A stretch of 64,000 nt of DNA from Rhodoluna sp. (lineage in GTDB: Bacteria > Actinomycetota > Actinomycetes > Actinomycetales > Microbacteriaceae), in assembly GCF_024641065.1 (NCBI RefSeq), contig NZ_JAHEDV010000001.1, positions 372,001 to 436,000 on the forward strand, in the 5' to 3' direction. The notes under the pieces are model-generated. The model made no database searches and had not been told where the DNA came from. It was given only the letters and a program-made list of their open reading frames with translations. Below, one piece after another: positions 1-64,000 of this stretch (the stretch's first letter is position 1; each line of letters opens with the position of its first letter). Made by a program: the position numbers and the translations under genes.

Positions 1-320
1 ATCAGTACCGACGCGATGGCAAGCCAACTCAAGAGGCAATCATGGATGGAGCGCGTCAGCGCCTTCGCCCGATTCTCATGACAGCGCTAGCGACTATCTT
101 TGCGTTGACCCCGATGGCACTCGGAATCACCGGAGGCGGAGGATTCATTTCGCAGCCACTTGCCGTAGTCGTAATCGGAGGGCTGTTCTCATCAACCGTA
201 CTGACCCTGGTTATTGTGCCGGTTCTGTACTGGTTGGTTGAGGGCCGAAAAGAACGCAAGGTAGCCCGAAAAGCTGCCAAGGTGGCCGGGGTTTCAAGAA
301 AAGCTCGCCGAGCAGCCTAG
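1..320 (+). CDS. RND-family efflux transporter, C-terminal fragment
   Basis: The reading frame is open from the left edge and ends at TAG 318-320. It encodes the last transmembrane part of an AcrB/MexB-like (HAE1-type) resistance-nodulation-division permease. What is seen: a basic loop, then ILMTALATIFALTPMALG, a Gly-rich turn, and the final helix ending in VPVLYWLVEG, followed by a very basic cytoplasmic tail of about 25 residues (RKERKVARKAAK...). The RPILMTAL...FALTPMA pattern is characteristic of the second half of RND pumps. Substrate cannot be judged from this piece. An internal ATG at 42 is not the start, because the upstream frame is also coding. A terminator follows 17 bases after the stop. 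Confidence 0.85.
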   Translation, partial: QYRRDGKPTQEAIMDGARQRLRPILMTALATIFALTPMALGITGGGGFISQPLAVVVIGGLFSSTVLTLVIVPVLYWLVEGRKERKVARKAAKVAGVSRKARRAA

Positions 321-337
321 TTCGGCTGGCTAGAATT

Positions 338-378
338 GGGAGGTCTCCGGCTTTTGTCGGGGGCCTCCCCTAATTTTT
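338..378 (+). terminator. Rho-independent terminator after the RND gene
   Basis: A G/C-rich stem (GGGAGGTCTCCG pairing with CGGGGGCCTCCC, two G-T wobbles) closes a short loop and is followed by TAATTTTT. It lies between the RND stop and the orn start, so orn probably has its own signal or depends on read-through. Confidence 0.7.
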
Positions 379-383
379 GGAAT

Positions 384-992
384 GTGATTGAAATTACTGA
401 GCATTTAGTCTGGATCGACTGCGAAATGACCGGCCTAAACCCAGAGGCTGACTGTCTGGTCGAGGTTGCTGTTGTGATCACAAACTCCGAGCTTGAAATC
501 TTGGATGAAGGTTTTGACGTGGTAATCAAGCCTCGCGAAGACTCATGGCAGAACATGAACGATTTCGTTCGCAACATGCACACCGAATCGGGCCTGATCA
601 ACGAGGTAGCCGATGGTGTCAGCCTCGAAGAGGCCGAACAGCTGGTGCTTGACTACATCAAACAATTTGTTCCGAATGCTAAAGAGGCACCACTTGCCGG
701 AAACACAATCGGCACCGACCGCATGTTCCTCAATCGCTACATGCCTGAGCTAGACAATTTCTTGCACTACCGAAACATCGATGTTTCTTCGATCAAAGAG
801 CTCACCCGTCGCTGGTATCCGCGGGTGTATTTTCAAATGCCTAAAAAAGAAGGCGGCCACCGCGCACTGGCAGACATCCTTGAATCAATTCAAGAGTTGC
901 GCTACTACCGCGAGGCTGTCATGGTGCCACTACCCGGACCAACTTCTGACGAAGCCAAGCAGATATCTGCGCGCATCACTGAAAACCGGTAG
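384..992 (+). CDS. orn: Oligoribonuclease (Orn)
   Basis: A DEDDh 3'-5' exoribonuclease that degrades 2-5 nt RNAs (including pGpG) to mononucleotides in the cytoplasm. Seen: the first exonuclease motif WIDCEMTGL near the N-terminus, then [10 protein letters not shown] and the C-terminal H-x-A-L-x-D box (HRALADI), which supply the metal-binding acidic residues and catalytic His. About 202 aa, close to the usual 180-210. I start at GTG 384 because the family begins only a few residues before the (L/V)WIDCEMTGL motif. An in-frame start at 336 would lie inside the upstream terminator. Followed by tRNA-His on the same strand. Confidence 0.93.
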
Positions 993-1040
993 TCCAAATC
1001 TGTTAGAATTATCAGGTTGTCTTGGTTAGTCAAGACTCAT

Positions 1041-1117
1041 GGTGGGTATAGCTCAGTTGGTAGAGCACCTGGTTGTGGTCCAGGGGGTCGCGGGTTCAAT
1101 CCCCGTTACTCACCCCA
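1041..1117 (+). tRNA. tRNA-His (GTG anticodon)
   Basis: A full cloverleaf can be folded. The 7-bp acceptor GTGGGTA pairs with TACTCAC with one wobble, plus the extra G-1 at 1041 opposite C73, the hallmark of tRNA-His. The D-loop contains AGCTCAGTTGGTAGAGC. The anticodon stem is CTGG/CCAG with GTG at 1075-1077, and the T-arm contains GGTTCAATCC. The 3' CCA is encoded (1115-1117). A strong bidirectional hairpin follows. Confidence 0.97.
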
Positions 1118-1119
1118 TG

Positions 1120-1161
1120 AAACAAATAATCCCCAGACTTGAGTCTGGGGATTATTTGTTT
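1120..1161. terminator. Bidirectional terminator between tRNA-His and gatB
   Basis: A perfect 19-bp inverted repeat (AAACAAATAATCCCCAGAC, loop TTGA, exact complement) with A-rich left and T-rich right flanks. It can terminate tRNA-His transcription rightward and the gatCAB operon leftward. Confidence 0.9.
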
Positions 1162-1172
1162 AAGTCGAACTT

Positions 1173-2675
1173 TTAGCTATTGGCTTTTTCAATCAAGAGC
1201 TCACGAACGCGGCCTGCATCAGCTGAACCCTTCATTGCCTTCATAACCGCGCCGATTACCGCGCCTGCTGCCTGCATGCGACCCTCACGAATAGCATCAA
1301 GCACGTCTGGTTGCCCCGCAAGAGCAGCATCAATTGCTGCGATTAGCGCGCCGTCGTCAGAAACCACTTCAAGACCGCGGGCAGTAACTACCTCTGCAGG
1401 GCTACCCTCGCCAGCAAGCACGTAAGTCAAAACCTCGCGGGCCAGGCGGTCATTAATCTTGCCCGCCTCAATAAGTGCTGCAAGTTCGGCAACCTGAGCG
1501 CCTGAAATTGGCAATTCGGTTACGTTCTGGTCTTGCGAGTTAGCAATACGAGCAAGCTCACCAGTCCACCACTTACGGGCGTCCTGAGGTTTAGCTCCGG
1601 CCGAAACAGTTTCTTCAATCTGATCTAGCAAATCAGCATTAACTACGTCTCTGAACTCAAGGTCAGCGAAGCCCCATTCAGCCTGAACACGCTTGCGGCG
1701 TGCAGCTGGCTGCTCCGGAAGCTTGGCACGAAGTTCTTCGATCCACTCTTTAGATGGCTGAACCGGCACCAAGTCTGGCTCTGGAAAGTAGCGGTAGTCA
1801 TCGGCGTCAGACTTAGGTCTACCCGAACTGGTTGCGCCCTTGTCTTCGTGCCAGTGACGAGTCTCTTGAATGATCGCCGTACCCTTAGCCAAAAGAGCTG
1901 CCTGGCGCTGGATCTCGTAACGCACAGCGCGCTCAATCGAGCGAAGCGAGTTTACGTTCTTGGTTTCAGTTCTGGTTCCAAGCTTTTCTTGACCGTGCGG
2001 GCGAAGTGAGACGTTGGCATCGCATCGAACGTTTCCGCGTTCCATCTTTGCGTCAGAAACACCGAGAGCCTTCACAATTTCACGGATGGATCGCACGTAG
2101 GCAGCTGCCAACTCAGGAGCCTCGGCCCCAGCACCGTAAACCGGCTTGGTCACGATCTCGACCAGTGGAACACCGGCACGGTTATAGTCGACCAAAGAGT
2201 ACTCAGCACCCTGAATTCGACCGGTTGAACCACCCACGTGGGTCAATTTACCGGCGTCCTCCTCCATGTGAGCGCGCTCAATTGCAACGGTAAAAGTGTT
2301 GCCTGAAGGAACTTCTACCTCGAGAGAGCCCTCGAATGCGATTGGCTCGTCATACTGTGATGTTTGAAAGTTTTTTGCAAGGTCAGGGTAGAAATAGTTC
2401 TTGCGTGAGAATCGGCCGGTTGGCGCGATCTGACATCCAAGAGCCAAACCAATCGAGATGCTTGATTCAATCGCACGCTTGTTTACCGCCGGCAACGAGC
2501 CAGGCAGGCCGATGCAAATTGGGCAAACGTTAGTGTTTGGTTCATCACCAAACTCATTGCGGCAACCACAGAACATCTTGGTGTTGGTGTTCAATTCAAC
2601 GTGAACCTCAAGACCAATTACTACCTCAAACTGCTCGAGGGCTTTTTCATAGTTCATCAACTCGTCTTTAGCCAT
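1173..2675 (-). CDS. gatB: Asp/Glu-tRNA amidotransferase subunit B
   Basis: The tRNA-binding and kinase subunit of the GatCAB complex, which converts misacylated Glu-tRNA(Gln) (and Asp-tRNA(Asn) where relevant) to the amidated form. Seen: N-terminal cradle motif [12 protein letters not shown], the FCGC...C-x-x-C zinc-binding cysteines (residues about 35-54), and the [11 protein letters not shown] and [17 protein letters not shown] catalytic-pocket motifs. A C-terminal YqeY-like tail domain ends in [23 protein letters not shown]. At 500 aa it is full length. Its ATG overlaps the gatA stop by one base (TAATG), so the two are translationally coupled. It is the last gene of gatC-gatA-gatB and runs into the bidirectional hairpin. 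Confidence 0.97.
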
Positions 2676-4180
2676 TAGCCGCGAACCTCCAACTCAGGTG
2701 CAAAATCAATCATTCTCTTGCCCCAGATTTCTTCGTGCATGTGCTCTAGAGCTGCACCCACCTGATACAGGCGAGCATCGCCACGAGCAGGTGCCAAAAT
2801 CTGGATTCCAGAAGGAAGGTTGGTGTCTTCGGCAACACCGTTTGGAATCGACATTCCAGGAATACCGGCAAGGTTCGCCGGAATCGTTGCGATGTCGTTC
2901 AAGTACATAGCCAGCGGGTCATCCAGCTTCTCACCCAGCTTGAATGCTGTGTTAGGTGCGGTTGGCGAAACCAGTACGTCAGCCTTTGCGAATGCAGCGT
3001 CAAAGTCGCGTTGAATCAGGGTGCGAACCTTTTGAGCTGAACCATAGAAAGCATCATAAGAACCGCTTGAAAGCGCGTAGGTTCCAAGGATGATTCGGCG
3101 CTTGACCTCAGGACCAAAGCCCGCTTCACGGGTTGCAGCCATTACACGTTCAATGGTTGGGGTTCCTTCTGGAGTAACTCGAAGCCCGAATCGAACCGAA
3201 TCGAACTTAGCCAAGTTTGATGACGCCTCAGCAGGCAAAATCAAGTAGTAGGCCGCAATCGCGTATTCAAAACTTGGGCAATCAACTTCAACGATTTCGG
3301 CGCCAGCATTCTTGAGCAGCTCTAGGCTCTCGTTGAATCGCGCAGAAACTCCAGGCTGAAAACCTTCACCCGACAGCTGCTTGATTACGCCAACGCGAAG
3401 ACCCTTGACATCAAGCTTCTTAGCCGCGTCGGCCATTGAACCAAGTGATTCAGGTAGCGAGGTGCTGTCGTGAGGGTCGTGCCCAGCGATTACGTCTTGC
3501 AACAATGCGGCGTCTAGAACGTTTCGAGCAACTGGCCCGATTTGGTCTAGCGAACTAGCCAGTGCAATCAAGCCATAGCGCGAAACTGCGCCATAAGTTG
3601 GCTTGGTTCCCACGGTTCCGGTAACGAATGCTGGGTAGCGAATCGAACCTCCGGTGTCAGAACCGATTGCAAGCGGAGCCTGGAATGAAGCCACAACCGA
3701 GCTTGAACCACCGCCAGAACCACCTGGGATTCGTTCTAGATCCCAAGGGTTTCGGCTAGGGCCGAAAGCAGAAAACTCGGTAGAAGAACCCATTGCGAAT
3801 TCATCCAAGTTGGTTTTACCCAAAATCGGCATGCCAGCAGCGCGAAGCTTCTTAACAACGGTTGCATCGTATTGCGGCACCCAGCCCTCAAGAATTTTTG
3901 AGCCCGAGGTGGTTGGTGCGTCAGTGGTGGTCAGGTTGTCTTTGACGGCAATCGGCAAACCAGCAAGTGCGTGAAGTGCCTCACCTGCAGCGCGACGGCG
4001 GTCAACCTCAGCAGCGGCAGCAAGCGCCGCCTCAGGGCCAACGTGAAGGTACGAGTGCACATCGCCATCAACTGCAGCGGTTCGATCAAGGTGGGCCTGG
4101 GTCAACTCCACGGATGAAATCTCGCGTGACTTGAGCAGTTCAACCAGTTCACTGGCGTTTTTGCGAATCAATTCAGACAT
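2675..4180 (-). CDS. gatA: Asp/Glu-tRNA amidotransferase subunit A
   Basis: The glutaminase/amidase subunit of GatCAB; it releases ammonia from glutamine and channels it to GatB. The amidase-signature fold is clear: catalytic Lys in LPIAVKDNL (near residue 79), the Gly/Ser-rich stretch [10 protein letters not shown] and [12 protein letters not shown], which carry the cis-Ser and nucleophilic Ser of the Ser-cisSer-Lys triad. 501 aa, normal length. It follows gatC by 2 bases and overlaps gatB by 1, a single operon. Confidence 0.97.
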
Positions 4181-4182
4181 GA

Positions 4183-4479
4183 CTACTCCCCATCCAAGAT
4201 TGCGTGAACGCGGAAACGGCCATCGCCAGAGTCTGCTGAGCCTGAAAGCGCCTCAGCCTGAGTTAGTGATGGTTCAACGACATCTTCACGAAAAACGTTT
4301 GACATCGGAATCGGGTGACTGGTTGCAGGTACGTCGCCCTGCACAGCCGCCTTAACAGTAGCCATTGAGTCGACAATCAAACTGATTTGTTCGGCGAAAA
4401 GCTCAACCTCTTGGTCGTTGACGTCGATGCGGGCCAGGTTGGCGAGATGCCTAACCAGGTCGGGGGTAATTTCTGACAT
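4183..4479 (-). CDS. gatC: Asp/Glu-tRNA amidotransferase subunit C
   Basis: A small clamp subunit that wraps around GatA and stabilises the GatA-GatB interface. 98 aa from ATG 4479. The family signature is visible: an N-terminal helix [13 protein letters not shown], then [13 protein letters not shown], and a C-terminal part with the [11 protein letters not shown] segment that contacts GatB. The frame is open to 4590, but that upstream part has no family similarity and ATG 4479 fits the family start (MSEIT...). First gene of gatCAB. Confidence 0.95.
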
Positions 4480-4674
4480 AAATCCACTCGCTAGGCAATA
4501 GATGATTGAGTTCAGTCTACCAAAGTCCAAAATGTAGCGAAGCCCGAACATCCGTGTAATAGTGCGGAAATTCTCAGGTTTTGACCACAAAATCGGGTGT
4601 AAACTTTCAATCGATGCGGGCGTTTTTGCGTTCGCTGCAAAATCTCTGCTCCCCTAGCTGAAGAGGCCAATATT

Positions 4675-5727
4675 TTGGAAAACGAACAGTTCACGATTGC
4701 TTTCCGTGGTTACGAGAAAGAAGAAGTCGATCGCGTACTAGCCGAGCTTCGTGCTGAACTCGAGCACGTTCGCGAATACAACTACAGCGCTTCAAGCGAA
4801 GTTGAGATGCTTAAGGCTGAAATCGAAGGCCTGAAATCAAAGGCCAAGAAGAATGCCGCGCCTGGTTACGCCGAGTTGGGTGCTCAGTTCGAGCAGACCC
4901 TTCGCCTAGCCGAAGAGCAGGCCAAGAAGCTAGTCTCAGACGCTGGTCAAGACGCAATCCGCATTCGCGAGACCGCTAAGGCCGAGAGCGAACAGCTAAC
5001 CCGCAAGGCACAAGCCAAGGCTGACAAGCTAATTTCTGAAGCCGAAACCAAACTTAACGAAAGCCGCTTGGATGCAGAGCGCCTAGCAGCGGAGATCTTG
5101 AGCGTTGCAAAGACCCGTGAGTCAGAGGCAGCTGAAAAGATTGGCACCGCTCAGCGCGAGGCTGCAGCGATCAAGTCTGAGGGCGAGCGTTATGCCGCCG
5201 AGATGCGCGCCCAGGTTCACCGCGAGACCGAAGAGGCTCGTGCACTTGCTACCGAGCTTTCACAGAAAACTGCCCAGGCTCGAGTTGAGCTTGAAGCAGA
5301 AGTTCGTGCCAAGCGCGACGAAGCCGAGCAAGAGGGTCTGCGCCTCTACCAGACCGCAGTTACCGAAGCTCAGGCTGTTACCGATGAAGCCAACACCACC
5401 CTTGCTGAGGCCTCAGCTCGTGCGGCTCAGCTAATTTCTGAAGCCGACCGCATTTCACGCGAGGCTCAAGAACAGTCAGCGCAATTGATAGAAGACTCAA
5501 ACCGCACTGCAACCAACCTAATCAACCAGTCACGTCGCCGTTCAGAAGCGCTAACCCGCAAGGCCGAGTACTTTGCCAACGCAACCATTCGCGAGAGCGA
5601 AGAGCGCTTGAGCCGCATGAAGTCAGAGCGTGTTGAGATTGAAGAGTTCCTTGGAACTCTTCGCAACATGATGACCACCGAGTCGATGGTGGCTGCAGAC
5701 GAGAATTCGGCTGCCGAGCAAGACTAA
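4675..5727 (+). CDS. DivIVA-like coiled-coil protein
   Basis: 350 aa. The first about 25 residues form a DivIVA-type N-terminal motif (FTIAFRGYEKEEVDRVLAEL; consensus F..a.rGYd..eVD.fL), the part that in DivIVA/Wag31 binds membrane. Almost everything after residue 60 is Ala/Glu/Lys/Arg-rich heptad coiled coil with no Pro, up to an acidic tail. In actinobacteria such proteins act at poles and septa as scaffolds for wall growth. Start TTG 4675, with AAGAGG 8 bases upstream; no ATG exists before the motif. It is one of three DivIVA-type proteins in this window (others at 19,521 and 24,151) and is not the short classical Wag31. The precise role is unknown. Confidence 0.8.
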   Translation: MENEQFTIAFRGYEKEEVDRVLAELRAELEHVREYNYSASSEVEMLKAEIEGLKSKAKKNAAPGYAELGAQFEQTLRLAEEQAKKLVSDAGQDAIRIRETAKAESEQLTRKAQAKADKLISEAETKLNESRLDAERLAAEILSVAKTRESEAAEKIGTAQREAAAIKSEGERYAAEMRAQVHRETEEARALATELSQKTAQARVELEAEVRAKRDEAEQEGLRLYQTAVTEAQAVTDEANTTLAEASARAAQLISEADRISREAQEQSAQLIEDSNRTATNLINQSRRRSEALTRKAEYFANATIRESEERLSRMKSERVEIEEFLGTLRNMMTTESMVAADENSAAEQD

Positions 5728-5737
5728 GTTCTTAATT

Positions 5738-5771
5738 AAAAAATCCCCTGGGCTAATGCCTAGGGGATTTT

Positions 5772-5773
<2 letters not shown>
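5738..5773. terminator. Bidirectional terminator between the DivIVA-like gene and ligA
   Basis: A 16-bp stem (AAAAAATCCCCTGGGC, loop TAAT, GCCTAGGGGATTTTTT) with one G-T wobble. A-tract on the left and T-tract on the right allow function in both directions. The right arm overlaps the ligA stop codon. Confidence 0.9.
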
Positions 5774-9004
<3,231 letters not shown>

Positions 9005-9070
9005 TTTGCCTCCGCTTTCAGGTTCAAGTCTACTTTCAACCAGTGACTTTCTAGAGCCCAATTTCAAGCG

Positions 9071-10246
9071 CTACTTGGCTGACAGGCCAGCTTTTTTGGC
9101 TGAGGCATAGGCAGCCGGGAGTGCGTCAATAAAGGCTTGAACCTCGGCTTCGGTCGTGCTGTGACCGAACGAAACTCTCAGGCATCCAGAAGCCTCGGCC
9201 TCGGTTCTTCCCATTGCCAAAAGCACGTGCGAAGGCTCAGCCACTCCCGCTCGGCAAGCAGAGCCGGTTGAAACTGACACTCCGGCTGAGTCCAATAGGA
9301 ATAACAACGAATCTCCGCTGCAGCCAGCAAAGCTAAAGTGCAGAATATTCGGCAAACCAGCAGCTCCGCCGCGGCTCAAGGTGACCTCGATGTCTTTGAT
9401 TGCAGACAGAGACTTCAAGATCGCGCCGGCAAACTTTGCATGCTTGGCAGCCATGGCTTCGGCCTCAGCAACGCACAGCTCTGCGGCGAGCGCAAAACTC
9501 TTGGCGAGGGCTGGGCTTAGAGTTCCAGACCTGAGTCCACGTTCCTGACCGCCACCGTGGGCCACCTCAACCAATTTGGTGTTCCTAGAGACAATCAGCG
9601 CGCCCACACCAATCGGAGAGCCGATTTTATGACCGGTGATGGTCATGGCGGCTAAACCGCTTGTTGCAAAACTGATTGGCAGGTGCCCAAAGGCAGCAAC
9701 GGCATCAGAATGGACCGGAATTCGATATTTGTCAGCTAGCGCGGTTACCTCATGGATGTCAGTAATCACACCGGTCTCGTTATTGGCCCACATGAGAGTG
9801 ATTAGAGCAACTTCATTAGCGCGCTCGGCTAAAACACGAGCGAGCGCATCAAGCTCTACCAAACCCTCGTTCGAGACAGGCAACCAGATAACTTCAGCAC
9901 CCTGGGATTTTTCGAGCCATTCAAGCGGATCAATAACAGCGTGATGCTCGGTAGCCGCCGAGATTATTACCCTGCGAGCTGCATCTTCACCGTTGCGCTG
10001 CCAAAAGATTCCCTTCACGGCAAGATTGTCGCTTTCGGTGCCACCCGAGGTGAGAATTACCTCAGATCGATTGCAGTCAACCGCTTTAGCGATCTGTTCA
10101 CGGGCCTCTTCTACTAGCTGGCGAGCGCTCTGGCCGTATCCATGGATAGATGACGGGTTACCAACAACCTCGAGGTGGGCCAAGAACTCATCACGCACTT
10201 CACTTCGCAGCACAGAGCTAGCGGCGTGATCGAGATAAACGGGCAT
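9071..10246 (-). CDS. Cysteine desulfurase (NifS/IscS family)
   Basis: A PLP-dependent enzyme that removes sulfur from L-cysteine as an enzyme persulfide. 391 aa. Seen: N-terminal YLDHAASSVLR, the GGTESDNLAVKG motif, the PLP-lysine region TITGHKIGSPIGVGAL (near residue 210), HGGGQERGLRSGT, and the active-site Cys in SVSTGSACRAGVAEPSHVL. The SGSACxxG context resembles group I (NifS/IscS). It lies just upstream of mnmA, so a likely role is sulfur donor for tRNA thiolation. No Isc/Suf scaffold gene is visible in the window. Confidence 0.93.
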   Translation of the reverse strand: MPVYLDHAASSVLRSEVRDEFLAHLEVVGNPSSIHGYGQSARQLVEEAREQIAKAVDCNRSEVILTSGGTESDNLAVKGIFWQRNGEDAARRVIISAATEHHAVIDPLEWLEKSQGAEVIWLPVSNEGLVELDALARVLAERANEVALITLMWANNETGVITDIHEVTALADKYRIPVHSDAVAAFGHLPISFATSGLAAMTITGHKIGSPIGVGALIVSRNTKLVEVAHGGGQERGLRSGTLSPALAKSFALAAELCVAEAEAMAAKHAKFAGAILKSLSAIKDIEVTLSRGGAAGLPNILHFSFAGCSGDSLLFLLDSAGVSVSTGSACRAGVAEPSHVLLAMGRTEAEASGCLRVSFGHSTTEAEVQAFIDALPAAYASAKKAGLSAK

Positions 10247-10349
10247 GCTCTAAGCCTACTTTCAGCGATGGGTTAACAAGTCTGAAATCATCGGCTGAGT
10301 ATCATAAGAAAGTTATTGTTCCTATTCCTTCTCTTCCTTTTCAAAGCGG

Positions 10350-12410
10350 GTGCTGATGCTAAACCTTGATTTGCCAACTCCAGGCACAATGGGCGTAACC
10401 ATCCAAGACGGGTTAGGCACTATTCGTGTTTACTCTGCCAATGCCACCAGCATTCAACTTTGCATCTTGGATGAAGCTGACACGCGAACCGCTAAAGAAG
10501 TAATTGAACTAACCCGTGGCGAAGCTGACATCTGGGCCGCCACCACTGGAAATTTGAAACCAGGCACTAGATACGCACTTCGCGCCGACGGCCCCAAAGG
10601 CCCACGACACGGATTCAACACCAATCTGTTTTTGATTGACCCTTATGCGCGCGGTGTCGTGCGTGAAAGTGCTCGCGAATATCACTGCGTGGTTGTCGAT
10701 GGCGAATTCGATTGGCAAGGCGTTGCCAAACCGAACATTCCTCTTGATGAGCTCATCGTTTATGAAGCACATGCTCGCGGACTAACTCGTGGCAACACTG
10801 ATTTGCCAGATGACATTCGTGGAACCTATGCCGCTCTGGGACACCCAAGCACCATCGAGCATCTGAAGCGTATTGGCGTGAACGCAGTTGAGTTACTGCC
10901 GATTCACATGTTTATCTCAGAGCCACGCCTGATGAACATGGGCCTCATCAATTACTGGGGCTATAACAGCATTAACTTCTTTACCCCTCACCACCGTTAC
11001 GCGACCCCGGCCGCAATCAAGGCAGGCCCGGCGGCAATCTTGACTGAGCTCAAGACTGCAATTCGCGAACTTCACCGCAATGGCATCGAAGTGCTACTTG
11101 ACGTTGTCTATAACCACACTGCTGAGGGTGGTGGCGGTGGCCTGACCTATTCTTACCGAGGTCTAGACAATTCGAGTTATTACCGCATGGATGACAACGG
11201 GCATTTTCACGACACCACCGGTTGCGGAAACTCGCTTGATTTCGGCAATCCACACGTGATCCACATGGTTCTCGAAAGCCTTCGCTACTGGACTAATGAG
11301 CTTCAAATCGACGGTTACCGTTTTGACCTGGCGACCACATTGGCTCGCAACGAGATCAACCACTTTGATCCAAACCATCCACTGCTTCAGGCGATTGTTG
11401 ACGACCCTAACTTTGCCGACACCAAAATGATTGTTGAACCCTGGGATGTTGGCCTCGGCGGCTGGCAAACCGGTGGGTTCCCAGACCGATTTAGCGAGTG
11501 GAATGACCGCTACCGCGACAGTGTGCGACGTTTCTGGTTGGCAGATATTGCTACTGCTCGCAATTCAGGAAACCACTGGAACGGTGTGGCCGATTTGGCT
11601 ACTCGACTCTCAGGTTCACGCGACATTTTTAACGGCCCGAGCGGCCCAGTTGGCGGCGTGAACTTCATCACTGCACATGATGGCTTCTGCCTTCGCGACT
11701 TGGTGAGCTATGACGTCAAGCACAATCAGTCAAATGGCGAGAGCAACCGTGACGGAACCAACGGAAACCACTCGTTCAACCACGGCCACGAAGGCACCGG
11801 TGCGCCCGACGAAATTCGTGTGCAGCGTCGCAAAGCCGCGCGAAACATGATGGCGACCATGCTGTTTTCGGCTGGCATTCCGATGATCACCGCTGGTGAC
11901 GAGCGGTACAAGACTCAAAGCGGTAACAACAACGCCTACTGCCAAGACAACGTAATGAGTTGGGTTAACTGGAAACTCGAGCGTCAGAACCGCGACTTTG
12001 AAGAAACCTTTGCCTACCTAACCAAACTGCGGCACGAAAACCCGGTCTTGAGACCGAAGACTTTCGGTGATTTCAACACTGCAACCGAAGAACACGACAT
12101 GGTCAAGTGGTACAACAGTGCTGGCGAGATCATGACCGATGAAAATTGGCATGACGCAGAATGCAGAACTCTCACCCGCTACACCGAACACCTAAACTCT
12201 GATGGCTCAAGATCATCCATGTTGCTTGTGATTCACGGTTCTGAAAAGGCCACCGAGGTTGTTTTGCCATCGGAACTCGGTTTCGAAAACTACCAATTGC
12301 TGTGGAACAGCGCCTATGACCTACCAAAACCGGCAACTGAGATCACGCCTGCAGGCGCTGCGGTGAAACTAACTGGCACATCGATGCAGTTGTTCAAAGC
12401 AATTTGGTAA
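10350..12410 (+). CDS. glgX: Glycogen debranching enzyme GlgX (isoamylase-type, GH13)
   Basis: Hydrolyses alpha-1,6 branches of glycogen or limit dextrins. 686 aa. N-terminal CBM48-like beta domain (about 12-130), then a GH13 barrel. Seen: ELLPIHMF, DVVYNHTAEG, catalytic nucleophile in DGYRFDLATTL, acid/base Glu in MIVEPWDVG, and the transition-state Asp in FITAHDGF. The signature LRDLVSY and the GNNNAYCQDN loop are typical of GlgX/TreX enzymes. The start may be GTG 10350 or ATG 10356; no strong ribosome-binding site separates them. First of three co-oriented alpha-glucan genes; the cysteine desulfurase is transcribed divergently from the 103-bp gap. Confidence 0.93.
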   Translation: MLMLNLDLPTPGTMGVTIQDGLGTIRVYSANATSIQLCILDEADTRTAKEVIELTRGEADIWAATTGNLKPGTRYALRADGPKGPRHGFNTNLFLIDPYARGVVRESAREYHCVVVDGEFDWQGVAKPNIPLDELIVYEAHARGLTRGNTDLPDDIRGTYAALGHPSTIEHLKRIGVNAVELLPIHMFISEPRLMNMGLINYWGYNSINFFTPHHRYATPAAIKAGPAAILTELKTAIRELHRNGIEVLLDVVYNHTAEGGGGGLTYSYRGLDNSSYYRMDDNGHFHDTTGCGNSLDFGNPHVIHMVLESLRYWTNELQIDGYRFDLATTLARNEINHFDPNHPLLQAIVDDPNFADTKMIVEPWDVGLGGWQTGGFPDRFSEWNDRYRDSVRRFWLADIATARNSGNHWNGVADLATRLSGSRDIFNGPSGPVGGVNFITAHDGFCLRDLVSYDVKHNQSNGESNRDGTNGNHSFNHGHEGTGAPDEIRVQRRKAARNMMATMLFSAGIPMITAGDERYKTQSGNNNAYCQDNVMSWVNWKLERQNRDFEETFAYLTKLRHENPVLRPKTFGDFNTATEEHDMVKWYNSAGEIMTDENWHDAECRTLTRYTEHLNSDGSRSSMLLVIHGSEKATEVVLPSELGFENYQLLWNSAYDLPKPATEITPAGAAVKLTGTSMQLFKAIW

Positions 12411-12496
12411 TTTTTGCCAGGCTTACTTGCTAACGGATATGTAAAGCCTTCGCAAACCACCATAAACAGCACAAAAATGTCGCTAAGTTATGGAGT

Positions 12497-14524
12497 GTGA
12501 GCAAAATTACTGCGATTAGCTATCAGCACGAACAGCCTTTCGGCCGAATTCCAATTCTTGGCGTACAACCGATAGTCGAGGGTGGTCGCTGGGCCGCCAA
12601 AGCTGTAGCGGGAGAGGTTATTCCTTTCTCAGCCAATGTTTTCAGAGAAGGCCACGACTCACTTGGTGCTGAAGTACTGCTAACCAACCCCTCAGGCTCT
12701 CAGAGCGTGCACAGAATGCATGCGGGAGCACCCGGTTCAGACCTATGGCATGCCTCAGTTCAGCTAGATGAAACCGGCAGCTACCGATTTAGGATTCGTG
12801 CCTTTGGCGATGACTATGACACCTGGCACCACACCGCGGTTGTGAAACTGGCTGTTGGAGTCGACGAAGAGCTCATGATGCTCGAGGGAGTAGCGCTATT
12901 CACTCGCGCAGCAGCCGAGAAAGACCGCTCCAAAGCCAACGCCAAATTGCTAGTTGAGCTGGCCGAAACCCTGGCTGACCAGAGCAAATCTCCGAAAGAT
13001 CGACTCGCAGCGGCCGAAACCGCAGCCGTAAAAAAGGCAATTGCTAATCAGCCAATCAGAAGCTTGGTAACTCTGAGTGAAGAGTTTCCGATCAAATCTG
13101 AGAGAAAGCTTGCCGGCGTCGGTGCTTGGTACGAGTTCTTCCCAAGAAGTGAAGGCGCAAAGTTCGACACCAAGACACAAACCTGGACTTCAGGAAACTT
13201 CAAGACAGCCGCTAAGCGTCTACCAGCAGTTGCTGAAATGGGTTTCGACATCCTTTACATGCCACCAATCCACCCGATTGGTCGTTCACACCGCAAGGGG
13301 CCCAACAACACCCTGGTAGCGGGCGAGCAAGACCCAGGCTCACCTTGGGCAATAGGCTCTGAGGCCGGCGGCCACGACGCAATTCACCCAGAGCTGGGAA
13401 CCGAAAAAGACTTTGCCAGCTTTGTTCGTGCTGCCAACAACCTTGGCCTCGAAATTGCGATGGATCTTGCCCTGCAAGCCTCCCCTGACCACCCCTGGGT
13501 CAAAACCAACCCTGAGTGGTTCACAACTCGCGCTGACGGCACAATTGCCTATGCCGAGAACCCGCCGAAGAAATACCAGGATATTTTTCCGATCAACTTC
13601 GACAATGACCCAGAGGGTATCTACTTTGAGGTTTTGCGAGTTGTAAAGCTCTGGATTTCACGCGGTGTGAAGATCTTCCGGGTTGATAACCCCCACACCA
13701 AGCCGGTGGCTTTTTGGGAGTGGCTTATCAACGAGATTAATTCCGAATTCCCAGAGGTCGTGTTCTTGGCTGAGGCATTCACTCGCCCATCGATGATGCA
13801 CGCCCTAGGAAAAGCCGGATTCCAGCAGAGCTACACCTACTACACCTGGAGAAATACCAAAGCTGAGCTCGAGGCCTATCTAACCGAGCTCGCCAAGACC
13901 AGCGCAAACTTCTTTAGACCAAACCTTTGGGTGAGCACTCCAGATATTCTCACCGAGTATCTGCAATTTGGCGGGCCAGCCGGGCACAAAATCCGTGCGG
14001 TTATTGCTGCCACCGCTTCACCAAGTTGGGGCATGTATGCCGGCTATGAACTTTGCGAGTCAGTTGCTCGACCAGGGGCCGAAGAACACATTGACAGCGA
14101 AAAATTCGAATTCCGCCCACGCGATTGGCAAGGCGCTGAAAAGGGTGGTCGAAGCATTGCCGGCTACATCACCAAGCTGAATCAAATTCGCCACGCACAC
14201 CCAGCGCTACAGCAGTTGCGCAACTTCGAACTACACCACAGCGATGATTCAGGCATCCTGGTTTTCTCAAAGCACTTGGATGCAGCTCACACGCCGAATG
14301 GTAAGAGTGACACCATTCTCGTAGTCGTAAACGTTGACCCGCATGCAGTGCGCGAAACTACCGTTCGCCTTGACCTTGCAAAACTAGGCCTAGCGCCTGG
14401 AGCCAGCTTTGAGGTTACCGACCTCATCACTAAGGCAACCTACGACTGGTCAAGCGACAACTATGTTCGCCTCGATTCGTTTGTTGAACCGGCTCACATT
14501 TTCAAAATTGGCAAAACCCTCTAA
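12497..14524 (+). CDS. glgE: Alpha-1,4-glucan:maltose-1-phosphate maltosyltransferase GlgE
   Basis: Transfers maltosyl units from maltose-1-phosphate to linear alpha-1,4-glucan (GH13_3). 675 aa. Seen: an N-terminal immunoglobulin-like and helical insert (about 1-200), GVGAWYEFFPRS, DILYMPPIHPIG, the nucleophile region IFRVDNPHTKP, the acid/base VFLAEAFTRP, and QSYTYYTWRN, all strongly GlgE-like. The start is GTG 12497. In actinobacteria GlgE works with TreS-Pep2 or GlgM, which are not in this window; GlgX upstream and GlgB downstream supply debranching and branching. Confidence 0.95.
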   Translation: MSKITAISYQHEQPFGRIPILGVQPIVEGGRWAAKAVAGEVIPFSANVFREGHDSLGAEVLLTNPSGSQSVHRMHAGAPGSDLWHASVQLDETGSYRFRIRAFGDDYDTWHHTAVVKLAVGVDEELMMLEGVALFTRAAAEKDRSKANAKLLVELAETLADQSKSPKDRLAAAETAAVKKAIANQPIRSLVTLSEEFPIKSERKLAGVGAWYEFFPRSEGAKFDTKTQTWTSGNFKTAAKRLPAVAEMGFDILYMPPIHPIGRSHRKGPNNTLVAGEQDPGSPWAIGSEAGGHDAIHPELGTEKDFASFVRAANNLGLEIAMDLALQASPDHPWVKTNPEWFTTRADGTIAYAENPPKKYQDIFPINFDNDPEGIYFEVLRVVKLWISRGVKIFRVDNPHTKPVAFWEWLINEINSEFPEVVFLAEAFTRPSMMHALGKAGFQQSYTYYTWRNTKAELEAYLTELAKTSANFFRPNLWVSTPDILTEYLQFGGPAGHKIRAVIAATASPSWGMYAGYELCESVARPGAEEHIDSEKFEFRPRDWQGAEKGGRSIAGYITKLNQIRHAHPALQQLRNFELHHSDDSGILVFSKHLDAAHTPNGKSDTILVVVNVDPHAVRETTVRLDLAKLGLAPGASFEVTDLITKATYDWSSDNYVRLDSFVEPAHIFKIGKTL

Positions 14525-14538
14525 CTAAAGGATCTGCA

Positions 14539-16746
14539 ATGGCTATTTCAAAAAAGGCAGCTAACACCTTGCCGGATCTTGACGTTCACTATGTTGGCCG
14601 AGTTTCAGGTGGAGCACACCATGACCCGCACTCACTTCTAGGTGTGCACCCGCACGAGGGCGGATGGATCATTCGGGCGCTTCGACCTTTGGCAAAATCA
14701 GTATCGGCCGAGCTAGGTGCAAAAAAGTTAATTGAACTCACTCACCTTGAATTTGGCGTGTGGCAGGGTTTTGTCGCGGCAAAAACCAAGCCCGACTACC
14801 GCATTTTGACAACCTACGCCGGTGAAGGCGAAGACACCACCTGGCTGGCCGATGATGCATACCGTCACCTTCCTACCCTTGGCGAGCTTGATCTGCACCT
14901 GATTGGCGAGGGTCGCCACGAAGAGCTTTGGCTTGCGCTTGGCTCTCACATCCATGCGATCAAAGATTCAATCGGCACCAGCCACGGCGTGAAATTTGCC
15001 GTCTGGGCCCCTAATGCTCAGGCTGTGCGCGTTGTGGGTGAGTTCAACCACTGGAACGGTGTTGGCCACGCAATGCGAGTAATGGGTGGAACCGGCGTCT
15101 GGGAACTGTTTATTCCAGGCGTTGGTGTTGGCACCAAGTACAAGTATGAAATCTTGACCCAAGACGGCAACTGGATCACCAAAATTGACCCACTGGCTCA
15201 GGCAACTGAGGTTCCACCGTCTACAGCCTCGATTGTCACTGAATCTACTTATAAATGGAAAGACTCCAAGTGGATTGACGCTCGTTCAAAGCGCGATGCG
15301 CTGAAATCTCCGATGTCGATTTATGAGCTCCACGCCGGGTCTTGGCGTCAGGGGCTCGATTACCGAACCTTGGCCGATGAACTGATTCCTTATGTTCAGG
15401 AGCTTGGCTTCACTCACGTTGAGTTCATGCCACTGGCGGAACACCCATACGCGCCATCGTGGGGTTATCAGGTAACCGGTTACTTTGCACCAACCTCGCG
15501 TTTTGGCTCACCTGATGATCTGCGCTATTTGATCGACCGACTGCACGAGGCCAATATCGGCGTGATTCTTGACTGGGTTCCAGCGCACTTTCCGAAGGAT
15601 GAATGGGCCCTCGGCCGATTTGATGGTCGCGCGCTCTATGAGCACGAAGACCCTCGGCGCGGCGAGCACCCTGACTGGGGTACCTACATCTTTGACTTTG
15701 GGCGCACCGAGGTTAAGAACTTCTTGGTTGCCAATGCGCTCTATTGGCTAGAAGAGTTTCACATCGATGCTCTGCGCGTTGACGCTGTGGCCTCGATGCT
15801 TTATCTTGACTACTCGCGCGAAAGCGATAACTGGCTTCCAAACCAGTTCGGTGGACGTGAAAACTTGGATGCCATTGCTTTCATGCAAGAAGTGAACGCA
15901 ACTGCGTATCGACGAAACCCTGGCATCATGATGATTGCCGAAGAGTCAACCAGTTGGGGCGGCGTCTCTGCGCCGACCGATGGTGGCGGTTTGGGCTTCG
16001 GCTTCAAATGGAACATGGGCTGGATGAACGACACTCTTCAGTACATCGAAAAAGACCCGGCCTATCGCAAGTACCACCACGGTGAGCTAACTTTCTCAAT
16101 GCTTTATGCCTATGACGAAAAGTTCATTTTGCCTATCAGCCATGACGAGGTTGTGCACGGCAAGGGATCACTGCTTGCCAAGATGCCTGGTGACCGCTGG
16201 CAGCAACTCGCCAACGTTCGCGCCTACCTTGCGTTCATGTGGTCTCACCCAGGCAAGCAGTTGTTGTTCATGGGTTCAGAATTCGGTCAACAGTCAGAGT
16301 GGAACCAAGAACGCGGACTCGAGTGGTGGATTCTTGATCAGCCAAGTCACCGCGGCTTGCAGTCGCTAGTTTCGACCCTGAACAAGCTTTACGTTGAAAA
16401 CCCGGCCATGTGGCAGCTAGACCACCACCACACCGGATTCGTGTGGATCGATGGCGGCAATGCCGACGGCAACCTATTGAGTTTCTTGCGTTATGACGAC
16501 AATGGCGAACCAATCGCCGTTGTTATCAACTTCGCTGGCCACCCACATCACGACTTCAAGCTTGGCCTGCCACGTGCAGGTAAATGGTCTGAGATTTTGA
16601 ACACGGATGCCGCCGAATTTGGCGGTTCAGGCGTGGGCAACTTTGGTCAAATCGAAGCTAACGGCGAGGGCAGTCACGGGCAACCGCATTCGGCGAATAT
16701 TTCAGTTCCGCCATTGGGTGCAGTCTGGTTCAAACCAGCCAAATAA
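14539..16746 (+). CDS. glgB: 1,4-alpha-glucan branching enzyme
   Basis: Introduces alpha-1,6 branches into the linear glucan made by GlgE. 735 aa, full length for a long-type GlgB with tandem N-terminal CBM48-like domains (FVGRVSGGAHHDPHSLLGVHP at the start; KFAVWAPNAQAVRVVGEFN near 155). Catalytic barrel motifs: EFMPLAEHPY, DWVPAHFPKDE, nucleophile in ALRVDAVASMLYLDYSR, acid/base in MIAEESTSW, and PISHDEVVHGKGS. AAGGA lies 7 bases before ATG. 14 bases after glgE. Its stop codon sits inside a 9-bp tandem repeat that fills the gap to the convergent YbbN-like gene. Confidence 0.97.
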   Translation: MAISKKAANTLPDLDVHYVGRVSGGAHHDPHSLLGVHPHEGGWIIRALRPLAKSVSAELGAKKLIELTHLEFGVWQGFVAAKTKPDYRILTTYAGEGEDTTWLADDAYRHLPTLGELDLHLIGEGRHEELWLALGSHIHAIKDSIGTSHGVKFAVWAPNAQAVRVVGEFNHWNGVGHAMRVMGGTGVWELFIPGVGVGTKYKYEILTQDGNWITKIDPLAQATEVPPSTASIVTESTYKWKDSKWIDARSKRDALKSPMSIYELHAGSWRQGLDYRTLADELIPYVQELGFTHVEFMPLAEHPYAPSWGYQVTGYFAPTSRFGSPDDLRYLIDRLHEANIGVILDWVPAHFPKDEWALGRFDGRALYEHEDPRRGEHPDWGTYIFDFGRTEVKNFLVANALYWLEEFHIDALRVDAVASMLYLDYSRESDNWLPNQFGGRENLDAIAFMQEVNATAYRRNPGIMMIAEESTSWGGVSAPTDGGGLGFGFKWNMGWMNDTLQYIEKDPAYRKYHHGELTFSMLYAYDEKFILPISHDEVVHGKGSLLAKMPGDRWQQLANVRAYLAFMWSHPGKQLLFMGSEFGQQSEWNQERGLEWWILDQPSHRGLQSLVSTLNKLYVENPAMWQLDHHHTGFVWIDGGNADGNLLSFLRYDDNGEPIAVVINFAGHPHHDFKLGLPRAGKWSEILNTDAAEFGGSGVGNFGQIEANGEGSHGQPHSANISVPPLGAVWFKPAK

Positions 16747-16774
16747 ACCAAATAAACCAAATAACCCAAATAAG
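16739..16774. repeat. Four tandem copies of CCAAATAAA at a convergent gene junction
   Basis: CCAAATAAA, CCAAATAAA, CCAAATAAC, CCAAATAAG in perfect 9-bp register. The first copy includes the glgB stop (AAA-TAA) and the last abuts the stop of the convergent gene. Because the period is a multiple of three and each copy carries TAA in the glgB frame, the stop is repeated several times. Confidence 0.9.
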
Positions 16775-17740
16775 TTAGTAGAGCAAAGCAGCAAGCGCTT
16801 TTCGAGCTTGCGCGAGTTCTGGTGCATCAGGGTCGCAAACTTTGAAGAGTTCAAGCAGGTGCTTGCGCAAAACATCTCGCTCAGAATTGTCGGCACTGGC
16901 GAATCTGGTCAAGATGGTTTGAAATCCCAGCCCAAACTGACCAACCGCAACACAGGCATCTGCCTTCGCCAGGGTTTCATCCGTGGTTTTAGGAGCCGAG
17001 TTCAAAACCTGCTCAAGTTGCATAGCTTTGGTGCGTTCAAGTAGTTCTGCCTGAGCAAGACCCGCGATAGCCATTGCATCAGCGGGGCTCTCTCGCAATG
17101 CGTCTTTGTAGAAACCAATCGCTGCAAGATAGTCAGCCGAATCAATTGCTTCGAGCGCCTTTTGGTGAAGCGGAGGCAACGCAGGCTCGGTCGGTTGAGA
17201 AAATTCATCAGAAACAACAACTTGGCCAACCATGCCATTTTGAGTAGCCATCTCAAGCAAACGATTCATAAGTTGAGAAATTGCATCTTGAGTTTGGTTG
17301 CCCTCGAATAGATGCACCGGCTGCCCCTTTACCAAAGCAACAACTGCGGGCACCGCCTTGATAGCAAAAGCCTGCACAACCTCGGGTGATGCCTGGGTGT
17401 CAATTTTGACCAACAGAATTCGGCCGTGAAGCGAGCGAACCACGTGTTCCAAAGTTGCCGAGAGCGCCTTGCTCTGGTCACTCCAGTCTGCAAAGAAATC
17501 AATGACAACCGGAACCGTGCCCGAGATGTTTACAAAGGTCTTGAGGTTATTAGCATCAGCAAGTGCTACTAGATCAGGAACCTTAATCGCGTCGCTTGTT
17601 GATTGTGGTGGCATTGGAGCCGCGTCCTGCTGAGCAGCTGGCCCTGAAGTATCGGTCGCGCTTGCCGACTGCGCTTTGTTGCGTAGCGATGAGAGGTCAA
17701 CGGCACCGGCCAAGTTTGGGCGAGATGAAAAATCTGACAC
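16775..17740 (-). CDS. Thioredoxin-fold/TPR co-chaperone (CnoX/YbbN-like)
   Basis: 321 aa. Residues about 60-165 form a thioredoxin domain (VPVVIDFFADWSDQSKALSATLEHV, KIDTQASPEVVQAFAIKAVPAVVAL). The usual WCxxC is replaced by WSDQS, so there is no redox-active cysteine pair. The N-terminus is low-complexity Ala/Ser/Gln. The C-terminal 130 residues contain TPR-like helices (ALEAIDSADYLAAIGFYKDAL) and the ILTRF...RDVLRKHLLELF segment typical of YbbN/CnoX. That family acts as a holdase or GroEL partner in proteobacteria; a similar role here is inference. GTG start at 17740 overlaps the stop of the upstream gene by one base, so the two are coupled. Confidence 0.82.
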   Translation of the reverse strand: MSDFSSRPNLAGAVDLSSLRNKAQSASATDTSGPAAQQDAAPMPPQSTSDAIKVPDLVALADANNLKTFVNISGTVPVVIDFFADWSDQSKALSATLEHVVRSLHGRILLVKIDTQASPEVVQAFAIKAVPAVVALVKGQPVHLFEGNQTQDAISQLMNRLLEMATQNGMVGQVVVSDEFSQPTEPALPPLHQKALEAIDSADYLAAIGFYKDALRESPADAMAIAGLAQAELLERTKAMQLEQVLNSAPKTTDETLAKADACVAVGQFGLGFQTILTRFASADNSERDVLRKHLLELFKVCDPDAPELAQARKALAALLY

Positions 17741-19443
17741 TAAGACAACGCCCTAACGCTAATTAGACCCTGGCTAACTCCGAGTAGGCGAACCGCTTTG
17801 TCAGCCTCGCTAAGTGCCGGCACATAAAACAGCAACATGTCGCCATAGATTGTTCGAACTCCGGTGGTTGAACCGTCGGCGCCAAGGAGAATTTTCTCAA
17901 GCCCCGAAACAGCAACAGCCGATGATCGATCCTTTGGCTTAATAGTCGTGGTGTCAGTCATGTAAACCGCTACCAACGCACCAGCATCGGTGGTTGAAAG
18001 TGAAATTGCGTTGTTCTCAGCAAGCGCGTGGGCGAAAACCATCTTTGCCGTTTTAAGTTTTTCAGCTTGGGTGATTTGGCTTTGCGAGACCTGCTTGTAG
18101 AACTCATCATTATCGGTGTCGAACAGGCTGTAACTGAGGCTGGCGGCGCCCTTGTTGATCACATCGCCGTAGGCGTCAGGAATCTGAAGTGGTTGAAGTT
18201 TTAGGAACAGTGAGTCTGAGTCAACCGGTGTTGCGCCAACCCCAGGTGACACCACTTCAGGCACCTCTGCGCCTGGCATCAGGCGAATGTTGTACCAGAG
18301 CAAATATTGACTGCGAGGGGTCTGCTGTTGCAGAACCAATAGCTGAGGCAGCTCGGTTTCGCCAGGCTGGTCGGTTACCACCATGACAGTTCGTGGCCAT
18401 TCAGAAGTTGCTGCCGGCAAACTGAAAGTTAGCGGTTTAGCGGCGATCGAGGGCATTGCCTCAACCTTTTTCGACTTCTTTTGAATCAAGTAGTGAGTGG
18501 TTCGAAGGGCAAGTGACGGCCCTGTGACACGCGATTCAAGTGCACTAGCGTCTTTGACAGTGTCTGCCTCGGTGACCACCTTCGACACCTGAGCAACGAT
18601 TCGCTCAATTTGCCCTGCGGTTAGCGAAGCAGGTGGGGCCGCGTCAACCGATGAACTCGGCGATGGGCTCACCTGGCTTGATGGTGCCGAACAGCCGGTA
18701 AGAAGCGCTAGCACAACCATTGAGGCTGGAGCAGCAATCGCAGCTCGACCTGCAGCGCGACGCCCACGCACCGGAGCAGAAGGTTTAGCGCTCTTGAAGC
18801 GATACTTTGGTGGCTTGGGAGCTGATGGCGTCCGACGTCGTGGCCCACGGTGACGGCGCATGTTTTGGTAGGCCAGGGTGTTGAAAATAAAAGCCCCGGC
18901 CAGCAACACAGCACCGCTGATCAGCAAGAAGTTTGACCAGAATGGGTCCACCACAATTGGCCAAACAAGTTCAATTCGAGATGCGGCCGGCGAAACGCCA
19001 TCTGAGGCAATCAAAACGGCGTTATCGAGTTTGGTGCTCACCTTGAGGGAGCCTTCGAAGTCAGCCATAACCTCTGATCGCCAAAGGTCAGAACCTAGCG
19101 GTGAACCGTAGTTAGCTTTGCCATCGATGGGGGTAACAATGATCGAGGTCTTCTTTGCATCAACTGCGAATTCTTCGTGAACAACGCCACCGACCCAAGC
19201 CTCAATGTCGCTCTGACGACCAGTAGCAATAAAGACTCGGTCAGAACCAGAGGCCTTGATAGTAGGTGCACCAGGATGAGTCGTCAGCACACCGTGAGGA
19301 ATCACCAAGATTGGTGAAGATTCATCTCGTGAAATTGAGAGGCTGTATGACTCTGGTGGAGACCAAATAGTTTTTTGCGCCAAGCCGAATAGCAAAAGGA
19401 ATACAGACGTGACGAAAAGCGCAGCAGCAATCAAAAAGCGCAT
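17740..19443 (-). CDS. Membrane protein with an internal lipoprotein-like signal (unknown function)
   Basis: 567 aa; I do not recognise the family. Seen: N-terminal membrane segment (about 3-22), an extracytoplasmic beta-rich part (about 25-165), a second membrane segment (about 171-191), and a strongly basic Pro/Arg/Lys linker (about 195-234). A third hydrophobic stretch (about 235-250) ends in LLTGCS, a perfect lipobox, then a Ser/Pro/Ala linker and a soluble domain of about 290 residues. The architecture is an inside-out-inside-out membrane protein, or a membrane protein fused to a lipoprotein precursor. An in-frame GTG at codon 225 could start a separate lipoprotein. Translationally coupled to the downstream YbbN-like gene. 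Confidence 0.75.
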   Translation of the reverse strand: MRFLIAAALFVTSVFLLLFGLAQKTIWSPPESYSLSISRDESSPILVIPHGVLTTHPGAPTIKASGSDRVFIATGRQSDIEAWVGGVVHEEFAVDAKKTSIIVTPIDGKANYGSPLGSDLWRSEVMADFEGSLKVSTKLDNAVLIASDGVSPAASRIELVWPIVVDPFWSNFLLISGAVLLAGAFIFNTLAYQNMRRHRGPRRRTPSAPKPPKYRFKSAKPSAPVRGRRAAGRAAIAAPASMVVLALLTGCSAPSSQVSPSPSSSVDAAPPASLTAGQIERIVAQVSKVVTEADTVKDASALESRVTGPSLALRTTHYLIQKKSKKVEAMPSIAAKPLTFSLPAATSEWPRTVMVVTDQPGETELPQLLVLQQQTPRSQYLLWYNIRLMPGAEVPEVVSPGVGATPVDSDSLFLKLQPLQIPDAYGDVINKGAASLSYSLFDTDNDEFYKQVSQSQITQAEKLKTAKMVFAHALAENNAISLSTTDAGALVAVYMTDTTTIKPKDRSSAVAVSGLEKILLGADGSTTGVRTIYGDMLLFYVPALSEADKAVRLLGVSQGLISVRALS

Positions 19444-19520
19444 GCGATATCCAATCAGGTAAACTTGGCGAAGGCAGAAATGCCTGTATTTATTCTAACC
19501 AAGTGCCTAGGAGCCGTCAT

Positions 19521-20627
19521 TTGTCAGGCGAATCAACCGAATTCCCAGTAGTCATGCGTGGCTACGAGCGTGGGCCAGTTGACGACGCTATCCGTGACCT
19601 CAATAAAGATCTGATGCACCTGTCTGCTCAGAACGCTCAGTTAGCACAGGAACTCAAAGAGGCCAAAGCTTCACGCGAGGCTGTCGATGCCCTACTTAGC
19701 GAAGTTGAAACACCTTCTTATAGTGGTGTCGGCGCAAAGGCAGCCCTGATTCTCAGCACCGCTGAAGACCAGGCCCAAGATCTGATTAGAACTGCGAAGG
19801 CTGAGGCAGCCTCACTTCGCAAGAAGCTCCAGGATGAAATTCAGGCTCTGCATGGTGAAGCAAAGGGCTATTACGACTCGCTAGTCGCTGAAGCTCAGCG
19901 CCGCGCAGACCGCGTGTCTGCTGCAGCCCGAATTGACTATGACGACATGTTGAATCAAGCACGCAACGACTCAGCTCGCATCATTGATGAAGCTACCCGT
20001 TCTGCAGGTTCAACTCGTGGCGCGATTTCAACAGAAGTCGCCAAGATGAAGGCCAATGCTAAGCGTGAGGTTGAGTCGCTTAAGGCAAAAGTTGAACGTG
20101 ACCTCGCCGAGCGCAAACTGATTGCCCAGCGCGAAATCACTCGCGAGCTCGACCTTGACTATGCGGCAACCTTGTTAACTGAGCAAGCCCGAATTGACCT
20201 TGAGCTTGAACTAACCGCTCGACGAGCAGAGGCTGAAGCAGAATACCTGCGCAAGCACCAAGAGGCTGTTGCTGCTACCCAGAAATACCTGGATGACGCC
20301 AACGCTCAGCTTCAAAATGCCCTTACCCGTGCCAACGCTGCACGACTAGAGGCTGAGACACTTCAGGCTGCTGCCATCTCGATTAACCAACAGACCACCG
20401 ATTCAGCCCGCAAGAAGGCCGATGCGATCGTTGCCGCAGCCGAGGCAGAATCGCGTCAAATTGCTGCTGAGACTCAAGCCTCAATCGAAGCACAGCTAAA
20501 CAAGGCGCAGGCCGATCTTGCTGCGGTTATTGCTGAGCGCGATTCAGTAGAGGTTTACCTTCGCAACCTGAAAGAATTTCTCGAGAGTTCAAAACTTCTC
20601 GGAAAACCTTCCAACCTAACCAACTAG
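19521..20627 (+). CDS. DivIVA-like coiled-coil protein (second paralogue)
   Basis: 368 aa from TTG 19521. It has the same plan as the protein at 4,675: an N-terminal DivIVA-type motif (FPVVMRGYERGPVDDAIRDLN), then a long Ala/Glu/Lys/Arg-rich coiled coil to the end. I prefer TTG 19521 over GTG 19503: AGGAG sits 7 bases before the TTG, and the resulting N-terminus aligns with the first paralogue. Likely a membrane- or pole-associated scaffold. It is 16 bases upstream of the AI-2E-family permease and probably co-transcribed with it; divergent from the 567-aa membrane protein. Confidence 0.78.
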   Translation: MSGESTEFPVVMRGYERGPVDDAIRDLNKDLMHLSAQNAQLAQELKEAKASREAVDALLSEVETPSYSGVGAKAALILSTAEDQAQDLIRTAKAEAASLRKKLQDEIQALHGEAKGYYDSLVAEAQRRADRVSAAARIDYDDMLNQARNDSARIIDEATRSAGSTRGAISTEVAKMKANAKREVESLKAKVERDLAERKLIAQREITRELDLDYAATLLTEQARIDLELELTARRAEAEAEYLRKHQEAVAATQKYLDDANAQLQNALTRANAARLEAETLQAAAISINQQTTDSARKKADAIVAAAEAESRQIAAETQASIEAQLNKAQADLAAVIAERDSVEVYLRNLKEFLESSKLLGKPSNLTN

Positions 20628-20643
20628 AGAACAGGCGCACACC

Positions 20644-21696
20644 ATGTCGAGCCCGATAAGAGTTAGCAACTCGTTCCAAATAGGTCTGCTCGGTGGCTTG
20701 GGAGTTCTCACAGCTCTAATCGTCGGTGGCGCCATCACCACATTGGCAAACATCTTGACTTACGTTGCGGCTGCAATATTTATCGCACTCGGTCTTGAAC
20801 CTGTAGTTGCCAAGCTTCAGTCATGGGGCCTCAAGCGTCGACTAGCGATTTTGACTGTTGCACTAAGTTTTATTGGCTTGCTAGCTGCACTTTCAGCGGC
20901 AATTGTTCCTACTCTTGCAAGTCAAACCGCGCACTTCATTGAAACCGCCCCTGCGGTTTTGAATGGGGTAAGTCAGGTGCCACTTGTGGCCGACTTAGAT
21001 GAACGCTTCAATGGCGTAATCAGCAATGCCTTGAACCAGGTTGGTACTTATCTTGGAGATTCAGCAAACTGGCCAACTATGTTTGGTGGCGTTGTGCAGG
21101 TAGGGCTTTCAATTTTCAATGGCGCATTCGGCGCTATCATCATCATCATTCTCAGCCTTTATTTCATGGCCTCGATGTCGAGCTTCAAGCGATGGATCTA
21201 CTCGTTGGTAGCAGCATCTCGCCGAGACAAATTCAGCGACCTTGCCGAACAAATCTCTGATTCAATCGGGCGTTACGTGATGGGGCAAGTTTCTATCGGC
21301 GCAATTGGTTCCACTTTGGCCTTCATCATGATGAGCATTGTTGGTGTTCCATATGCACTTGTTCTAGCCATGATCGCCTTTGTGTTTGGTCTTATTCCAC
21401 TAGTTGGTTCGATTTCATCAGCAATCCTGATCACACTTGTTGCCCTCAGCGTTTCACCAACCGCGGCAATTGTTGCCGGTATTTATTTCTTGGTTTACAT
21501 GCAGGTTGAGGCCTACCTAATCAGCCCAAGAATCATGAGCCACGCTGTGAACGTTCCCGGAGCAGTTGTTGTTGTGGCAGCACTCGCCGGTGGCGCGCTT
21601 CTAGGAGTTCTCGGTGCACTTGTGGCGATTCCGGTTGCCGCTTCAATCTTGCTCATCTTGCGTGAGGTTTATAAGCCTTACCAAGACGCTCGCTAA
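20644..21696 (+). CDS. AI-2E family transporter (PerM/YdiK-type membrane protein)
   Basis: 350 aa, polytopic inner-membrane protein. Two N-terminal helices (about 12-50, GGLGVLTALIVGGAITTLANIL), an Arg/Lys patch and another helix (RRLAILTVALSFIGLLAAL). A soluble helical stretch is followed by the conserved block GRYVMGQVSIGAIGSTLAFIMMSIVGVPYALVLAMIAFVFGLIPLVGS (split here: GRYVMGQVSIGAI, then GVPYALVLA, then FGLIPLVGS). The QVEAYLISPRIMS motif and a final double helix complete the family. Substrate is unknown; family members have been linked to AI-2 export or Na+/H+ antiport, so transport direction is not claimed. Confidence 0.88.
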   Translation: MSSPIRVSNSFQIGLLGGLGVLTALIVGGAITTLANILTYVAAAIFIALGLEPVVAKLQSWGLKRRLAILTVALSFIGLLAALSAAIVPTLASQTAHFIETAPAVLNGVSQVPLVADLDERFNGVISNALNQVGTYLGDSANWPTMFGGVVQVGLSIFNGAFGAIIIIILSLYFMASMSSFKRWIYSLVAASRRDKFSDLAEQISDSIGRYVMGQVSIGAIGSTLAFIMMSIVGVPYALVLAMIAFVFGLIPLVGSISSAILITLVALSVSPTAAIVAGIYFLVYMQVEAYLISPRIMSHAVNVPGAVVVVAALAGGALLGVLGALVAIPVAASILLILREVYKPYQDAR

Positions 21697-21698
21697 AA

Positions 21699-22424
21699 CT
21701 AAACGTTTTGCCAGTGAGTTGGCAGCGGGTAACTCTGCGGGCTAACCACGCGAACGATTTCATTTAGAACACGCGTAGTCGCCGATTCACCTACCCATAG
21801 GTGTTTGGCACCATCGACACCAATTAGATCAATGTGGCTAATCATGCCGAATCTGTGTTTAGCTTCGGCGGGCTTCAGATAGTCATCATGTTCAGGAATC
21901 AGGGCAACAATCTTCTTGTCACTCCCCTGCCACCTAAGCAACTCGTCATCACTGGTGCGATGCAATGGCGGAGAGAGCAGAATTGCGCCGACGACATCTT
22001 GGTTGACGCCATATTTCAATGCAAGTTCGGTGCCAAATGACCAACCGACTAACCAAAGGTTTGGCAGGCCACGCTCTTTAGCGAACCGAACGGCCGCTTC
22101 AAGGTCAAGTTGTTCGCTGACACCTTCGCCAAAACTGCCCTGGCTCAGGCCCCTAGGCGAAGAAGTTCCTCGGGTGTTGAAGCGGAGAACAGCAATATTG
22201 GCTAGTTCAGGCAGTCGATTAGAAGCCTTGCGCAAAATGTGCGAATCCATGAATCCGCCGTGAGTTGGCAGTGGGTGCAGCGTGATCAGTGTGGCTTCCG
22301 GTTGCCCACCAACCGGCATGGCCAGCTCGCCAACAAGTTCAAGACCATCCTCAGTTCGAAGAACGATTTCTTCACGGATAACCGGCAACTCGACACCTGA
22401 GCGAATTTCGATTAGTTCACTCAA
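21699..22424 (-). CDS. Alpha/beta hydrolase
   Basis: About 241 aa. Alpha/beta-hydrolase fold: TLHPLPTHGG after strand 3 (oxyanion His-Gly context), VLRFNTRGTSSPRG, the nucleophile elbow LVGWSFGTELALKYG (G-W-S-F-G, catalytic Ser), an acid in VALIPEHDDYLKP, and a His in VDGAKHLWVGE. This resembles the YpfH/CocE-like small serine hydrolases acting on esters or peptides; substrate unknown. TTG 22424 is chosen: it overlaps the upstream stop as TTGA and has AGGGG 8 bases before it. ATG 22454 is an alternative with no visible ribosome-binding site and a 34-base overlap. Confidence 0.75.
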   Translation of the reverse strand: MSELIEIRSGVELPVIREEIVLRTEDGLELVGELAMPVGGQPEATLITLHPLPTHGGFMDSHILRKASNRLPELANIAVLRFNTRGTSSPRGLSQGSFGEGVSEQLDLEAAVRFAKERGLPNLWLVGWSFGTELALKYGVNQDVVGAILLSPPLHRTSDDELLRWQGSDKKIVALIPEHDDYLKPAEAKHRFGMISHIDLIGVDGAKHLWVGESATTRVLNEIVRVVSPQSYPLPTHWQNV

Positions 22425-22717
22425 AGTAGCGGCCCCTGAAACGCTGCCCAACATGAATTATGAAAATGTCTGCGGGTGTCGACACCTCGAACTGAATCCC
22501 AGGAAACAAGGTGGCTAAGCCCTTTGGTGATATTCAAATTGCAGTGCGGGCAAACCCAACTTTTACCATCTTCAGCGTTCGCGCCGATGCTGGTTTGAAC
22601 CGTATAAGAGACGCCTCGCTTTAGCTCTTCGCGGCGATAGCCCATCCGTGCATTTGAAAGGTCAAGATCTTCACTCGAACTACGCTTTGTGCCACGTGGT
22701 CGATTCGAGCGGGGCAC
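22421..22717 (-). CDS. Small Cys/His protein, probable zinc binder (unknown function)
   Basis: 98 aa from GTG 22717, which overlaps the upstream stop by one base (TAGTG). The N-terminal half is basic and polar (PRSNRPRGTKR, GYRREELKRG). The C-terminal half has CPHC, followed about 30 residues later by HFHNSCW, a plausible Cys2-His-Cys zinc site. Conserved small proteins of this look occur in actinobacteria, sometimes labelled ATP/GTP-binding without basis. TTG 22726 is an alternative start. It is sandwiched in one minus-strand transcript between the SLT protein and the hydrolase. Confidence 0.7.
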   Translation of the reverse strand: MPRSNRPRGTKRSSSEDLDLSNARMGYRREELKRGVSYTVQTSIGANAEDGKSWVCPHCNLNITKGLSHLVSWDSVRGVDTRRHFHNSCWAAFQGPLL

Positions 22718-23382
22718 TAGTACCAACCGATTTTGTCAGAGTGAGCGAGTGCGCCACAAGGTGAGCCGTAACGACCCTTGATGTACTTGACGCCCCATCG
22801 AACCTGAGTTTCGTGGTTAGTCTGCCAGTCTGGGCCCTCTGAAGCCATCTTGCTTCCCGGCAACGACTGTGGAATGCCGTAAGCGCCCGAAGACTTGTTG
22901 CGAGCATTCACTCGCCAGTTTGATTCGCGTTCCCAAAGCTTTACCAAACATGAGTACTGGTCTTCACCAAAGTTCATCTTTTTAAGCAATTCATAGGCGT
23001 AAGCCTTTGCAGTCCCAGGAAGCGGAATGGATGCTTGCTCAACAAAGAGCGCAGCCGCATCGTCGCCAGTCAAAATGTTGAAGCCACCGCGGGCAAAACT
23101 GATGGTCTGTGTAGTTGAAATTCCGTAGCTTTGATCTTCAGGCTGCTCAGCGATGTCAAATACTTGGATAGTGCTCGCACTTGCCATAGTGCCGGCGTAA
23201 GGATCAACGATGGTTACCAAGGCAAAACCAACCGAGAAAACGAATCCCCAAAATGGCTGGAAGGCATACTTCTTCAAACGCGGAAATTTAGGTCGTTTGA
23301 ACGGGGTCTTTTCGAGAGCCGCGTCGACTTTTTGGCCGACACGGTGCGACAGATTAGGCCTTAGCGCCTCATGTCTGCCCAT
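22717..23382 (-). CDS. Membrane-anchored SLT-type lytic transglycosylase
   Basis: 221 aa. Basic N-terminus (about 1-40), one membrane helix (about 43-60) and an extracytoplasmic linker. A goose-lysozyme/SLT domain follows (about 125-221): LVKLWERESNWRVNARNKSSGAYGIPQSLPG is read here as LWERESNW with the catalytic Glu, then SSGAYGIPQ, then KMASEGPDW, TQVRWGVKYI and a C-terminal GWY. This is the common actinobacterial cell-wall muramidase-like fold that cleaves peptidoglycan glycan strands. Ends 10 bases inside the possible TTG start of the next gene. Confidence 0.85.
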   Translation of the reverse strand: MGRHEALRPNLSHRVGQKVDAALEKTPFKRPKFPRLKKYAFQPFWGFVFSVGFALVTIVDPYAGTMASASTIQVFDIAEQPEDQSYGISTTQTISFARGGFNILTGDDAAALFVEQASIPLPGTAKAYAYELLKKMNFGEDQYSCLVKLWERESNWRVNARNKSSGAYGIPQSLPGSKMASEGPDWQTNHETQVRWGVKYIKGRYGSPCGALAHSDKIGWY

Positions 23383-23444
23383 TTAGAACCTCTCAAATAC
23401 CGGTTTGGTTCGCAAAACTCCAGTTTACCAACGGCAACCGAGTA

Positions 23445-24167
23445 TTACCAGAGACTATTGGCTATCTTGTAGGCCTGACAAGAGGTTGTTGAATTCAGCA
23501 CCTCTCGTATTTTTGCTTTTTCGGCGAGGGTGACCCAGATTCCATACTTCAGTTTTACAGCCACCTGTCGAGCAACGTATTTGCATCGGTAAGAACGTGA
23601 TGGTGGCAGCCAAGATGCTGCGTCGCTGTCACTCTTTTGAGAATTAGTAGGACCGTCAACCGCAAGTAGATTCAATGGATCGTTGTAGAAGGCATTCCTC
23701 TTTGAATAGGAGAATTGCTGTGCACCCTTTTGCCAAGCATCGCTCACTGCCACAACGTGGTCAATCTGAACTTTCCACGATGTTGATGTACCTCGCAGAA
23801 AATTTATCGTGTGGCCGGTATACGGGTCGTTCAGTACCCCACTCGCCACCGTGCACGCAGGTGATGTGCGATAGGTGATGCTGGTCAAATCGCGACGCAG
23901 AATGTAGTTACGCAGGTCGCATCCATCACGCTCACCCCAGCCATCGCTAAATAAGCTGCGGTCATAGCCCGTTTTAGGTGCTCGACCTTTGACGTCCAAA
24001 CAATTCAGCAATTTCAGAGCCACGGATGTTGTTGCCCGGTGAGTTGCCGAAGGGCAATAGCTAGGTTTGGTTACTGCTTCAGCAGAGCCAACCGGGGCAA
24101 TTTGAAATCCACAGACAATCGCGATGGTGGTCGCAATTGAGATGACAGATTTAAAGTTGTTTCTCAA
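23445..24167 (-). CDS. Secreted HNH-type nuclease (DUF1524/GmrSD C-terminal-like)
   Basis: 240 aa from TTG 24167. Signal peptide: basic MRNNFK, hydrophobic SVISIATTIAIVCGF, cleavage probably after GSAEA. The mature part has a HNH/His-Me finger: QIDHVVAVSDAW (D-H-V-V), then NDPLNLLAVDGPTNSQKSD (N...N...K.D), plus Cys pairs (CDLRNY, CKYVARQ) typical of extracellular actinobacterial DUF1524 proteins. Probable role: extracellular DNA degradation. The frame extends to ATG 24227, but that would put 77 bases inside the upstream gene; GAGG is 9 bases before TTG 24167 and a clean signal peptide starts there. Confidence 0.75.
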   Translation of the reverse strand: MRNNFKSVISIATTIAIVCGFQIAPVGSAEAVTKPSYCPSATHRATTSVALKLLNCLDVKGRAPKTGYDRSLFSDGWGERDGCDLRNYILRRDLTSITYRTSPACTVASGVLNDPYTGHTINFLRGTSTSWKVQIDHVVAVSDAWQKGAQQFSYSKRNAFYNDPLNLLAVDGPTNSQKSDSDAASWLPPSRSYRCKYVARQVAVKLKYGIWVTLAEKAKIREVLNSTTSCQAYKIANSLW

Positions 24168-24702
24168 TCTGAAGAACCTCAACGATTCGATCAATGAATG
24201 CGTCAACCTGAGCTTCAACATAGCCACCCCTCTTGGCTTTAAAGATAAAGCGGCGCACTGACAGCAAATCCAATGGCGTATCTGAATCTAAGTGTCTAGC
24301 CAACGACTCACACAGGGCATCTACCTGCTTGCGGTCATAGCCGCGCAACAGATAACCGGTGGAAGAAAATTTACGACGCTTTGGGCGTTCGACGCGGCCA
24401 CGAAGAATTTCTTGAATTCGCGAAAGGCGATCCTGCACGGCGTATTGACCCTTGGTTTCAAGTTGGTGAGCAATTTCACGCTGCGCAAAGGTGTCTTCGA
24501 GTCGATCCATGGCTGAATCAACCGCACCAATCAGGTAACCGCCGTGCACCAGGTCAAACTCGGTATTACGTACCTGGTCTGAAGTCACTAACTCGGCAGC
24601 CGGGTTCGCAAATTGGTCTCGTGCCTTCGCGATAAAGTCATCAACCTGCTCTGGAACGTATCCGGGTTGCTTTGGCTCTGCCTTTGGAAAAGAAAAACTC
24701 AC
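24151..24702 (-). CDS. Small DivIVA-domain protein with four GY-VD repeats
   Basis: 183 aa, GTG start at 24702. Four short repeats of the DivIVA/DivI1A-like motif are visible: PGYVPEQVDDFI, GGYLIGAVDSAM, RGYDRKQVDALC and GGYVEAQVDAFI, in two pairs separated by a basic linker (RGRVERPKRRKF). Each motif is followed by a short helix. Unlike the other two DivIVA-like proteins here, it lacks a long coiled coil. It lies 15 bases after cdsA on the same strand and overlaps the HNH protein start by 17 bases. Probable membrane/pole association by analogy; function unknown. Confidence 0.75.
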   Translation of the reverse strand: MSFSFPKAEPKQPGYVPEQVDDFIAKARDQFANPAAELVTSDQVRNTEFDLVHGGYLIGAVDSAMDRLEDTFAQREIAHQLETKGQYAVQDRLSRIQEILRGRVERPKRRKFSSTGYLLRGYDRKQVDALCESLARHLDSDTPLDLLSVRRFIFKAKRGGYVEAQVDAFIDRIVEVLQIEKQL

Positions 24703-24717
24703 GTCTGCGCTGCCGAT

Positions 24718-25578
24718 CTAGAAGGTGGTGATGAATTGCATGAACAAATAGGTGATGAGTGCTGACGGAAGAATCGAATCCATTCGATCCATAACGCCAC
24801 CGTGCCCAGGCAAAATCGAACTCATATCTTTGACGCCCAAGTCACGCTTGATTAGTGACTCGGCAAGGTCACCAAAGACTGCCGAGAGCAGAAGTAGCGC
24901 GGCGAGAACCAACCCAGCCCACCAGTCAAAATCGAAGAAAATGGTGGTCAAAACCACGGATGAAATGATGCCCGCGGTGATTGAAGCAACCAGACCCTCC
25001 CAGGTCTTCTTAGGGCTAACTCCCGGTGCCAACTTGTGTTTACCAAGCTTGCGTCCAACCAGGTATCCCATGGTGTCGATCATCGAAACAGTCACAACAA
25101 AGGTAATTACCCAGGCTGCACCATTTGGTTCACGAAGCAGCAAAATTGTGAAACTGGTCATTAGAGGCAAGTAAATGACCACGAATGCTGACGCGGCAAA
25201 ATCACGAACCGTGTGCCTAAAGGCCTGAATTGGCGCCTCTCGGCGCTCCCAGAGCAGGTGCACAAGGCGCCAAATAATCAACGCCGCAACGATTGCCAGG
25301 GCAACGAGCCACTGCATTTGGGCACCGCCATAAAAAGCTGCCGGCATGATCAAAACCGAGCCGACCACAGATGGCACGCGAGGAACGTACCAACCCTTCA
25401 AGCGAAGTGCAGTCGAAAGCTCCCATGCTCCGGCTCCAGCAGCTGCGGCAGCAAGAATCATGAAGCCCTCTTTGTAGATGAGCACGGATGCCAGGAAAAC
25501 GGCACCCAATAGCAAACCGACCGCAACAGATTTTGACAGGCTGCGACCGCCTGGAGCTGGCTGTTGGGTGGTTGACAA
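24718..25578 (-). CDS. cdsA: Phosphatidate cytidylyltransferase (CdsA)
   Basis: Makes CDP-diacylglycerol from phosphatidic acid and CTP, the branch point of phospholipid synthesis. 286 aa, about eight membrane helices. The family signature near the C-terminus is seen in pieces: SVFGDLAESLIKRDLGVKDM (read here as LSAVFGDLAESLIKR, then GVKDMSSILPGHGG, then MDRMDS). Start TTG 25578, two bases after the frr stop. Standard order pyrH-frr-cdsA. Confidence 0.95.
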   Translation of the reverse strand: MSTTQQPAPGGRSLSKSVAVGLLLGAVFLASVLIYKEGFMILAAAAAGAGAWELSTALRLKGWYVPRVPSVVGSVLIMPAAFYGGAQMQWLVALAIVAALIIWRLVHLLWERREAPIQAFRHTVRDFAASAFVVIYLPLMTSFTILLLREPNGAAWVITFVVTVSMIDTMGYLVGRKLGKHKLAPGVSPKKTWEGLVASITAGIISSVVLTTIFFDFDWWAGLVLAALLLLSAVFGDLAESLIKRDLGVKDMSSILPGHGGVMDRMDSILPSALITYLFMQFITTF

Positions 25579-25579
25579 A

Positions 25580-26140
25580 TTAAACCTCGAGAAGTTCTGC
25601 TTCTTTACGCTTTAGAGCGTCGTCGATCGCATCAACGTGGGTTTTGGTTAGAGCATCAAGTTCTTTTTCGGCGCGAGCAATGTCGTCTTCGCCAGCCAAG
25701 CCGTCTTTCTTGAGAGCAGCCAAGTCATCGTTACCCTTGCGGCGAATGTTGCGAACCGATACGCGGGCATCTTCGGCCTTGTTCTTGACAATCTTCACGT
25801 AGTCGCGGCGGCGCTCTTCGGTTAGGTCAGGAAGGGTCACGCGAATCAAGTTTCCATCGTTCTGAGGGTTCGCATCCAAGTTTGGCATTTCGCGAATAGC
25901 GCGCTCGATGCCCTGCAGAGCACCCTTGTCATAAGGAGTGATGACGATGGTACGGGCTTCAGGATTAGCTAGCTGACCCAGCTGACCAAGTGGAGTTGGA
26001 GTGCCGTAGTAGTCGACCATGACCTTCTGGAATAGCTGAGGGTTGGCGCGACCAGTGCGAACATTCGCAAAGTCTTCTTTGGCTGAGTCGACAGCCTTGC
26101 CCATCTTGTCGGTAGTTGTTGCCAAGATTTCTGAAATCAT
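25580..26140 (-). CDS. frr: Ribosome recycling factor
   Basis: Splits post-termination ribosomes together with EF-G. 186 aa, exact family length. Seen: [20 protein letters not shown] with the conserved [34 protein letters not shown], and a Lys/Glu/Asp-rich three-helix bundle tail. ATG 26140 with AGGAG upstream. Followed by cdsA. Confidence 0.97.
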
Positions 26141-26177
26141 TTTGTTCTCCTGTTGATCTAAGTTTTAGCGTCGCTGC

Positions 26178-26888
26178 TTAGGCAGAAACGAAAGTTCCAA
26201 TTTTTTTACCAAGGATGGCGTCGGTCACATTGCCCTGAGGCTGCATACCGAAAACTCGCATTGGCATGTTGTTGTCCATGCAGAGGCTGAACGCAGTTGC
26301 GTCAACAACCTTTAGGCCCTGAACCAAGGCATCCTGGTATGAAATTTCGTCTAGCTTGACCGCGTTCGAATCTTTACGAGGGTCAGCCGAGTACACGCCA
26401 TCAACACCGTTCTTCGCGACCAGCACTTCGTCGGCCTTAATCTCAAGGGCGCGCTGGGCTGCAACAGTGTCGGTTGAGAAGTAAGGCAAACCTGCGCCAG
26501 CGCCGAAAATGACGACGCGACCCTTCTCGAGGTGGCGAATTGCACGAAGCGGAAGGTAAGCCTCAGTAACCTGGGCCATAGAAATGGCAGACTGAACGCG
26601 GGTGTCAACGCCGGCCTGTTCCAAAAAGTCTTGCAGGGCAAGTGCATTCATTACAGTGCCCAGCATGCCCATGTAGTCAGCACGCGAGCGCTCCATGCCT
26701 CGCTGGGAAAGTTCTGCACCTCTAAAGAAATTGCCACCACCGACCACGATAGCTACCTCGGCGTGCTTGGCACCTTCGGCAATTTCGCGCGCCATTTCGG
26801 CAACGATGTCAGGGTTGACACCAAGAGTGCCACCACCGAAGGCTTCACCCGAAAGCTTTAGCAATACACGGCGCTTTTTCTCTGACAC
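26178..26888 (-). CDS. pyrH: Uridylate kinase (UMP kinase)
   Basis: Phosphorylates UMP to UDP with ATP; hexameric amino-acid-kinase fold. About 236 aa. Seen: [13 protein letters not shown] at the N-terminus, [33 protein letters not shown], the uridine-site [13 protein letters not shown], and [13 protein letters not shown] start at GTG 26888 because AGGAGG lies 4 bases before it and family members begin a few residues before the LLKLSGE strand; ATG 26909 is the longer alternative. Confidence 0.95.
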
Positions 26889-26935
26889 GAGACCTCCTGT
26901 TAACGGCATTTTCCAAACACTATTCTAATCTGAGC

Positions 26936-26980
26936 AACAAAAGAGGCCCGGTCGAAAATGACCGAGCCTCTGTTGTTTTT
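26936..26980 (-). terminator. Terminator after rpsB-tsf
   Basis: An 18-bp imperfect inverted repeat (AACAAAAGAGGCCCGGTC / GACCGAGCCTCTGTTGTT, one mismatch and one wobble) with a 6-base loop, lying 9 bases past the tsf stop and before pyrH. Read on the minus strand it ends in a T-rich run. Confidence 0.8.
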
Positions 26981-26988
26981 AGCTTTTG

Positions 26989-27816
26989 TTATGCACCAAC
27001 GCGGAAGCGAAGGAATGCAGAAACAGTAACGCCTGCGTTGTCTAGAACCTTAGCAACAGTCTGCTTGGTGTCCTTTGCGAAGTCCTGCTCAAGAAGAACG
27101 TTCTCTTTGAAGAAGCCAGTTACGCGGCCTTCAACGATCTTGGTGAGTGCAGCCTCTGGCTTGCCCTCGTTGCGAGCGGTTTCTTCAGCGATGCGACGCT
27201 CGGTTGCAACAACTTCTGCGTCTACATCTTCGCGGCTTAGAACGCTTGGTGAGAATGCTGCGATGTGCACTGCAACGTCGTGAGCGGTCTCTGCGTCTGA
27301 ACCTGAGTAAGCAACCAAGACACCAACCTGAGGAGGTAGGTCTTTGCTGGTGCGGTGTAGGTAAGCGTCAACAGCAGCATCCTTGATAGAAGCAACCTTG
27401 CGTAGCTCAACCTTCTCGCCCATGATTGCGGCTTCGTCGTTGATGGCGTCTTGAACTGACTTGCCGCCTAGGTCTGCAGCAAGTGCAGCCTCTAGGTCGG
27501 TTGCGCCAGCAGCAGCAATAGCGTCTGCGACTGAGTCTGCAAGTGCAACAAACTTTGGAGCCTTAGCTACGAAGTCGGTCTCACAAGCTAGTTCGATTAG
27601 GTAACCGGTGCCGTCAACAACACGAGCGACGATAAGACCGTTGCTGGTGGTGCGTCCTTCACGCTTGGTAACGCCCTTTAGGCCCTTTAGACGAAGGAAC
27701 TCAAGAGCTTTGTCGACATTGCCGTCAGCCTCGTCAAGAGCGCCCTTGCAGTCCATCATGCCTGCGCCACTGCGGTCGCGCAGGGCCTTTACATCTGCGG
27801 CGGTGTAGTTAGCCAT
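26989..27816 (-). CDS. tsf: Elongation factor Ts
   Basis: Nucleotide-exchange factor for EF-Tu. 275 aa. Seen: the N-terminal UBA-like domain [22 protein letters not shown], the EF-Tu-contact motif ACETDFVAK near residue 80, the core [16 protein letters not shown], and [18 protein letters not shown]. Directly follows rpsB, two bases apart. Confidence 0.97.
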
Positions 27817-27818
27817 GT

Positions 27819-28637
27819 TTACTTTGCTTCCTCTACTGCAACAGCTTCTGCAGCTGGTGCCTCTACGGTCTCAGCAGCGGCGTTGCCCTGCTCAAGAAGT
27901 TCGCGCTCCCACTCAGCTAGTGGCTCAGCTGCAGCCTCTGGCTTTGAGTGACGGGCGATTAGACCCTCAGCAACTGCATCTGCGATAACGCGGGTTAGCA
28001 GCTGAACTGAACGAATTGCATCGTCGTTTCCTGGAATACCGATGGTGACCTCATCTGGGTCACAGTTGGTGTCCAAGATACCGATTACAGGAATACCAAG
28101 CTTCTTTGCCTCGGTGATAGCTAGGTGCTCCTTGTTGGTGTCAACAACCCAGATCGCAGACGGAGTCTTGGTGATGTTGCGGATACCGCCCAAGGCCTTC
28201 TCTAGCTTGTCCTTTTCGCGACGAAGAATAAGAAGTTCCTTCTTGGTAAGACCGGTCTTGGTCTTGCCTGAGAAGTCCATGACCTCAAGTTCCTTAAGGC
28301 GTGAAAGACGCTTCTGGATGGTCTGGAAGTTGGTCAAAAGACCACCCAACCAGCGCTGGTTGATGTATGGCTGGCCAACACGAAGTGCCTGCTCGGCGAT
28401 TGCCTCTTGAGCCTGCTTCTTGGTACCAACGAAAAGAATGCTGCCACCGTGAGCAACGGTCTCTTTAACGAAGTCATATGCCTTGTCAATGAAAGCAAGT
28501 GACTGCTGAAGGTCAATGATGTAGATGCCTGAACGGTCGGTCAGAATGAAACGACGCATCTTCGGGTTCCAACGACGGGTCTGGTGCCCGAAGTGCACGC
28601 CGCTGTCGAGCAGCTGGCGGATTGTTACTACTGCCAT
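27819..28637 (-). CDS. rpsB: 30S ribosomal protein S2
   Basis: 272 aa. Family motifs: [19 protein letters not shown], the [13 protein letters not shown] helix, [24 protein letters not shown], and [16 protein letters not shown]. The last about 30 residues form an Ala/Glu/Val tail ([17 protein letters not shown]), longer than in E. coli S2 and very like the tail of S16 in this window. ATG 28637 has AGGAG upstream. First gene of rpsB-tsf. Confidence 0.97.
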
Positions 28638-28918
28638 GAGCAGTCTCCTTTTTTAAGGCGCGATGAAGCGCCACTCAGTTTGTGTTTCGAGCGGTTGCTC
28701 GAGACGCCTGGTGCCGGATCTGTTTCGCCGAATTGCTTCGGACCGAGTGAAACATGAATCTGATTCGACACGCGAAGTCGGCATGCTTTTTGAAGGTCAA
28801 CTTGAAAGTGGATTTCGCGAAGATTGCCGCTTCTATAACTCTAGCAGCGACTCAACTGGGTTATCCACCGATTTCTCAATGTTTATAAGGATTTTCTGGA
28901 TTTTGAGAGTCTAGGAAT
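28638..28918. other. Divergent intergenic region: rpsB leader and M23 promoter region
   Basis: 281 bases with no convincing gene. On the rpsB side there are two hairpins: GGCGC-GATGAA-GCGCC (28657-28672) and TCGAGC-GGTT-GCTCGA (28687-28702, extendable to 9 bp). These are candidates for a structured rpsB leader, the usual place for S2 autoregulation, though I do not recognise a described motif. An AT-rich stretch near 28848-28855 and around 28880-28900 may hold divergent promoters. I could not define clean -35/-10 pairs. Confidence 0.4.
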
Positions 28919-29461
28919 ATGACCAAGAACATTCTCTGGAAGGCAACGGCACTGGCAATTTTGACGGTGGCGATCGGTGCAAACTTCAATTTCGACATAG
29001 CCTCGGCAGAAGATCAAAAACAGAGGAAAGATGATCAAATTTGGATCATGCCGCTAGAACTACCAACCAGATTGATTAACCCCTATCGACAACCGAGCAG
29101 CGACTACTCAGCAGGTCATAGAGGTGTTGATTTAGTTGCAAAAGTTGGAGAAACCGTTCTGGCTCCGGCGGATGGTCGAATTTGGTTCGCTGGCAAGGTG
29201 GTGAATCGCCAAGTGCTCTCAATCTTGCACGCCAATGGTTATCTAACCGAGTATGAACCAGTTTGCAGTGAATTTTCCGCTGGTCAAGCTGTCAGAACCG
29301 GTGATTTAATCGGCGTTGTTTGCGAGGCAGACGCAAACTACCGGGCTCATTGTTTATCCGAGAGTTGCATGCACTTCTCACTGCGATACTCAGGTGACTA
29401 CCTGTCACCACTTGCACTGATCGGTGGTTTGAATCCGAGCCGATTACTGCCGATGATTTAG
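28919..29461 (+). CDS. Secreted M23-family peptidase (LytM domain)
   Basis: 180 aa. Signal peptide in the first about 31 residues, cleavage probably after IASA. LytM/Peptidase_M23 domain: zinc site H-x-x-x-D in AGHRGVDLVAK, the VLAPADGRIWFAGKV hairpin, and the C-terminal zinc-site region CLSESCMHFSLRYSGDYLSPLAL. The canonical H-x-H is C-x-H here (SCMHF), a form I recall from other actinobacterial homologues. Proposed role: peptidoglycan endopeptidase or regulator. Converges on xerC, overlapping its stop by 4 bases. Confidence 0.85.
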   Translation: MTKNILWKATALAILTVAIGANFNFDIASAEDQKQRKDDQIWIMPLELPTRLINPYRQPSSDYSAGHRGVDLVAKVGETVLAPADGRIWFAGKVVNRQVLSILHANGYLTEYEPVCSEFSAGQAVRTGDLIGVVCEADANYRAHCLSESCMHFSLRYSGDYLSPLALIGGLNPSRLLPMI

Positions 29462-30366
29462 GCACGAGGATGGGCGTTTTTATAGCCATCCTTGAGCCTT
29501 TCAATCGACACATGCGTATAAATCTGCGTTGTACCCAAGCTCGCATGGCCCAGAAGTTCTTGCACAGATCTAAGATCGGCTCCCCCATCAAGCAGGTGAG
29601 TTGCTGCGCTGTGACGAAGTGAGTGAGGGCCGGTTGCTCCAGTTGGTGTTGACTCAAGGCAAGCTGCAACCAGTCCATAAACCTGACGAACTCCAACACG
29701 TTTGCCTCGAGAATTCAACAGAAGCGCGCTGTGGCTTTGCTCTGATTCAAGTTGTGGTCTACCTTTGCGAATCCAGCTATCTAAGGCTTCGGCTGCCGGC
29801 TTGCCAAAAGGAACCATGCGCACCTTTGAGCCTTTTCCTAAAACCCGAAGCAGCGAGCGCCCATAATCAATGTCTTCGAGATTTAACCCGACCAGCTCGC
29901 TAACACGTGCTCCGGTTGCGTACAAGAGTTCAAAAATCAGCAAGTCTCGTATTCCCTGAGGATTATCAGAGGTCGCTTTCAATTCGAGACTCTCGAATAC
30001 TTGAGCGAGGCTTTCGCGAGAAACCACTGTTGGCAAGGCCTTGTTTTGCTTGGGTGTTCGAAGCCTGAGTCCAGGGTCAACCTCAAGCACCTGACTCTTG
30101 TGCAACCAAGCTGTAAAGGATCGAAATGCAGCACTCTTGCGAGCCAGGGTTGATTTTGCCAGGCCTGTTTCGCTCAAAGCCCAAAGGTAATCTCGCAAAA
30201 GGTCGATTGAAATTTCCGCAGGATTTTGAATCCCGCGGGATTGAGCAAAAACCAACAATTCCGATATGTCTGATCGGTAAGCCTTTAACGTGTTCGGTGA
30301 AAATCCTCGGGCGCCCGAAAGCTGCTGCTCATATTGAGCGAGCGTTTCGGCGAAAAGTAAGTTCAC
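29458..30366 (-). CDS. xerC: Tyrosine recombinase XerC
   Basis: Resolves chromosome dimers at dif with FtsK and a partner recombinase. 302 aa. N-terminal SAM-like core-binding domain (GARGFSPNTLKAYRSDI), then the catalytic domain with Arg I in ATGARVSELVGLNLEDID, Lys in GKGSKVRMVP, the H-x-x-R box HSLRHSAATHLLDGG, LLGHASLGTTQIYTH, and the nucleophilic Tyr in that last segment. GTG start at 30366. It lies 3 bases after the dprA 3' fragment and would normally be co-transcribed from comM-dprA; the element insertion removes it from that upstream promoter. Confidence 0.95.
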   Translation of the reverse strand: MNLLFAETLAQYEQQLSGARGFSPNTLKAYRSDISELLVFAQSRGIQNPAEISIDLLRDYLWALSETGLAKSTLARKSAAFRSFTAWLHKSQVLEVDPGLRLRTPKQNKALPTVVSRESLAQVFESLELKATSDNPQGIRDLLIFELLYATGARVSELVGLNLEDIDYGRSLLRVLGKGSKVRMVPFGKPAAEALDSWIRKGRPQLESEQSHSALLLNSRGKRVGVRQVYGLVAACLESTPTGATGPHSLRHSAATHLLDGGADLRSVQELLGHASLGTTQIYTHVSIERLKDGYKNAHPRA

Positions 30367-30369
30367 GTT

Positions 30370-30868
30370 TCAAACAATAGTTTGGCTTCGAGCCCAACCC
30401 GAGCCTCGGCGCACTATGAATCCTTCGAGTTCAAGTGAGCTAAGTGCAATGTGCGCCTCTGAGCGGGTTAATCCCGCTGTGGTGGCGATTTCATTCGATT
30501 CGGGGGCACCGAAACCTATTGCGTCATAAGCTCTGGTTTCAAGAGCACCGAGTTCACGCACCTGCATTCCTATTTCATCTTGGGCTTGACCTGAAATATC
30601 AGTTGAGCCTTCATGACCAAAGAGTCTGCTTTCATTGCTTGCGAAGTATGTTCTGAGGTCTTCTACTCGAATTACCGGTTGGGCAAGTCCATCCCTAATC
30701 AATTGATTGCAACCCACCGACATGGCAGAGGTGATCTGCCCCGGAACTGCAATAACTGTTCGCTCCAGCGCCAGCGCATGCCTTGCCGTGCTCAACGCAC
30801 CTGATCTCCAGTTTGCCTCTACTACTAGAGTGACCGGGCTAAGGGCTGCAATCAGCCGATTTCGCTGC
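30370..30868 (-). pseudogene. dprA: dprA 3' fragment (C-terminal part of DNA-processing protein A)
   Basis: Encodes the end of the Rossmann domain, starting at RNRLIAALSPVTLVVEA, then GALSTARHALAL, AVPGQITSAMSVGCNQLI, and a C-terminal winged-helix domain (ALETRAYDAIGF...NEIATTAGLTRSEA). The N-terminal remainder lies 13.8 kb away (44,643-45,435). The frame continues a few codons into the element to a TTG at 30,876, so a short product could in principle be made, but it lacks most of the nucleotide-binding fold. Joining both halves at GCTGC gives 1,287 bases, exactly 429 codons with stop. Confidence 0.93.
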
Positions 30869-30891
30869 CAGAACAATGAGTAGTATTAGTT
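30864..30891. other. Left attachment junction
   Basis: Host dprA (CGATTTC on the left) joins the element through GCTGC. The element-side arm 30869-30891 is the right half of the reconstructed attP and ends one base before the integrase ATG at 30892. This arm is the reverse complement of the right-junction arm at 18 of 23 positions. Confidence 0.85.
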
Positions 30892-30916
30892 ATGGCCAAA
30901 CCAGTTACTGCAGCAA
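30887..30916 (-). promoter_or_regulatory. Weak candidate outward promoter at the left element end
   Basis: On the minus strand TTGCTG (30911-30916), an 18-base spacer, and TAACTA (30887-30892) face the dprA 3' fragment and xerC. It overlaps the integrase start on the opposite strand. The -10 match is poor, so this is a tentative call; it would explain continued xerC expression after insertion. Confidence 0.25.
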
Positions 30917-32343
30917 TATATTTACGAATTAGCCAAGACCCTCGAGAAGATGGCCTTGCTGTGGAACGTCAAGAAGCGGAATGCAGGGCTATAATCGCGT
31001 CCAAGAATTGGGTTTTAGGTGAAATCTACTCGGATACTGTCAGTGCAAGCAAGAAGAATGTCACCCGCCCTAACTACGAACGAATGCTCCTTGACTTCAA
31101 AAGGGGAAAATTTGTCGCTTTGGTTTGCTGGGACCTAGACCGCCTAACTCGTCAACCCCGTCAACTCGAGGATTGGATTGAAGCTGCTGAAGAGGACGGC
31201 CTTTTGCTCGTAACGGCAAACGGGGAGGCCGACCTCACAAACGATAACGGGCGATTATTCGCTCGAATGAAGGCCATTGTTTCCAAAGCAGAAATGGAAC
31301 GGAAAGGCGCTAGGCAAAAGGCCAAGAATGCCCAACTCGTCTCGGGTGGTTTTCCCGTTCCTGGAAGGCGGCGATGGGGATATGAATCTGATAACAAGAC
31401 TCCTCGCCCCGCAGAAGCAACTCGAGTGCAATACGCTTTTGAACAGGTTGCTCTGGGTAAATCACTGCGGTCAGTTGCGGTTGAATTAGGAGTCAAGCCT
31501 GTCAGGTTGCGCGAATCGCTAACTCATCGCTCATATGTTGGGGAAGTCAAACACTTAGGCGAATTCTTGCCATCGGACAAAATTCAACCGCTAGTTTCTG
31601 AAGAACTTTTTGAACAGGTTCAGGCAATTCTTAGCGATCCGACTAGAAAAACCACACCGGGAAATACTGTTCGACATTTATTGTCGGGGTTGGCAAAATG
31701 CGGCATCTGTGATTCAACAATGTATTACATGAATGGCTATTTGTGTTCTGGAGCCACCAATCACGTTCACATAAAAAAGGAATATTTAGAAAATCTCGTT
31801 GTGCTTTCTATAAAAGATTGGGTGGGCCGAAATCGAACAGCCCCCGACTATGGGGATTCTTCCGATGAACTTGTTCCACTTGTGCAGGAATTGCAGGAAG
31901 TGGAGCGACTACGCGCCGCGAACTACCGATTTGCTGAAGCCGAAGGTGCCGACCTCAAGTACTTAATGAGAAGAATCAAGGAACTTGGGGAGCATGCAAA
32001 TGACTTGGAAAGAAAAATAAGAATGACGCGCGAAATGACCGCAAAATCTTCTCTCCTTGAAGACATGCGTCGTAAGTGGTGGGAGTCAATTGATGCAGCA
32101 GGTTTTGATGAATGGAAGACTTCAATGAATGACGCAGCAGAAAAAATAGGCTTGGAAAACGAAGTTGTCACCGTTGAGCAGTTTATTCATGTCAGGAAAC
32201 TTGACAGGGCTTTCGATTACTGGTTTGAGTATTGGAATGAATTAGATATTTTTCAACAACGCGAGATTGTGAAAGCTCTCATCACAGTGGTGGTGCATAA
32301 AGGACGTGGCCAAGAAAGAATCGAAGTTAAATTCGTCGATTGA
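30892..32343 (+). CDS. Large serine integrase
   Basis: 483 aa site-specific recombinase of the phiC31/Bxb1 class. Resolvase catalytic domain at the N-terminus: AAIYLRISQDP with the nucleophilic Ser14 and Arg12, then CWDLDRLTRQPRQLE with catalytic Arg residues (80-90) and KAEMERKGARQKAK. A recombinase domain (about 155-260, GRRRWGYE...) is followed by a zinc ribbon (C270, C273, C285, probable fourth ligand nearby) and a coiled-coil region (about 330-400). It begins immediately after the attP arm at the left element end, and no Shine-Dalgarno sequence is visible. It catalyses the dprA insertion; excision would need a directionality factor. Confidence 0.95.
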   Translation: MAKPVTAAIYLRISQDPREDGLAVERQEAECRAIIASKNWVLGEIYSDTVSASKKNVTRPNYERMLLDFKRGKFVALVCWDLDRLTRQPRQLEDWIEAAEEDGLLLVTANGEADLTNDNGRLFARMKAIVSKAEMERKGARQKAKNAQLVSGGFPVPGRRRWGYESDNKTPRPAEATRVQYAFEQVALGKSLRSVAVELGVKPVRLRESLTHRSYVGEVKHLGEFLPSDKIQPLVSEELFEQVQAILSDPTRKTTPGNTVRHLLSGLAKCGICDSTMYYMNGYLCSGATNHVHIKKEYLENLVVLSIKDWVGRNRTAPDYGDSSDELVPLVQELQEVERLRAANYRFAEAEGADLKYLMRRIKELGEHANDLERKIRMTREMTAKSSLLEDMRRKWWESIDAAGFDEWKTSMNDAAEKIGLENEVVTVEQFIHVRKLDRAFDYWFEYWNELDIFQQREIVKALITVVVHKGRGQERIEVKFVD

Positions 32344-32380
32344 AGTTCAGAGTTATTGCAGTGAGGGCGCACCTCAATCA

Positions 32381-32782
32381 CTATGAGCACATAGCGCCAA
32401 GAGTTTGATTTGAGCTTTGGAACTCTCCTGCTGCTTTGTCCAAAGCGGCGCTATCTAAATCCAAAAGGCTAGTGCGAAGGGTTTCTGCGACCTCACGCGA
32501 CTTAGCGATCCAATCTTCAAGCGCCGTCCTTAATTGAGCCTCTCGAGGCAGAACACCAGCTTCCATCTCATCAAGTTTCGCTGTCCATAGCTTGATACCC
32601 GAGCGCCTATAGGAGTTGTCAGAAATTTCGGCAGTCGTCGCATTCTGCAGAGCCACGATTTCCTTGATGTAACCACCAACAGCTTCACAGTCTTTGGCAT
32701 TGGCCTTAAAACCCGAACAACCTGACAATCCCAATGTAATTCCCAAGACGGTGACTGCAACTACAGTTTTTCTCAAATTCAT
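32381..32782 (-). CDS. Small lipoprotein (unknown function)
   Basis: 133 aa. A clear lipoprotein signal peptide: MNLRK, a hydrophobic stretch, and the lipobox LSGC with the lipidated Cys at about residue 22. The mature part is mostly helical and Ala/Glu/Leu-rich (LWTAKLDEMEAGVL, LRTSLLDLDSAALDKAAGEF), with two more Cys (CEAV... and the penultimate residue), which could form a disulfide. I do not recognise a family. It is element cargo on the opposite strand to the integrase; a surface or superinfection-related role is conceivable but not shown. Confidence 0.7.
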   Translation of the reverse strand: MNLRKTVVAVTVLGITLGLSGCSGFKANAKDCEAVGGYIKEIVALQNATTAEISDNSYRRSGIKLWTAKLDEMEAGVLPREAQLRTALEDWIAKSREVAETLRTSLLDLDSAALDKAAGEFQSSNQTLGAMCS

Positions 32783-32857
32783 GAACGCTCGCCCCCAAAA
32801 TCAAATCAGGATTCGAGTATAAGTGAGAAGAATATTTAGTTACTTTATGTCTTCAGC

Positions 32858-32950
32858 TTGTACGAAAACGATAATTTTCGGCCATCTGGGTCGGACAGCC
32901 TTGTGGTCTCGCATCTCAAGTTGTCTTTTGTACGAAACCTGTGTACGATT
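32858..32950. repeat. Direct repeats TTGTACGAAA upstream of the small serine recombinase
   Basis: TTGTACGAAA occurs at 32858-32867 and again at 32928-32937, exactly 70 bases apart, and the related GTGTACGATT is at 32941-32950. The first copy runs into a short palindrome CGAAAA-CGATAA-TTTTCG. The set ends 39 bases before the recombinase start. Such spaced repeats are what a resolvase res site or an operator looks like. Confidence 0.55.
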
Positions 32951-32989
32951 GCACTCTACCTAAAGGTATGAGTAACGGACAGGCAGTTA

Positions 32990-33559
32990 TTGAATTCATC
33001 TTCTAAGAAATTTGGATACGCGCGCGTTTCAACCCAAACACAGTCAACTGACAACCAAGAGCAACTTCTAAAGGAATACGGATGCGACAAGCTCTTTGTC
33101 GAGAAATACACTGGCACCAAGTCAGACAGGCCTCAGTTGAACGAGCTAAAGGCACATCTGAGACATGGTGACACTGTTGTAGTAACAAAGCTAGACCGAC
33201 TGGGTCGTAGCACGAAAGATCTCTTACAAATCGTTTCAGACTTCAAGGCGATCGAAGTCAACCTTGTTGTGATGCAGCAGAACATCGACACAACCACTAT
33301 CGAAGGCCGCTTGTTCTTCACACTCATTAGCGCTTTCGCTCAATTCGAAGCCGAAATCATTTCCGCGAGGACCAAGGATGGTTTGGCGGCAGCCAAGGCT
33401 AAGGGCAAGCTCGGAGGCAGACGCTCCGTACTCTCGCCTATGCAAAAATCTCAAGTCGCTGAATTTTACGCACAAGGAAAAACAGTTTCTCAAATCGCGG
33501 AGCTGTTTTCTACCACGCGACAGGTGATCTACCGTTCCCTCGAGAAACAAAGTTCTTGA
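32990..33559 (+). CDS. Small serine recombinase (resolvase/invertase family)
   Basis: 189 aa. Resolvase domain: FGYARVSTQTQ with Arg12 and nucleophilic Ser14, KLDRLGRSTKDLL, TIEGRLFFTLISAFAQFE, and the E-helix region ERAR-like (EAEIISARTKDGL). A C-terminal Hin-type HTH completes it (KTVSQIAELFSTTRQVIYRSL). TTG 32990 is the start, with an AGG 6 bases upstream; a 12-codon ATG frame at 32968 overlaps it. It is distinct from the large integrase and could resolve multimers, invert DNA, or be a remnant of an older insertion. Confidence 0.9.
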   Translation: MNSSSKKFGYARVSTQTQSTDNQEQLLKEYGCDKLFVEKYTGTKSDRPQLNELKAHLRHGDTVVVTKLDRLGRSTKDLLQIVSDFKAIEVNLVVMQQNIDTTTIEGRLFFTLISAFAQFEAEIISARTKDGLAAAKAKGKLGGRRSVLSPMQKSQVAEFYAQGKTVSQIAELFSTTRQVIYRSLEKQSS

Positions 33560-33812
33560 AAGGAGTGCTGTTGGCGCAATCGATTCAATCATCTACCTCG
33601 ATAGAGGTTTGACAGAAATGACGCTGAGTGTTCCGATTTACCGCTGATGAGGATAGAGGCAAAAGTTGCAACGGGCGTCTCGGCAGGAATCAAACCTAAG
33701 ACCAAGACATTAGAAGTCTCGTGGACAAAATCTGTATTGCCTTGTAAACACAAGCATATATTTAGACACAGACTTTTTGTGCAATAGCTATGCAACAGTG
33801 GATTGGTATGAC

Positions 33813-34805
33813 CTACTTTTTATCAGAAAAGCTCTTTAAATATTGGACTGCTGCTTCAGATTGTGCGTTGAAGTGGGTTTGGGATTGCACAAATTTCCAG
33901 ATCACTCTCGGGTACGGATCTCCTCTGCCATCTTCATACATTCCAACGCGGCTGGCGGCTCCGTGTATCTGATAGTTATCCTGTGTCGCTGAAAGTAAAA
34001 AATCTATTTGCTTTTGCGTCAAGCCCTGTTGGAGTCGTAGATGCCTCCAAAGCGAATCCGTAGTCGAAAAGAGATTCGACCGACTAAGTGAGATTAATAG
34101 CGAATCAATAAATCTGGGCTTGAGGTCGGGATCATAAGTTACCCACTCTACGATTTCTTTGATCACCTTTTCGTGCGTTGTCCGTTCAGTAACCGATAGA
34201 GCTTGGTCCTTAGCAACAAAACCGTGTGGCGGCTTCTTGCCGTATTTGAGGGTGAAGTAAGGTACGTCGCGACCAATCAACCAACCAACCTCTTGGTCAC
34301 ACCAAGGGCTGGCACCAAAGCCATCGTGGAAGAAGATTAATCCCCCATGAACTTCGTTTAGGCTTTTGCGAATCTCTTGCTGAAAGTCTGCTGTTGGCCG
34401 AATGGATTCGTGTGCGATAAAAAGTCGAACTCCAAGCAATGAAAGGCTGTCTCCAACCTCTGAAATTACTTTTTTATGCTTCGCGAGGTGCGAGCCAAAC
34501 AAAAACAGAGGCACCACGTCGTCAGCAACGATGCTCTCGTCTCTTTTGAGGTGCCCACCTATCTCCTCAATTCCATCTGCGAGCTTTTGAAGTTGCACCG
34601 GCTGCAACTCATCAAGGATCCTGTATAAGACCTCTTTGCGTTCAGTGTCGGTAGGCGACCAATTGCCATATTCATCGCCGTGCCAAAAGCGCGAATCAAT
34701 TAACTCGGCTTCGATTTCTCTGAGCAATAGATTTATTTCCGCTGCATCAAGTTTTAGGCAGTTCATTCCGATTCGTCGGATGTTCTGAATTCTTTCAATG
34801 TTCAA
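33813..34805 (-). CDS. TIR-domain protein (probable NADase-type defence effector)
   Basis: 330 aa. Residues about 99-200 read as a TIR domain: LFLFGSHLAKHKKVISEV, LLGVRLFIAHESIRPTADFQQEI (given here in parts: GVRLFIAHESIRP, then FQQEIRKSL), then GFGASPWCDQEVGWLIGRDVPYF with Glu172 at the position of the catalytic Glu, and KPPHGFVAKDQAL. Prokaryotic TIR proteins often cleave NAD+ or make cyclic ADP-ribose signals in anti-phage immunity. The N-terminal about 90 and C-terminal about 120 residues are helical and unrecognised, possibly sensor or partner regions. Start TTG 34805, or ATG 34766 as alternative; both lack a strong ribosome-binding site. It is 14 bases after the Type ISP gene, so probably one operon. 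Confidence 0.8.
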   Translation of the reverse strand: MNIERIQNIRRIGMNCLKLDAAEINLLLREIEAELIDSRFWHGDEYGNWSPTDTERKEVLYRILDELQPVQLQKLADGIEEIGGHLKRDESIVADDVVPLFLFGSHLAKHKKVISEVGDSLSLLGVRLFIAHESIRPTADFQQEIRKSLNEVHGGLIFFHDGFGASPWCDQEVGWLIGRDVPYFTLKYGKKPPHGFVAKDQALSVTERTTHEKVIKEIVEWVTYDPDLKPRFIDSLLISLSRSNLFSTTDSLWRHLRLQQGLTQKQIDFLLSATQDNYQIHGAASRVGMYEDGRGDPYPRVIWKFVQSQTHFNAQSEAAVQYLKSFSDKK

Positions 34806-34819
34806 TCGTCATTGCGCTT

Positions 34820-37800
34820 TCAGGAGAATTTTGGGAACTTGGGCATCTGGTCGAGTAACTTCGTAGTTTCCAATGAGACAGTCACTACTTTGGCGAGTAG
34901 CTGGTAAAGGTAGTCCGCACTTCCTGACTCTTTTGCCCAGTCATTCGGGTCGTTAATTAGGCCACTTGCCTTATCGACCGTTATTTTGAACCTCTCAACA
35001 ACCCAATCAACCGCAGACTTCGCACCAATCTTGAAGTCATGGGCTTCCAGAGGTATCCCACGTACTTGCAGGTTGTTATTGAAAACCACTACGGATTTGT
35101 CAATGCTCTTACCAGCCTTGAGATACGAAAGTCTTTCTACCTTGAAGTCGCTTGGATCTAGACCAACTTTTTCTAAAGGATATGGATTGACAACCTCATA
35201 GTCGGCATGGAGTTCACCTAATCTCCTACCCAAATCCACCATCTCTCGGAAAGAATCAAGTATTGGGATTCGGGGCAACATTCGCTTGAAATCGTTTTCA
35301 AACAAAAGCTTATATTCAGGGTGATTGAGAACGGCATAAGTGTAGAAAAACAATTCATCAGCGGTGACTGAATAACCCAAAACCGCTGTGAATTGGGCAA
35401 TGGCGTGCTCAGAAATATTGTCAGGTGAATCATCAGAGAACAGGCTGAAAGCTTCTTGTGGAGACCCATCAAGCTCATCGCCTTTACTGTATCTAGGGAA
35501 AAACTGACTGTTAGTTTGGGCGCCAAACGCGGACATGTCGGGTACAAGTTTTGTCATTAGCGCAGAGAAAGGTACAGCCGCACCTACGCCAGCAAGTACG
35601 AAGCCGATTTGTTGCAAGTGCGGATTTGAGAAATCTCTCTTCAGAATTGCTGGCCGGTGTAGCACCTCAGTGTCACCATAAAGTTTTTGTTTATTGAACG
35701 GGCGATATGCAGCATCGACAACGAGTCCAGTTTTGAAAGAAATTTTCTTGCCGCGTTCGAAATTAGACAAAAGACTTGAGGACCAACTAATTAACTTCGG
35801 ATTCTTTTCTACGAAAACCTCCGGTGCCCCAAGTTTCCCGCTCGCCTCCCAACGTTCAATCTCAGTGTTGTAAGTTTCAAGCATTTTTCGAACTGAAGCA
35901 TTTACCTTTTCACCTGAAAAGTTGTAGACCCACGCATCTCGATTTGTTTGTAGACCAGTGCTGTAAGACTTAAAAATCCCAATTTCATTTGACTTACCTT
36001 TTGCCCCAATAGGTATGAATGATTCGAACACCTCGTTCCTCTGATTAATCCAGTCGCCCGCTTCATTCGGTTTAATGTCAACCCAAGGGATTGACTCCAG
36101 ATTCAAGAATTCTGTCGTTTTCTCTAACTTGTCAGACTTAGTCGCATAATCAGGAAATTCAAAGTACTTGATACTTCCTGAGCCCTTGTGGTTGGCGCGT
36201 TTGACGAGGAAAATTACCGAAACACCCACTCGTATATCGAATATATTCCCACCTTCTCGTCTAGCTGCCTCGCCGGCCATCCTTGAATTTCCTCGATAAT
36301 TAACAACAAAGATGTTTGAGAACTCCTCAACGAGACACTTTCGCAACCCCGAGGCCGTATTGCTATCAATAAAACCATTGTTGGTCACATACGCGATTAG
36401 TCCATCGTCGTTTATTCGATCAGACGCCCAACGAATCGCTCGGATGTATGAGTCATACAGATTGTTCTTGTTTTGGGCGTCTGTTTTCCTTGCGTAAGTT
36501 TCAGTGATGCGAGAATCCAGCGTCGGGTAACTCAAATTTCCATTGGCGTCGTTAGCGGACGTTTGCCCAGCGGAATATGGCGGATTACCAATAATTATCT
36601 GAATAGGCGTCTCTTTTTGCGCCTTTACACGGCCATTATTTTCTGGGAAAACTTCTAGACCGAAAAGTTCATCCGAATCGCCCTTTTCATGCATTTGGAA
36701 AGTGTCAGTCAATACAATTCCATCGAACCCCTCATACTTGCCACCGGCGAGTGCATGGAAAGCCTCTTCGATGTTTATGGCCGCAACATAGTAGGCGAGC
36801 AAAACAATTTCATTTGCATGGAGTTCAGACTTGTACTTTCGAATTAAATCGTCCGGCTTTATGAGCCCAGACTGAAGTAACCGAACAATGAATGTTCCAG
36901 TTCCAGTGAACGGATCAAGTACATGGACGTTCGGGTCGGAAATACCCGATCCAAATTCTGTTTTAAGTAAAAAGTCAGAACCGGAGATAATGAAATCAAC
37001 AATTTCGTTTGGCGTATAAACGATTCCTAGGCGCTCGCTTGTAGCTGAAAAGGCTAACTTGAAGAATCTTTCATAGAGCTCTTTGACGATTTTCTGCTTA
37101 GATGCACCATCGGTAATGCCGCTAGCGCGCAGCCTCACGCTTTCATAAAACTTTTCAAGGTCTTCCGTGTGCTGGTCGAGCTTTGATTTCTCAAGCGCAT
37201 CGACCATTCCTTGCATCGCAACGGATACGGGGTTTTGTTCAGAAAATTGGTAATCCTGAAAAAGTGCATCGAAGACTGGTCTAGTAATCAGGTGTTGCGC
37301 CAACATCTCGATAGCTTCGAGCGCAGTAACGAAAGGGTTCAGGTTATCTTGAAGGCTCTTAACAAATCTCTGAAATTCGTTTTGTAGCTCAGGGTTTGAG
37401 CCATCAACAAGAATGCGAATTCGAGCAATGTGTGCAGTAGCAATTTCAGTCACATCTTTTGCCCAGTTTTCCCAGTAAGTTCGCTCACCGACTTTCTGCA
37501 CAATCTTTGCCAAGATTGCATCTTTCCAGTCTGCGAAGTCGAACTCAAATAGGGGCACTTGACCGCTGTCTTTTGGTTTAGAGTCGCCGTCCCAGTCTCC
37601 TTCGCCGGTGCTTGGGCTTGCGTCGATAATCTCGATTACGCCACCAGTGTCGCCAGTGAGGTCGATCTTGTTCACGAGGGCGTCAAAACGCTCATCGTGA
37701 GCTCGTAAGGCTTGCAAAACTTGCCAGACGACTTTGTAGTTCTTGTTGTCCGCGAGCGCTTCCTCGGCTGATTTGCCGGCTGGTACGGCGATTGGAAGTA

Positions 37801-39562
37801 TGACATAGCCGTATTGTTTGTTATCGGCTTTTCGCATTACGCGTCCTACGGATTGGACGACGTCGACTTGGCTGTCGCGTGGGTTTAAGAATAGGACTGC
37901 GTCTAGGGCTGGCACATCGACGCCTTCTGATAGGCATCTGGCGTTGCTTAGGACTCGTACTGTATTTTCGGTTTTGGTGTCTTTGAGCCAATCGAGGCGT
38001 TCGTTTCTTGCCATTACATTGAATGTGCCGTCAACATGGTCGGCTTCTGCGATTAGTCCGTCTTTTTCTTTGGCTTCGTCGTTTAGGGCTTTGGTGACTG
38101 TTCCGAATAGTTCGGCGATCCTTTTGGAGTCTTTGATTGAGCGTGAGAATGCGACGGCGGTTCTCATCGGTGTTTTGTCGACTAGGAAGTCATCAGGGTT
38201 GGTGCTTCGTTTGCGTAGACCGTTGTAACAGCCAACGATTTTGATTGCGTCTTGGAGTTTGAGTTCGTCTCCGTCGGTGAGAATTTTTTGAAGTGATTTG
38301 CTTACTTGTGTTTCGGACACAGTGAGAACTAGAACTTTGTAATCGCTGAGCAAACCGCGAGATACGGCGTTACCGAAGTTGAGTCGGTGGAACTCTTGGC
38401 CGAACTGTGATTCGTTGTCCATCGACGCTAGGACGGCGGATGCTTCTTCTGCTTTGGCTTTGCTTGCTTCTGCGTAGATACGAGGTGTAGCGGTCATATA
38501 GAGGCGTTTGGAGCCCTTTATGAAGTTGTTGTCGTGTACTCGAACAAAGTTTGATTCGTCGTCGCCGGCGAGAGTCACTCCGGTCGTTCGGTGCGCCTCG
38601 TCACAGATGATCAGATCGAACTCAGGAAGCCCTTTTTTCTGTGCTGCTGCCACGACCTCAATAGATTGATAAGTCGAGAAGATAACCGTAAGGACTGCAT
38701 CAGTCCCCTTGTTGAAGTGCGATGCAAGTTTCTCAACATTTGTGGTCGACGGATAAGCGAGATCCGCGACGCGCGTATCCTCAGAACTCGCCTGCTTACT
38801 CAACTTCGTGTCAGAACAGACTGCATAAGCGCGGAAGTCGGCTGAAGCCTCTCGTTTCCACTCTTTGAGCGTCTGAGACAACAAAGCGAGGGAAGGCACT
38901 AGGAATAGCACTGTTCCGCCCTTGGGCGTCATCTCCTGAACAATCTGAAGCGAAGTGAAAGTCTTACCTGTTCCACAAGCCATAATCATCTTGCCTCGGT
39001 CGGCAGAAGCAAAGTGGGCCTTAGCAGCCTCAATGGCTTCTAACTGGTGAGGAAACGGCGTCTTCTTCTTCAGAAGCCCAATTTTTGAAACATCTTGGAG
39101 ACTGAAACCAGACCAGTCGATACCGGACTCATCCAAATCCTGAACACGAATGATTGTCGTCGGGATTTGCTGACCTTCAACAGCATCGCTAGCGTTTTTT
39201 GACCAGTTATCTGTTGTCGAGAAGATGTAGCGCTCGCGGAATGGTTCTTTTCCAGAAGCGGTGAAGAAGGAGTCGATTTCTTTCTTGTCTAGGTATGCGC
39301 CTTCGGCGTAGAACTTGCATTGGATGGCTGCGATTTCGCCTGTCTCAGGTATGCGAGCAACTAGGTCGATTCCGGTGTCTTGTTTTGAGATGCCGTTCTC
39401 TTTCGCCCAGTCCCCATAAAGCCATACTTTGTCGAAGTAGGTTCGGTAGAACGGGTCGATTTCCAAATATTTCTTTGTCAGCGCTTCAAATAGGTCACCT
39501 TTGTGTCGCTCGTCGAACGCTGACTCACGCAATTCTGCGAGCACATCGTGAATAGACTTCAT
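34820..39562 (-). CDS. Type ISP-like single-polypeptide restriction-modification enzyme
   Basis: 1,580 aa, the length of LlaGI/LlaBIII-type enzymes. Order of domains: Mrr-like PD-(D/E)xK nuclease (DTGIDLV about 62-68, AIQCKF about 79-84) and SF2 helicase/translocase (Walker A ACGTGKT 195-201, DEAH 321-324, motif III TATP, motif VI QSVGRVMRK 570-578). A helical coupler (about 680-830) precedes the adenine N6-methyltransferase (motif I DPFTGTGTF 883-891, motif IV NPPY 993-996) and a target-recognition C-terminus (about 1,150-1,580). All key residues are present, so it is probably active. Start ATG 39562 has AAGGA upstream; the frame reaches 39,595. It both methylates and restricts, translocating along DNA. 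Confidence 0.93.
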   Translation of the reverse strand: MKSIHDVLAELRESAFDERHKGDLFEALTKKYLEIDPFYRTYFDKVWLYGDWAKENGISKQDTGIDLVARIPETGEIAAIQCKFYAEGAYLDKKEIDSFFTASGKEPFRERYIFSTTDNWSKNASDAVEGQQIPTTIIRVQDLDESGIDWSGFSLQDVSKIGLLKKKTPFPHQLEAIEAAKAHFASADRGKMIMACGTGKTFTSLQIVQEMTPKGGTVLFLVPSLALLSQTLKEWKREASADFRAYAVCSDTKLSKQASSEDTRVADLAYPSTTNVEKLASHFNKGTDAVLTVIFSTYQSIEVVAAAQKKGLPEFDLIICDEAHRTTGVTLAGDDESNFVRVHDNNFIKGSKRLYMTATPRIYAEASKAKAEEASAVLASMDNESQFGQEFHRLNFGNAVSRGLLSDYKVLVLTVSETQVSKSLQKILTDGDELKLQDAIKIVGCYNGLRKRSTNPDDFLVDKTPMRTAVAFSRSIKDSKRIAELFGTVTKALNDEAKEKDGLIAEADHVDGTFNVMARNERLDWLKDTKTENTVRVLSNARCLSEGVDVPALDAVLFLNPRDSQVDVVQSVGRVMRKADNKQYGYVILPIAVPAGKSAEEALADNKNYKVVWQVLQALRAHDERFDALVNKIDLTGDTGGVIEIIDASPSTGEGDWDGDSKPKDSGQVPLFEFDFADWKDAILAKIVQKVGERTYWENWAKDVTEIATAHIARIRILVDGSNPELQNEFQRFVKSLQDNLNPFVTALEAIEMLAQHLITRPVFDALFQDYQFSEQNPVSVAMQGMVDALEKSKLDQHTEDLEKFYESVRLRASGITDGASKQKIVKELYERFFKLAFSATSERLGIVYTPNEIVDFIISGSDFLLKTEFGSGISDPNVHVLDPFTGTGTFIVRLLQSGLIKPDDLIRKYKSELHANEIVLLAYYVAAINIEEAFHALAGGKYEGFDGIVLTDTFQMHEKGDSDELFGLEVFPENNGRVKAQKETPIQIIIGNPPYSAGQTSANDANGNLSYPTLDSRITETYARKTDAQNKNNLYDSYIRAIRWASDRINDDGLIAYVTNNGFIDSNTASGLRKCLVEEFSNIFVVNYRGNSRMAGEAARREGGNIFDIRVGVSVIFLVKRANHKGSGSIKYFEFPDYATKSDKLEKTTEFLNLESIPWVDIKPNEAGDWINQRNEVFESFIPIGAKGKSNEIGIFKSYSTGLQTNRDAWVYNFSGEKVNASVRKMLETYNTEIERWEASGKLGAPEVFVEKNPKLISWSSSLLSNFERGKKISFKTGLVVDAAYRPFNKQKLYGDTEVLHRPAILKRDFSNPHLQQIGFVLAGVGAAVPFSALMTKLVPDMSAFGAQTNSQFFPRYSKGDELDGSPQEAFSLFSDDSPDNISEHAIAQFTAVLGYSVTADELFFYTYAVLNHPEYKLLFENDFKRMLPRIPILDSFREMVDLGRRLGELHADYEVVNPYPLEKVGLDPSDFKVERLSYLKAGKSIDKSVVVFNNNLQVRGIPLEAHDFKIGAKSAVDWVVERFKITVDKASGLINDPNDWAKESGSADYLYQLLAKVVTVSLETTKLLDQMPKFPKFS

Positions 39563-39670
39563 CGGTTCATTTCCTTCTTTCCCCACATACTTCAAAAGTC
39601 TAATGAGCGCCTACGACAAGGCTGTGGACAACTCACTAGGTAAGAAACCAAACCACGTAAGAATAAGAGC

Positions 39671-39787
39671 ATGGGAGCAAAATGCGTGACGTGCGGCACA
39701 TTATTCGAAGTTGATTGCGATGTCGAAATAATCCGTTGTGACCTTTGCCCCAGTGAGCCTTGGGGCATCTTGTTTACTTCCCCTTGA
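39671..39787 (+). CDS. Tiny zinc-ribbon-like protein (38 aa, tentative)
   Basis: ATG 39671 to TGA 39787 encodes 38 residues with CVTC near the start and CDLC 14 residues later, the spacing of a zinc ribbon. The ribosome-binding site is weak and the end overlaps the convergent minus-strand gene by 14 bases. The Cys pattern is the only support. Confidence 0.35.
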   Translation: MGAKCVTCGTLFEVDCDVEIIRCDLCPSEPWGILFTSP

Positions 39788-40202
39788 TTTTTCGAGTAGG
39801 TCGCCTAAATGTTTCCTGAGGAAAGTCGGCAACGACAAGGCCGATTCCGCCCATTCGGCCTTCCCAAATTTGACACTCAATGGCGTCAACCCAACATCGC
39901 CGTGTTTCGTTGACCTCATCACACGGAGCACTGGGAAGACATGGGTCAGCTTCCTCTGGAGCGAAGATGGCCTCGGGGTTTTGCACGTAGAGAAACCCAC
40001 CTTCGTTCAAAAGTGACTGGGTGATTTGGATCGACTGATTATTAGAGTCAACTGCCCGTTTCTCGCATGTGTCACAAACTTGGCCAAACCTGAGTGCCCA
40101 GTTGAACATTGGGCTTTGATTGCATATGCCACAGGTCTGCGAGGCGGCTTTTAGTCGCGTGTACCGCTCATACTCCGACTCAAGCACTGTTAGGGCCTCC
40201 AT
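39774..40202 (-). CDS. CxxC zinc-finger protein (unknown function)
   Basis: About 142 aa from ATG 40202 (GGAGG just upstream, spacing short). An N-terminal helix (LTVLESEYERYTRLKAAS) is followed by a treble-clef-like Cys set, CGIC and CDTC 20 residues apart. The rest is mixed, with several further Cys. Family not recognised. The frame is open to 40,265. It overlaps the end of the upstream 130-aa gene by about 20 bases, suggesting coupled expression. Confidence 0.55.
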   Translation of the reverse strand: MEALTVLESEYERYTRLKAASQTCGICNQSPMFNWALRFGQVCDTCEKRAVDSNNQSIQITQSLLNEGGFLYVQNPEAIFAPEEADPCLPSAPCDEVNETRRCWVDAIECQIWEGRMGGIGLVVADFPQETFRRPTRKIKGK

Positions 40203-40572
40203 CGGCCTCCTGTGGCTTCTGGATATATCCTGAGCGGAGACCACTGCTTGCATCAGAATCTTCAACTAGGTGCATTGAAACCCAAACCTCGTGTAGAGCT
40301 TGCGAATACTCAGGGCCCCTCGTTTTGGCCACCTTGGCTTTGAAATTCTCATAATCCAAGTGTTCAATACCGACGTTTAACCAACTCCGAAAATCTTCCC
40401 TACTCACAAATACTCGATAGGGGTAGTCCGCCTTTGGCGACTTCATAATCTCAACATTAGATGTAGCCGCGAGCGCGTCTAGTGCCGCCTTATCGCGTGC
40501 CCTTACGACCAGCCCGTCCTTGTTTCGATTTGAAACCGCGCTTACAAACCCGTCTTGCGTGAAAACCCACAT
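40180..40572 (-). CDS. Conserved hypothetical protein, MW(V/I)FT-type small protein
   Basis: 130 aa. Begins MWVFTQDGFVSAV, with VRARDKAALDAL, DYPYRVFVSREDFRSWL, and YENFKAKVAK...YSQALHEVW. I recall this arrangement from small conserved proteins of unknown function in many bacteria and phages, but no activity is known to me. The ATG at 40572 is close behind the divergent start of the coiled-coil gene, so the 65-bp gap holds both promoters. Upstream partner of the CxxC protein. Confidence 0.7.
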   Translation of the reverse strand: MWVFTQDGFVSAVSNRNKDGLVVRARDKAALDALAATSNVEIMKSPKADYPYRVFVSREDFRSWLNVGIEHLDYENFKAKVAKTRGPEYSQALHEVWVSMHLVEDSDASSGLRSGYIQKPQEADGGPNSA

Positions 40573-40637
40573 ACAAACTCTTTCCTCAGGCTCATTTAAA
40601 CTGTTTTAGAGACGATTTAATTCCTTAAGGGGAGATT

Positions 40638-41666
40638 ATGGACGACAAGGAAGCGGCGAAGGCGGCCAAACGAGAAGCACGTGAAAACGCGGACGCTGCG
40701 AGGAAAGCAAAGTATGAAGCTCGACAAGCTGCACTAAAAGAAAAAATAGCTCTCCAAAAAGAGGTTCACAGGGCAAAAATGGCTGAAATCGATGCCAGAA
40801 GCAAGGCTGTCGATGAGGAGCTCAAGCGAAAGAATGCGGAAACAGTAAAAAACATAAAAACTGCCGCTAAGAACATGAAAGATGCTGTCGGCGAGTTAAA
40901 TGTTGCGCTGGAACAAACGGTGCTCGAAACAAGGCAGGAATTTGCGTCGGCAAAGGCACAATCCGACGAAGAATGGAAGAAAATAAAGTCCGATTTTGCG
41001 GAGATTGGAAATGACTTCAAAGAAGCCGGCCAAATGATTTCGGACTCTTCAAAAGACTTGCTAATCAAAGGTCCCTTGGGTGAGGAAAAACGTAAAGACA
41101 TTCGATCGGCTGCTGGCTCGGATAAAAAACTTGAGAAAACTATGCTTAAGGACGCCAAGAAGCTAGAAAAGGCTCGGGTAGAGGCAGAACGGTTGGAAAA
41201 GTTCGGCAAACGAATTGCGGACGAGTTCTTCTGGACAAGACGAGTGTGCATTTACGAAAAAGGGTACGTATCCGTCCGGTTTCTAACTGGCGGGCCCAAC
41301 TTTGACAAGCCCGAAAAGTTGGTCAGCATTAGCTCAAACTCACAGGTATTCAATAAAAACACATCTTCACTTTTCGAAAAACTTCATGGTGACCTGTACC
41401 TGACCATTGTCACTGCTAGCGACACATATTCGCTTCGCAACCCTCGACCTGACACTGGCGATGTTCGAAGAATGAACAAGCTAGTCGCCACTGGGCAAGC
41501 GGTGATCGGGAGAGATGCACCGCCGCCAAACGCAGATTTGTCGAACAATCCAAGGATTAACACGGAGATTTCGACAGAGCTCAATAAATTGAACGAACTT
41601 CACTCGAGCGGAGTACTGACCGATGCGGAATTCACCGCCGCCAAAGCAAAGATTCTTGGTCTATAG
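40638..41666 (+). CDS. Coiled-coil protein with PH-like middle and SHOCT C-terminus (unknown function)
   Basis: 342 aa. Residues 1-200 are Lys/Glu/Ala-rich coiled coil. About 205-290 form a beta-rich segment (RVCIYEKGYVSVRFL, KLVSISSNSQVFNK, DLYLTIVTASDTYSL) that resembles a bacterial PH-like domain. The last about 28 residues are a SHOCT motif (LNKLNELHSSGVLTDAEFTAAKAKIL), a short helical pair often found at protein ends with oligomerisation roles. A good ribosome-binding site (AAGGGGAG) precedes the ATG. Followed 41 bases later by a 220-aa protein on the same strand; the two look like a pair. Confidence 0.7.
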   Translation: MDDKEAAKAAKREARENADAARKAKYEARQAALKEKIALQKEVHRAKMAEIDARSKAVDEELKRKNAETVKNIKTAAKNMKDAVGELNVALEQTVLETRQEFASAKAQSDEEWKKIKSDFAEIGNDFKEAGQMISDSSKDLLIKGPLGEEKRKDIRSAAGSDKKLEKTMLKDAKKLEKARVEAERLEKFGKRIADEFFWTRRVCIYEKGYVSVRFLTGGPNFDKPEKLVSISSNSQVFNKNTSSLFEKLHGDLYLTIVTASDTYSLRNPRPDTGDVRRMNKLVATGQAVIGRDAPPPNADLSNNPRINTEISTELNKLNELHSSGVLTDAEFTAAKAKILGL

Positions 41667-41707
41667 CTGAACTTCTGTTAACCTCTGTGTCTGCGAAAGA
41701 GGGTTAA

Positions 41708-42370
41708 TTGATACTTAGAAACTTGGTTCCATCTGGTGGGCTCATAGAGTTCAAGGCAAGTTATTCTTTAGCGCAGAACGTCTTAAATGTCTCCTTCTTT
41801 GACCCTGCAACTTGGTGCCAGACCCACTCAATTGCATTGAAGTGCAAGAACGCACTAATGGCTGTTAGATGGCTCTACAAAGCAATAGATGCTGTCTTCG
41901 ATTCCGATGGCTTCACTCCACTTTTGGATGGAAGCTATGCACTAGGGAACGCGGACGGTAACCTCGTTGTACCTATGACCATGACTTTGGCTTCGGAAAT
42001 CGTACTAACGGACGATGTTTATACAATTTGGTTTTCAGGTGCCTACCCGCCATTCGATACGAGACAGTTTTCTTTGGATTTACTTTCAAATAAAACACCA
42101 GTGCTAGCGCCTCCCAAAGGTTTACAGGCAGCGATTGACAAGGCTTTCTCACAAAGTGCTATACCTTGCGATAGCCAGACAGCGTTGTCACTTCTAGAGA
42201 TCGAATACCACCTCAAACAGGGTGCAGAACCGCAAAAGGCCTCAGCCGTTCGGGCTCTTGTGCAACTTTTCGTTTGTGCAGGACTTGGCACAGAGTTGAA
42301 AATAGTTGAAGCGTTGGAGGACCTAGAGCAAGAACTACTGGACTTCTTGAGAAATGACGTCGGAAATTAG
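41708..42370 (+). CDS. Hypothetical protein paired with the coiled-coil/SHOCT protein
   Basis: 220 aa, TTG start at 41708 with GAGG 5 bases upstream. No recognisable domain. Seen: a beta-rich first half (LIEFKASYSLAQNVLNVSFFD) with one W-C, and a helical second half ending in an acidic coil (ELKIVEALEDLEQELLDFL). No signal peptide or membrane segment. Position directly downstream of the SHOCT protein suggests a joint role. Confidence 0.55.
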   Translation: MILRNLVPSGGLIEFKASYSLAQNVLNVSFFDPATWCQTHSIALKCKNALMAVRWLYKAIDAVFDSDGFTPLLDGSYALGNADGNLVVPMTMTLASEIVLTDDVYTIWFSGAYPPFDTRQFSLDLLSNKTPVLAPPKGLQAAIDKAFSQSAIPCDSQTALSLLEIEYHLKQGAEPQKASAVRALVQLFVCAGLGTELKIVEALEDLEQELLDFLRNDVGN

Positions 42371-42514
42371 GTAAAACTCGAAACGATTTTCGGGTAAGTT
42401 CAAATCGCTTCGATGCCATATGTTTGTTGAGTTTGGCTTCAAACCCATTTACAAATGGCTACCATCAGCTTTAACATCATCTGGCAAAATTGGTATCAAT
42501 TCGTCCCCTGCATG

Positions 42515-42559
42515 TCTCCACTTCTCCCCCCTCTATAGGAGGGGGAAGAAGCTGCAGAG
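42515..42559. other. Strong hairpin near the RepA-like gene
   Basis: CTTCT-C-CCCCCTC, loop TATAG, GAGGGGG-A-AGAAG (about 42521-42551), with TCTC...GAGA outside. It lies in the 279-bp gap between the 220-aa gene and the RepA-like ATPase gene, which converge here, so it may be a terminator; a role in replication is also conceivable. There is no long T-run. The remainder of the gap shows no gene I can support. Confidence 0.5.
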
Positions 42560-42649
42560 ACTAGGCGGAAAGCCTGAAGCGTTTGCTGGAACCGCTGATT
42601 GTTTCAATAATTGCACCCTCTGAAACAAGTGCTGCTCGGGCCGCTGTGA

Positions 42650-43990
42650 TCAACGAATTTGCTCCCGTAACCGCAGCCTCAATTTGACTTGCATGCAATT
42701 AGGATTCTTACCCACGAAGTTGCTTACATGGAGTTTCATATTCTCCAAAACGGAGTCAGCCTTGGTTAGACCGGTAAGGGTCAGAGTGATTCCGTCAACT
42801 CCCAGAGTTATCGCTTCCTCTGTGTAGCTCACGTCTCTCCCCTCAGCTCTAAATGTCCTAAGCCTGCCAGCTTCACCCTTGCCGATGAACCACGTTGCAT
42901 CAGGGTGGTCCGCAAGTGTTGACGCACCGCGAGCGCGAGTTCCATCGTGACCTGCATGGACGACGAGCAAATACTCCTCGACGTTTCCTTGTGCAGCAAG
43001 CGAGTCTATGAGGAGAAGGAATTCCTTGACTTCCTCGTTTTCTTTAGCATTCTTTCCAGTGAAGGCACTGGAGAAAGGGTCGATTATAAGAACCTCGATA
43101 TTGTTTTCAAGCAGCTGCGCAACGAAATGCGCACGAGAAGTTGGTGTTCGAAAAGGGTTTGGTAAACCACGCAAATTCCAGACTTTCACGTTGGCGACAT
43201 TTCGAAGCTCTAATTTTCGTATCCAACGCTTGTACTGTGACGGGCTCAACTCAAAATTTATTATGCCCACATTGCGAGTGACAGGTAGCGTATTGAATTT
43301 GCCTAAGAACAGGCCGCCATCAACGAGTGCTTTCAAAACATTGAGAACTAATGTCGTTTTACCTCCCTTGTTGGGTGCAACTATAAAGTTGTTACCACCT
43401 TTGACCCATAGTTCCTCAATACGAAATTGCGCCACTTGATCTGGCTCTTGAAGCCAATCTATGACAGACATTGGTTGAGGAATGGCACCCTCACGCCTAA
43501 AAGATTCTTCGGCCAATTCGAGTTTCGCTAGTTCATCAGCCTTTATTCGAAGAACCTGCCTAGCGGCGAGCGCGACAATATGGTTTCGCTCGTCTGAAAT
43601 AGGCTCACTCAGACCCTCCTCAGCTTTAACGAGGTCTCCTAGGTCCACAAGCCAAGAACGTTTCACGGGGGCATTGTTACTTACCCAAGTGATTGCCGCG
43701 AGTTCGTTACCGCCACAAAGCATGTCTCGAATGAAATCAAATTTATGTATGGGAAACGCGTCATTTCCTCCCTTGACGAATTGAACTTTGTCTCCTTCTT
43801 CATACGTTTTTGGATGGTAAGTTGACTGGATTGTTACTTCTTTCCCCCGAGTTGTTCTGGAGTGTGAGACGACAACAATTCCGTCCACGATTGATTCTCT
43901 AGAGTCCCAAACACCTAAATTGCTCAAGATGTCGTCGATGCTGATCTGTTTGGCAGCGTCAAAGTGACTGCCTAAGTTGTTATACGCCAT
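42650..43990 (-). CDS. RepA-like AAA+ ATPase (hexameric helicase fold)
   Basis: 446 aa from ATG 43990, which has GGAGG 5 bases upstream; the frame extends to 44,080. The middle holds a RecA-type fold of the RepA/AAA_25 type: Walker A APNKGGKT (205-212), a strand NVGIINFELSP, Walker B EVLIIDPF (299-306), and the sensor-like LLVVHAGHDGTRARGASTLADH. It resembles plasmid RepA and phage/satellite replicative ATPases. The first about 180 residues are unrecognised. This implies that the element can, or once could, replicate autonomously. No obvious iterons were found. Confidence 0.8.
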   Translation of the reverse strand: MAYNNLGSHFDAAKQISIDDILSNLGVWDSRESIVDGIVVVSHSRTTRGKEVTIQSTYHPKTYEEGDKVQFVKGGNDAFPIHKFDFIRDMLCGGNELAAITWVSNNAPVKRSWLVDLGDLVKAEEGLSEPISDERNHIVALAARQVLRIKADELAKLELAEESFRREGAIPQPMSVIDWLQEPDQVAQFRIEELWVKGGNNFIVAPNKGGKTTLVLNVLKALVDGGLFLGKFNTLPVTRNVGIINFELSPSQYKRWIRKLELRNVANVKVWNLRGLPNPFRTPTSRAHFVAQLLENNIEVLIIDPFSSAFTGKNAKENEEVKEFLLLIDSLAAQGNVEEYLLVVHAGHDGTRARGASTLADHPDATWFIGKGEAGRLRTFRAEGRDVSYTEEAITLGVDGITLTLTGLTKADSVLENMKLHVSNFVGKNPNCMQVKLRLRLREQIR

Positions 43991-44214
43991 TGCGGCCTCC
44001 GAATTTAAAGTGAATAAATTTATGGAGGGCGCTTCTCCGAGGGATCTCCCTGCGCAGTCCGTTGGAATTACCTTCGCCACATAATGTGGCTGCCTTTGCG
44101 GTAAGGCATATCTGCTCCCTGTCAGGGTTCGAGCTTGCAGTTAGCTCAGTCTTACGACTACGAAGGTCTGGGCCTGATTTAACAGGTAGTCACCATGTCT
44201 TCGCGTTTTGCGAA

Positions 44215-44385
44215 CTAGTCGCGTCTTTTCAATAGCCAATCCTTAAGGTCCGACTCAGAAACTCGAAAGTGTCGTCCGACTCGCAAAGTGTGCGGGCCAG
44301 TACCTTCTTTCTTGAAGAGATAGAGAGTGCTGATTGGTACCTTCAACATTTCCGCTATTTCCGTGTAGCTGTAGTGCTTTTCCAT
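44215..44385 (-). CDS. Excisionase-like HTH protein (AlpA/MerR-type)
   Basis: 56 aa from ATG 44385 with AGGAG 4 bases upstream; the frame reaches 44,415. One winged HTH: YSYTEIAEMLKVPISTLYLFKKEG, read here as YTEIAEMLKVPISTLY, then RVGRHFRVSESDLKDWLLKR. This is the fold of excisionases and AlpA-like regulators. Position next to the right att junction and the serine integrase at the other end makes it a candidate directionality factor or integrase regulator in the circular form. Confidence 0.82.
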   Translation of the reverse strand: MEKHYSYTEIAEMLKVPISTLYLFKKEGTGPHTLRVGRHFRVSESDLKDWLLKRRD

Positions 44386-44620
44386 GAGACTCCTAGGTTT
44401 CGTTCCTAAGTCCATTTTGAAGCAGTTAGAAATGGGTGATTTTTGTATTTGGGGTCCAACTCAGCTATCCCCTTGATATAGAGAGGGATAGTTTGTTTCG
44501 AAACTGATTTGGCATTTGAGGGGCGCGTCCTCGGGCTTTAGGCCATGCGCAGATAGTTAGAGACTACGCACCATCTTGCAGAAAAGAGGTTGATGTTCGC
44601 CCTAGGCAAAAAACTAGATG

Positions 44621-44647
44621 AACTGATACAAATCATTATTTTGCTGC
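44621..44647. other. Right attachment junction
   Basis: The element arm 44621-44643 joins GCTGC (44643-44647), followed by host dprA (AGAAATCG). With 30869-30891 it forms a 50-bp attP: two 23-bp arms (18 of 23 complementary) around CTGC, centred on TG. Confidence 0.85.
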
Positions 44648-45435
44648 AGAAATCGCCATTTGGTAGGTGCCGTGCCTGGTGGCATTTCACTGATGACTAA
44701 TCCCTCCATAGAAATTCTATGTAGAAGTTCAGAATGAGCCGAGGGATAAAAACGATCAACTCCACCTGCCATTACAGCGATGGTTTTACCTTGCGTTGCT
44801 AGAGCAATGCTGTGAGCTCGACCGTCGACTCCAAGTGCGCCGCCTGAAACTACGATGAGGCCCATCGCTGTCGCAGCAGCAACAAACTCGGCGGTCACTT
44901 CGCGCCCGTAGGCAGAGATGGCTCGAGAACCAACAACAGCTATGGATGAATTAAGTCGTTCTAGGTTTGCAACTTTTCCCCTGCACCAAAGAACCATTGG
45001 AGAATGAACTCCCAGATCGAAAAGCTGAGCCGGCCAAAAGGTAGAGACCGGAGAAACTGTTGAGCCTCCGAGACCCCTGACTAGCTCGAGTGTTGCCGAC
45101 AACTCCGCAAGCGACTTGCGGCTCCCCCACCGCTCCAGACCATCTGCATACGCTTTTTGAAACTCTTCTTCGCCGATAAATTCGATGTTGGGTTCACAGT
45201 TTGGCTCCAACGCTTGGTAAACCTCCTGCGCAGAAGCACCGTTAAGAATAAGCTCTAAGGCCTTATCAGAGCCGAGCGATTGCACTAGAAAACCGGCAAG
45301 CCCATCACCGGGCTCACACATAAGACTCCACGCAAGATAAGCAAAATGTTGAGAGAGCCTCTCTGGTTCGACACCGGGGCTAATTCCTTCTAGAAATGAA
45401 CTAATTTGCTCGGTCGATATCTTCAAGTCAGCCAT
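44643..45435 (-). pseudogene. dprA: dprA 5' fragment (N-terminal part of DNA-processing protein A)
   Basis: ATG 45435 (GGAG 6 bases upstream, right after the comM stop) through the element junction; the frame then reads about nine foreign codons and stops at TAG 44614-44616. Seen: N-terminal helical domain, then the Rossmann fold with SSIAVVGSRAISAYG, IVVSGGALGVDGRAH, MAGGVDRFYPSAHSELL and ISEMPPGTAPTKWRFLQ. It lacks the last third of the Rossmann core and the winged helix, so single-stranded-DNA and RecA loading should be lost. About 264 of 428 codons. Confidence 0.93.
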
Positions 45436-45436
45436 C

Positions 45437-47020
45437 TCAAACTCCAACCATCGGAGAATCGCTACCTCTAAGGTATGCCGCCTCAACGATGTGTTCACGC
45501 CGGGGTTGGTCGCAACCCGCGAGATCAGCAATTGACCAAGCCAACCTGAGACAACGGTCATAACCGCGCATACTTATTTTGCCCTTGGCAAGTGCTCGAT
45601 CAATTGGCTGGGTCACTTCGGTAGCCAATCGCAGTTGCTTTCTAAGGTACGAGCCTGGAACCTGCACATTCAAAGACCAAGGTGTCGCACTAAGTCGATC
45701 TGCCGCTAGTTCACGGGCACATTGCACCTGCTGTCTGAGCTGTTTTGAGGTCATTTGGTTTTCTTGAGCAGCCTCGAGATCAAGCGCCATTTGGCCGGCA
45801 TTCGCCGCCGATATGGCCAGACGAATATCTATTCGATCGAGCAAGGGGCCACTGAGCTTATTTGCATATTTTCTCTTAGCTACCTCGCTGCAGGTGCAAC
45901 CTCGGGCTTGCCCAAAACTTCGGCCGCAGGGGCAAGGATTAGCTGCCAACACCAGTTGAAACTTAGCCGGAAAACGTGCCGTGCCGGCGCTTCGGTTGAT
46001 TAGCACCTCGCCAGATTCGAGTGGTTGCCGAAGCGCCTCTAAGACGGGTAATTGAAACTCTGGTGCTTCGTCGAGAAAGAGAACCCCATTATTTGCTGTT
46101 GATATCAGCCCCGGCCTGGGCAGCCCGACACCGCCACCCACGAGCGAACTCACTGATGCGGAATGGTGAGGTGCTTCGAATGGTGGGCGCTCGACTAAAC
46201 CATTCAAAGCCACAACTGCCGACCTTCGATGATCAGCTATAGACAAAACAGCGGTAGTTTCGAGAGCCTGGGCCAATGGCAGGTTTGGCAACAATGTTGG
46301 TAAACGTTCAGCCAACATGGTTTTTCCGGCGCCAGGCGGGCCAACCATAAGCAGGTGATGGCCACCGGCAGCCGCAACGGTTAGGGCCCTGATCGCATCT
46401 GCCTGCCCGAGAATGTCTGAAATATCCAAGTTTTCAAGGTTTGAATTTTCCGCAAGATTTGGCTCCAAAACTGTTGCAGCAATTTGTTCTGGTTCTCTAA
46501 TTACCAAATTCGCGCCGTGAACATTTGCGACTTCTGCCAGCGAATGAACACCGATAACCTCAATGTCAGACACCAATTTTGCCTCTGCAAGATTGGCTGC
46601 GGGCACTATGGCTCGAGAGAACCCGAGCGACTTGGCAGACAAAAGCGAGGGCAAGACTCCAGCCACCGATCGAACCGAGCCATCGAGCCCAAGTTCACCA
46701 AGGTGAATGAAATTTCGAACAGAATGATGGCTGATCTCGCTCGTAGCAGCCAAAATCGCCACCGCAATCGATAAGTCAAAGCTTGCGCCTTGTTTAGGAA
46801 CCGATGCTGGAGACAAATTCACTGTCACTCTTCGAGCGGGCATTTTCAAACTACTGTTTTGAATCGCTGCCCGAACGCGGTCTTTAGATTCACTCAGGCT
46901 TGCATCGGGAAGCCCGACCAGAACAAAACTTGGCAAATTGCTCGAAATTTCAGCTTCTATTTCAATTAGGGTTCCAGCCAGACCAAGCAGACTAATCGCG
47001 AAACTCTTGGCAACGCTCAT
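45437..47020 (-). CDS. comM: ComM/YifB family AAA+ ATPase
   Basis: 527 aa, intact. In naturally transformable bacteria ComM is a bidirectional helicase that extends integration of transforming DNA. Seen: N-terminal Lon-protease-like ChlI domain (GLPDASLSESKDRVRAAI), Walker A VGPPGAGKTMLAERL near residue 215, Walker B FLDEAPEFQLPVLEALRQPLE (read as VLFLDEAPEF), the zinc-like NPCPCG...GCTCS loop, and GPLLDRIDIRLAI. Its ATG overlaps the yraN stop (TAATG). dprA follows one base after, the conserved yraN-comM-dprA order. Confidence 0.95.
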   Translation of the reverse strand: MSVAKSFAISLLGLAGTLIEIEAEISSNLPSFVLVGLPDASLSESKDRVRAAIQNSSLKMPARRVTVNLSPASVPKQGASFDLSIAVAILAATSEISHHSVRNFIHLGELGLDGSVRSVAGVLPSLLSAKSLGFSRAIVPAANLAEAKLVSDIEVIGVHSLAEVANVHGANLVIREPEQIAATVLEPNLAENSNLENLDISDILGQADAIRALTVAAAGGHHLLMVGPPGAGKTMLAERLPTLLPNLPLAQALETTAVLSIADHRRSAVVALNGLVERPPFEAPHHSASVSSLVGGGVGLPRPGLISTANNGVLFLDEAPEFQLPVLEALRQPLESGEVLINRSAGTARFPAKFQLVLAANPCPCGRSFGQARGCTCSEVAKRKYANKLSGPLLDRIDIRLAISAANAGQMALDLEAAQENQMTSKQLRQQVQCARELAADRLSATPWSLNVQVPGSYLRKQLRLATEVTQPIDRALAKGKISMRGYDRCLRLAWSIADLAGCDQPRREHIVEAAYLRGSDSPMVGV

Positions 47021-47376
47021 TAGTAAACCTGCTTTAGATGTTCAATTGAAACTCTGCCGTGTGAAACCCAAACTGCGATGGCGTCCAGGCGAACATTCAC
47101 TCCAGAAATCTCGTGAGTCGCACACCATTGAGCAACTAACCTGCGCATACGCGAGACTTTCTGAGGATTAATCGCCTCAAAGGGGTGGCCATAACCAGAA
47201 CCACTTCGTGTTTTTACCTCGACAAAAACTAGCCGATTTGCATCTTGGGCAACTAAATCAATTTCACCAACCGAACACCGCCAGTTTCGCTCAACGATTT
47301 GATAACCCCGATCATGCAGGTAGTCAGCGGCCCGATCTTCTCCGTATTTGCCTAAGGCTTGATTTGAAATCATCAA
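47020..47376 (-). CDS. YraN family nuclease-like protein (UPF0102)
   Basis: 118 aa. Endonuclease-like fold of the Holliday-junction resolvase kind: GKYGEDRAADYL, GYQIVERNWRC, GEIDLVAQD, VFVEVKTRSGSGYG (E-V-K catalytic-type motif). Function in this family is not settled. ATG 47376 or the next Met. Coupled to comM by a one-base overlap. Confidence 0.9.
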   Translation of the reverse strand: MMISNQALGKYGEDRAADYLHDRGYQIVERNWRCSVGEIDLVAQDANRLVFVEVKTRSGSGYGHPFEAINPQKVSRMRRLVAQWCATHEISGVNVRLDAIAVWVSHGRVSIEHLKQVY

Positions 47377-47402
47377 GCCAGCATTTCTTGCTTAAAGCCA
47401 AA

Positions 47403-47422
47403 ATGAGCGCCTGCGCGCTCAT
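47403..47422 (-). terminator. Candidate terminator after the DUF2469 gene
   Basis: A perfect 8-bp stem ATGAGCGC, loop CTGC, GCGCTCAT, followed on the minus strand by TTTT. Located between DUF2469 and yraN. The T-run is short. Confidence 0.45.
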
Positions 47423-47452
47423 CTGTGGAGAAAATCAAACGGAATGAAGCTG

Positions 47453-47779
47453 TTAGTTTTCGCCGGCAGCAAATTCTTTCGGAAGGTTGAACGCGGCACC
47501 GGTCAACTCTTCTACGTTGACGTCTTTAAAAGTGAGAACTCGCACATTCTTTACAAAACGGTCGGTGCGGTAGATGTCCCAGACCCAAACGTCTTTCATT
47601 GCCAACTCAAAATAAAAATCGTTTCCGGCGTCGACACGCTTTAAATCAACCTCGTTGGCTAAGTAAAAACGTCGTTCGGTCTCGATCACATACTTGAACG
47701 TGCCGACAACGTCACGATATTCGCGATAGAGCGCAAGCTCAGCCTCGCGGTCGTAGTCCTCGATCTCGTTCTCATCCAT
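47453..47779 (-). CDS. DUF2469 domain-containing protein
   Basis: 108 aa, a highly conserved actinobacterial protein of unknown function. Seen: acidic N-terminus MDENEIEDYDREAELALYREYRDVV and the core RRFYLANEVDLKRVD, FELAMKDVWVWDIYR, FVKNVRVLTFKDVNVEEL. Soluble, with no known catalytic motif. It lies next to rnhB, as in many actinobacteria. Confidence 0.9.
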   Translation of the reverse strand: MDENEIEDYDREAELALYREYRDVVGTFKYVIETERRFYLANEVDLKRVDAGNDFYFELAMKDVWVWDIYRTDRFVKNVRVLTFKDVNVEELTGAAFNLPKEFAAGEN

Positions 47780-47788
47780 GGCTTAAGT

Positions 47789-48487
47789 CTAAATGCCTTC
47801 GAGAGTTGAGTTTTCAGCCAGAATTTTGGTGAGCCAAGTTACGCGATGTTCACTGCTTGGCCCATGTTCGTGAATGGCACGGATGTGGGCCTCTGAGGCA
47901 TAACCCTTGTGACCATCAAAGCCATAAGCCTTGTGCTGGGTAGCCAGATGAATCATCAAGTTATCGCGTTTGACCTTTGAGATCACCGAAGCGGCAGCAA
48001 CCGAAACACAGTCGCGGTCAGCTTTGGTCTTCACCATCACCGGTATTCCCATTGCCTTCTCACCAAGCCAATTATGAGAACCATCAAGGATAATTACCGC
48101 GCCAGCTTGGGCAATCGATTGGCGCAATGGTGAATCTTCGAGCAACACACGAAGAGCTTCAGCGCCGGCGGCGGCTAGGGCAGCCACGATTCCGTCGCTA
48201 TCGATTCTTTGAGCTGAAACCATGCCGACAGCTGAGGCTTCGACCCAATCAGACACCGGAGCAAGCAATTCGTTGCGAACTTTTTCACTGATTAATTTGG
48301 AGTCGCAAAGTTTTTCGGGCCAGGGTTGCGAATTGGCCTTGCCATCGCGATCAATAAGTGCAACGCCAACTGCAACTGGGCCAGCTATCGCGCCGCGGCC
48401 AACTTCATCCATGCCGATAACAAACCTATGGCCAGCTGCCCACAGCTCGCGCTCTAAGTTAAGGCTTGGGTACGTCTTTGAAGACAT
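47789..48487 (-). CDS. rnhB: Ribonuclease HII
   Basis: Removes ribonucleotides embedded in DNA and RNA of RNA-DNA hybrids. 232 aa. Catalytic acidic residues in GMDEVGRGAIAGPVAVG (Asp-Glu) and in VIILDGSHNWLG, plus a fourth Asp in KTKADRDCVSVAAASVISKV. ATG 48487 overlaps the lepB end by 29 bases; no later good start was seen. Confidence 0.95.
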   Translation of the reverse strand: MSSKTYPSLNLERELWAAGHRFVIGMDEVGRGAIAGPVAVGVALIDRDGKANSQPWPEKLCDSKLISEKVRNELLAPVSDWVEASAVGMVSAQRIDSDGIVAALAAAGAEALRVLLEDSPLRQSIAQAGAVIILDGSHNWLGEKAMGIPVMVKTKADRDCVSVAAASVISKVKRDNLMIHLATQHKAYGFDGHKGYASEAHIRAIHEHGPSSEHRVTWLTKILAENSTLEGI

Positions 48488-49211
48488 CTGCGTGGTTGTC
48501 TAGAAATTTCCAGTGGGCCGAAGGCCAGCTAACCACTAGGGCACGGCCTACAACAAAGCCTTCGCCAACAAAACCTTTGCTTGGCAGATCTTCGTGAAAG
48601 CGCGAATCTTGGCTGTTCTCGCGGTTGTCACCCATCACCCAGATAGAACCCTCAGGCACAACAACATCAAAGTCAATGCTCGAAGGCGGCACGTCGCTGC
48701 CCAGGTAAGTTTCGTCAATGGAAACCCCATTGATCATGAGGTTGCCGTTTGCATCGCAGCATTGAACGTGGTCTCCGGCAACACCAATGACGCGCTTTAC
48801 CAGGTGCTGGCTACTGTCTGGGGCAGCCAAGCCAAAGGCAGATAAGAACCACTCAACACTCGCTTCAATTGGGTTCTTTTCTTCGGTAACCACTGGGCCT
48901 AGCCAGCCGCCGGGATCTTTAAAGACCACAATGTCGCCACGTTGAATTGGCATTAGGTCGGGAGTTAATTCATTCACGATGATGCGGTCATCGATCTGAA
49001 GGGTTTCGAGCATTGAGCCCGATGGAATGAAGAATGACCTCAGCAAGAAAGTCTTGATTAACAGAGAAAGCACCAACGCAGTTCCGACAATTGCAACTAG
49101 ATCAAAAATCAAAGAGACGAAAACGTTTCTTCTAAATTTTTTGAACTTGCCGTTGCCGGAAGTGCGTGGTGCTTTGCTTTGCGGGCTTATTAAAGACCCG
49201 AGGTTCTTCAT
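48459..49211 (-). CDS. lepB: Signal peptidase I
   Basis: 250 aa. One N-terminal membrane helix (about 30-52, LIFDLVAIVGTALVLSLLI). Catalytic Ser in FIPSGSMLETLQIDDRIIVNEL, the RGDIVVFKDP box, catalytic Lys in HLVKRVIGVAGDHV, and box E GDNRENSQDSRF. ATG 49211 is chosen; the longer frame to 49322 would overlap rplS. Cleaves signal peptides of exported proteins. Confidence 0.95.
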   Translation of the reverse strand: MKNLGSLISPQSKAPRTSGNGKFKKFRRNVFVSLIFDLVAIVGTALVLSLLIKTFLLRSFFIPSGSMLETLQIDDRIIVNELTPDLMPIQRGDIVVFKDPGGWLGPVVTEEKNPIEASVEWFLSAFGLAAPDSSQHLVKRVIGVAGDHVQCCDANGNLMINGVSIDETYLGSDVPPSSIDFDVVVPEGSIWVMGDNRENSQDSRFHEDLPSKGFVGEGFVVGRALVVSWPSAHWKFLDNHADVFKDVPKP

Positions 49212-49224
49212 GCTGTTAGGCGAT

Positions 49225-49575
49225 TTAGATGTTGTCGCGCTTTTCGGCGATCTTCGCCTTCTTGCCGCGAAGGTCGCGCAAGAAGTAAAGCTTTGCACGG
49301 CGAACGTCACCGCGGGTAACAACTTCGATCTTCTCGATCACTGGTGAGTGAACCGGGAAGGTACGCTCAACGCCAACCTGGAAAGAAACTTTACGAACGG
49401 TAAAAGTCTCGCGAACTGACTCGCCTGAACGACGAATTACGATGCCCTGGAAAACCTGAACACGGCTGCGGTTACCTTCGATGATGTTTACGTGAACCTT
49501 TACGGTGTCACCAACACGAAACTCTGGGATGTCTGAACGCAGTGATGCTGCGTCTACTGAATCAAGAATGTGCAT
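49225..49575 (-). CDS. rplS: 50S ribosomal protein L19
   Basis: 116 aa. Seen: [51 protein letters not shown], and [15 protein letters not shown]. Has its own promoter-like sequence upstream (49692-49721). lepB starts 13 bases after. Confidence 0.97.
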
Positions 49576-49691
49576 TTTGAATCACTCTCTGTCACTGCAC
49601 GCAGGTCAACAACGGTTAGTTATAAGTTGAATGTTGTCTTTATTGCCAGACTCCCCTGCGGCAGAGTAACTAGTGGCGAACAACAGTCTCT

Positions 49692-49721
49692 AGTTTAGCC
49701 AAGAAAACTGAGATTCAGCAA
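49692..49721 (-). promoter_or_regulatory. Probable promoter of rplS-lepB-rnhB
   Basis: On the minus strand TTGCTG (49716-49721), an 18-base spacer, and TAAACT (49692-49697), pointing at rplS. The leader is about 110 bases. A good sigma-A-type match. Confidence 0.6.
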
Positions 49722-49731
49722 CGGTTGGCGC

Positions 49732-50418
49732 TTATTCGCCAAGCAGGTCGGGGCGCACTTTCTTAGTGCGCTCAATTTGCTGCTCTTTGCGCCAAGCTGC
49801 AATGGCTGCATGGTTGCCGCTGGTTAGAACCTCGGGCACATCCATGCCTCGCCAATTAGCCGGTTTGGTATAGCTCGGGTATTCAAGCAAGCCGTCAGAG
49901 TGCGATTCTTCAACCAGGCTTTCGGCGTTGCCAATAACCCCTGGGATGAGCCTCACGATGGCCTCGGTCATTGCAATTGCAGCAACTTCACCGCCGTTCA
50001 GCACATAGTCGCCAAGGCTGATAAGTCTCACACGCGCTTTGGTCGCGGCGTATTCAACTACACGCTGATCAATGCCCTCGTAGCGGCCACAGGCGAACAC
50101 AATGTGGTCTTCTTTAGCCAGCTCATAGGCAGTTGCCTGTTTGAATTGCTCACCAGCTGGCGAAGTAAAAATGACGGTGCAATTGCCGTCTTCAGGCAAA
50201 ATCGCATCAAGCGCTTCGCCCCAAGGTTCTGGTTTCATCAACATGCCAGCACCGCCACCATATGGGCTGTCGTCTACGGTCTTGTGCTTGTCGTGAGTGT
50301 AATCACGAAGGTCGTGCGCCTCAAAGTTGATTAGGTTCTTTTCGCGGGCCTTGCCCAAAAGCGAAAGATCAAGCGCCTTGAAGTAGTCAGGAAAAATCGT
50401 GACAGCGTCGATACGCAT
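49732..50418 (-). CDS. trmD: tRNA (guanine-37-N1)-methyltransferase
   Basis: Makes m1G37 to prevent frameshifting, using SAM in a knotted SPOUT fold. 228 aa. Seen: [46 protein letters not shown], and [15 protein letters not shown]. Follows rimM by 6 bases. Confidence 0.97.
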
Positions 50419-50424
50419 TTTCGA

Positions 50425-51054
50425 TTACTCCGACTCTTGTGCCTGGTCTGAGTCGACGGCAGGTTCGTCTTCTGAGTCTTCGTCGGCGATTTCTTCAAAA
50501 AGACCGCCAGGAGGCGTGATTTGAACTTCACCCTTCACAACATCAACCGATGGAGCAAACGCCTTGATAAAAGGCAAAAGCACCTCGCCCGTTGCAGTTT
50601 TGATTGCCAAACAGTCTTGAGCTGGCAGGTGGTCAACGCGAACCACTTTGCCAATTTCTTGGCCGTCGCGAATAACCTTTAGACCAATGAGCTGGTGGTC
50701 ATACCAAGCATCAGGCTCTTCAGGTAGTACCTCAGTGTCGGCGTTCACCAAAAGAATCGCCTTGATGAGGGTTTCGGCTAAGTTTCGGTCTTCTACATCT
50801 TCAAGAAACAGAACCGGAGCCTGGTTGTAGTAACGGAGTTCTTTTACGGTTACGGTTTTGCCGAACCAAGGTGAAGAATCAGGAACCTGAAGGTCTAGAA
50901 CTGCTCCGGGCGCAAAGCGAACATCCGGGCTGTCTGTATATAACTCGAGTTTGAAAGCACCCTTTAGGCCATGGGCCTTTACCAGGCGACCAACTCGGAG
51001 CGTTGTCTTGTTAGAAATCGGTGTCCACCACGTCAACGCGGACTTTTTTGCCAT
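50425..51054 (-). CDS. rimM: Ribosome maturation factor RimM
   Basis: Assists 30S head maturation and binds S19. 209 aa. Seen: LRVGRLVKAHGLKGAFKLELYTDSPDVRF in the first domain, given here as GRLVKAHGLKGAFKLEL, then the PRC-barrel DAWYDHQLIGLKVI and VLLPFIKAFAPSVDV. The acidic C-terminal tail (about 25 residues, Asp/Glu/Ser-rich) is longer than usual. The ATG at 51054 overlaps khpA by 44 bases; a TTG at 51036 is an alternative. Confidence 0.93.
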   Translation of the reverse strand: MAKKSALTWWTPISNKTTLRVGRLVKAHGLKGAFKLELYTDSPDVRFAPGAVLDLQVPDSSPWFGKTVTVKELRYYNQAPVLFLEDVEDRNLAETLIKAILLVNADTEVLPEEPDAWYDHQLIGLKVIRDGQEIGKVVRVDHLPAQDCLAIKTATGEVLLPFIKAFAPSVDVVKGEVQITPPGGLFEEIADEDSEDEPAVDSDQAQESE

Positions 51055-51247
51055 CGGCTAGGGCGTTCACAAGTGTGCGAAGCGCCTTGGCGGTGCGGCC
51101 GTTGCGCCCGATCACTCTACCCAGGTCATCTGGGTGCACGTGAACCTCAAGCAAGTCTCCTCGCGAGGTTGAGCGTGCAGTCACGGTGGCATCGTCAGGA
51201 TTGTCGACGATGCCTTTGACTAGGTGTTCGAGCGCAGCGGCTAGCAC
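51011..51247 (-). CDS. khpA: KH-domain RNA-binding protein KhpA
   Basis: 78 aa, GTG start. One KH domain with the GxxG loop in DDLGRVIGRNGRTAKALRTLV. In Gram-positives KhpA pairs with KhpB/Jag in RNA-based control of cell shape and division. Conserved position between rpsP and rimM. Confidence 0.93.
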   Translation of the reverse strand: MLAAALEHLVKGIVDNPDDATVTARSTSRGDLLEVHVHPDDLGRVIGRNGRTAKALRTLVNALADGKKVRVDVVDTDF

Positions 51248-51250
51248 TTA

Positions 51251-51772
51251 TTAAGCCTCTTCGTTTACAGCAGCTTCTTCAGCAGCAGGAGCCTCTACGG
51301 TCTCTTCTGCGGCATCAGCAACTGCGTCTTCGATTGACTGAACTGCTTCTTCAGCTGCGTCTGCAGCCTCAGCGATAACCTCTTCAGCAGCAACTTCTGC
51401 TACAACTGGGGCAACCTTGATTTCAGCCTTTGGACGAAGAACGGTCTTCTTGGCGCCATCAACAACGAACTCAGCCTTAGCAGCCTTTACCTGAACGGTG
51501 TTCTTTGCTGACTTGTCACCCTTTGAAGCCTGTAGGTCACCGGTCAACTTTAGAAGTACAGCTACCTGCTCGGTTGGCTGTGCGCCAACACTTAGCCAGT
51601 ACTGTGCACGCTCTGAGTTGACCTCAATTAGTGAAGGGTTCTCGGTCGGAATGTAACGACCAATTTCTTCGATAGCACGGCCATCACGCTTGGTGCGTGA
51701 GTCTGCTACAACGATGCGGTAGTGAGGCGCGCGGATCTTGCCCATGCGCTTCAAACGAATTTTTACAGCCAC
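51251..51772 (-). CDS. rpsP: 30S ribosomal protein S16 with long acidic tail
   Basis: 173 aa. The first about 90 residues are S16 ([28 protein letters not shown], read as [20 protein letters not shown]). The remaining about 80 residues are an Ala/Glu/Val-rich extension ([18 protein letters not shown]...[10 protein letters not shown]). The tail resembles the S2 tail. GTG 51772 with AGGAG upstream. Leads rpsP-khpA-rimM-trmD. Confidence 0.95.
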
Positions 51773-51849
51773 GATTGCTCCTGATTTTTCATGTTGGTGC
51801 GAACGTTCAACCGTGAGCGTGGGGGCACACTCGGTGAAAAAGCTCTATG

Positions 51850-51891
51850 GGTTGTCGTTGCGTTTGGTTAGAGGGTCAAACGGCGACAACC
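51850..51891 (-). terminator. Two-part hairpin between ffh and rpsP
   Basis: GGTTGTCG (51850-51857) pairs with CGACAACC (51884-51891), and inside it CGTTTG (51861-51866) with CAAACG (51877-51882). Minus-strand reading is followed by a short T-rich run, so it may end ffh transcripts or structure the rpsP leader. Confidence 0.5.
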
Positions 51892-51953
51892 GCTCTATTC
51901 TGCCAGAAAACTAGGCTTACCGCTAGTTCATCGGCCTTAGATTCTTGGATACT

Positions 51954-53453
51954 TTAGATTCCGAACGCCGAACCGCTGCCGGTTGACCCGGCAGAATTTG
52001 GATTCTGACCAAGGGCGCGGGCTGCCTCTTCGGCAGCTCGCTTCGCCGGGTTACCTGACTTTGAGCCCTTTTTCTTGTCTTTACCCTTAGATTTACCGCC
52101 GCCGAATGAGCCCATCCCGGGCATTGCCGGCATGCCCGGCACCTGCGGAACACCGCCCTTAGCTACAGTTTTCATCATTTTGGCAGCTTGTTCAAAGCGG
52201 TTGACCAGCGAGTTGACGTCAGTTACGGTCATGCCCGAGCCCTTGGCAATTCGAGCACGGCGCGAACCATTGAGAATTTTTGGTTGGCGGCGCTCAGCCG
52301 GAGTCATTGATCGAATGATCGCCTCGGTGCGGTCAATCTCACGTTCATCAAAGTTGTCGAGCTGTGCCCGCATCTGCCCGGCACCAGGCATCATGGCCAG
52401 CATGCTCTTCAGCGAGCCCATTTTTCGCAGCTGCTGCATTTGATCCATGAAATCTTCAAGGGTAAAACTGTCTTTCGCGATTTTTTCTGCCATCGCGCGA
52501 GCTTCAGCTTCATCGAAGTTTTTCTGGGTCTGTTCAATCAGGGTGAGAATGTCACCCATGTCAAGAATTCGACTCGCCATGCGGTCTGGATAGAACGGCT
52601 CAAAAGCATCCATGCCTTCGCCATTCGAAGCAAACACAATTGGCTTACCGGTAACCGAGGCCACCGAAAGCGCTGCACCACCGCGAGCGTCACCGTCAAG
52701 CTTGGTCAGCACGACACCGGTGATTCCCACACCTTCGTCAAAAGCCTTAGCCACATTAACGGCGTCTTGGCCAAGCATTGAGTCGACAACGAAAAGAACT
52801 TCGTCTGGGTCAACTGCCTTGCGGATGTCAATTGCCTGCTGCATCAACTCTTCGTCGACACCGAGACGGCCGGCTGTGTCAACAATGACGACGCTGAACA
52901 TCTTCTTTTCGGCGTGCTTGATAGCCTCTTTGGCTACCTTCACCGGGTTGCCCACACCATTGCCAGGTTCTGGGGCGAACACCGGCACACCGACTCGTTC
53001 ACCAACCACCTGAAGCTGGTTCACAGCATTCGGGCGTTGGAGGTCAGCAGCTACCAAAACTGGTGTTTGCCCCTGATCTTTCAACCATTTGGCTAGTTTT
53101 CCGGCGAGTGTGGTTTTACCCGCACCTTGCAAACCGGCAAGCATAAGCACTGTTGGTGGCTTCTTTGCAAACGAAAGTTTCTTTTGCTCGCCGCCCAAAA
53201 TAGTGACCAACTCTTCGTTGACAATTTGAACAACCTGCTGGGCTGGGTTCAGCGCTTTTGAAACTTCGTCGCCCAGTGCACGGTCGCGAACGGCACCAGT
53301 GAAAGTCTTGACAACGTCTAGAGCAACATCGGCTTCAAGCAGAGCGCGGCGAATTTCGCGGAGCGTCGCGTCAATGTCGGCAGCGCTGAGCTTGCCCTTC
53401 GAGCGAAGGTTTTTGAAAGTATCAATCAGGCGATCTGAGAGGTTACCGAACAA
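51954..53453 (-). CDS. ffh: Signal recognition particle protein Ffh
   Basis: 499 aa. N and G domains: GLQGAGKTTLAGKLA, VVIVDTAGRLG, TKLDGDARGGAALS. The Met-rich M domain binds 4.5S RNA and signal sequences (LEDFMDQMQQLRKMG, MPAMPGMGSFGGG). A long Lys/Gly/Ala tail follows. TTG start at 53453. Works with FtsY, encoded just upstream. Confidence 0.97.
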   Translation of the reverse strand: MFGNLSDRLIDTFKNLRSKGKLSAADIDATLREIRRALLEADVALDVVKTFTGAVRDRALGDEVSKALNPAQQVVQIVNEELVTILGGEQKKLSFAKKPPTVLMLAGLQGAGKTTLAGKLAKWLKDQGQTPVLVAADLQRPNAVNQLQVVGERVGVPVFAPEPGNGVGNPVKVAKEAIKHAEKKMFSVVIVDTAGRLGVDEELMQQAIDIRKAVDPDEVLFVVDSMLGQDAVNVAKAFDEGVGITGVVLTKLDGDARGGAALSVASVTGKPIVFASNGEGMDAFEPFYPDRMASRILDMGDILTLIEQTQKNFDEAEARAMAEKIAKDSFTLEDFMDQMQQLRKMGSLKSMLAMMPGAGQMRAQLDNFDEREIDRTEAIIRSMTPAERRQPKILNGSRRARIAKGSGMTVTDVNSLVNRFEQAAKMMKTVAKGGVPQVPGMPAMPGMGSFGGGKSKGKDKKKGSKSGNPAKRAAEEAARALGQNPNSAGSTGSGSAFGI

Positions 53454-53464
53454 GTTGGTTTCTC

Positions 53465-54502
53465 CTAACTAACTAGCCCGCGAGCGAACTCTTGTGCATC
53501 GAAAAATGCGAAATCGTTTATGCCTTCGCCCACACCAACGAGCTTTACCGGAATACCGAGTTCCTTTTGAATAGCAAAGACAATGCCACCCTTGGCGGTT
53601 CCATCTAACTTGGTAAGCACAACGCCGGTCACCTTGGCAACCTCAGCGAAGGCCTTGGCCTGGGCTAGACCGTTTTGGCCAGTGGTTGCATCGAGAACCA
53701 GGAGCACTTCTGAGATTTCGGCTTGCTTTTCGATTACTCGACGAATCTTGTCAAGCTCGCCCATCAGGTCAATCTTGTTCTGTAGGCGCCCAGCGGTGTC
53801 AATAATCACGATGTCGGCATCAGCTTTAATTGCAGCTTCAACCGATTCAAACGCCACGGATGCTGGGTCTTGCCCCTCTTGCTTTGGGCGAACCAGGGTT
53901 GCACCAGCACGCTCGGCCCAAGTGGCAACCTGGTCAACTGCTGCCGCTCTAAAGGTGTCGGCTGCGCCGATAAACACCTTCCAGTCCCCTTCGGTTAGCC
54001 AGTTTGCTAGCTTTCCAATGGTGGTGGTTTTTCCGACACCGTTCACACCGACAACAAGAAAAACATAGGGCAATTTACCGGCCGAAAGATTCAGTGCTTT
54101 GTCGCTGCGCTCGAGAGACTCTGCCAAAACGGTCGCCAAAACTTCTTTGAGTTGGTTCTCGCTTTCAGCTCCAGCCTTTTTGGCACGAAGTTTCACCTCG
54201 TCGACAATCGCGACTGATGCATCGAGACCGAAGTCAGCTTGAATCAAGATATCTTCAAGATCATCCAAGTTTTCTGGGTCAAATTTAATTCGACTGAAGA
54301 GGCTGCGAATGCCCTTTTTGGCGCTTCGCTTAGGCAGTTCTACAGCTACAAGTGCTTCACTGATCACTGGAGCCAAAACCTCATCGACCGCGGGAATTTC
54401 GACAACCGGCTCGATTACCTGTTCAATCAGTACTTCAGCAATCGGTTCGACAACGGGTGCGACTTCTTCGTTGCGCTTTTTCTTCCAGAACATCAAAGCC
54501 AT
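53465..54502 (-). CDS. ftsY: SRP receptor FtsY
   Basis: 345 aa. Short acidic/hydrophobic A-region of about 60 residues (VEPIAEVLIEQVIEPVVEI), then the NG GTPase: GVNGVGKTTTIGKLA, IVIIDTAGRLQNK, VLTKLDGTAKGG, GVGEGINDFAFF. ATG 54502 or a second Met three codons on. Starts 4 bases after the smc stop; ffh follows 11 bases later. Confidence 0.97.
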   Translation of the reverse strand: MALMFWKKKRNEEVAPVVEPIAEVLIEQVIEPVVEIPAVDEVLAPVISEALVAVELPKRSAKKGIRSLFSRIKFDPENLDDLEDILIQADFGLDASVAIVDEVKLRAKKAGAESENQLKEVLATVLAESLERSDKALNLSAGKLPYVFLVVGVNGVGKTTTIGKLANWLTEGDWKVFIGAADTFRAAAVDQVATWAERAGATLVRPKQEGQDPASVAFESVEAAIKADADIVIIDTAGRLQNKIDLMGELDKIRRVIEKQAEISEVLLVLDATTGQNGLAQAKAFAEVAKVTGVVLTKLDGTAKGGIVFAIQKELGIPVKLVGVGEGINDFAFFDAQEFARGLVS

Positions 54503-54506
54503 GAGT

Positions 54507-57500
54507 TTAGGCCTTGTCTAGCAGTCGCTGACCAACTACGGCCGAAACGCCATCTTGACGCATCGAGACTCCATAGAGTGCGTCAGCAATCTCCATGGTG
54601 CGCTTTTGGTGAGTGATGATGATGAGCTGCGAATTCGAACGCAGGTCTTCAAAAATCTGAAGCAAACGACCAAGGTTTGCATCGTCAAGAGCAGCCTCAA
54701 CCTCATCCATGACATAGAACGGTGAAGGGCGCGCTTTGAAGATAGCCACCATCAAAGCAACTGCAGCCAACGAACGCTCACCACCAGAAAGCAGCGACAA
54801 ACGTTCAATGCGCTTACCGGCCGGCTTCACCGTAACTTCGAGACCAGTGGTCAGCATGTCATCTGGATTAGTCAAGAAAATTGAGCCAGTACCGCCTGGG
54901 AACAGGGTTGGGAACACCTGCTCAAAAGCCTTGCGTGTGTCTTCAAACGCATCGGCAAAGATAACCTGCATCTTGGTGTCGAGGTCTTCGATGATCTGCA
55001 GAAGGTCTTTGCGGGTTTGAGTTAGGTCGGCAAGTTGCTCGGTCAAGAACTTGTGTCGCTGTTCGAGAGCGGCAAACTCTTCGAGAGCAAGAGGGTTTAC
55101 CCGGCCAAGTTTTTCAAAAAGGCGCTCGGCATCGCGAAGGCGTTTTTGCTGTTCTTCACGGATGAACGGCTTGGTGCCGCCCTCAGCTTCTTCATCTGGA
55201 ATTCCCAGCTCTGGAGAATACTCTTCGAGAAGCACAGCCTGCTCAAGGCCAAGTTCATCGTTTGCGCGCGAAACCAAGTTCGCGAGGGTCAAACGCTTTT
55301 CGTGGTTTGCAAGTTCCATGTCGTGAACGTTTTGGGTGAGGCTAGCGAGCTTCATCTGAATCTCGGCAGTTTCACCGCGAAGCTTCACCAACTCAGCGTT
55401 CTGGTTGGCTCGTGCGGTTTCAAGCTCGTGCAGGCGCACCTTTGCCAGCGAGGCGCTATTTGCCACTGCATCCATCAAAACAGGAAGGGCATCGAGAACT
55501 TGCTGCGCTGAATCAAGTTGCGCTTTTCGAGCTGCTGCAGCCGCTTTTGATTTTTCGATTGCAACCTTGGCTTCGGCTACCTGTGCTCGTAGTGACTCAG
55601 AGCGTTGCTTCTCAACGCGAACACGCTCAACGGCGGCGCCAAGATCAACACGAACTTCTAGCTCACGTTGACGTTCTTGCTCGAGATTCTCAGCGAGCGT
55701 TTGACGGTTGGCCAGATCAAGTGCCGGTCGCTCTTGAGCTGCAAACGAATCATGTGCGGCAATTGATTCGGTCAGCTTTGACTCAGCGTCTGAAATTCCA
55801 GTTGCTGCAGCTTTCGCTACCTGGCTAAGTCGTTCAATTTCTGCTTCTGAGGCTTCAACCTGAACGCGAAGGCGACCAAGTTTTTCTGCATTTGAAGCCA
55901 AGTTTTGGTCATGCTCTTTGAGTGCAGCTAGGGCATCCTTGGCACTTGCCTTGGCCGCCTCTTCGGTTGCTCGAGCTTGAGTTAGCTCGGAACGAGACTT
56001 TTCGATTGCTTCTGTGACTTCAGCTAGGCGAACTTCTGCAGAGTCACGCTCGGCAACAAGCTCGAGCTTTGAAGGCTTATTTGATGAACCGCCACGGATA
56101 ACCGATTCAGTCAATACGTCGCCGTCGAGGGTGATCAGAGTAAGTTTTAGAGCATCTTGGTTCGATGCATAAAGCGACTTGGCAGCATTGATGTCATCGA
56201 CGACAACAATGTTGGCCAACAGGCTAATGATTCCCGCAGGAGCCTCAACGACATCAGCTGCAGAGCGTGCGCCAGCTACATTGGCAACAGCTGAGGCAGC
56301 GCCCTTGAGATCAATGTCAGCGACAATCAGTTCAACACGACCACCCTGGGTCGATTTGAGGTGCTCAACTGCAGCGAGTCCGGCTTCTCGGGTGTCGGCA
56401 ACCAGAGCATCAGCCAACGGGCCAAGTGCGGCGGCAATCGCAGCTTCGAAACCCTTTTGAATTTTCATGTGGGTTGCAACTAGGCCACGGATGCCGCGAA
56501 GACCGGCCGAAGCTAGCTCGGTTGCGCCATCTTTTTGCTCAAGCATTAGGTTCAAAGCTGATCGCTTCGCCGACAAAGAATCGCGTTCACGCTCGGCTTG
56601 GTGCAGTTCTTCTCGAAGACTTTCAATTTGCGCTTGTGACTCCGAAACAGCTTTTTGAGCGGCTTCATAGGCAGCCTCGAGGCCGTTGTCATTTGGTGAC
56701 TGTTGGTTTTGAAGTTGTGCTTCTAGCGACTCGTACTCAGACTTACGTTGGGCGTGACGCTCGCGGGCTTCATCCAAGGCACCCTCGTGACGAACCACCT
56801 CGGCGCGCAAGCTGGCAAGCTTTGACTCGGCAACATTGGCATCGTTGGCAAGTCGAGCCTTGTCTAGGTCAAACTTTGAAATCAGTGCGTTCTGCTCGGC
56901 AACCTCGTTGTCAAACTTTTCAAGCACATCGCGGGCTTCGCTTCGAGCTTGTTCAGCCTCGTGCAACGCACGCTTTAGGGTCTCAACGTTATTTGCGAGT
57001 TCAGCAGCGGAAAGTTCAGCTGCTTGGCCTTCGGCCTCGAGCGCAGCTGGATCAATTTGAGAACCAGACACTTCAGCCTGTGAACCGAGCAATGCAACCT
57101 TTTGATTGGCAATTGATAGCAACGAACGCAGACGCTCCGAGAGCGAGTCAAACTGATAGGCCAAGTTACGAGCTTGGTCTAGCTCGGTAGAAACCTGTGC
57201 AGCTTCAAGCTGGCTAAGTCGAGCAGTGTTCTCAGCAAGAAGAGTTTGCAGGAGGTTGCGTTCGCCGCGACGATCAGCCTCGCTCTTTGCCGTTTCTTCA
57301 AGCGCCTTGTGCAGTTCGGTAATGTCGGCTGCCAAAATTCGAGCTTTGGCGTCACGAACCACAGATGCAATTCCCTGTGCCTCGCGAGCGACTTCGGCCT
57401 GCTGACCCAGGGGTTTCAGTTGGCGTCGAACTTCGCCAGCAAGGTCGTTTAGGCGAGTGAGGTTGGCTTGCATTGCCTCGAGCTTGCGCTGAGTCTTTTC

Positions 57501-58022
57501 TTTGCGACGGCGGTGCTTGAGAATACCGGCAGCTTCTTCGATGAAACCGCGACGTTCTTCAGGGGTTGCACGCAACACTGAATCGAGCTGCCCCTGGCCA
57601 ACAATTACGTGCATCTCGCGACCAAGACCTGAGTCGCTCAGCAGCTCTTGAACATCAAGCAATCGACATGCGTCGCCATTGATTGCGTATTCACTGCCAC
57701 CGTTACGGAACAGTGTTCGCGAAATGGTTACTTCGGTGTAGTCGATCGGCAATGCGCCATCAGCATTATCAATGGTAAGAATTACTTCGGCGCGACCAAG
57801 CGGACCTTTAGTGCTGGTGCCCGCAAAAATAACGTCTTCCATCTTGCCGCCGCGAAGGCTCTTGGCACCTTGCTCACCCATAACCCAGGCCAGCGCGTCA
57901 ACTACGTTTGATTTACCGGAACCATTAGGGCCAACAACTGCGGTTACCCCAGGCTCGAACGCGAAAGTTGTTGGTTGAGCGAAAGACTTAAAGCCTTTGA
58001 GGGTCAAACTCTTTAGATACAA
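54507..58022 (-). CDS. smc: Chromosome segregation protein SMC
   Basis: 1,171 aa. N-terminal Walker A VVGPNGSGKSNVVDAL (about 30-45), two long coiled coils with a hinge in the middle (about 505-670, GLRGIRGLVATHM...), and C-terminal signature LSGGERSL (1078-1085) and Walker B FYVMDEVEAALDD (Asp near 1106). TTG start. Partners ScpA/ScpB are not in this window. Organises and loops the chromosome. Follows mutM by 75 bases. Confidence 0.97.
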   Translation of the reverse strand: MYLKSLTLKGFKSFAQPTTFAFEPGVTAVVGPNGSGKSNVVDALAWVMGEQGAKSLRGGKMEDVIFAGTSTKGPLGRAEVILTIDNADGALPIDYTEVTISRTLFRNGGSEYAINGDACRLLDVQELLSDSGLGREMHVIVGQGQLDSVLRATPEERRGFIEEAAGILKHRRRKEKTQRKLEAMQANLTRLNDLAGEVRRQLKPLGQQAEVAREAQGIASVVRDAKARILAADITELHKALEETAKSEADRRGERNLLQTLLAENTARLSQLEAAQVSTELDQARNLAYQFDSLSERLRSLLSIANQKVALLGSQAEVSGSQIDPAALEAEGQAAELSAAELANNVETLKRALHEAEQARSEARDVLEKFDNEVAEQNALISKFDLDKARLANDANVAESKLASLRAEVVRHEGALDEARERHAQRKSEYESLEAQLQNQQSPNDNGLEAAYEAAQKAVSESQAQIESLREELHQAERERDSLSAKRSALNLMLEQKDGATELASAGLRGIRGLVATHMKIQKGFEAAIAAALGPLADALVADTREAGLAAVEHLKSTQGGRVELIVADIDLKGAASAVANVAGARSAADVVEAPAGIISLLANIVVVDDINAAKSLYASNQDALKLTLITLDGDVLTESVIRGGSSNKPSKLELVAERDSAEVRLAEVTEAIEKSRSELTQARATEEAAKASAKDALAALKEHDQNLASNAEKLGRLRVQVEASEAEIERLSQVAKAAATGISDAESKLTESIAAHDSFAAQERPALDLANRQTLAENLEQERQRELEVRVDLGAAVERVRVEKQRSESLRAQVAEAKVAIEKSKAAAAARKAQLDSAQQVLDALPVLMDAVANSASLAKVRLHELETARANQNAELVKLRGETAEIQMKLASLTQNVHDMELANHEKRLTLANLVSRANDELGLEQAVLLEEYSPELGIPDEEAEGGTKPFIREEQQKRLRDAERLFEKLGRVNPLALEEFAALEQRHKFLTEQLADLTQTRKDLLQIIEDLDTKMQVIFADAFEDTRKAFEQVFPTLFPGGTGSIFLTNPDDMLTTGLEVTVKPAGKRIERLSLLSGGERSLAAVALMVAIFKARPSPFYVMDEVEAALDDANLGRLLQIFEDLRSNSQLIIITHQKRTMEIADALYGVSMRQDGVSAVVGQRLLDKA

Positions 58023-58097
58023 GCGTTCTCCCGCCCCTCTTCAATTCGCTCGGATGCATTCCCAATGAAATGCCTAAAAGTCAAAAATACCCCACTT

Positions 58098-59027
58098 TTA
58101 GCGGAGTTTTTGGCACTTTGGGCAGAAGTGCGAACCACGGTTCATCCATGATTCGCGCTTGATCTCGGTTGAGCAGCGTTTGCAAGCTGTGCCGGTCATG
58201 CCATAGGCATTTAGCGAAACGGCAAAATAACCGCTCTCGCCATTTACGTTCTTGTATTGCTCGTCGAAACTGGTGCCACCCTGAAGCACAGCCTTAGACA
58301 AAATTTCTTTGACATTTGACAACAACTCGCGCATTTTTGCATTGCCGATACTGTCGGCCGGTTGGTCGTAGTGCAGCTTCGATGCCCAAAGAGCTTCATC
58401 GGCATAGATGTTTCCGATTCCGCTGATTGTCTGCTGGTCTAGCAACACTCGCTTGATTCCAGAGTGCTTTTTTGCAACCTTTGCCAAAACGGTAGTTTCA
58501 CTGAAGTTTGGGTCAAGCGGGTCTCGACTGATGTGTGCCGCCGATGCCGGAATCAGGTTCTGCCACCAGGTTCCCTCAGCCACGCCATCGCTAAATCCTC
58601 CGGCAAGCGAATCGTTGGTTTCGACCAATTCATCGATGGCTAGCGAACCAAATAGACGTTGATCAATGAAGCGAAATTCAAATGGCTGACCATCGTCTGA
58701 GCGCACATGGATGATGGCTCGAGTGAGCTTGTCTTCGGTAAAAGCGGGGGTTCGAAGCAACATCTGACCACTCATGCCGAGGTGCCCAACAAGTGCTAGT
58801 CGGTGACTGGTCGCCGTGGCCGGTTCAATCGGCATCCATAGAAACTTGCCCCGCCTTGCCACACCTAAAATTTTGCTGCCGACGAGAGTTTGGCGAAAGT
58901 CTTCAACACCACCCGGATGCCGCTTGAATGAACGCGTGTCAAAAACATCTAGCGATTCAACAATTGCTCCGGTCAGTGCAGGAGCAAGCCCTGCGCGAAC
59001 GGTTTCGACTTCTGGAAGCTCAGGCAA
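58098..59027 (-). CDS. mutM: Formamidopyrimidine-DNA glycosylase
   Basis: Removes 8-oxoguanine and Fapy lesions, with beta/delta lyase activity. 309 aa. N-terminal catalytic Pro-Glu (MPELPEVETVRAGL), the H2TH region (ISGIGNIYADEALWASKLHY), and the C-terminal zinc finger CKRCSTEI...HFCPKCQ. TTG 59027 begins immediately after the rnc TAA; the Pro must be N-terminal after Met removal, which fits this start. Confidence 0.96.
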   Translation of the reverse strand: MPELPEVETVRAGLAPALTGAIVESLDVFDTRSFKRHPGGVEDFRQTLVGSKILGVARRGKFLWMPIEPATATSHRLALVGHLGMSGQMLLRTPAFTEDKLTRAIIHVRSDDGQPFEFRFIDQRLFGSLAIDELVETNDSLAGGFSDGVAEGTWWQNLIPASAAHISRDPLDPNFSETTVLAKVAKKHSGIKRVLLDQQTISGIGNIYADEALWASKLHYDQPADSIGNAKMRELLSNVKEILSKAVLQGGTSFDEQYKNVNGESGYFAVSLNAYGMTGTACKRCSTEIKRESWMNRGSHFCPKCQKLR

Positions 59028-59729
59028 TTATTTTGCCTTTTTACGCTTGGGAAGAGTTAGCTCGGTATTCGCGAGTGCCGAAATTGCAGCTTCGGTTTCT
59101 GCAAGTTTCTTACTGCGCCCTGTGCCTTTGCCAATCAATTTACCTTCGTAGGTAAGAGTGGCAGAAAATTCAATCGCGTGATCTGGGCCCTGACGTTCAA
59201 TCTCATAGGGTGGCTGGTCAATTCCGGCCGCTTGAAACATTTTGTGTAGCTGAGCCTTCGGATCGGCATTTCTCAGCAGGCCTTCAACGTCAGACAGCAG
59301 CGGGAACACCCAGCGAGCCACAAATTCTGCAGCTTCGTCGATTCCGTTTGAAATGTAGATGGCACCCAGAACCGCTTCGAAGGCGTCAGCCAGCAGGTTC
59401 ATGGTGGTTCGACCACCATCTTTTTCGGCGCTCTTGCCAAGTCGAAGGTAGTTGCCCAACCCGATTTCGGTAGCCAAGGATGCCAGTGCCCGGGCTGAAA
59501 CAACCGCGTGCTTAACGGTGCTTAGGTCAGCTTCAGAAAGGTCGGTGAGGGTTTCATAAATATGTGCGGTTACAACAAAACCCAGCACCGAGTCGCCTAG
59601 AAACTCTAGACGTTCGTTGCTGGGTAGGTTGCCATGTTCATATGAATATGAACGGTGAGTCAATGCGAGCTCGAGCAACTGAGGCTCGATTTCAACGCCT
59701 AAGCGATTGCATAGAACGTTGAGGTTCAT
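59028..59729 (-). CDS. rnc: Ribonuclease III
   Basis: Cleaves double-stranded RNA in rRNA and mRNA processing. 233 aa. Signature NERLEFLGDSVLGF, the second acidic site in LLADAFEAVLGAIYI, and a C-terminal dsRNA-binding domain (AQLHKMFQAAG...GKGTGRSKKLAETEAAISAL). Contiguous with mutM; rpmF is 16 bases upstream. Confidence 0.97.
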   Translation of the reverse strand: MNLNVLCNRLGVEIEPQLLELALTHRSYSYEHGNLPSNERLEFLGDSVLGFVVTAHIYETLTDLSEADLSTVKHAVVSARALASLATEIGLGNYLRLGKSAEKDGGRTTMNLLADAFEAVLGAIYISNGIDEAAEFVARWVFPLLSDVEGLLRNADPKAQLHKMFQAAGIDQPPYEIERQGPDHAIEFSATLTYEGKLIGKGTGRSKKLAETEAAISALANTELTLPKRKKAK

Positions 59730-59745
59730 CGCGTGACTTTAAGTC

Positions 59746-59949
59746 TTAGGCGTCAGCGACCTTGCGGCCCTTGTACTCAAGGAACAGCGCGTTGCCGGCT
59801 GAGTCGGTTACAAGCTTTGCGCGGTGAGGCATGCTGTAAACAGTCTTGCCGTTTTCAATGGTCTTGACGAGAGTAACCTCGGCAGCCTTCCACTGTGAAC
59901 GACGAGCGTGAGTGCGTGCGCGAGAGAGGCGTCTCTTTGGTACTGGCAT
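59746..59949 (-). CDS. rpmF: 50S ribosomal protein L32
   Basis: 67 aa from ATG 59949. Seen: [40 protein letters not shown]. The four Cys of the zinc-binding form are absent. The frame extends to 59,994, but that part is inside the DUF177 gene. Confidence 0.95.
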
Positions 59950-59954
59950 GGTAC

Positions 59955-60473
59955 TTACTCTTCCTTTTTTGTGAAGCTTTCTAGGGCACTCCATCGCGTA
60001 TCAATCGCGGCGTCGTGCACGTGGTGCGGGTTTTCAGCAACCTTCACACCACAATCTGGGCACAGGCCAAGACAGTTTTTTCTACAAACTGGGTGGAACG
60101 GGAGGCTTAGAACAACCGCGTCACGGATGACTTGTTCAAGATCAATTTGCTCGTCTTCGACAACGTAGTCATCCTCGTTGGTTAAAGAATAGGCGAAAAG
60201 CTCCTGAAAATCTACTTCTACGGGCACAGTAATTGGATCAAGACAACGACTGCACTCACCATCAGCGTCTACAAAGACCTCACCGGTGGCCAGAATGCCC
60301 TCGTGGACCGACTCGACTCGAAGATCAAGGTCGAGTTCGATTCCTTCAGAAACCTTGACCAAGCCGTCGCCAAAATCGCCGGTTGTGACGATGTCGAGCT
60401 TGTATTCGCGCATGGCACCGGGCTTGTGCATGATGTCGCGCACTGAAATTAGGTATGGAGATTGGGCAGCCAT
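59955..60473 (-). CDS. YceD family protein (DUF177)
   Basis: 172 aa. Cys pairs [10 protein letters not shown] and [13 protein letters not shown], and the [27 protein letters not shown] core. The family is linked to 23S rRNA accumulation; its genes sit before rpmF. The initiation codon abuts the coaD stop. Confidence 0.92.
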
Positions 60474-60986
60474 TTAGTTCTTTGCCTTTCGATTGGCCGA
60501 AGAAGAGGCTAACGCACGAGCAACCACCTGCGGTACATATTTCAAAACATCGCCGTTCAAATCGGCAACTTGCTTTACCAGCGAGCTCGAAATGTGGCCG
60601 TGAATTGGGTCTGCCGGAATAAAGACGCTCTCGACCGAGGCAAGGTCGCGGTTGACCTGTGCCATCGGCAATTCGTAGTCAAGATCCATGGTGGTTCTAA
60701 AGCCTTTGACCAAAGCAGTAGCGCCCACCATGCGGCAATAGTCAACCAGCAAGCCAGAATCTAGAGTGTCGACGACAATTTTGGTGTTGGCACCAATGCC
60801 TAATTCGGCAATACTGGCACGGATCAGCTCTACGCGCTCTTCACTTGAAAATCTTGGTTGTTTGCTCGGGTTGTGCACCACAACGATGTGAAGTTCTGAG
60901 AACAATCGTGCTGCGCGCGCAGCGATGTCGATGTGACCGAGTGTGATCGGATCAAACGAACCTGGATAAACAGCGATTGTTGACAT
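60474..60986 (-). CDS. coaD: Phosphopantetheine adenylyltransferase
   Basis: Fourth step of coenzyme A synthesis. 170 aa. Seen: IAVYPGSFDPITLGHIDIAARA with the T/HxGH nucleotidyl-transfer motif, ALVKGFRTTMDLDYELPMAQVNRDL, and ISSSLVKQVADLNGDVLKYVP. Confidence 0.97.
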   Translation of the reverse strand: MSTIAVYPGSFDPITLGHIDIAARAARLFSELHIVVVHNPSKQPRFSSEERVELIRASIAELGIGANTKIVVDTLDSGLLVDYCRMVGATALVKGFRTTMDLDYELPMAQVNRDLASVESVFIPADPIHGHISSSLVKQVADLNGDVLKYVPQVVARALASSSANRKAKN

Positions 60987-61024
60987 GCTTCAAGGTTAGC
61001 CGAACATCCGTGTGGTTTATAGGG

Positions 61025-63226
61025 CTACGACTTGGCTAGGTTCTCTTGTCTGGCTTGATCTAGTTGCTCGAGCACCTGGGCTAAAACAGGGTGTTTTTCT
61101 AGGGTTGGATCAGCAGCCAATACAGCTTCTGCCTCAAATCTTGCCTCTTGAATCAATTGCGCATCAGGAATCACTCTCAGAAGGCGAAGGCTCGAGCGGC
61201 CACCTGATTGCGTAGCACCAAGCACGTCACCCTCACGACGCAGCTCAAGATCGATCTCGCTCAGCGCAAAACCGTCGAGCGTAGCTGCAACAGCCCTTAC
61301 GCGCTCAAGTGCCAAACTGCCCTCTTCAGCTGAAGTCAGAAGAAGACAGAGACCTGGGTTTCCTCCGCGGCCAACTCGACCTCGAAGCTGATGCAACTGG
61401 CTCACACCGAATCGATCGGCATCAAGAACCACCATTACCGTGGCGTTGGGCACATCTACGCCAACTTCAATCACAGTCGTAGAAACTAAGACGTCTATCT
61501 TTTTTGCACTGAACCTAGCCATAACCTCTGCCTTGTCTTCAGCTGAGAGGCGACCATGCAGAGTCTCTATTTTTAGGTTCGCCAAAGCTGCAACCTGTCG
61601 AAGCGATTCAGTCATGCCGATTGCAGAAGCCAAGAGTTGTTTAGGTTTTTTTGCCATTTCTAGAGCGGCAGCGTCGGTGCCATCCGAGAAAATCAAGTCG
61701 TCTTCAGCAATGCCGCCAGATTCGATGAGCTCTTCACCCGGGTCATCTTCATCGATGCGAGGGCACACCACAAACGCCTGCCTCCCAGCGGCAACTTCTT
61801 CGGCAATACGCTGCCAGGTTCGGGCAACCAAAGCCGGTTGAGAGAGCTGCACGACGTGGGTGGTGATGCCTTGACGACCAGCAGGCAACTCGGTGAGGGT
61901 AGAAACGTCGAGGTCACCGAACACTGTGACGGCTAGGGTTCGCGGAATTGGTGTGGCAGTCATGGTTAGAACGTGTGGCGGCAGTTTGCCCTTGAGACGC
62001 AAAGCCTCGCGCTGCTCAACGCCGAATCGGTGTTGCTCATCGATAACAATGAAACCTAGATCTACAAATTCAACTTTTTCGGCGATTAGCGCATGCGTGC
62101 CGACCACGATTTGTGCCTTGCCGCTGACTAGCTGAAGCAGTGCACGTTTTCGCTCTGCAACCGGCATCTGCCCGGTTAGCAGGGTCAGGCCAACCTTTTT
62201 GCTTAGGTCTTCGCCCAGCGCCTTCTCGATCGATTTGAAGTGCTGTGCGGCCAATACCTCAGTGGGAGCCAAGAGCGCCGATTGGCCGCCAGCATCGGCT
62301 ACCGTCAGCATGGCGCGAAGCGCAACCAGTGTTTTTCCGGATCCGACTTCACCCTGAAGCAGTCGATTCATCGGATGCGGTTTGGCAAGATCAGTTGAAA
62401 TCTGCTCGCCTACCTCAACTTGCCCCTTGGTGAGGGTAAATGGCAGCCCCGAATCAAACTTTGCCAGCGCACCCTCGGCTTGGGCTATGCGAGGCGTGGC
62501 TGGGGTGTGTTGATTCAAAATGCGTCGGCTAATTAGAGTTGCCTGCAGAGCAAAAGCTTCGTGATATTTCAAAGTTTCTCGCGCGATCTTGAAATCTGAA
62601 TTCACCTTTGGTCGGTGAATCTTTTCAATTGCCTCATGAATCGGCAGCAAACCGCGAGCCTTAATTAATTCGGCCGGAAGCTCATCTTCGATTGGCGAAA
62701 GCGTGTCTAAGACCACTGCCATTGCCCTTTGAATAGCCCAGGTTGTTACGGCCGACGCGGCTGGATAAATCGGAATAGGCAGTTGAGCCCAGGCGGCCGC
62801 ATCTTCATCAGAGATTTCTTCAGGAAATAGTTCGTACTCAGGATGAGATAGCTGAAGCTTGCCCTGATAGCTTCCTATCTTTCCAGCAAATAGGCCTCGC
62901 GAACCAGGACGAAGTTCTTTCTGTCGCCAAGCCTGATTGAAAAAAGTTAAAGTGATTTGACCTTTTCCATCCGTGATTTTGACCTCAAGAATGCTGCCGT
63001 TGCGCCCCTTCATTCTTCGTTCACGAACTTCGAGAATGTCGGCAACAACAGTCACAGGTTCGCCGAGCGGCACCTCGCTGATCGGGGTTAGCTCGCCTCT
63101 GGTTGAGTACCTTCTCGGAAAGTGCGTAAGCAAATCACCAACCGTTTTAAGCCCGAGGTGCTTGCTAAAAGACTTGGCCGTGCGATCACCGAGCACACGG
63201 TCTAAAGTCTCAAGAGAAAGCAGCAT
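61025..63226 (-). CDS. recG: ATP-dependent DNA helicase RecG
   Basis: Remodels stalled forks and branched DNA. About 733 aa. An OB-fold wedge domain (VTVVADILEVRERR) precedes Walker A LLQGEVGSGKTLVAL, DEQHRFGVEQR, TMTATPIPRTLAV, and motif VI QLRGRVGRGGNPGLCLLL. ATG 63226 is chosen; GTG 63250 is the longer alternative. Not Mfd, since no RNA-polymerase-binding domain precedes the helicase. Confidence 0.96.
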   Translation of the reverse strand: MLLSLETLDRVLGDRTAKSFSKHLGLKTVGDLLTHFPRRYSTRGELTPISEVPLGEPVTVVADILEVRERRMKGRNGSILEVKITDGKGQITLTFFNQAWRQKELRPGSRGLFAGKIGSYQGKLQLSHPEYELFPEEISDEDAAAWAQLPIPIYPAASAVTTWAIQRAMAVVLDTLSPIEDELPAELIKARGLLPIHEAIEKIHRPKVNSDFKIARETLKYHEAFALQATLISRRILNQHTPATPRIAQAEGALAKFDSGLPFTLTKGQVEVGEQISTDLAKPHPMNRLLQGEVGSGKTLVALRAMLTVADAGGQSALLAPTEVLAAQHFKSIEKALGEDLSKKVGLTLLTGQMPVAERKRALLQLVSGKAQIVVGTHALIAEKVEFVDLGFIVIDEQHRFGVEQREALRLKGKLPPHVLTMTATPIPRTLAVTVFGDLDVSTLTELPAGRQGITTHVVQLSQPALVARTWQRIAEEVAAGRQAFVVCPRIDEDDPGEELIESGGIAEDDLIFSDGTDAAALEMAKKPKQLLASAIGMTESLRQVAALANLKIETLHGRLSAEDKAEVMARFSAKKIDVLVSTTVIEVGVDVPNATVMVVLDADRFGVSQLHQLRGRVGRGGNPGLCLLLTSAEEGSLALERVRAVAATLDGFALSEIDLELRREGDVLGATQSGGRSSLRLLRVIPDAQLIQEARFEAEAVLAADPTLEKHPVLAQVLEQLDQARQENLAKS

Positions 63227-63276
63227 GCTTCTATCTTCGCCGACAGGCACGACTCTAAAGGTAGGCTTGGCAAGTT

Positions 63277-63855
63277 ATGACACGAATCATTGGTGGCATT
63301 GCCGGCTCGAGACAACTCGCCAGCCCTGCCAAATCAACTAGACCCACGAGCGATCGCATCCGTGAGGCAATTTTTAACCGTCTCGATGCACGTGACATGG
63401 TCGACAACAAACGAGTTCTTGACCTTTATGCTGGCACGGGTGCTCTAGCGCTTGAGTCAATCAGCCGCGGAGCACTCTATGCGGCCATGGTAGAACGCGA
63501 TGGTAAAGCCGCAGCAGTTTGCGTAAAAAACAACCACATGGTTCAAAAAGCCATGGAAAAAGAGGGCTTCTACGATCAGGTAACCCGAGTGGTCAACAAA
63601 GCCGTACAGTCATTTTTGGCAGCAGACACTCTTGAATACGATGTGGTCTTCATCGACCCACCATACGAGATTTCAAACGAAGAAGTAACTGCAGATCTCA
63701 CAGCACTTGTTCCGCGACTAGCCCAGGATGCAATCGTGATGCTCGAGCGATCAAGCCGAAGCGGAATGGTCGAATTGCCAAGCGAGCTAGAACTTGACGA
63801 AGAAAAGAATTACGGCGACACCACGGTTTATTGGATTGTTCGCAAGCAGTTCTAA
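63277..63855 (+). CDS. rsmD: 16S rRNA (guanine-966-N2)-methyltransferase RsmD
   Basis: 192 aa. Seen: RIIGGIAGSRQLASP, TSDRIREAIFNRL, the SAM motif VLDLYAGTGALALESISRGA, and the catalytic DPPYE in VVFIDPPYEIS. Divergent from recG, typical order. Confidence 0.95.
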   Translation: MTRIIGGIAGSRQLASPAKSTRPTSDRIREAIFNRLDARDMVDNKRVLDLYAGTGALALESISRGALYAAMVERDGKAAAVCVKNNHMVQKAMEKEGFYDQVTRVVNKAVQSFLAADTLEYDVVFIDPPYEISNEEVTADLTALVPRLAQDAIVMLERSSRSGMVELPSELELDEEKNYGDTTVYWIVRKQF

Positions 63856-63864
63856 ATACTGAAT

Positions 63865-63900
63865 AAAAAAAATGGACCCCAAATGGGGTCCATTTTTTTT
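63865..63900. terminator. Bidirectional terminator between rsmD and the citrate synthase-like gene
   Basis: A perfect 16-bp inverted repeat AAAAAAAATGGACCCC, loop AAAT, exact complement. A- and T-tracts serve both convergent genes. Confidence 0.93.
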
Positions 63901-63911
63901 ACGGTTAGTTC

Positions 63912-64000
63912 TTAGTGAAAGAAACCAGGGATGTTGCGCTCTGGCTCACCGATGTAAATCTGCTGAGGGCGACCGATCTTGGTTGCTGGGTCTACGTTCA
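63912..64000 (-). CDS. gltA: Probable citrate synthase, C-terminal fragment
   Basis: Open to the right edge; the last 28 residues contain TKIGRPQQIYIG and end in NIPGFFH. The K-I-x-R-P-x-Q-x-Y-x-G pattern is the end of type II citrate synthases. Only the C-terminus is visible, so the identification is tentative. Confidence 0.65.
   Translation of the reverse strand, partial: NVDPATKIGRPQQIYIGEPERNIPGFFH

Follow-up and report, generated by a model that had tools for sequence, protein, structure and literature searches.

Integrases of one family of large serine recombinases have settled repeatedly in genes for natural transformation, namely dprA and comM (two sites each), tadA, and tadC or its pilin-gene neighbour. 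We came to this family through Rhodoluna sp., in which dprA is cut in two by an element of 13,779 bp, as read from its junctions in the window, that is, the whole stretch of 64,000 nucleotides analysed here (Table 1). We consider it likely that such mobile elements inactivate natural transformation when they integrate, probably to escape curing.

The two parts of dprA are the only PF02481 matches in the genome assembly and are pieces of a single DNA_processg_A domain; the 3' part holds the remainder of this domain, followed by a DprA_WH domain (Pfam). From position 45435 downwards, the frame of the 5' part continues beyond the core and stops inside the element at 44614-44616, and the ORF of the 3' part covers 30370-30876 of the minus strand. 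An earlier note on this DNA had described a clean split by a serine-integrase element that leaves dprA restorable in frame. Both points are borne out, as a large serine integrase was found together with the PF02481 halves, and the computed join at the core gives 1,287 nt in frame, corresponding to 428 amino acids plus a stop codon. The GCTGC seen in that note at both junctions is also present, but the positions assigned there, 30,863 and 44,648, are replaced by the intervals in Table 1. The join falls within a conserved DprA motif (WRFLQRNRLIAA, from residue 260 on; compare KFHFPARNRIIAG in 3uqz). A 5-mer common to both junctions is trivial taken alone; what raises the split above chance is the conserved motif at the join together with the inverted repeat of attP and the use of the same codon in seven other genera. 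The neighbouring comM is intact, as had been claimed, with 527 amino acids and complete Mg_chelatase domains (Pfam). No tRNA or Rfam RNA was found as a target at the junctions, the sole match in the window being a tRNA-His at 1042.

Table 1. Features of the dprA locus and of the inserted element in the window
Feature	Position	Strand	Description and basis
dprA 3' part	30370..30868	-	Core (Q264), RNRLIAAL to stop; PF02481 profile 145-210 of 212, PF17782
Core GCTGC, left junction (integrase side)	30864..30868		
Large serine integrase, 483 aa	30892..32343	+	Resolvase and Recombinase domains (Pfam)
133-aa ORF	32381..32782	-	Start reads lipoprotein-like; no Pfam family
Small resolvase/invertase-type serine recombinase, 189 aa	32990..33559	+	Pfam
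TIR_2-domain protein, 330 aa	33813..34805	-	Pfam, 28.3 bits (cut-off 28)
Type ISP single-chain restriction-modification enzyme, 1,591 aa	34820..39595	-	Pfam and PADLOC
130-aa ORF	40180..40572	-	No function assigned (ORF list, Pfam scan)
SHOCT-domain protein, 342 aa	40638..41666	+	Pfam
220-aa ORF	41708..42370	+	No function assigned (ORF list, Pfam scan)
AAA_25 ATPase, 476 aa	42650..44080	-	Pfam
HTH_17 protein, 66 aa	44215..44415	-	Pfam; element end opposite the integrase
Core GCTGC, right junction	44643..44647		
dprA 5' part	44643..45435	-	Residues 1-263 (end ...PTKWRFL) and core encoding Q264; PF02481 profile 10-149 of 212
comM	45437..47020	-	Mg-chelatase family AAA+; directly upstream of dprA

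The rebuilt attP of the window element contains an inverted repeat centred on the core with 18 of 25 arm matches. For 2,400 positions drawn at random the mean is 6.8 (s.d. 2.4), and none exceeds 16. Over all eight dprA-site elements the repeat reaches 11-18 of 25, and the only letters common to the eight are the dinucleotide CA in the dprA sense (TG on the plus strand), which fits the 2-bp crossover of serine integrases. The integrase is one large protein with PF00239 (E 7e-27) and PF07508 (E 2e-5) above their cut-offs and a zinc ribbon, PF13408, at 22.3 bits, below its cut-off of 25.3. With this domain pair, a short core and an imperfect attP repeat, it belongs with the large serine recombinases of the phiC31/Bxb1 type, and its attB falls on highly conserved dprA codons. 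A single-protein query of IMG/VR returned no near relative of the window integrase, and the family sample showed none in the further members of the genus that it lists.

The largest gene of the element encodes a Type ISP enzyme with Type_ISP_C, ISP_coupler, Mrr_cat_2, ResIII and N6_Mtase domains (Pfam; PADLOC REase_MTase_IIG, E=0). The TIR_2 protein had no PADLOC match, the AAA_25 ATPase is presumably RepA-like, and the HTH_17 protein is a candidate excisionase/directionality factor or regulator. Packaging or capsid-interference genes of the kind found in PICI/PLE-like phage satellites were not recognised by Pfam or PADLOC in 10 ORFs of the element, a set that excludes a 163-aa ORF at 39774-40265. 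Actinobacterial integrative conjugative elements (AICEs) usually combine a tyrosine integrase with a transfer protein of the FtsK/TraB type, whereas the window element has a serine integrase, and Pfam showed no FtsK/TraB domain in the same 10 ORFs.

Homologous integrases split dprA at the same codon (WRFL/QRNR, the slash marking the junction) in seven other genera of Microbacteriaceae. Such splits amount to at least 8 of the 398 sampled genomes of the family, spread over 8 genera, and the same split occurs in Arthrobacter (three) and Glutamicibacter. Carriers available in culture include Agromyces allii JCM 13584 and Mycetocola zhadangensis ZD1-4. In each of the 14 cases with both dprA halves the join is open across the junction; the join of L106 is in frame in the register of the other joins (shared AA) and is weaker than the other 13. 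A second dprA site, RSGSxNTAG/HAA, is used in two more genomes by related integrases, with halves 32 and 60 kb apart. Overall, dprA is split in at least 12 of the 398 genomes, 8 at the window site and 4 at others, as judged from the best matches listed and from a second search of 71 genomes whose matches were multiple, weak or absent. In two genomes, G160 and G370, dprA is split at other positions with halves 24 and 9.6 kb apart, and these are kept out of the integrase-family tally because the recombinases behind the splits are not named. Some of the inserted elements are islands, 8-14 kb long and in several cases with restriction-type cargo, others are prophages measuring 17-18 kb; two further elements span 32 and 60 kb. 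The sister elements in G090 and G404 include a phage major head protein.

As a conserved control gene we used hflX, which among 396 genomes of the family was full-length in 377, partial in 3 (all drafts of 80-190 contigs), under the cut-off in 12 and without a match in 4. These calls were made by eye from the best E-values, since paralogous GTPases inflate match counts; hflX is the sole control gene, and splits close to its ends would escape. Within the genus, the contiguous dprA that the earlier note had expected in relatives was found: 61 of 66 other genomes had a dprA match and none of the 61 was split at the window site. Their DprA proteins are at most about 50% identical to that of the window host, so none of them provides a near-isogenic empty site. 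Taken as a whole, the interpretation given in that note is partly supported, regulation by excision being its less likely part; the recurrence of the split in other genera lay beyond what could be seen from this DNA.

Based on the 95 integrases with readable flanks, 55 sit in dprA, comM, tadA, tadC or the neighbour of tadC. The share of dprA in this count is biased upward, as integrases of the dprA site were the basis of search model A1; when the 24 dprA-site rows are removed, 31 of 71 remain in transformation genes. A set of 45 loci, retrieved solely through the integrase sequence, includes 13 in dprA (four of which, L097, L102, L104 and L110, are genomes already in the family survey count), 11 in comM, 6 in tadA and 2 in tadC, with L130 counted as tadC. 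Insertions in comM lie either at RGYDRxLR/VAW or mid-gene and are made by related integrases; ComM without its last ~35 residues may still function. The tadA label covers nine rows, including L123, called solely from an 11-residue motif, and the tally is 54 of 95 if L123 is omitted. Five rows that are not clustered on the integrase tree carry the tadC label. In L038, L053 and L126 the insertion lies at the 3' end of tadC, ahead of a small flp-like pilin gene, in L037 it appears to cut the flp-like gene itself, and in L130 the 5' part of tadC is present (Pfam T2SSF). The label of L130 agrees with Pfam, and those of the other four come from position and reading of the translation. A 'tadE/F' label for four loci was dropped, as reading of the interval puts the insertions upstream of tadE. 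The family is not exclusive in its choice: 40 of the 71 rows outside the dprA site fall elsewhere. Pfam was run on 14 of the 40, and the rows with a target that could be named lie within or next to genes that include ychF and one for a luciferase-like monooxygenase.

Target labels are clustered on the integrase tree, which requires 17 changes compared with 48.8 after shuffling, and none of 200 shuffles was as low. Six changes are needed for tadA, four of them forced by starred branches, indicating retargeting more than once. The tree was made by a quick method, has 24 open forks and omits near-duplicates as well as L042, L061 and L137 (fewer than 330 readable integrase residues). Four of its rows, at contig ends, carry no target label, 97 of 99 rows differ (L122 equals L188, and L051 equals L161), and the phylum labels may be wrong for L100 and L112, both of them short contigs from MAGs. 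We lean, by a little, towards the view that this large actinobacterial family has been selected to target the transformation apparatus, with several moves among dprA, comM, tadA and tadC.

Mechanistically, the large serine integrase would take the conserved dprA stretch (codons W-R-F-L-Q-R-N-R) as attB. Integration cuts DprA within its Rossmann domain, so that for as long as the element stays in place the host is expected to be without DprA and without the step that hands incoming single strands to RecA. Excision by the integrase with a directionality factor would rebuild dprA exactly. A host that is no longer transformable could not import element-free DNA and use it to cure the element through homologous recombination, and fewer competing elements would be taken up. 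We infer that this protection from curing and from competitors is most likely the reason for the targeting of transformation genes.

The genome of the window host contains comEC and a TadE-like gene. Among the eight dprA-site hosts, comEC is present in all and a TadE-like gene in seven, the search of these eight not finding one in G415. Given the clean split of dprA beside comM, comEC and a TadE-like gene, transformation is likely off in the window host while the element is integrated, judging from gene content. Tad pili have a role in adhesion, too. Few species of Actinomycetota are known to be transformable. Rhodoluna lacicola and Aurantimicrobium photophilum are members of the Microbacteriaceae. 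Both are naturally transformable according to the available text of PMC11577799. In Micrococcus luteus the Tad/Flp pilus is required for transformation, which is abolished by deletion of tad ORFs except tadB (available text of PMC4322843).

It is rather unlikely, in our judgement, that any conserved and dispensable coding sequence serves these integrases as attB and that the loss of transformation is an unselected side effect. The conservation of the attB codons and the members located at or next to genes of no related function, ychF and the luciferase-like monooxygenase gene among them, speak for such a passive choice, as does dprA itself, which is conserved and dispensable and could be a neutral safe target. 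However, the readable flanks are concentrated in one functional pathway, also when the seeded dprA site is set aside, different branches use two positions in dprA, two in comM, several in tadA and at least one in tadC, and the conserved hflX is free of such splitting. We give little credence to a reversible competence switch of the comK kind ('active lysogeny'), in which cued excision rebuilds dprA and the element then reintegrates. The exact in-frame restoration computed for all 14 joins, the retention of an integrase and an HTH_17 protein, and the presence of the other uptake genes tested (comEC, TadE-like) would be expected of a switch, but one specific to dprA does not explain why the same integrase family strikes other genes of the pathway. 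Moreover, it has been argued that a disrupted gene need be restored no more than transiently for transformation to become possible, to the disadvantage of the prophage (available text of PMC12637031). The target pattern across the family thus fits a strategy of the element against transformation better than a competence switch of the host.

Similarly improbable is an immobile, stranded island with dprA as a decaying pseudogene: the window host is the sole genome found in its genus with dprA cut at this site, yet no damage is apparent in the integrase, in either att arm or in either dprA half, and the joined frame is broken in none of the 14 cases. An assembly artefact or chimera would be conceivable in a draft genome of 33 contigs, but its likelihood is close to nil, as a single contig of 440 kb encloses the element, its G+C content is 0.469 compared with 0.511 in the flanks, and the same junction occurs in other genera, including single-contig genomes (G387).

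The prophage in comK of Listeria monocytogenes restores its gene precisely on excision and excises to the benefit of the host during infection. Like the window element it is inserted in a competence gene (available text of PMC4774983), but comK regulates competence, whereas the product of dprA acts on imported DNA. Insertions of mobile elements are known in comK, comYC, comFA, comM, radC and comEC (Croucher 2016, available text of PMC4774983). In these, too, the integrase of an element has a single target site within a transformation gene, its orthologues use the orthologous site across genera, and different transformation genes can be reached by one integrase family. The window element likewise is inserted inside the coding sequence of such a gene, with homologous integrases at the orthologous site in other species. 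It differs in that the targets of its family are dprA, comM, tadA and tadC, the enzymes are large serine recombinases and the hosts are Actinomycetota. In the available text of PMC4774983, dprA appears only in two reference titles; searches of open-licence PMC papers yielded no report of dprA or tad genes as serine-integrase targets in Actinomycetota, nor of dprA, tadA or tadC as insertion sites. The PLE islands of Vibrio cholerae are also chromosomal defence islands moved by a large serine recombinase (available text of PMC6002521), a likeness by description, the window element having no known helper phage. SpyCIM1 in mutL of Streptococcus pyogenes inactivates a gene of DNA metabolism that is restored by excision; gene and host are different here, and excision by growth phase is a feature of SpyCIM1 (available text of PMC4689407).

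Our findings show that the conflict of mobile elements with transformation reaches into the Actinomycetota and involves another class of enzyme, and they provide independent evolutionary evidence for one pathway in this phylum, used in nature, to which dprA, comM and the Tad/Flp pilus all belong. If the proposed selection is real, mobile elements across Actinomycetota would commonly be threatened by transformation, at an evolutionary cost, and integration-site preference could serve as a genomic indicator of transforming genes and lineages. Among the related elements, the one inserted in dprA of G387 has a capsid protein related to those of Arthrobacter phage BlueFeather (~32% identity over 92% of the query) and Rhodococcus phage RRH1, whereas Pfam recognised no structural gene in the 10 ORFs of the window element. 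The elements of G387 and G415 are 17-18 kb in size, compared with 14-17 kb for these small actinobacteriophages.

In the window, dprA is cut exactly by the 13,779-bp island with its large serine integrase. The host genome, a 1.43-Mb draft of 33 contigs that is ~91% complete, has only two dprA matches, separated by 13.8 kb within a single 440-kb contig. The first piece has the C-terminal end ...GTAPTKWRFL, the second starts with QRNRLIAALSP, and GCTGC is present at both element ends. In silico excision at this core removes 13,779 bp and yields an open frame of 428 amino acids (1,287 nt including the stop). The pieces correspond to profile positions 10-149 and 145-210 of a single Pfam domain, and the second piece also contains the DprA winged helix. 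Residues 144-329 of the joined protein align to Streptococcus pneumoniae DprA (PDB 3uqz), and the cut, after residue 263, falls inside this stretch, so that neither piece is a complete domain. The earlier note had described a dprA split by a 13.8-kb element and restorable in frame, beside an intact comM. Both statements are confirmed, the former now with two pieces of one domain and a 428-residue join at GCTGC. The observation is right and larger than stated: the window element is one example of a wider family whose members disrupt genes for DNA uptake across actinobacteria.

The element has a G+C content of 46.9%, versus 51.1% in the flanks compared. Its rebuilt attP, the attachment site obtained by joining the element ends, forms an imperfect inverted repeat with the core at its centre, in which 18 of 25 arm positions match; at 2,400 random positions the mean was 6.8 (s.d. 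2.4, maximum 16). The TIR-domain protein gene lies directly downstream of the Type ISP restriction-modification gene on the same strand, and the two possibly form one defence unit.

Features of the window element, and head-protein or similar-looking ORFs of three sister elements
Feature	Element or end	Coordinates
GCTGC core	window, left end	30864-30868
Integrase	window, left end	30892-32343
Small resolvase	window
TIR_2 protein	window
Type ISP restriction-modification enzyme, 1,591 aa	window
TIR and Type ISP genes together	window	33813-39595
SHOCT protein	window
AAA_25 ATPase	window
HTH_17 protein	window, right end
GCTGC core	window, right end	44643-44647
Head-protein ORF	G090	L088:5132-6019
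Head-protein ORF	G404	L091:9436-10326
Similar-looking ORF	G307	L090:8210-9115

The same codon is split in diverged hosts. A search of 398 Microbacteriaceae genomes with the window integrase gave matches at E 1e-20 or better in 64; within the window's genus, the host genome itself was the sole positive among the members listed. Thirty loci were returned, seven of which, besides the window's own, have part of dprA adjoining the integrase (the 3' half in six, the 5' half in genome G415). In these seven genomes, representing seven genera, the dprA halves are 8.5-18.2 kb apart and split at the identical residue, and all eight joins, including that of the window, rebuild ...WRFLQRNR... with the frame open. 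The eight cores have in common the letters CA, read in the dprA sense, and attP arm matches across the elements number 11-18 of 25. The seven integrases share 32-44% identity with that of the window, which indicates a diverged family instead of a single recent spread. Overall, at least 12 of the 398 genomes have a split dprA. By comparison, the control gene hflX, scored by reading in 396 family genomes, was full length in 377, partial in 3 (all drafts of 80-190 contigs), below the cut-off in 12 and without a match in 4. Two further split positions occur in G160 and G370 (L216-L219), where 24 kb and 9.6 kb separate the dprA halves. G184 (L220) has an apparently whole dprA directly followed by partial second pieces that cover query residues 127-218 and 293-411; these may represent a scar, or an element may have carried in a copy.

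A scan of one genome per species (84,980 species) with two peptide patterns from the integrase alignment yielded 45 loci: 13 at dprA, 11 at comM, 6 at tadA, 2 at tadC (L130 counted there), 12 elsewhere and 1 without a full integrase. In the 13, one or both dprA halves, split at the same site, adjoin the integrase; the hosts are Naasia, Frigoribacterium (2), Curtobacterium, Arthrobacter (3), Glutamicibacter, Mycetocola, Microbacterium, Agromyces (2) and one short MAG contig, and four are genomes already among the eight of the family survey. In all 14 cases that offer both halves, the frame is open across the junction (the eight family genomes plus L101, L103, L105, L106, L107 and L111; L106 with a corrected cut). 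The Curtobacterium locus reads WRFLA at the split and its shared core differs. L101 and L158 have WRFLA in place of WRFLQ, with a shared core of GCC or GC, so the crossover dinucleotide seems to track the host codon. The identical dprA junction occurs in several IMG/VR contigs.

Members of the integrase family also use other targets. In 10 of the 45 loci the integrase lies at the comM 3' end, with RGYDRxLR or a close variant on one side and VAW or a variant on the other; the dprA that follows is whole in seven, partly within the locus in L119, outside it in L122 and cut in L134. Four more tree rows (L060, L163, L188, L208) share this class, and in L121 the integrase lies in mid-comM. In L134 (Microbacterium sp. 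SMR1), with its element in the comM 3' end, dprA loses its match at WRFL and the 3' half is beyond the locus; there seem to be two elements in this single locus. A cut tadA adjoins the integrase in eight loci by tblastn, with Pfam T2SSE confirmed in all three tested (L047, L113, L209), and a ninth (L123) was assigned by an 11-residue motif only; in two Geodermatophilus loci both tadA pieces are present, 10.5 and 8.0 kb apart. In five loci the insertion lies at the 3' end of tadC or in the adjoining flp-like pilin gene downstream. In G363 and G193, also Microbacteriaceae, the cut in dprA lies at a second site, between RSGSxNTAG and HAA; the halves are separated by 32 and 60 kb, and a related integrase adjoins the 3' half in each. 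Other integrase branches use the ychF 3' end (L128 by Pfam, L132 by reading) and a luciferase-like monooxygenase gene (L190 by Pfam, L199 by reading), and the integrase family is thus not confined to transformation genes.

On a quick integrase tree of 99 rows (24 open forks), the 95 with readable flanks comprise 24 at the dprA site, 2 at the second dprA site, 14 at the comM 3' end, 1 in the comM middle, 9 in tadA, 5 in tadC or pilin and 40 other or not recognised. Because the search alignment was built from dprA-site integrases, a fairer count omits these rows and leaves 31 of 71 in the pathway. Target labels track the tree, with 17 changes against 48.8 in shuffles. The six changes needed for tadA and five for tadC, of which starred branches force four and three, imply repeated retargeting into the transformation pathway.

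DprA hands incoming single strands to RecA, and a host whose dprA is cut should therefore transform poorly. Integration would thereby benefit the element by avoiding the curing of integrated elements through transformation. Croucher et al. proposed such a gain from blocking transformation, for targets that include comYC, comFA, comK, comM, radC and comEC (PMC4774983); later pneumococcal work adds ssbB and regulatory sites (PMC12637031). In the portion of the open-licence PMC literature covered, none of dprA, tadA and tadC was found described as a site of integration. The earlier note had proposed a competence switch, which would require regulated excision of the element and which we consider improbable. 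Even brief restoration of the gene could permit transformation, as PMC12637031 suggests. We favor a block of transformation to the advantage of the element.

According to PMC4322843, transformation of Micrococcus luteus, which has a DprA orthologue, is abolished by deletions in two tad clusters, tadB excepted, and by deletion of comEC. Linear DNA is taken up and recombined by Rhodoluna lacicola and Aurantimicrobium photophilum (PMC11577799). Among the eight hosts of dprA-site elements in the family survey, comEC is kept in all and a TadE-like gene in seven; in G415 the latter was looked for and not found.

Recognised cargo differs between the sister elements, with an N6-methyltransferase in G090, an Eco57I-type methyltransferase in G404 and a GmrSD-type protein in G307; Pfam gave zero matches for the tested ORFs of the G348 and G334 elements. 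The G415 element encodes terminase, portal, capsid and tape-measure proteins, and that of G387 portal and capsid proteins. Both are dprA-inserted prophages of 17-18 kb (L092/L093 and L095/L096), and the G387 capsid is related to those of BlueFeather and RRH1, tailed actinophages of very small size. The G090 and G404 elements (~9 kb) encode a phage major head protein (phrog_283), which in G090 is 41.5% identical to its counterpart in Arthrobacter phage Warda; a G307 ORF resembles these by appearance. With few other ORFs scanned, the 9-kb elements could be phage satellites that form capsids or interfere with them.
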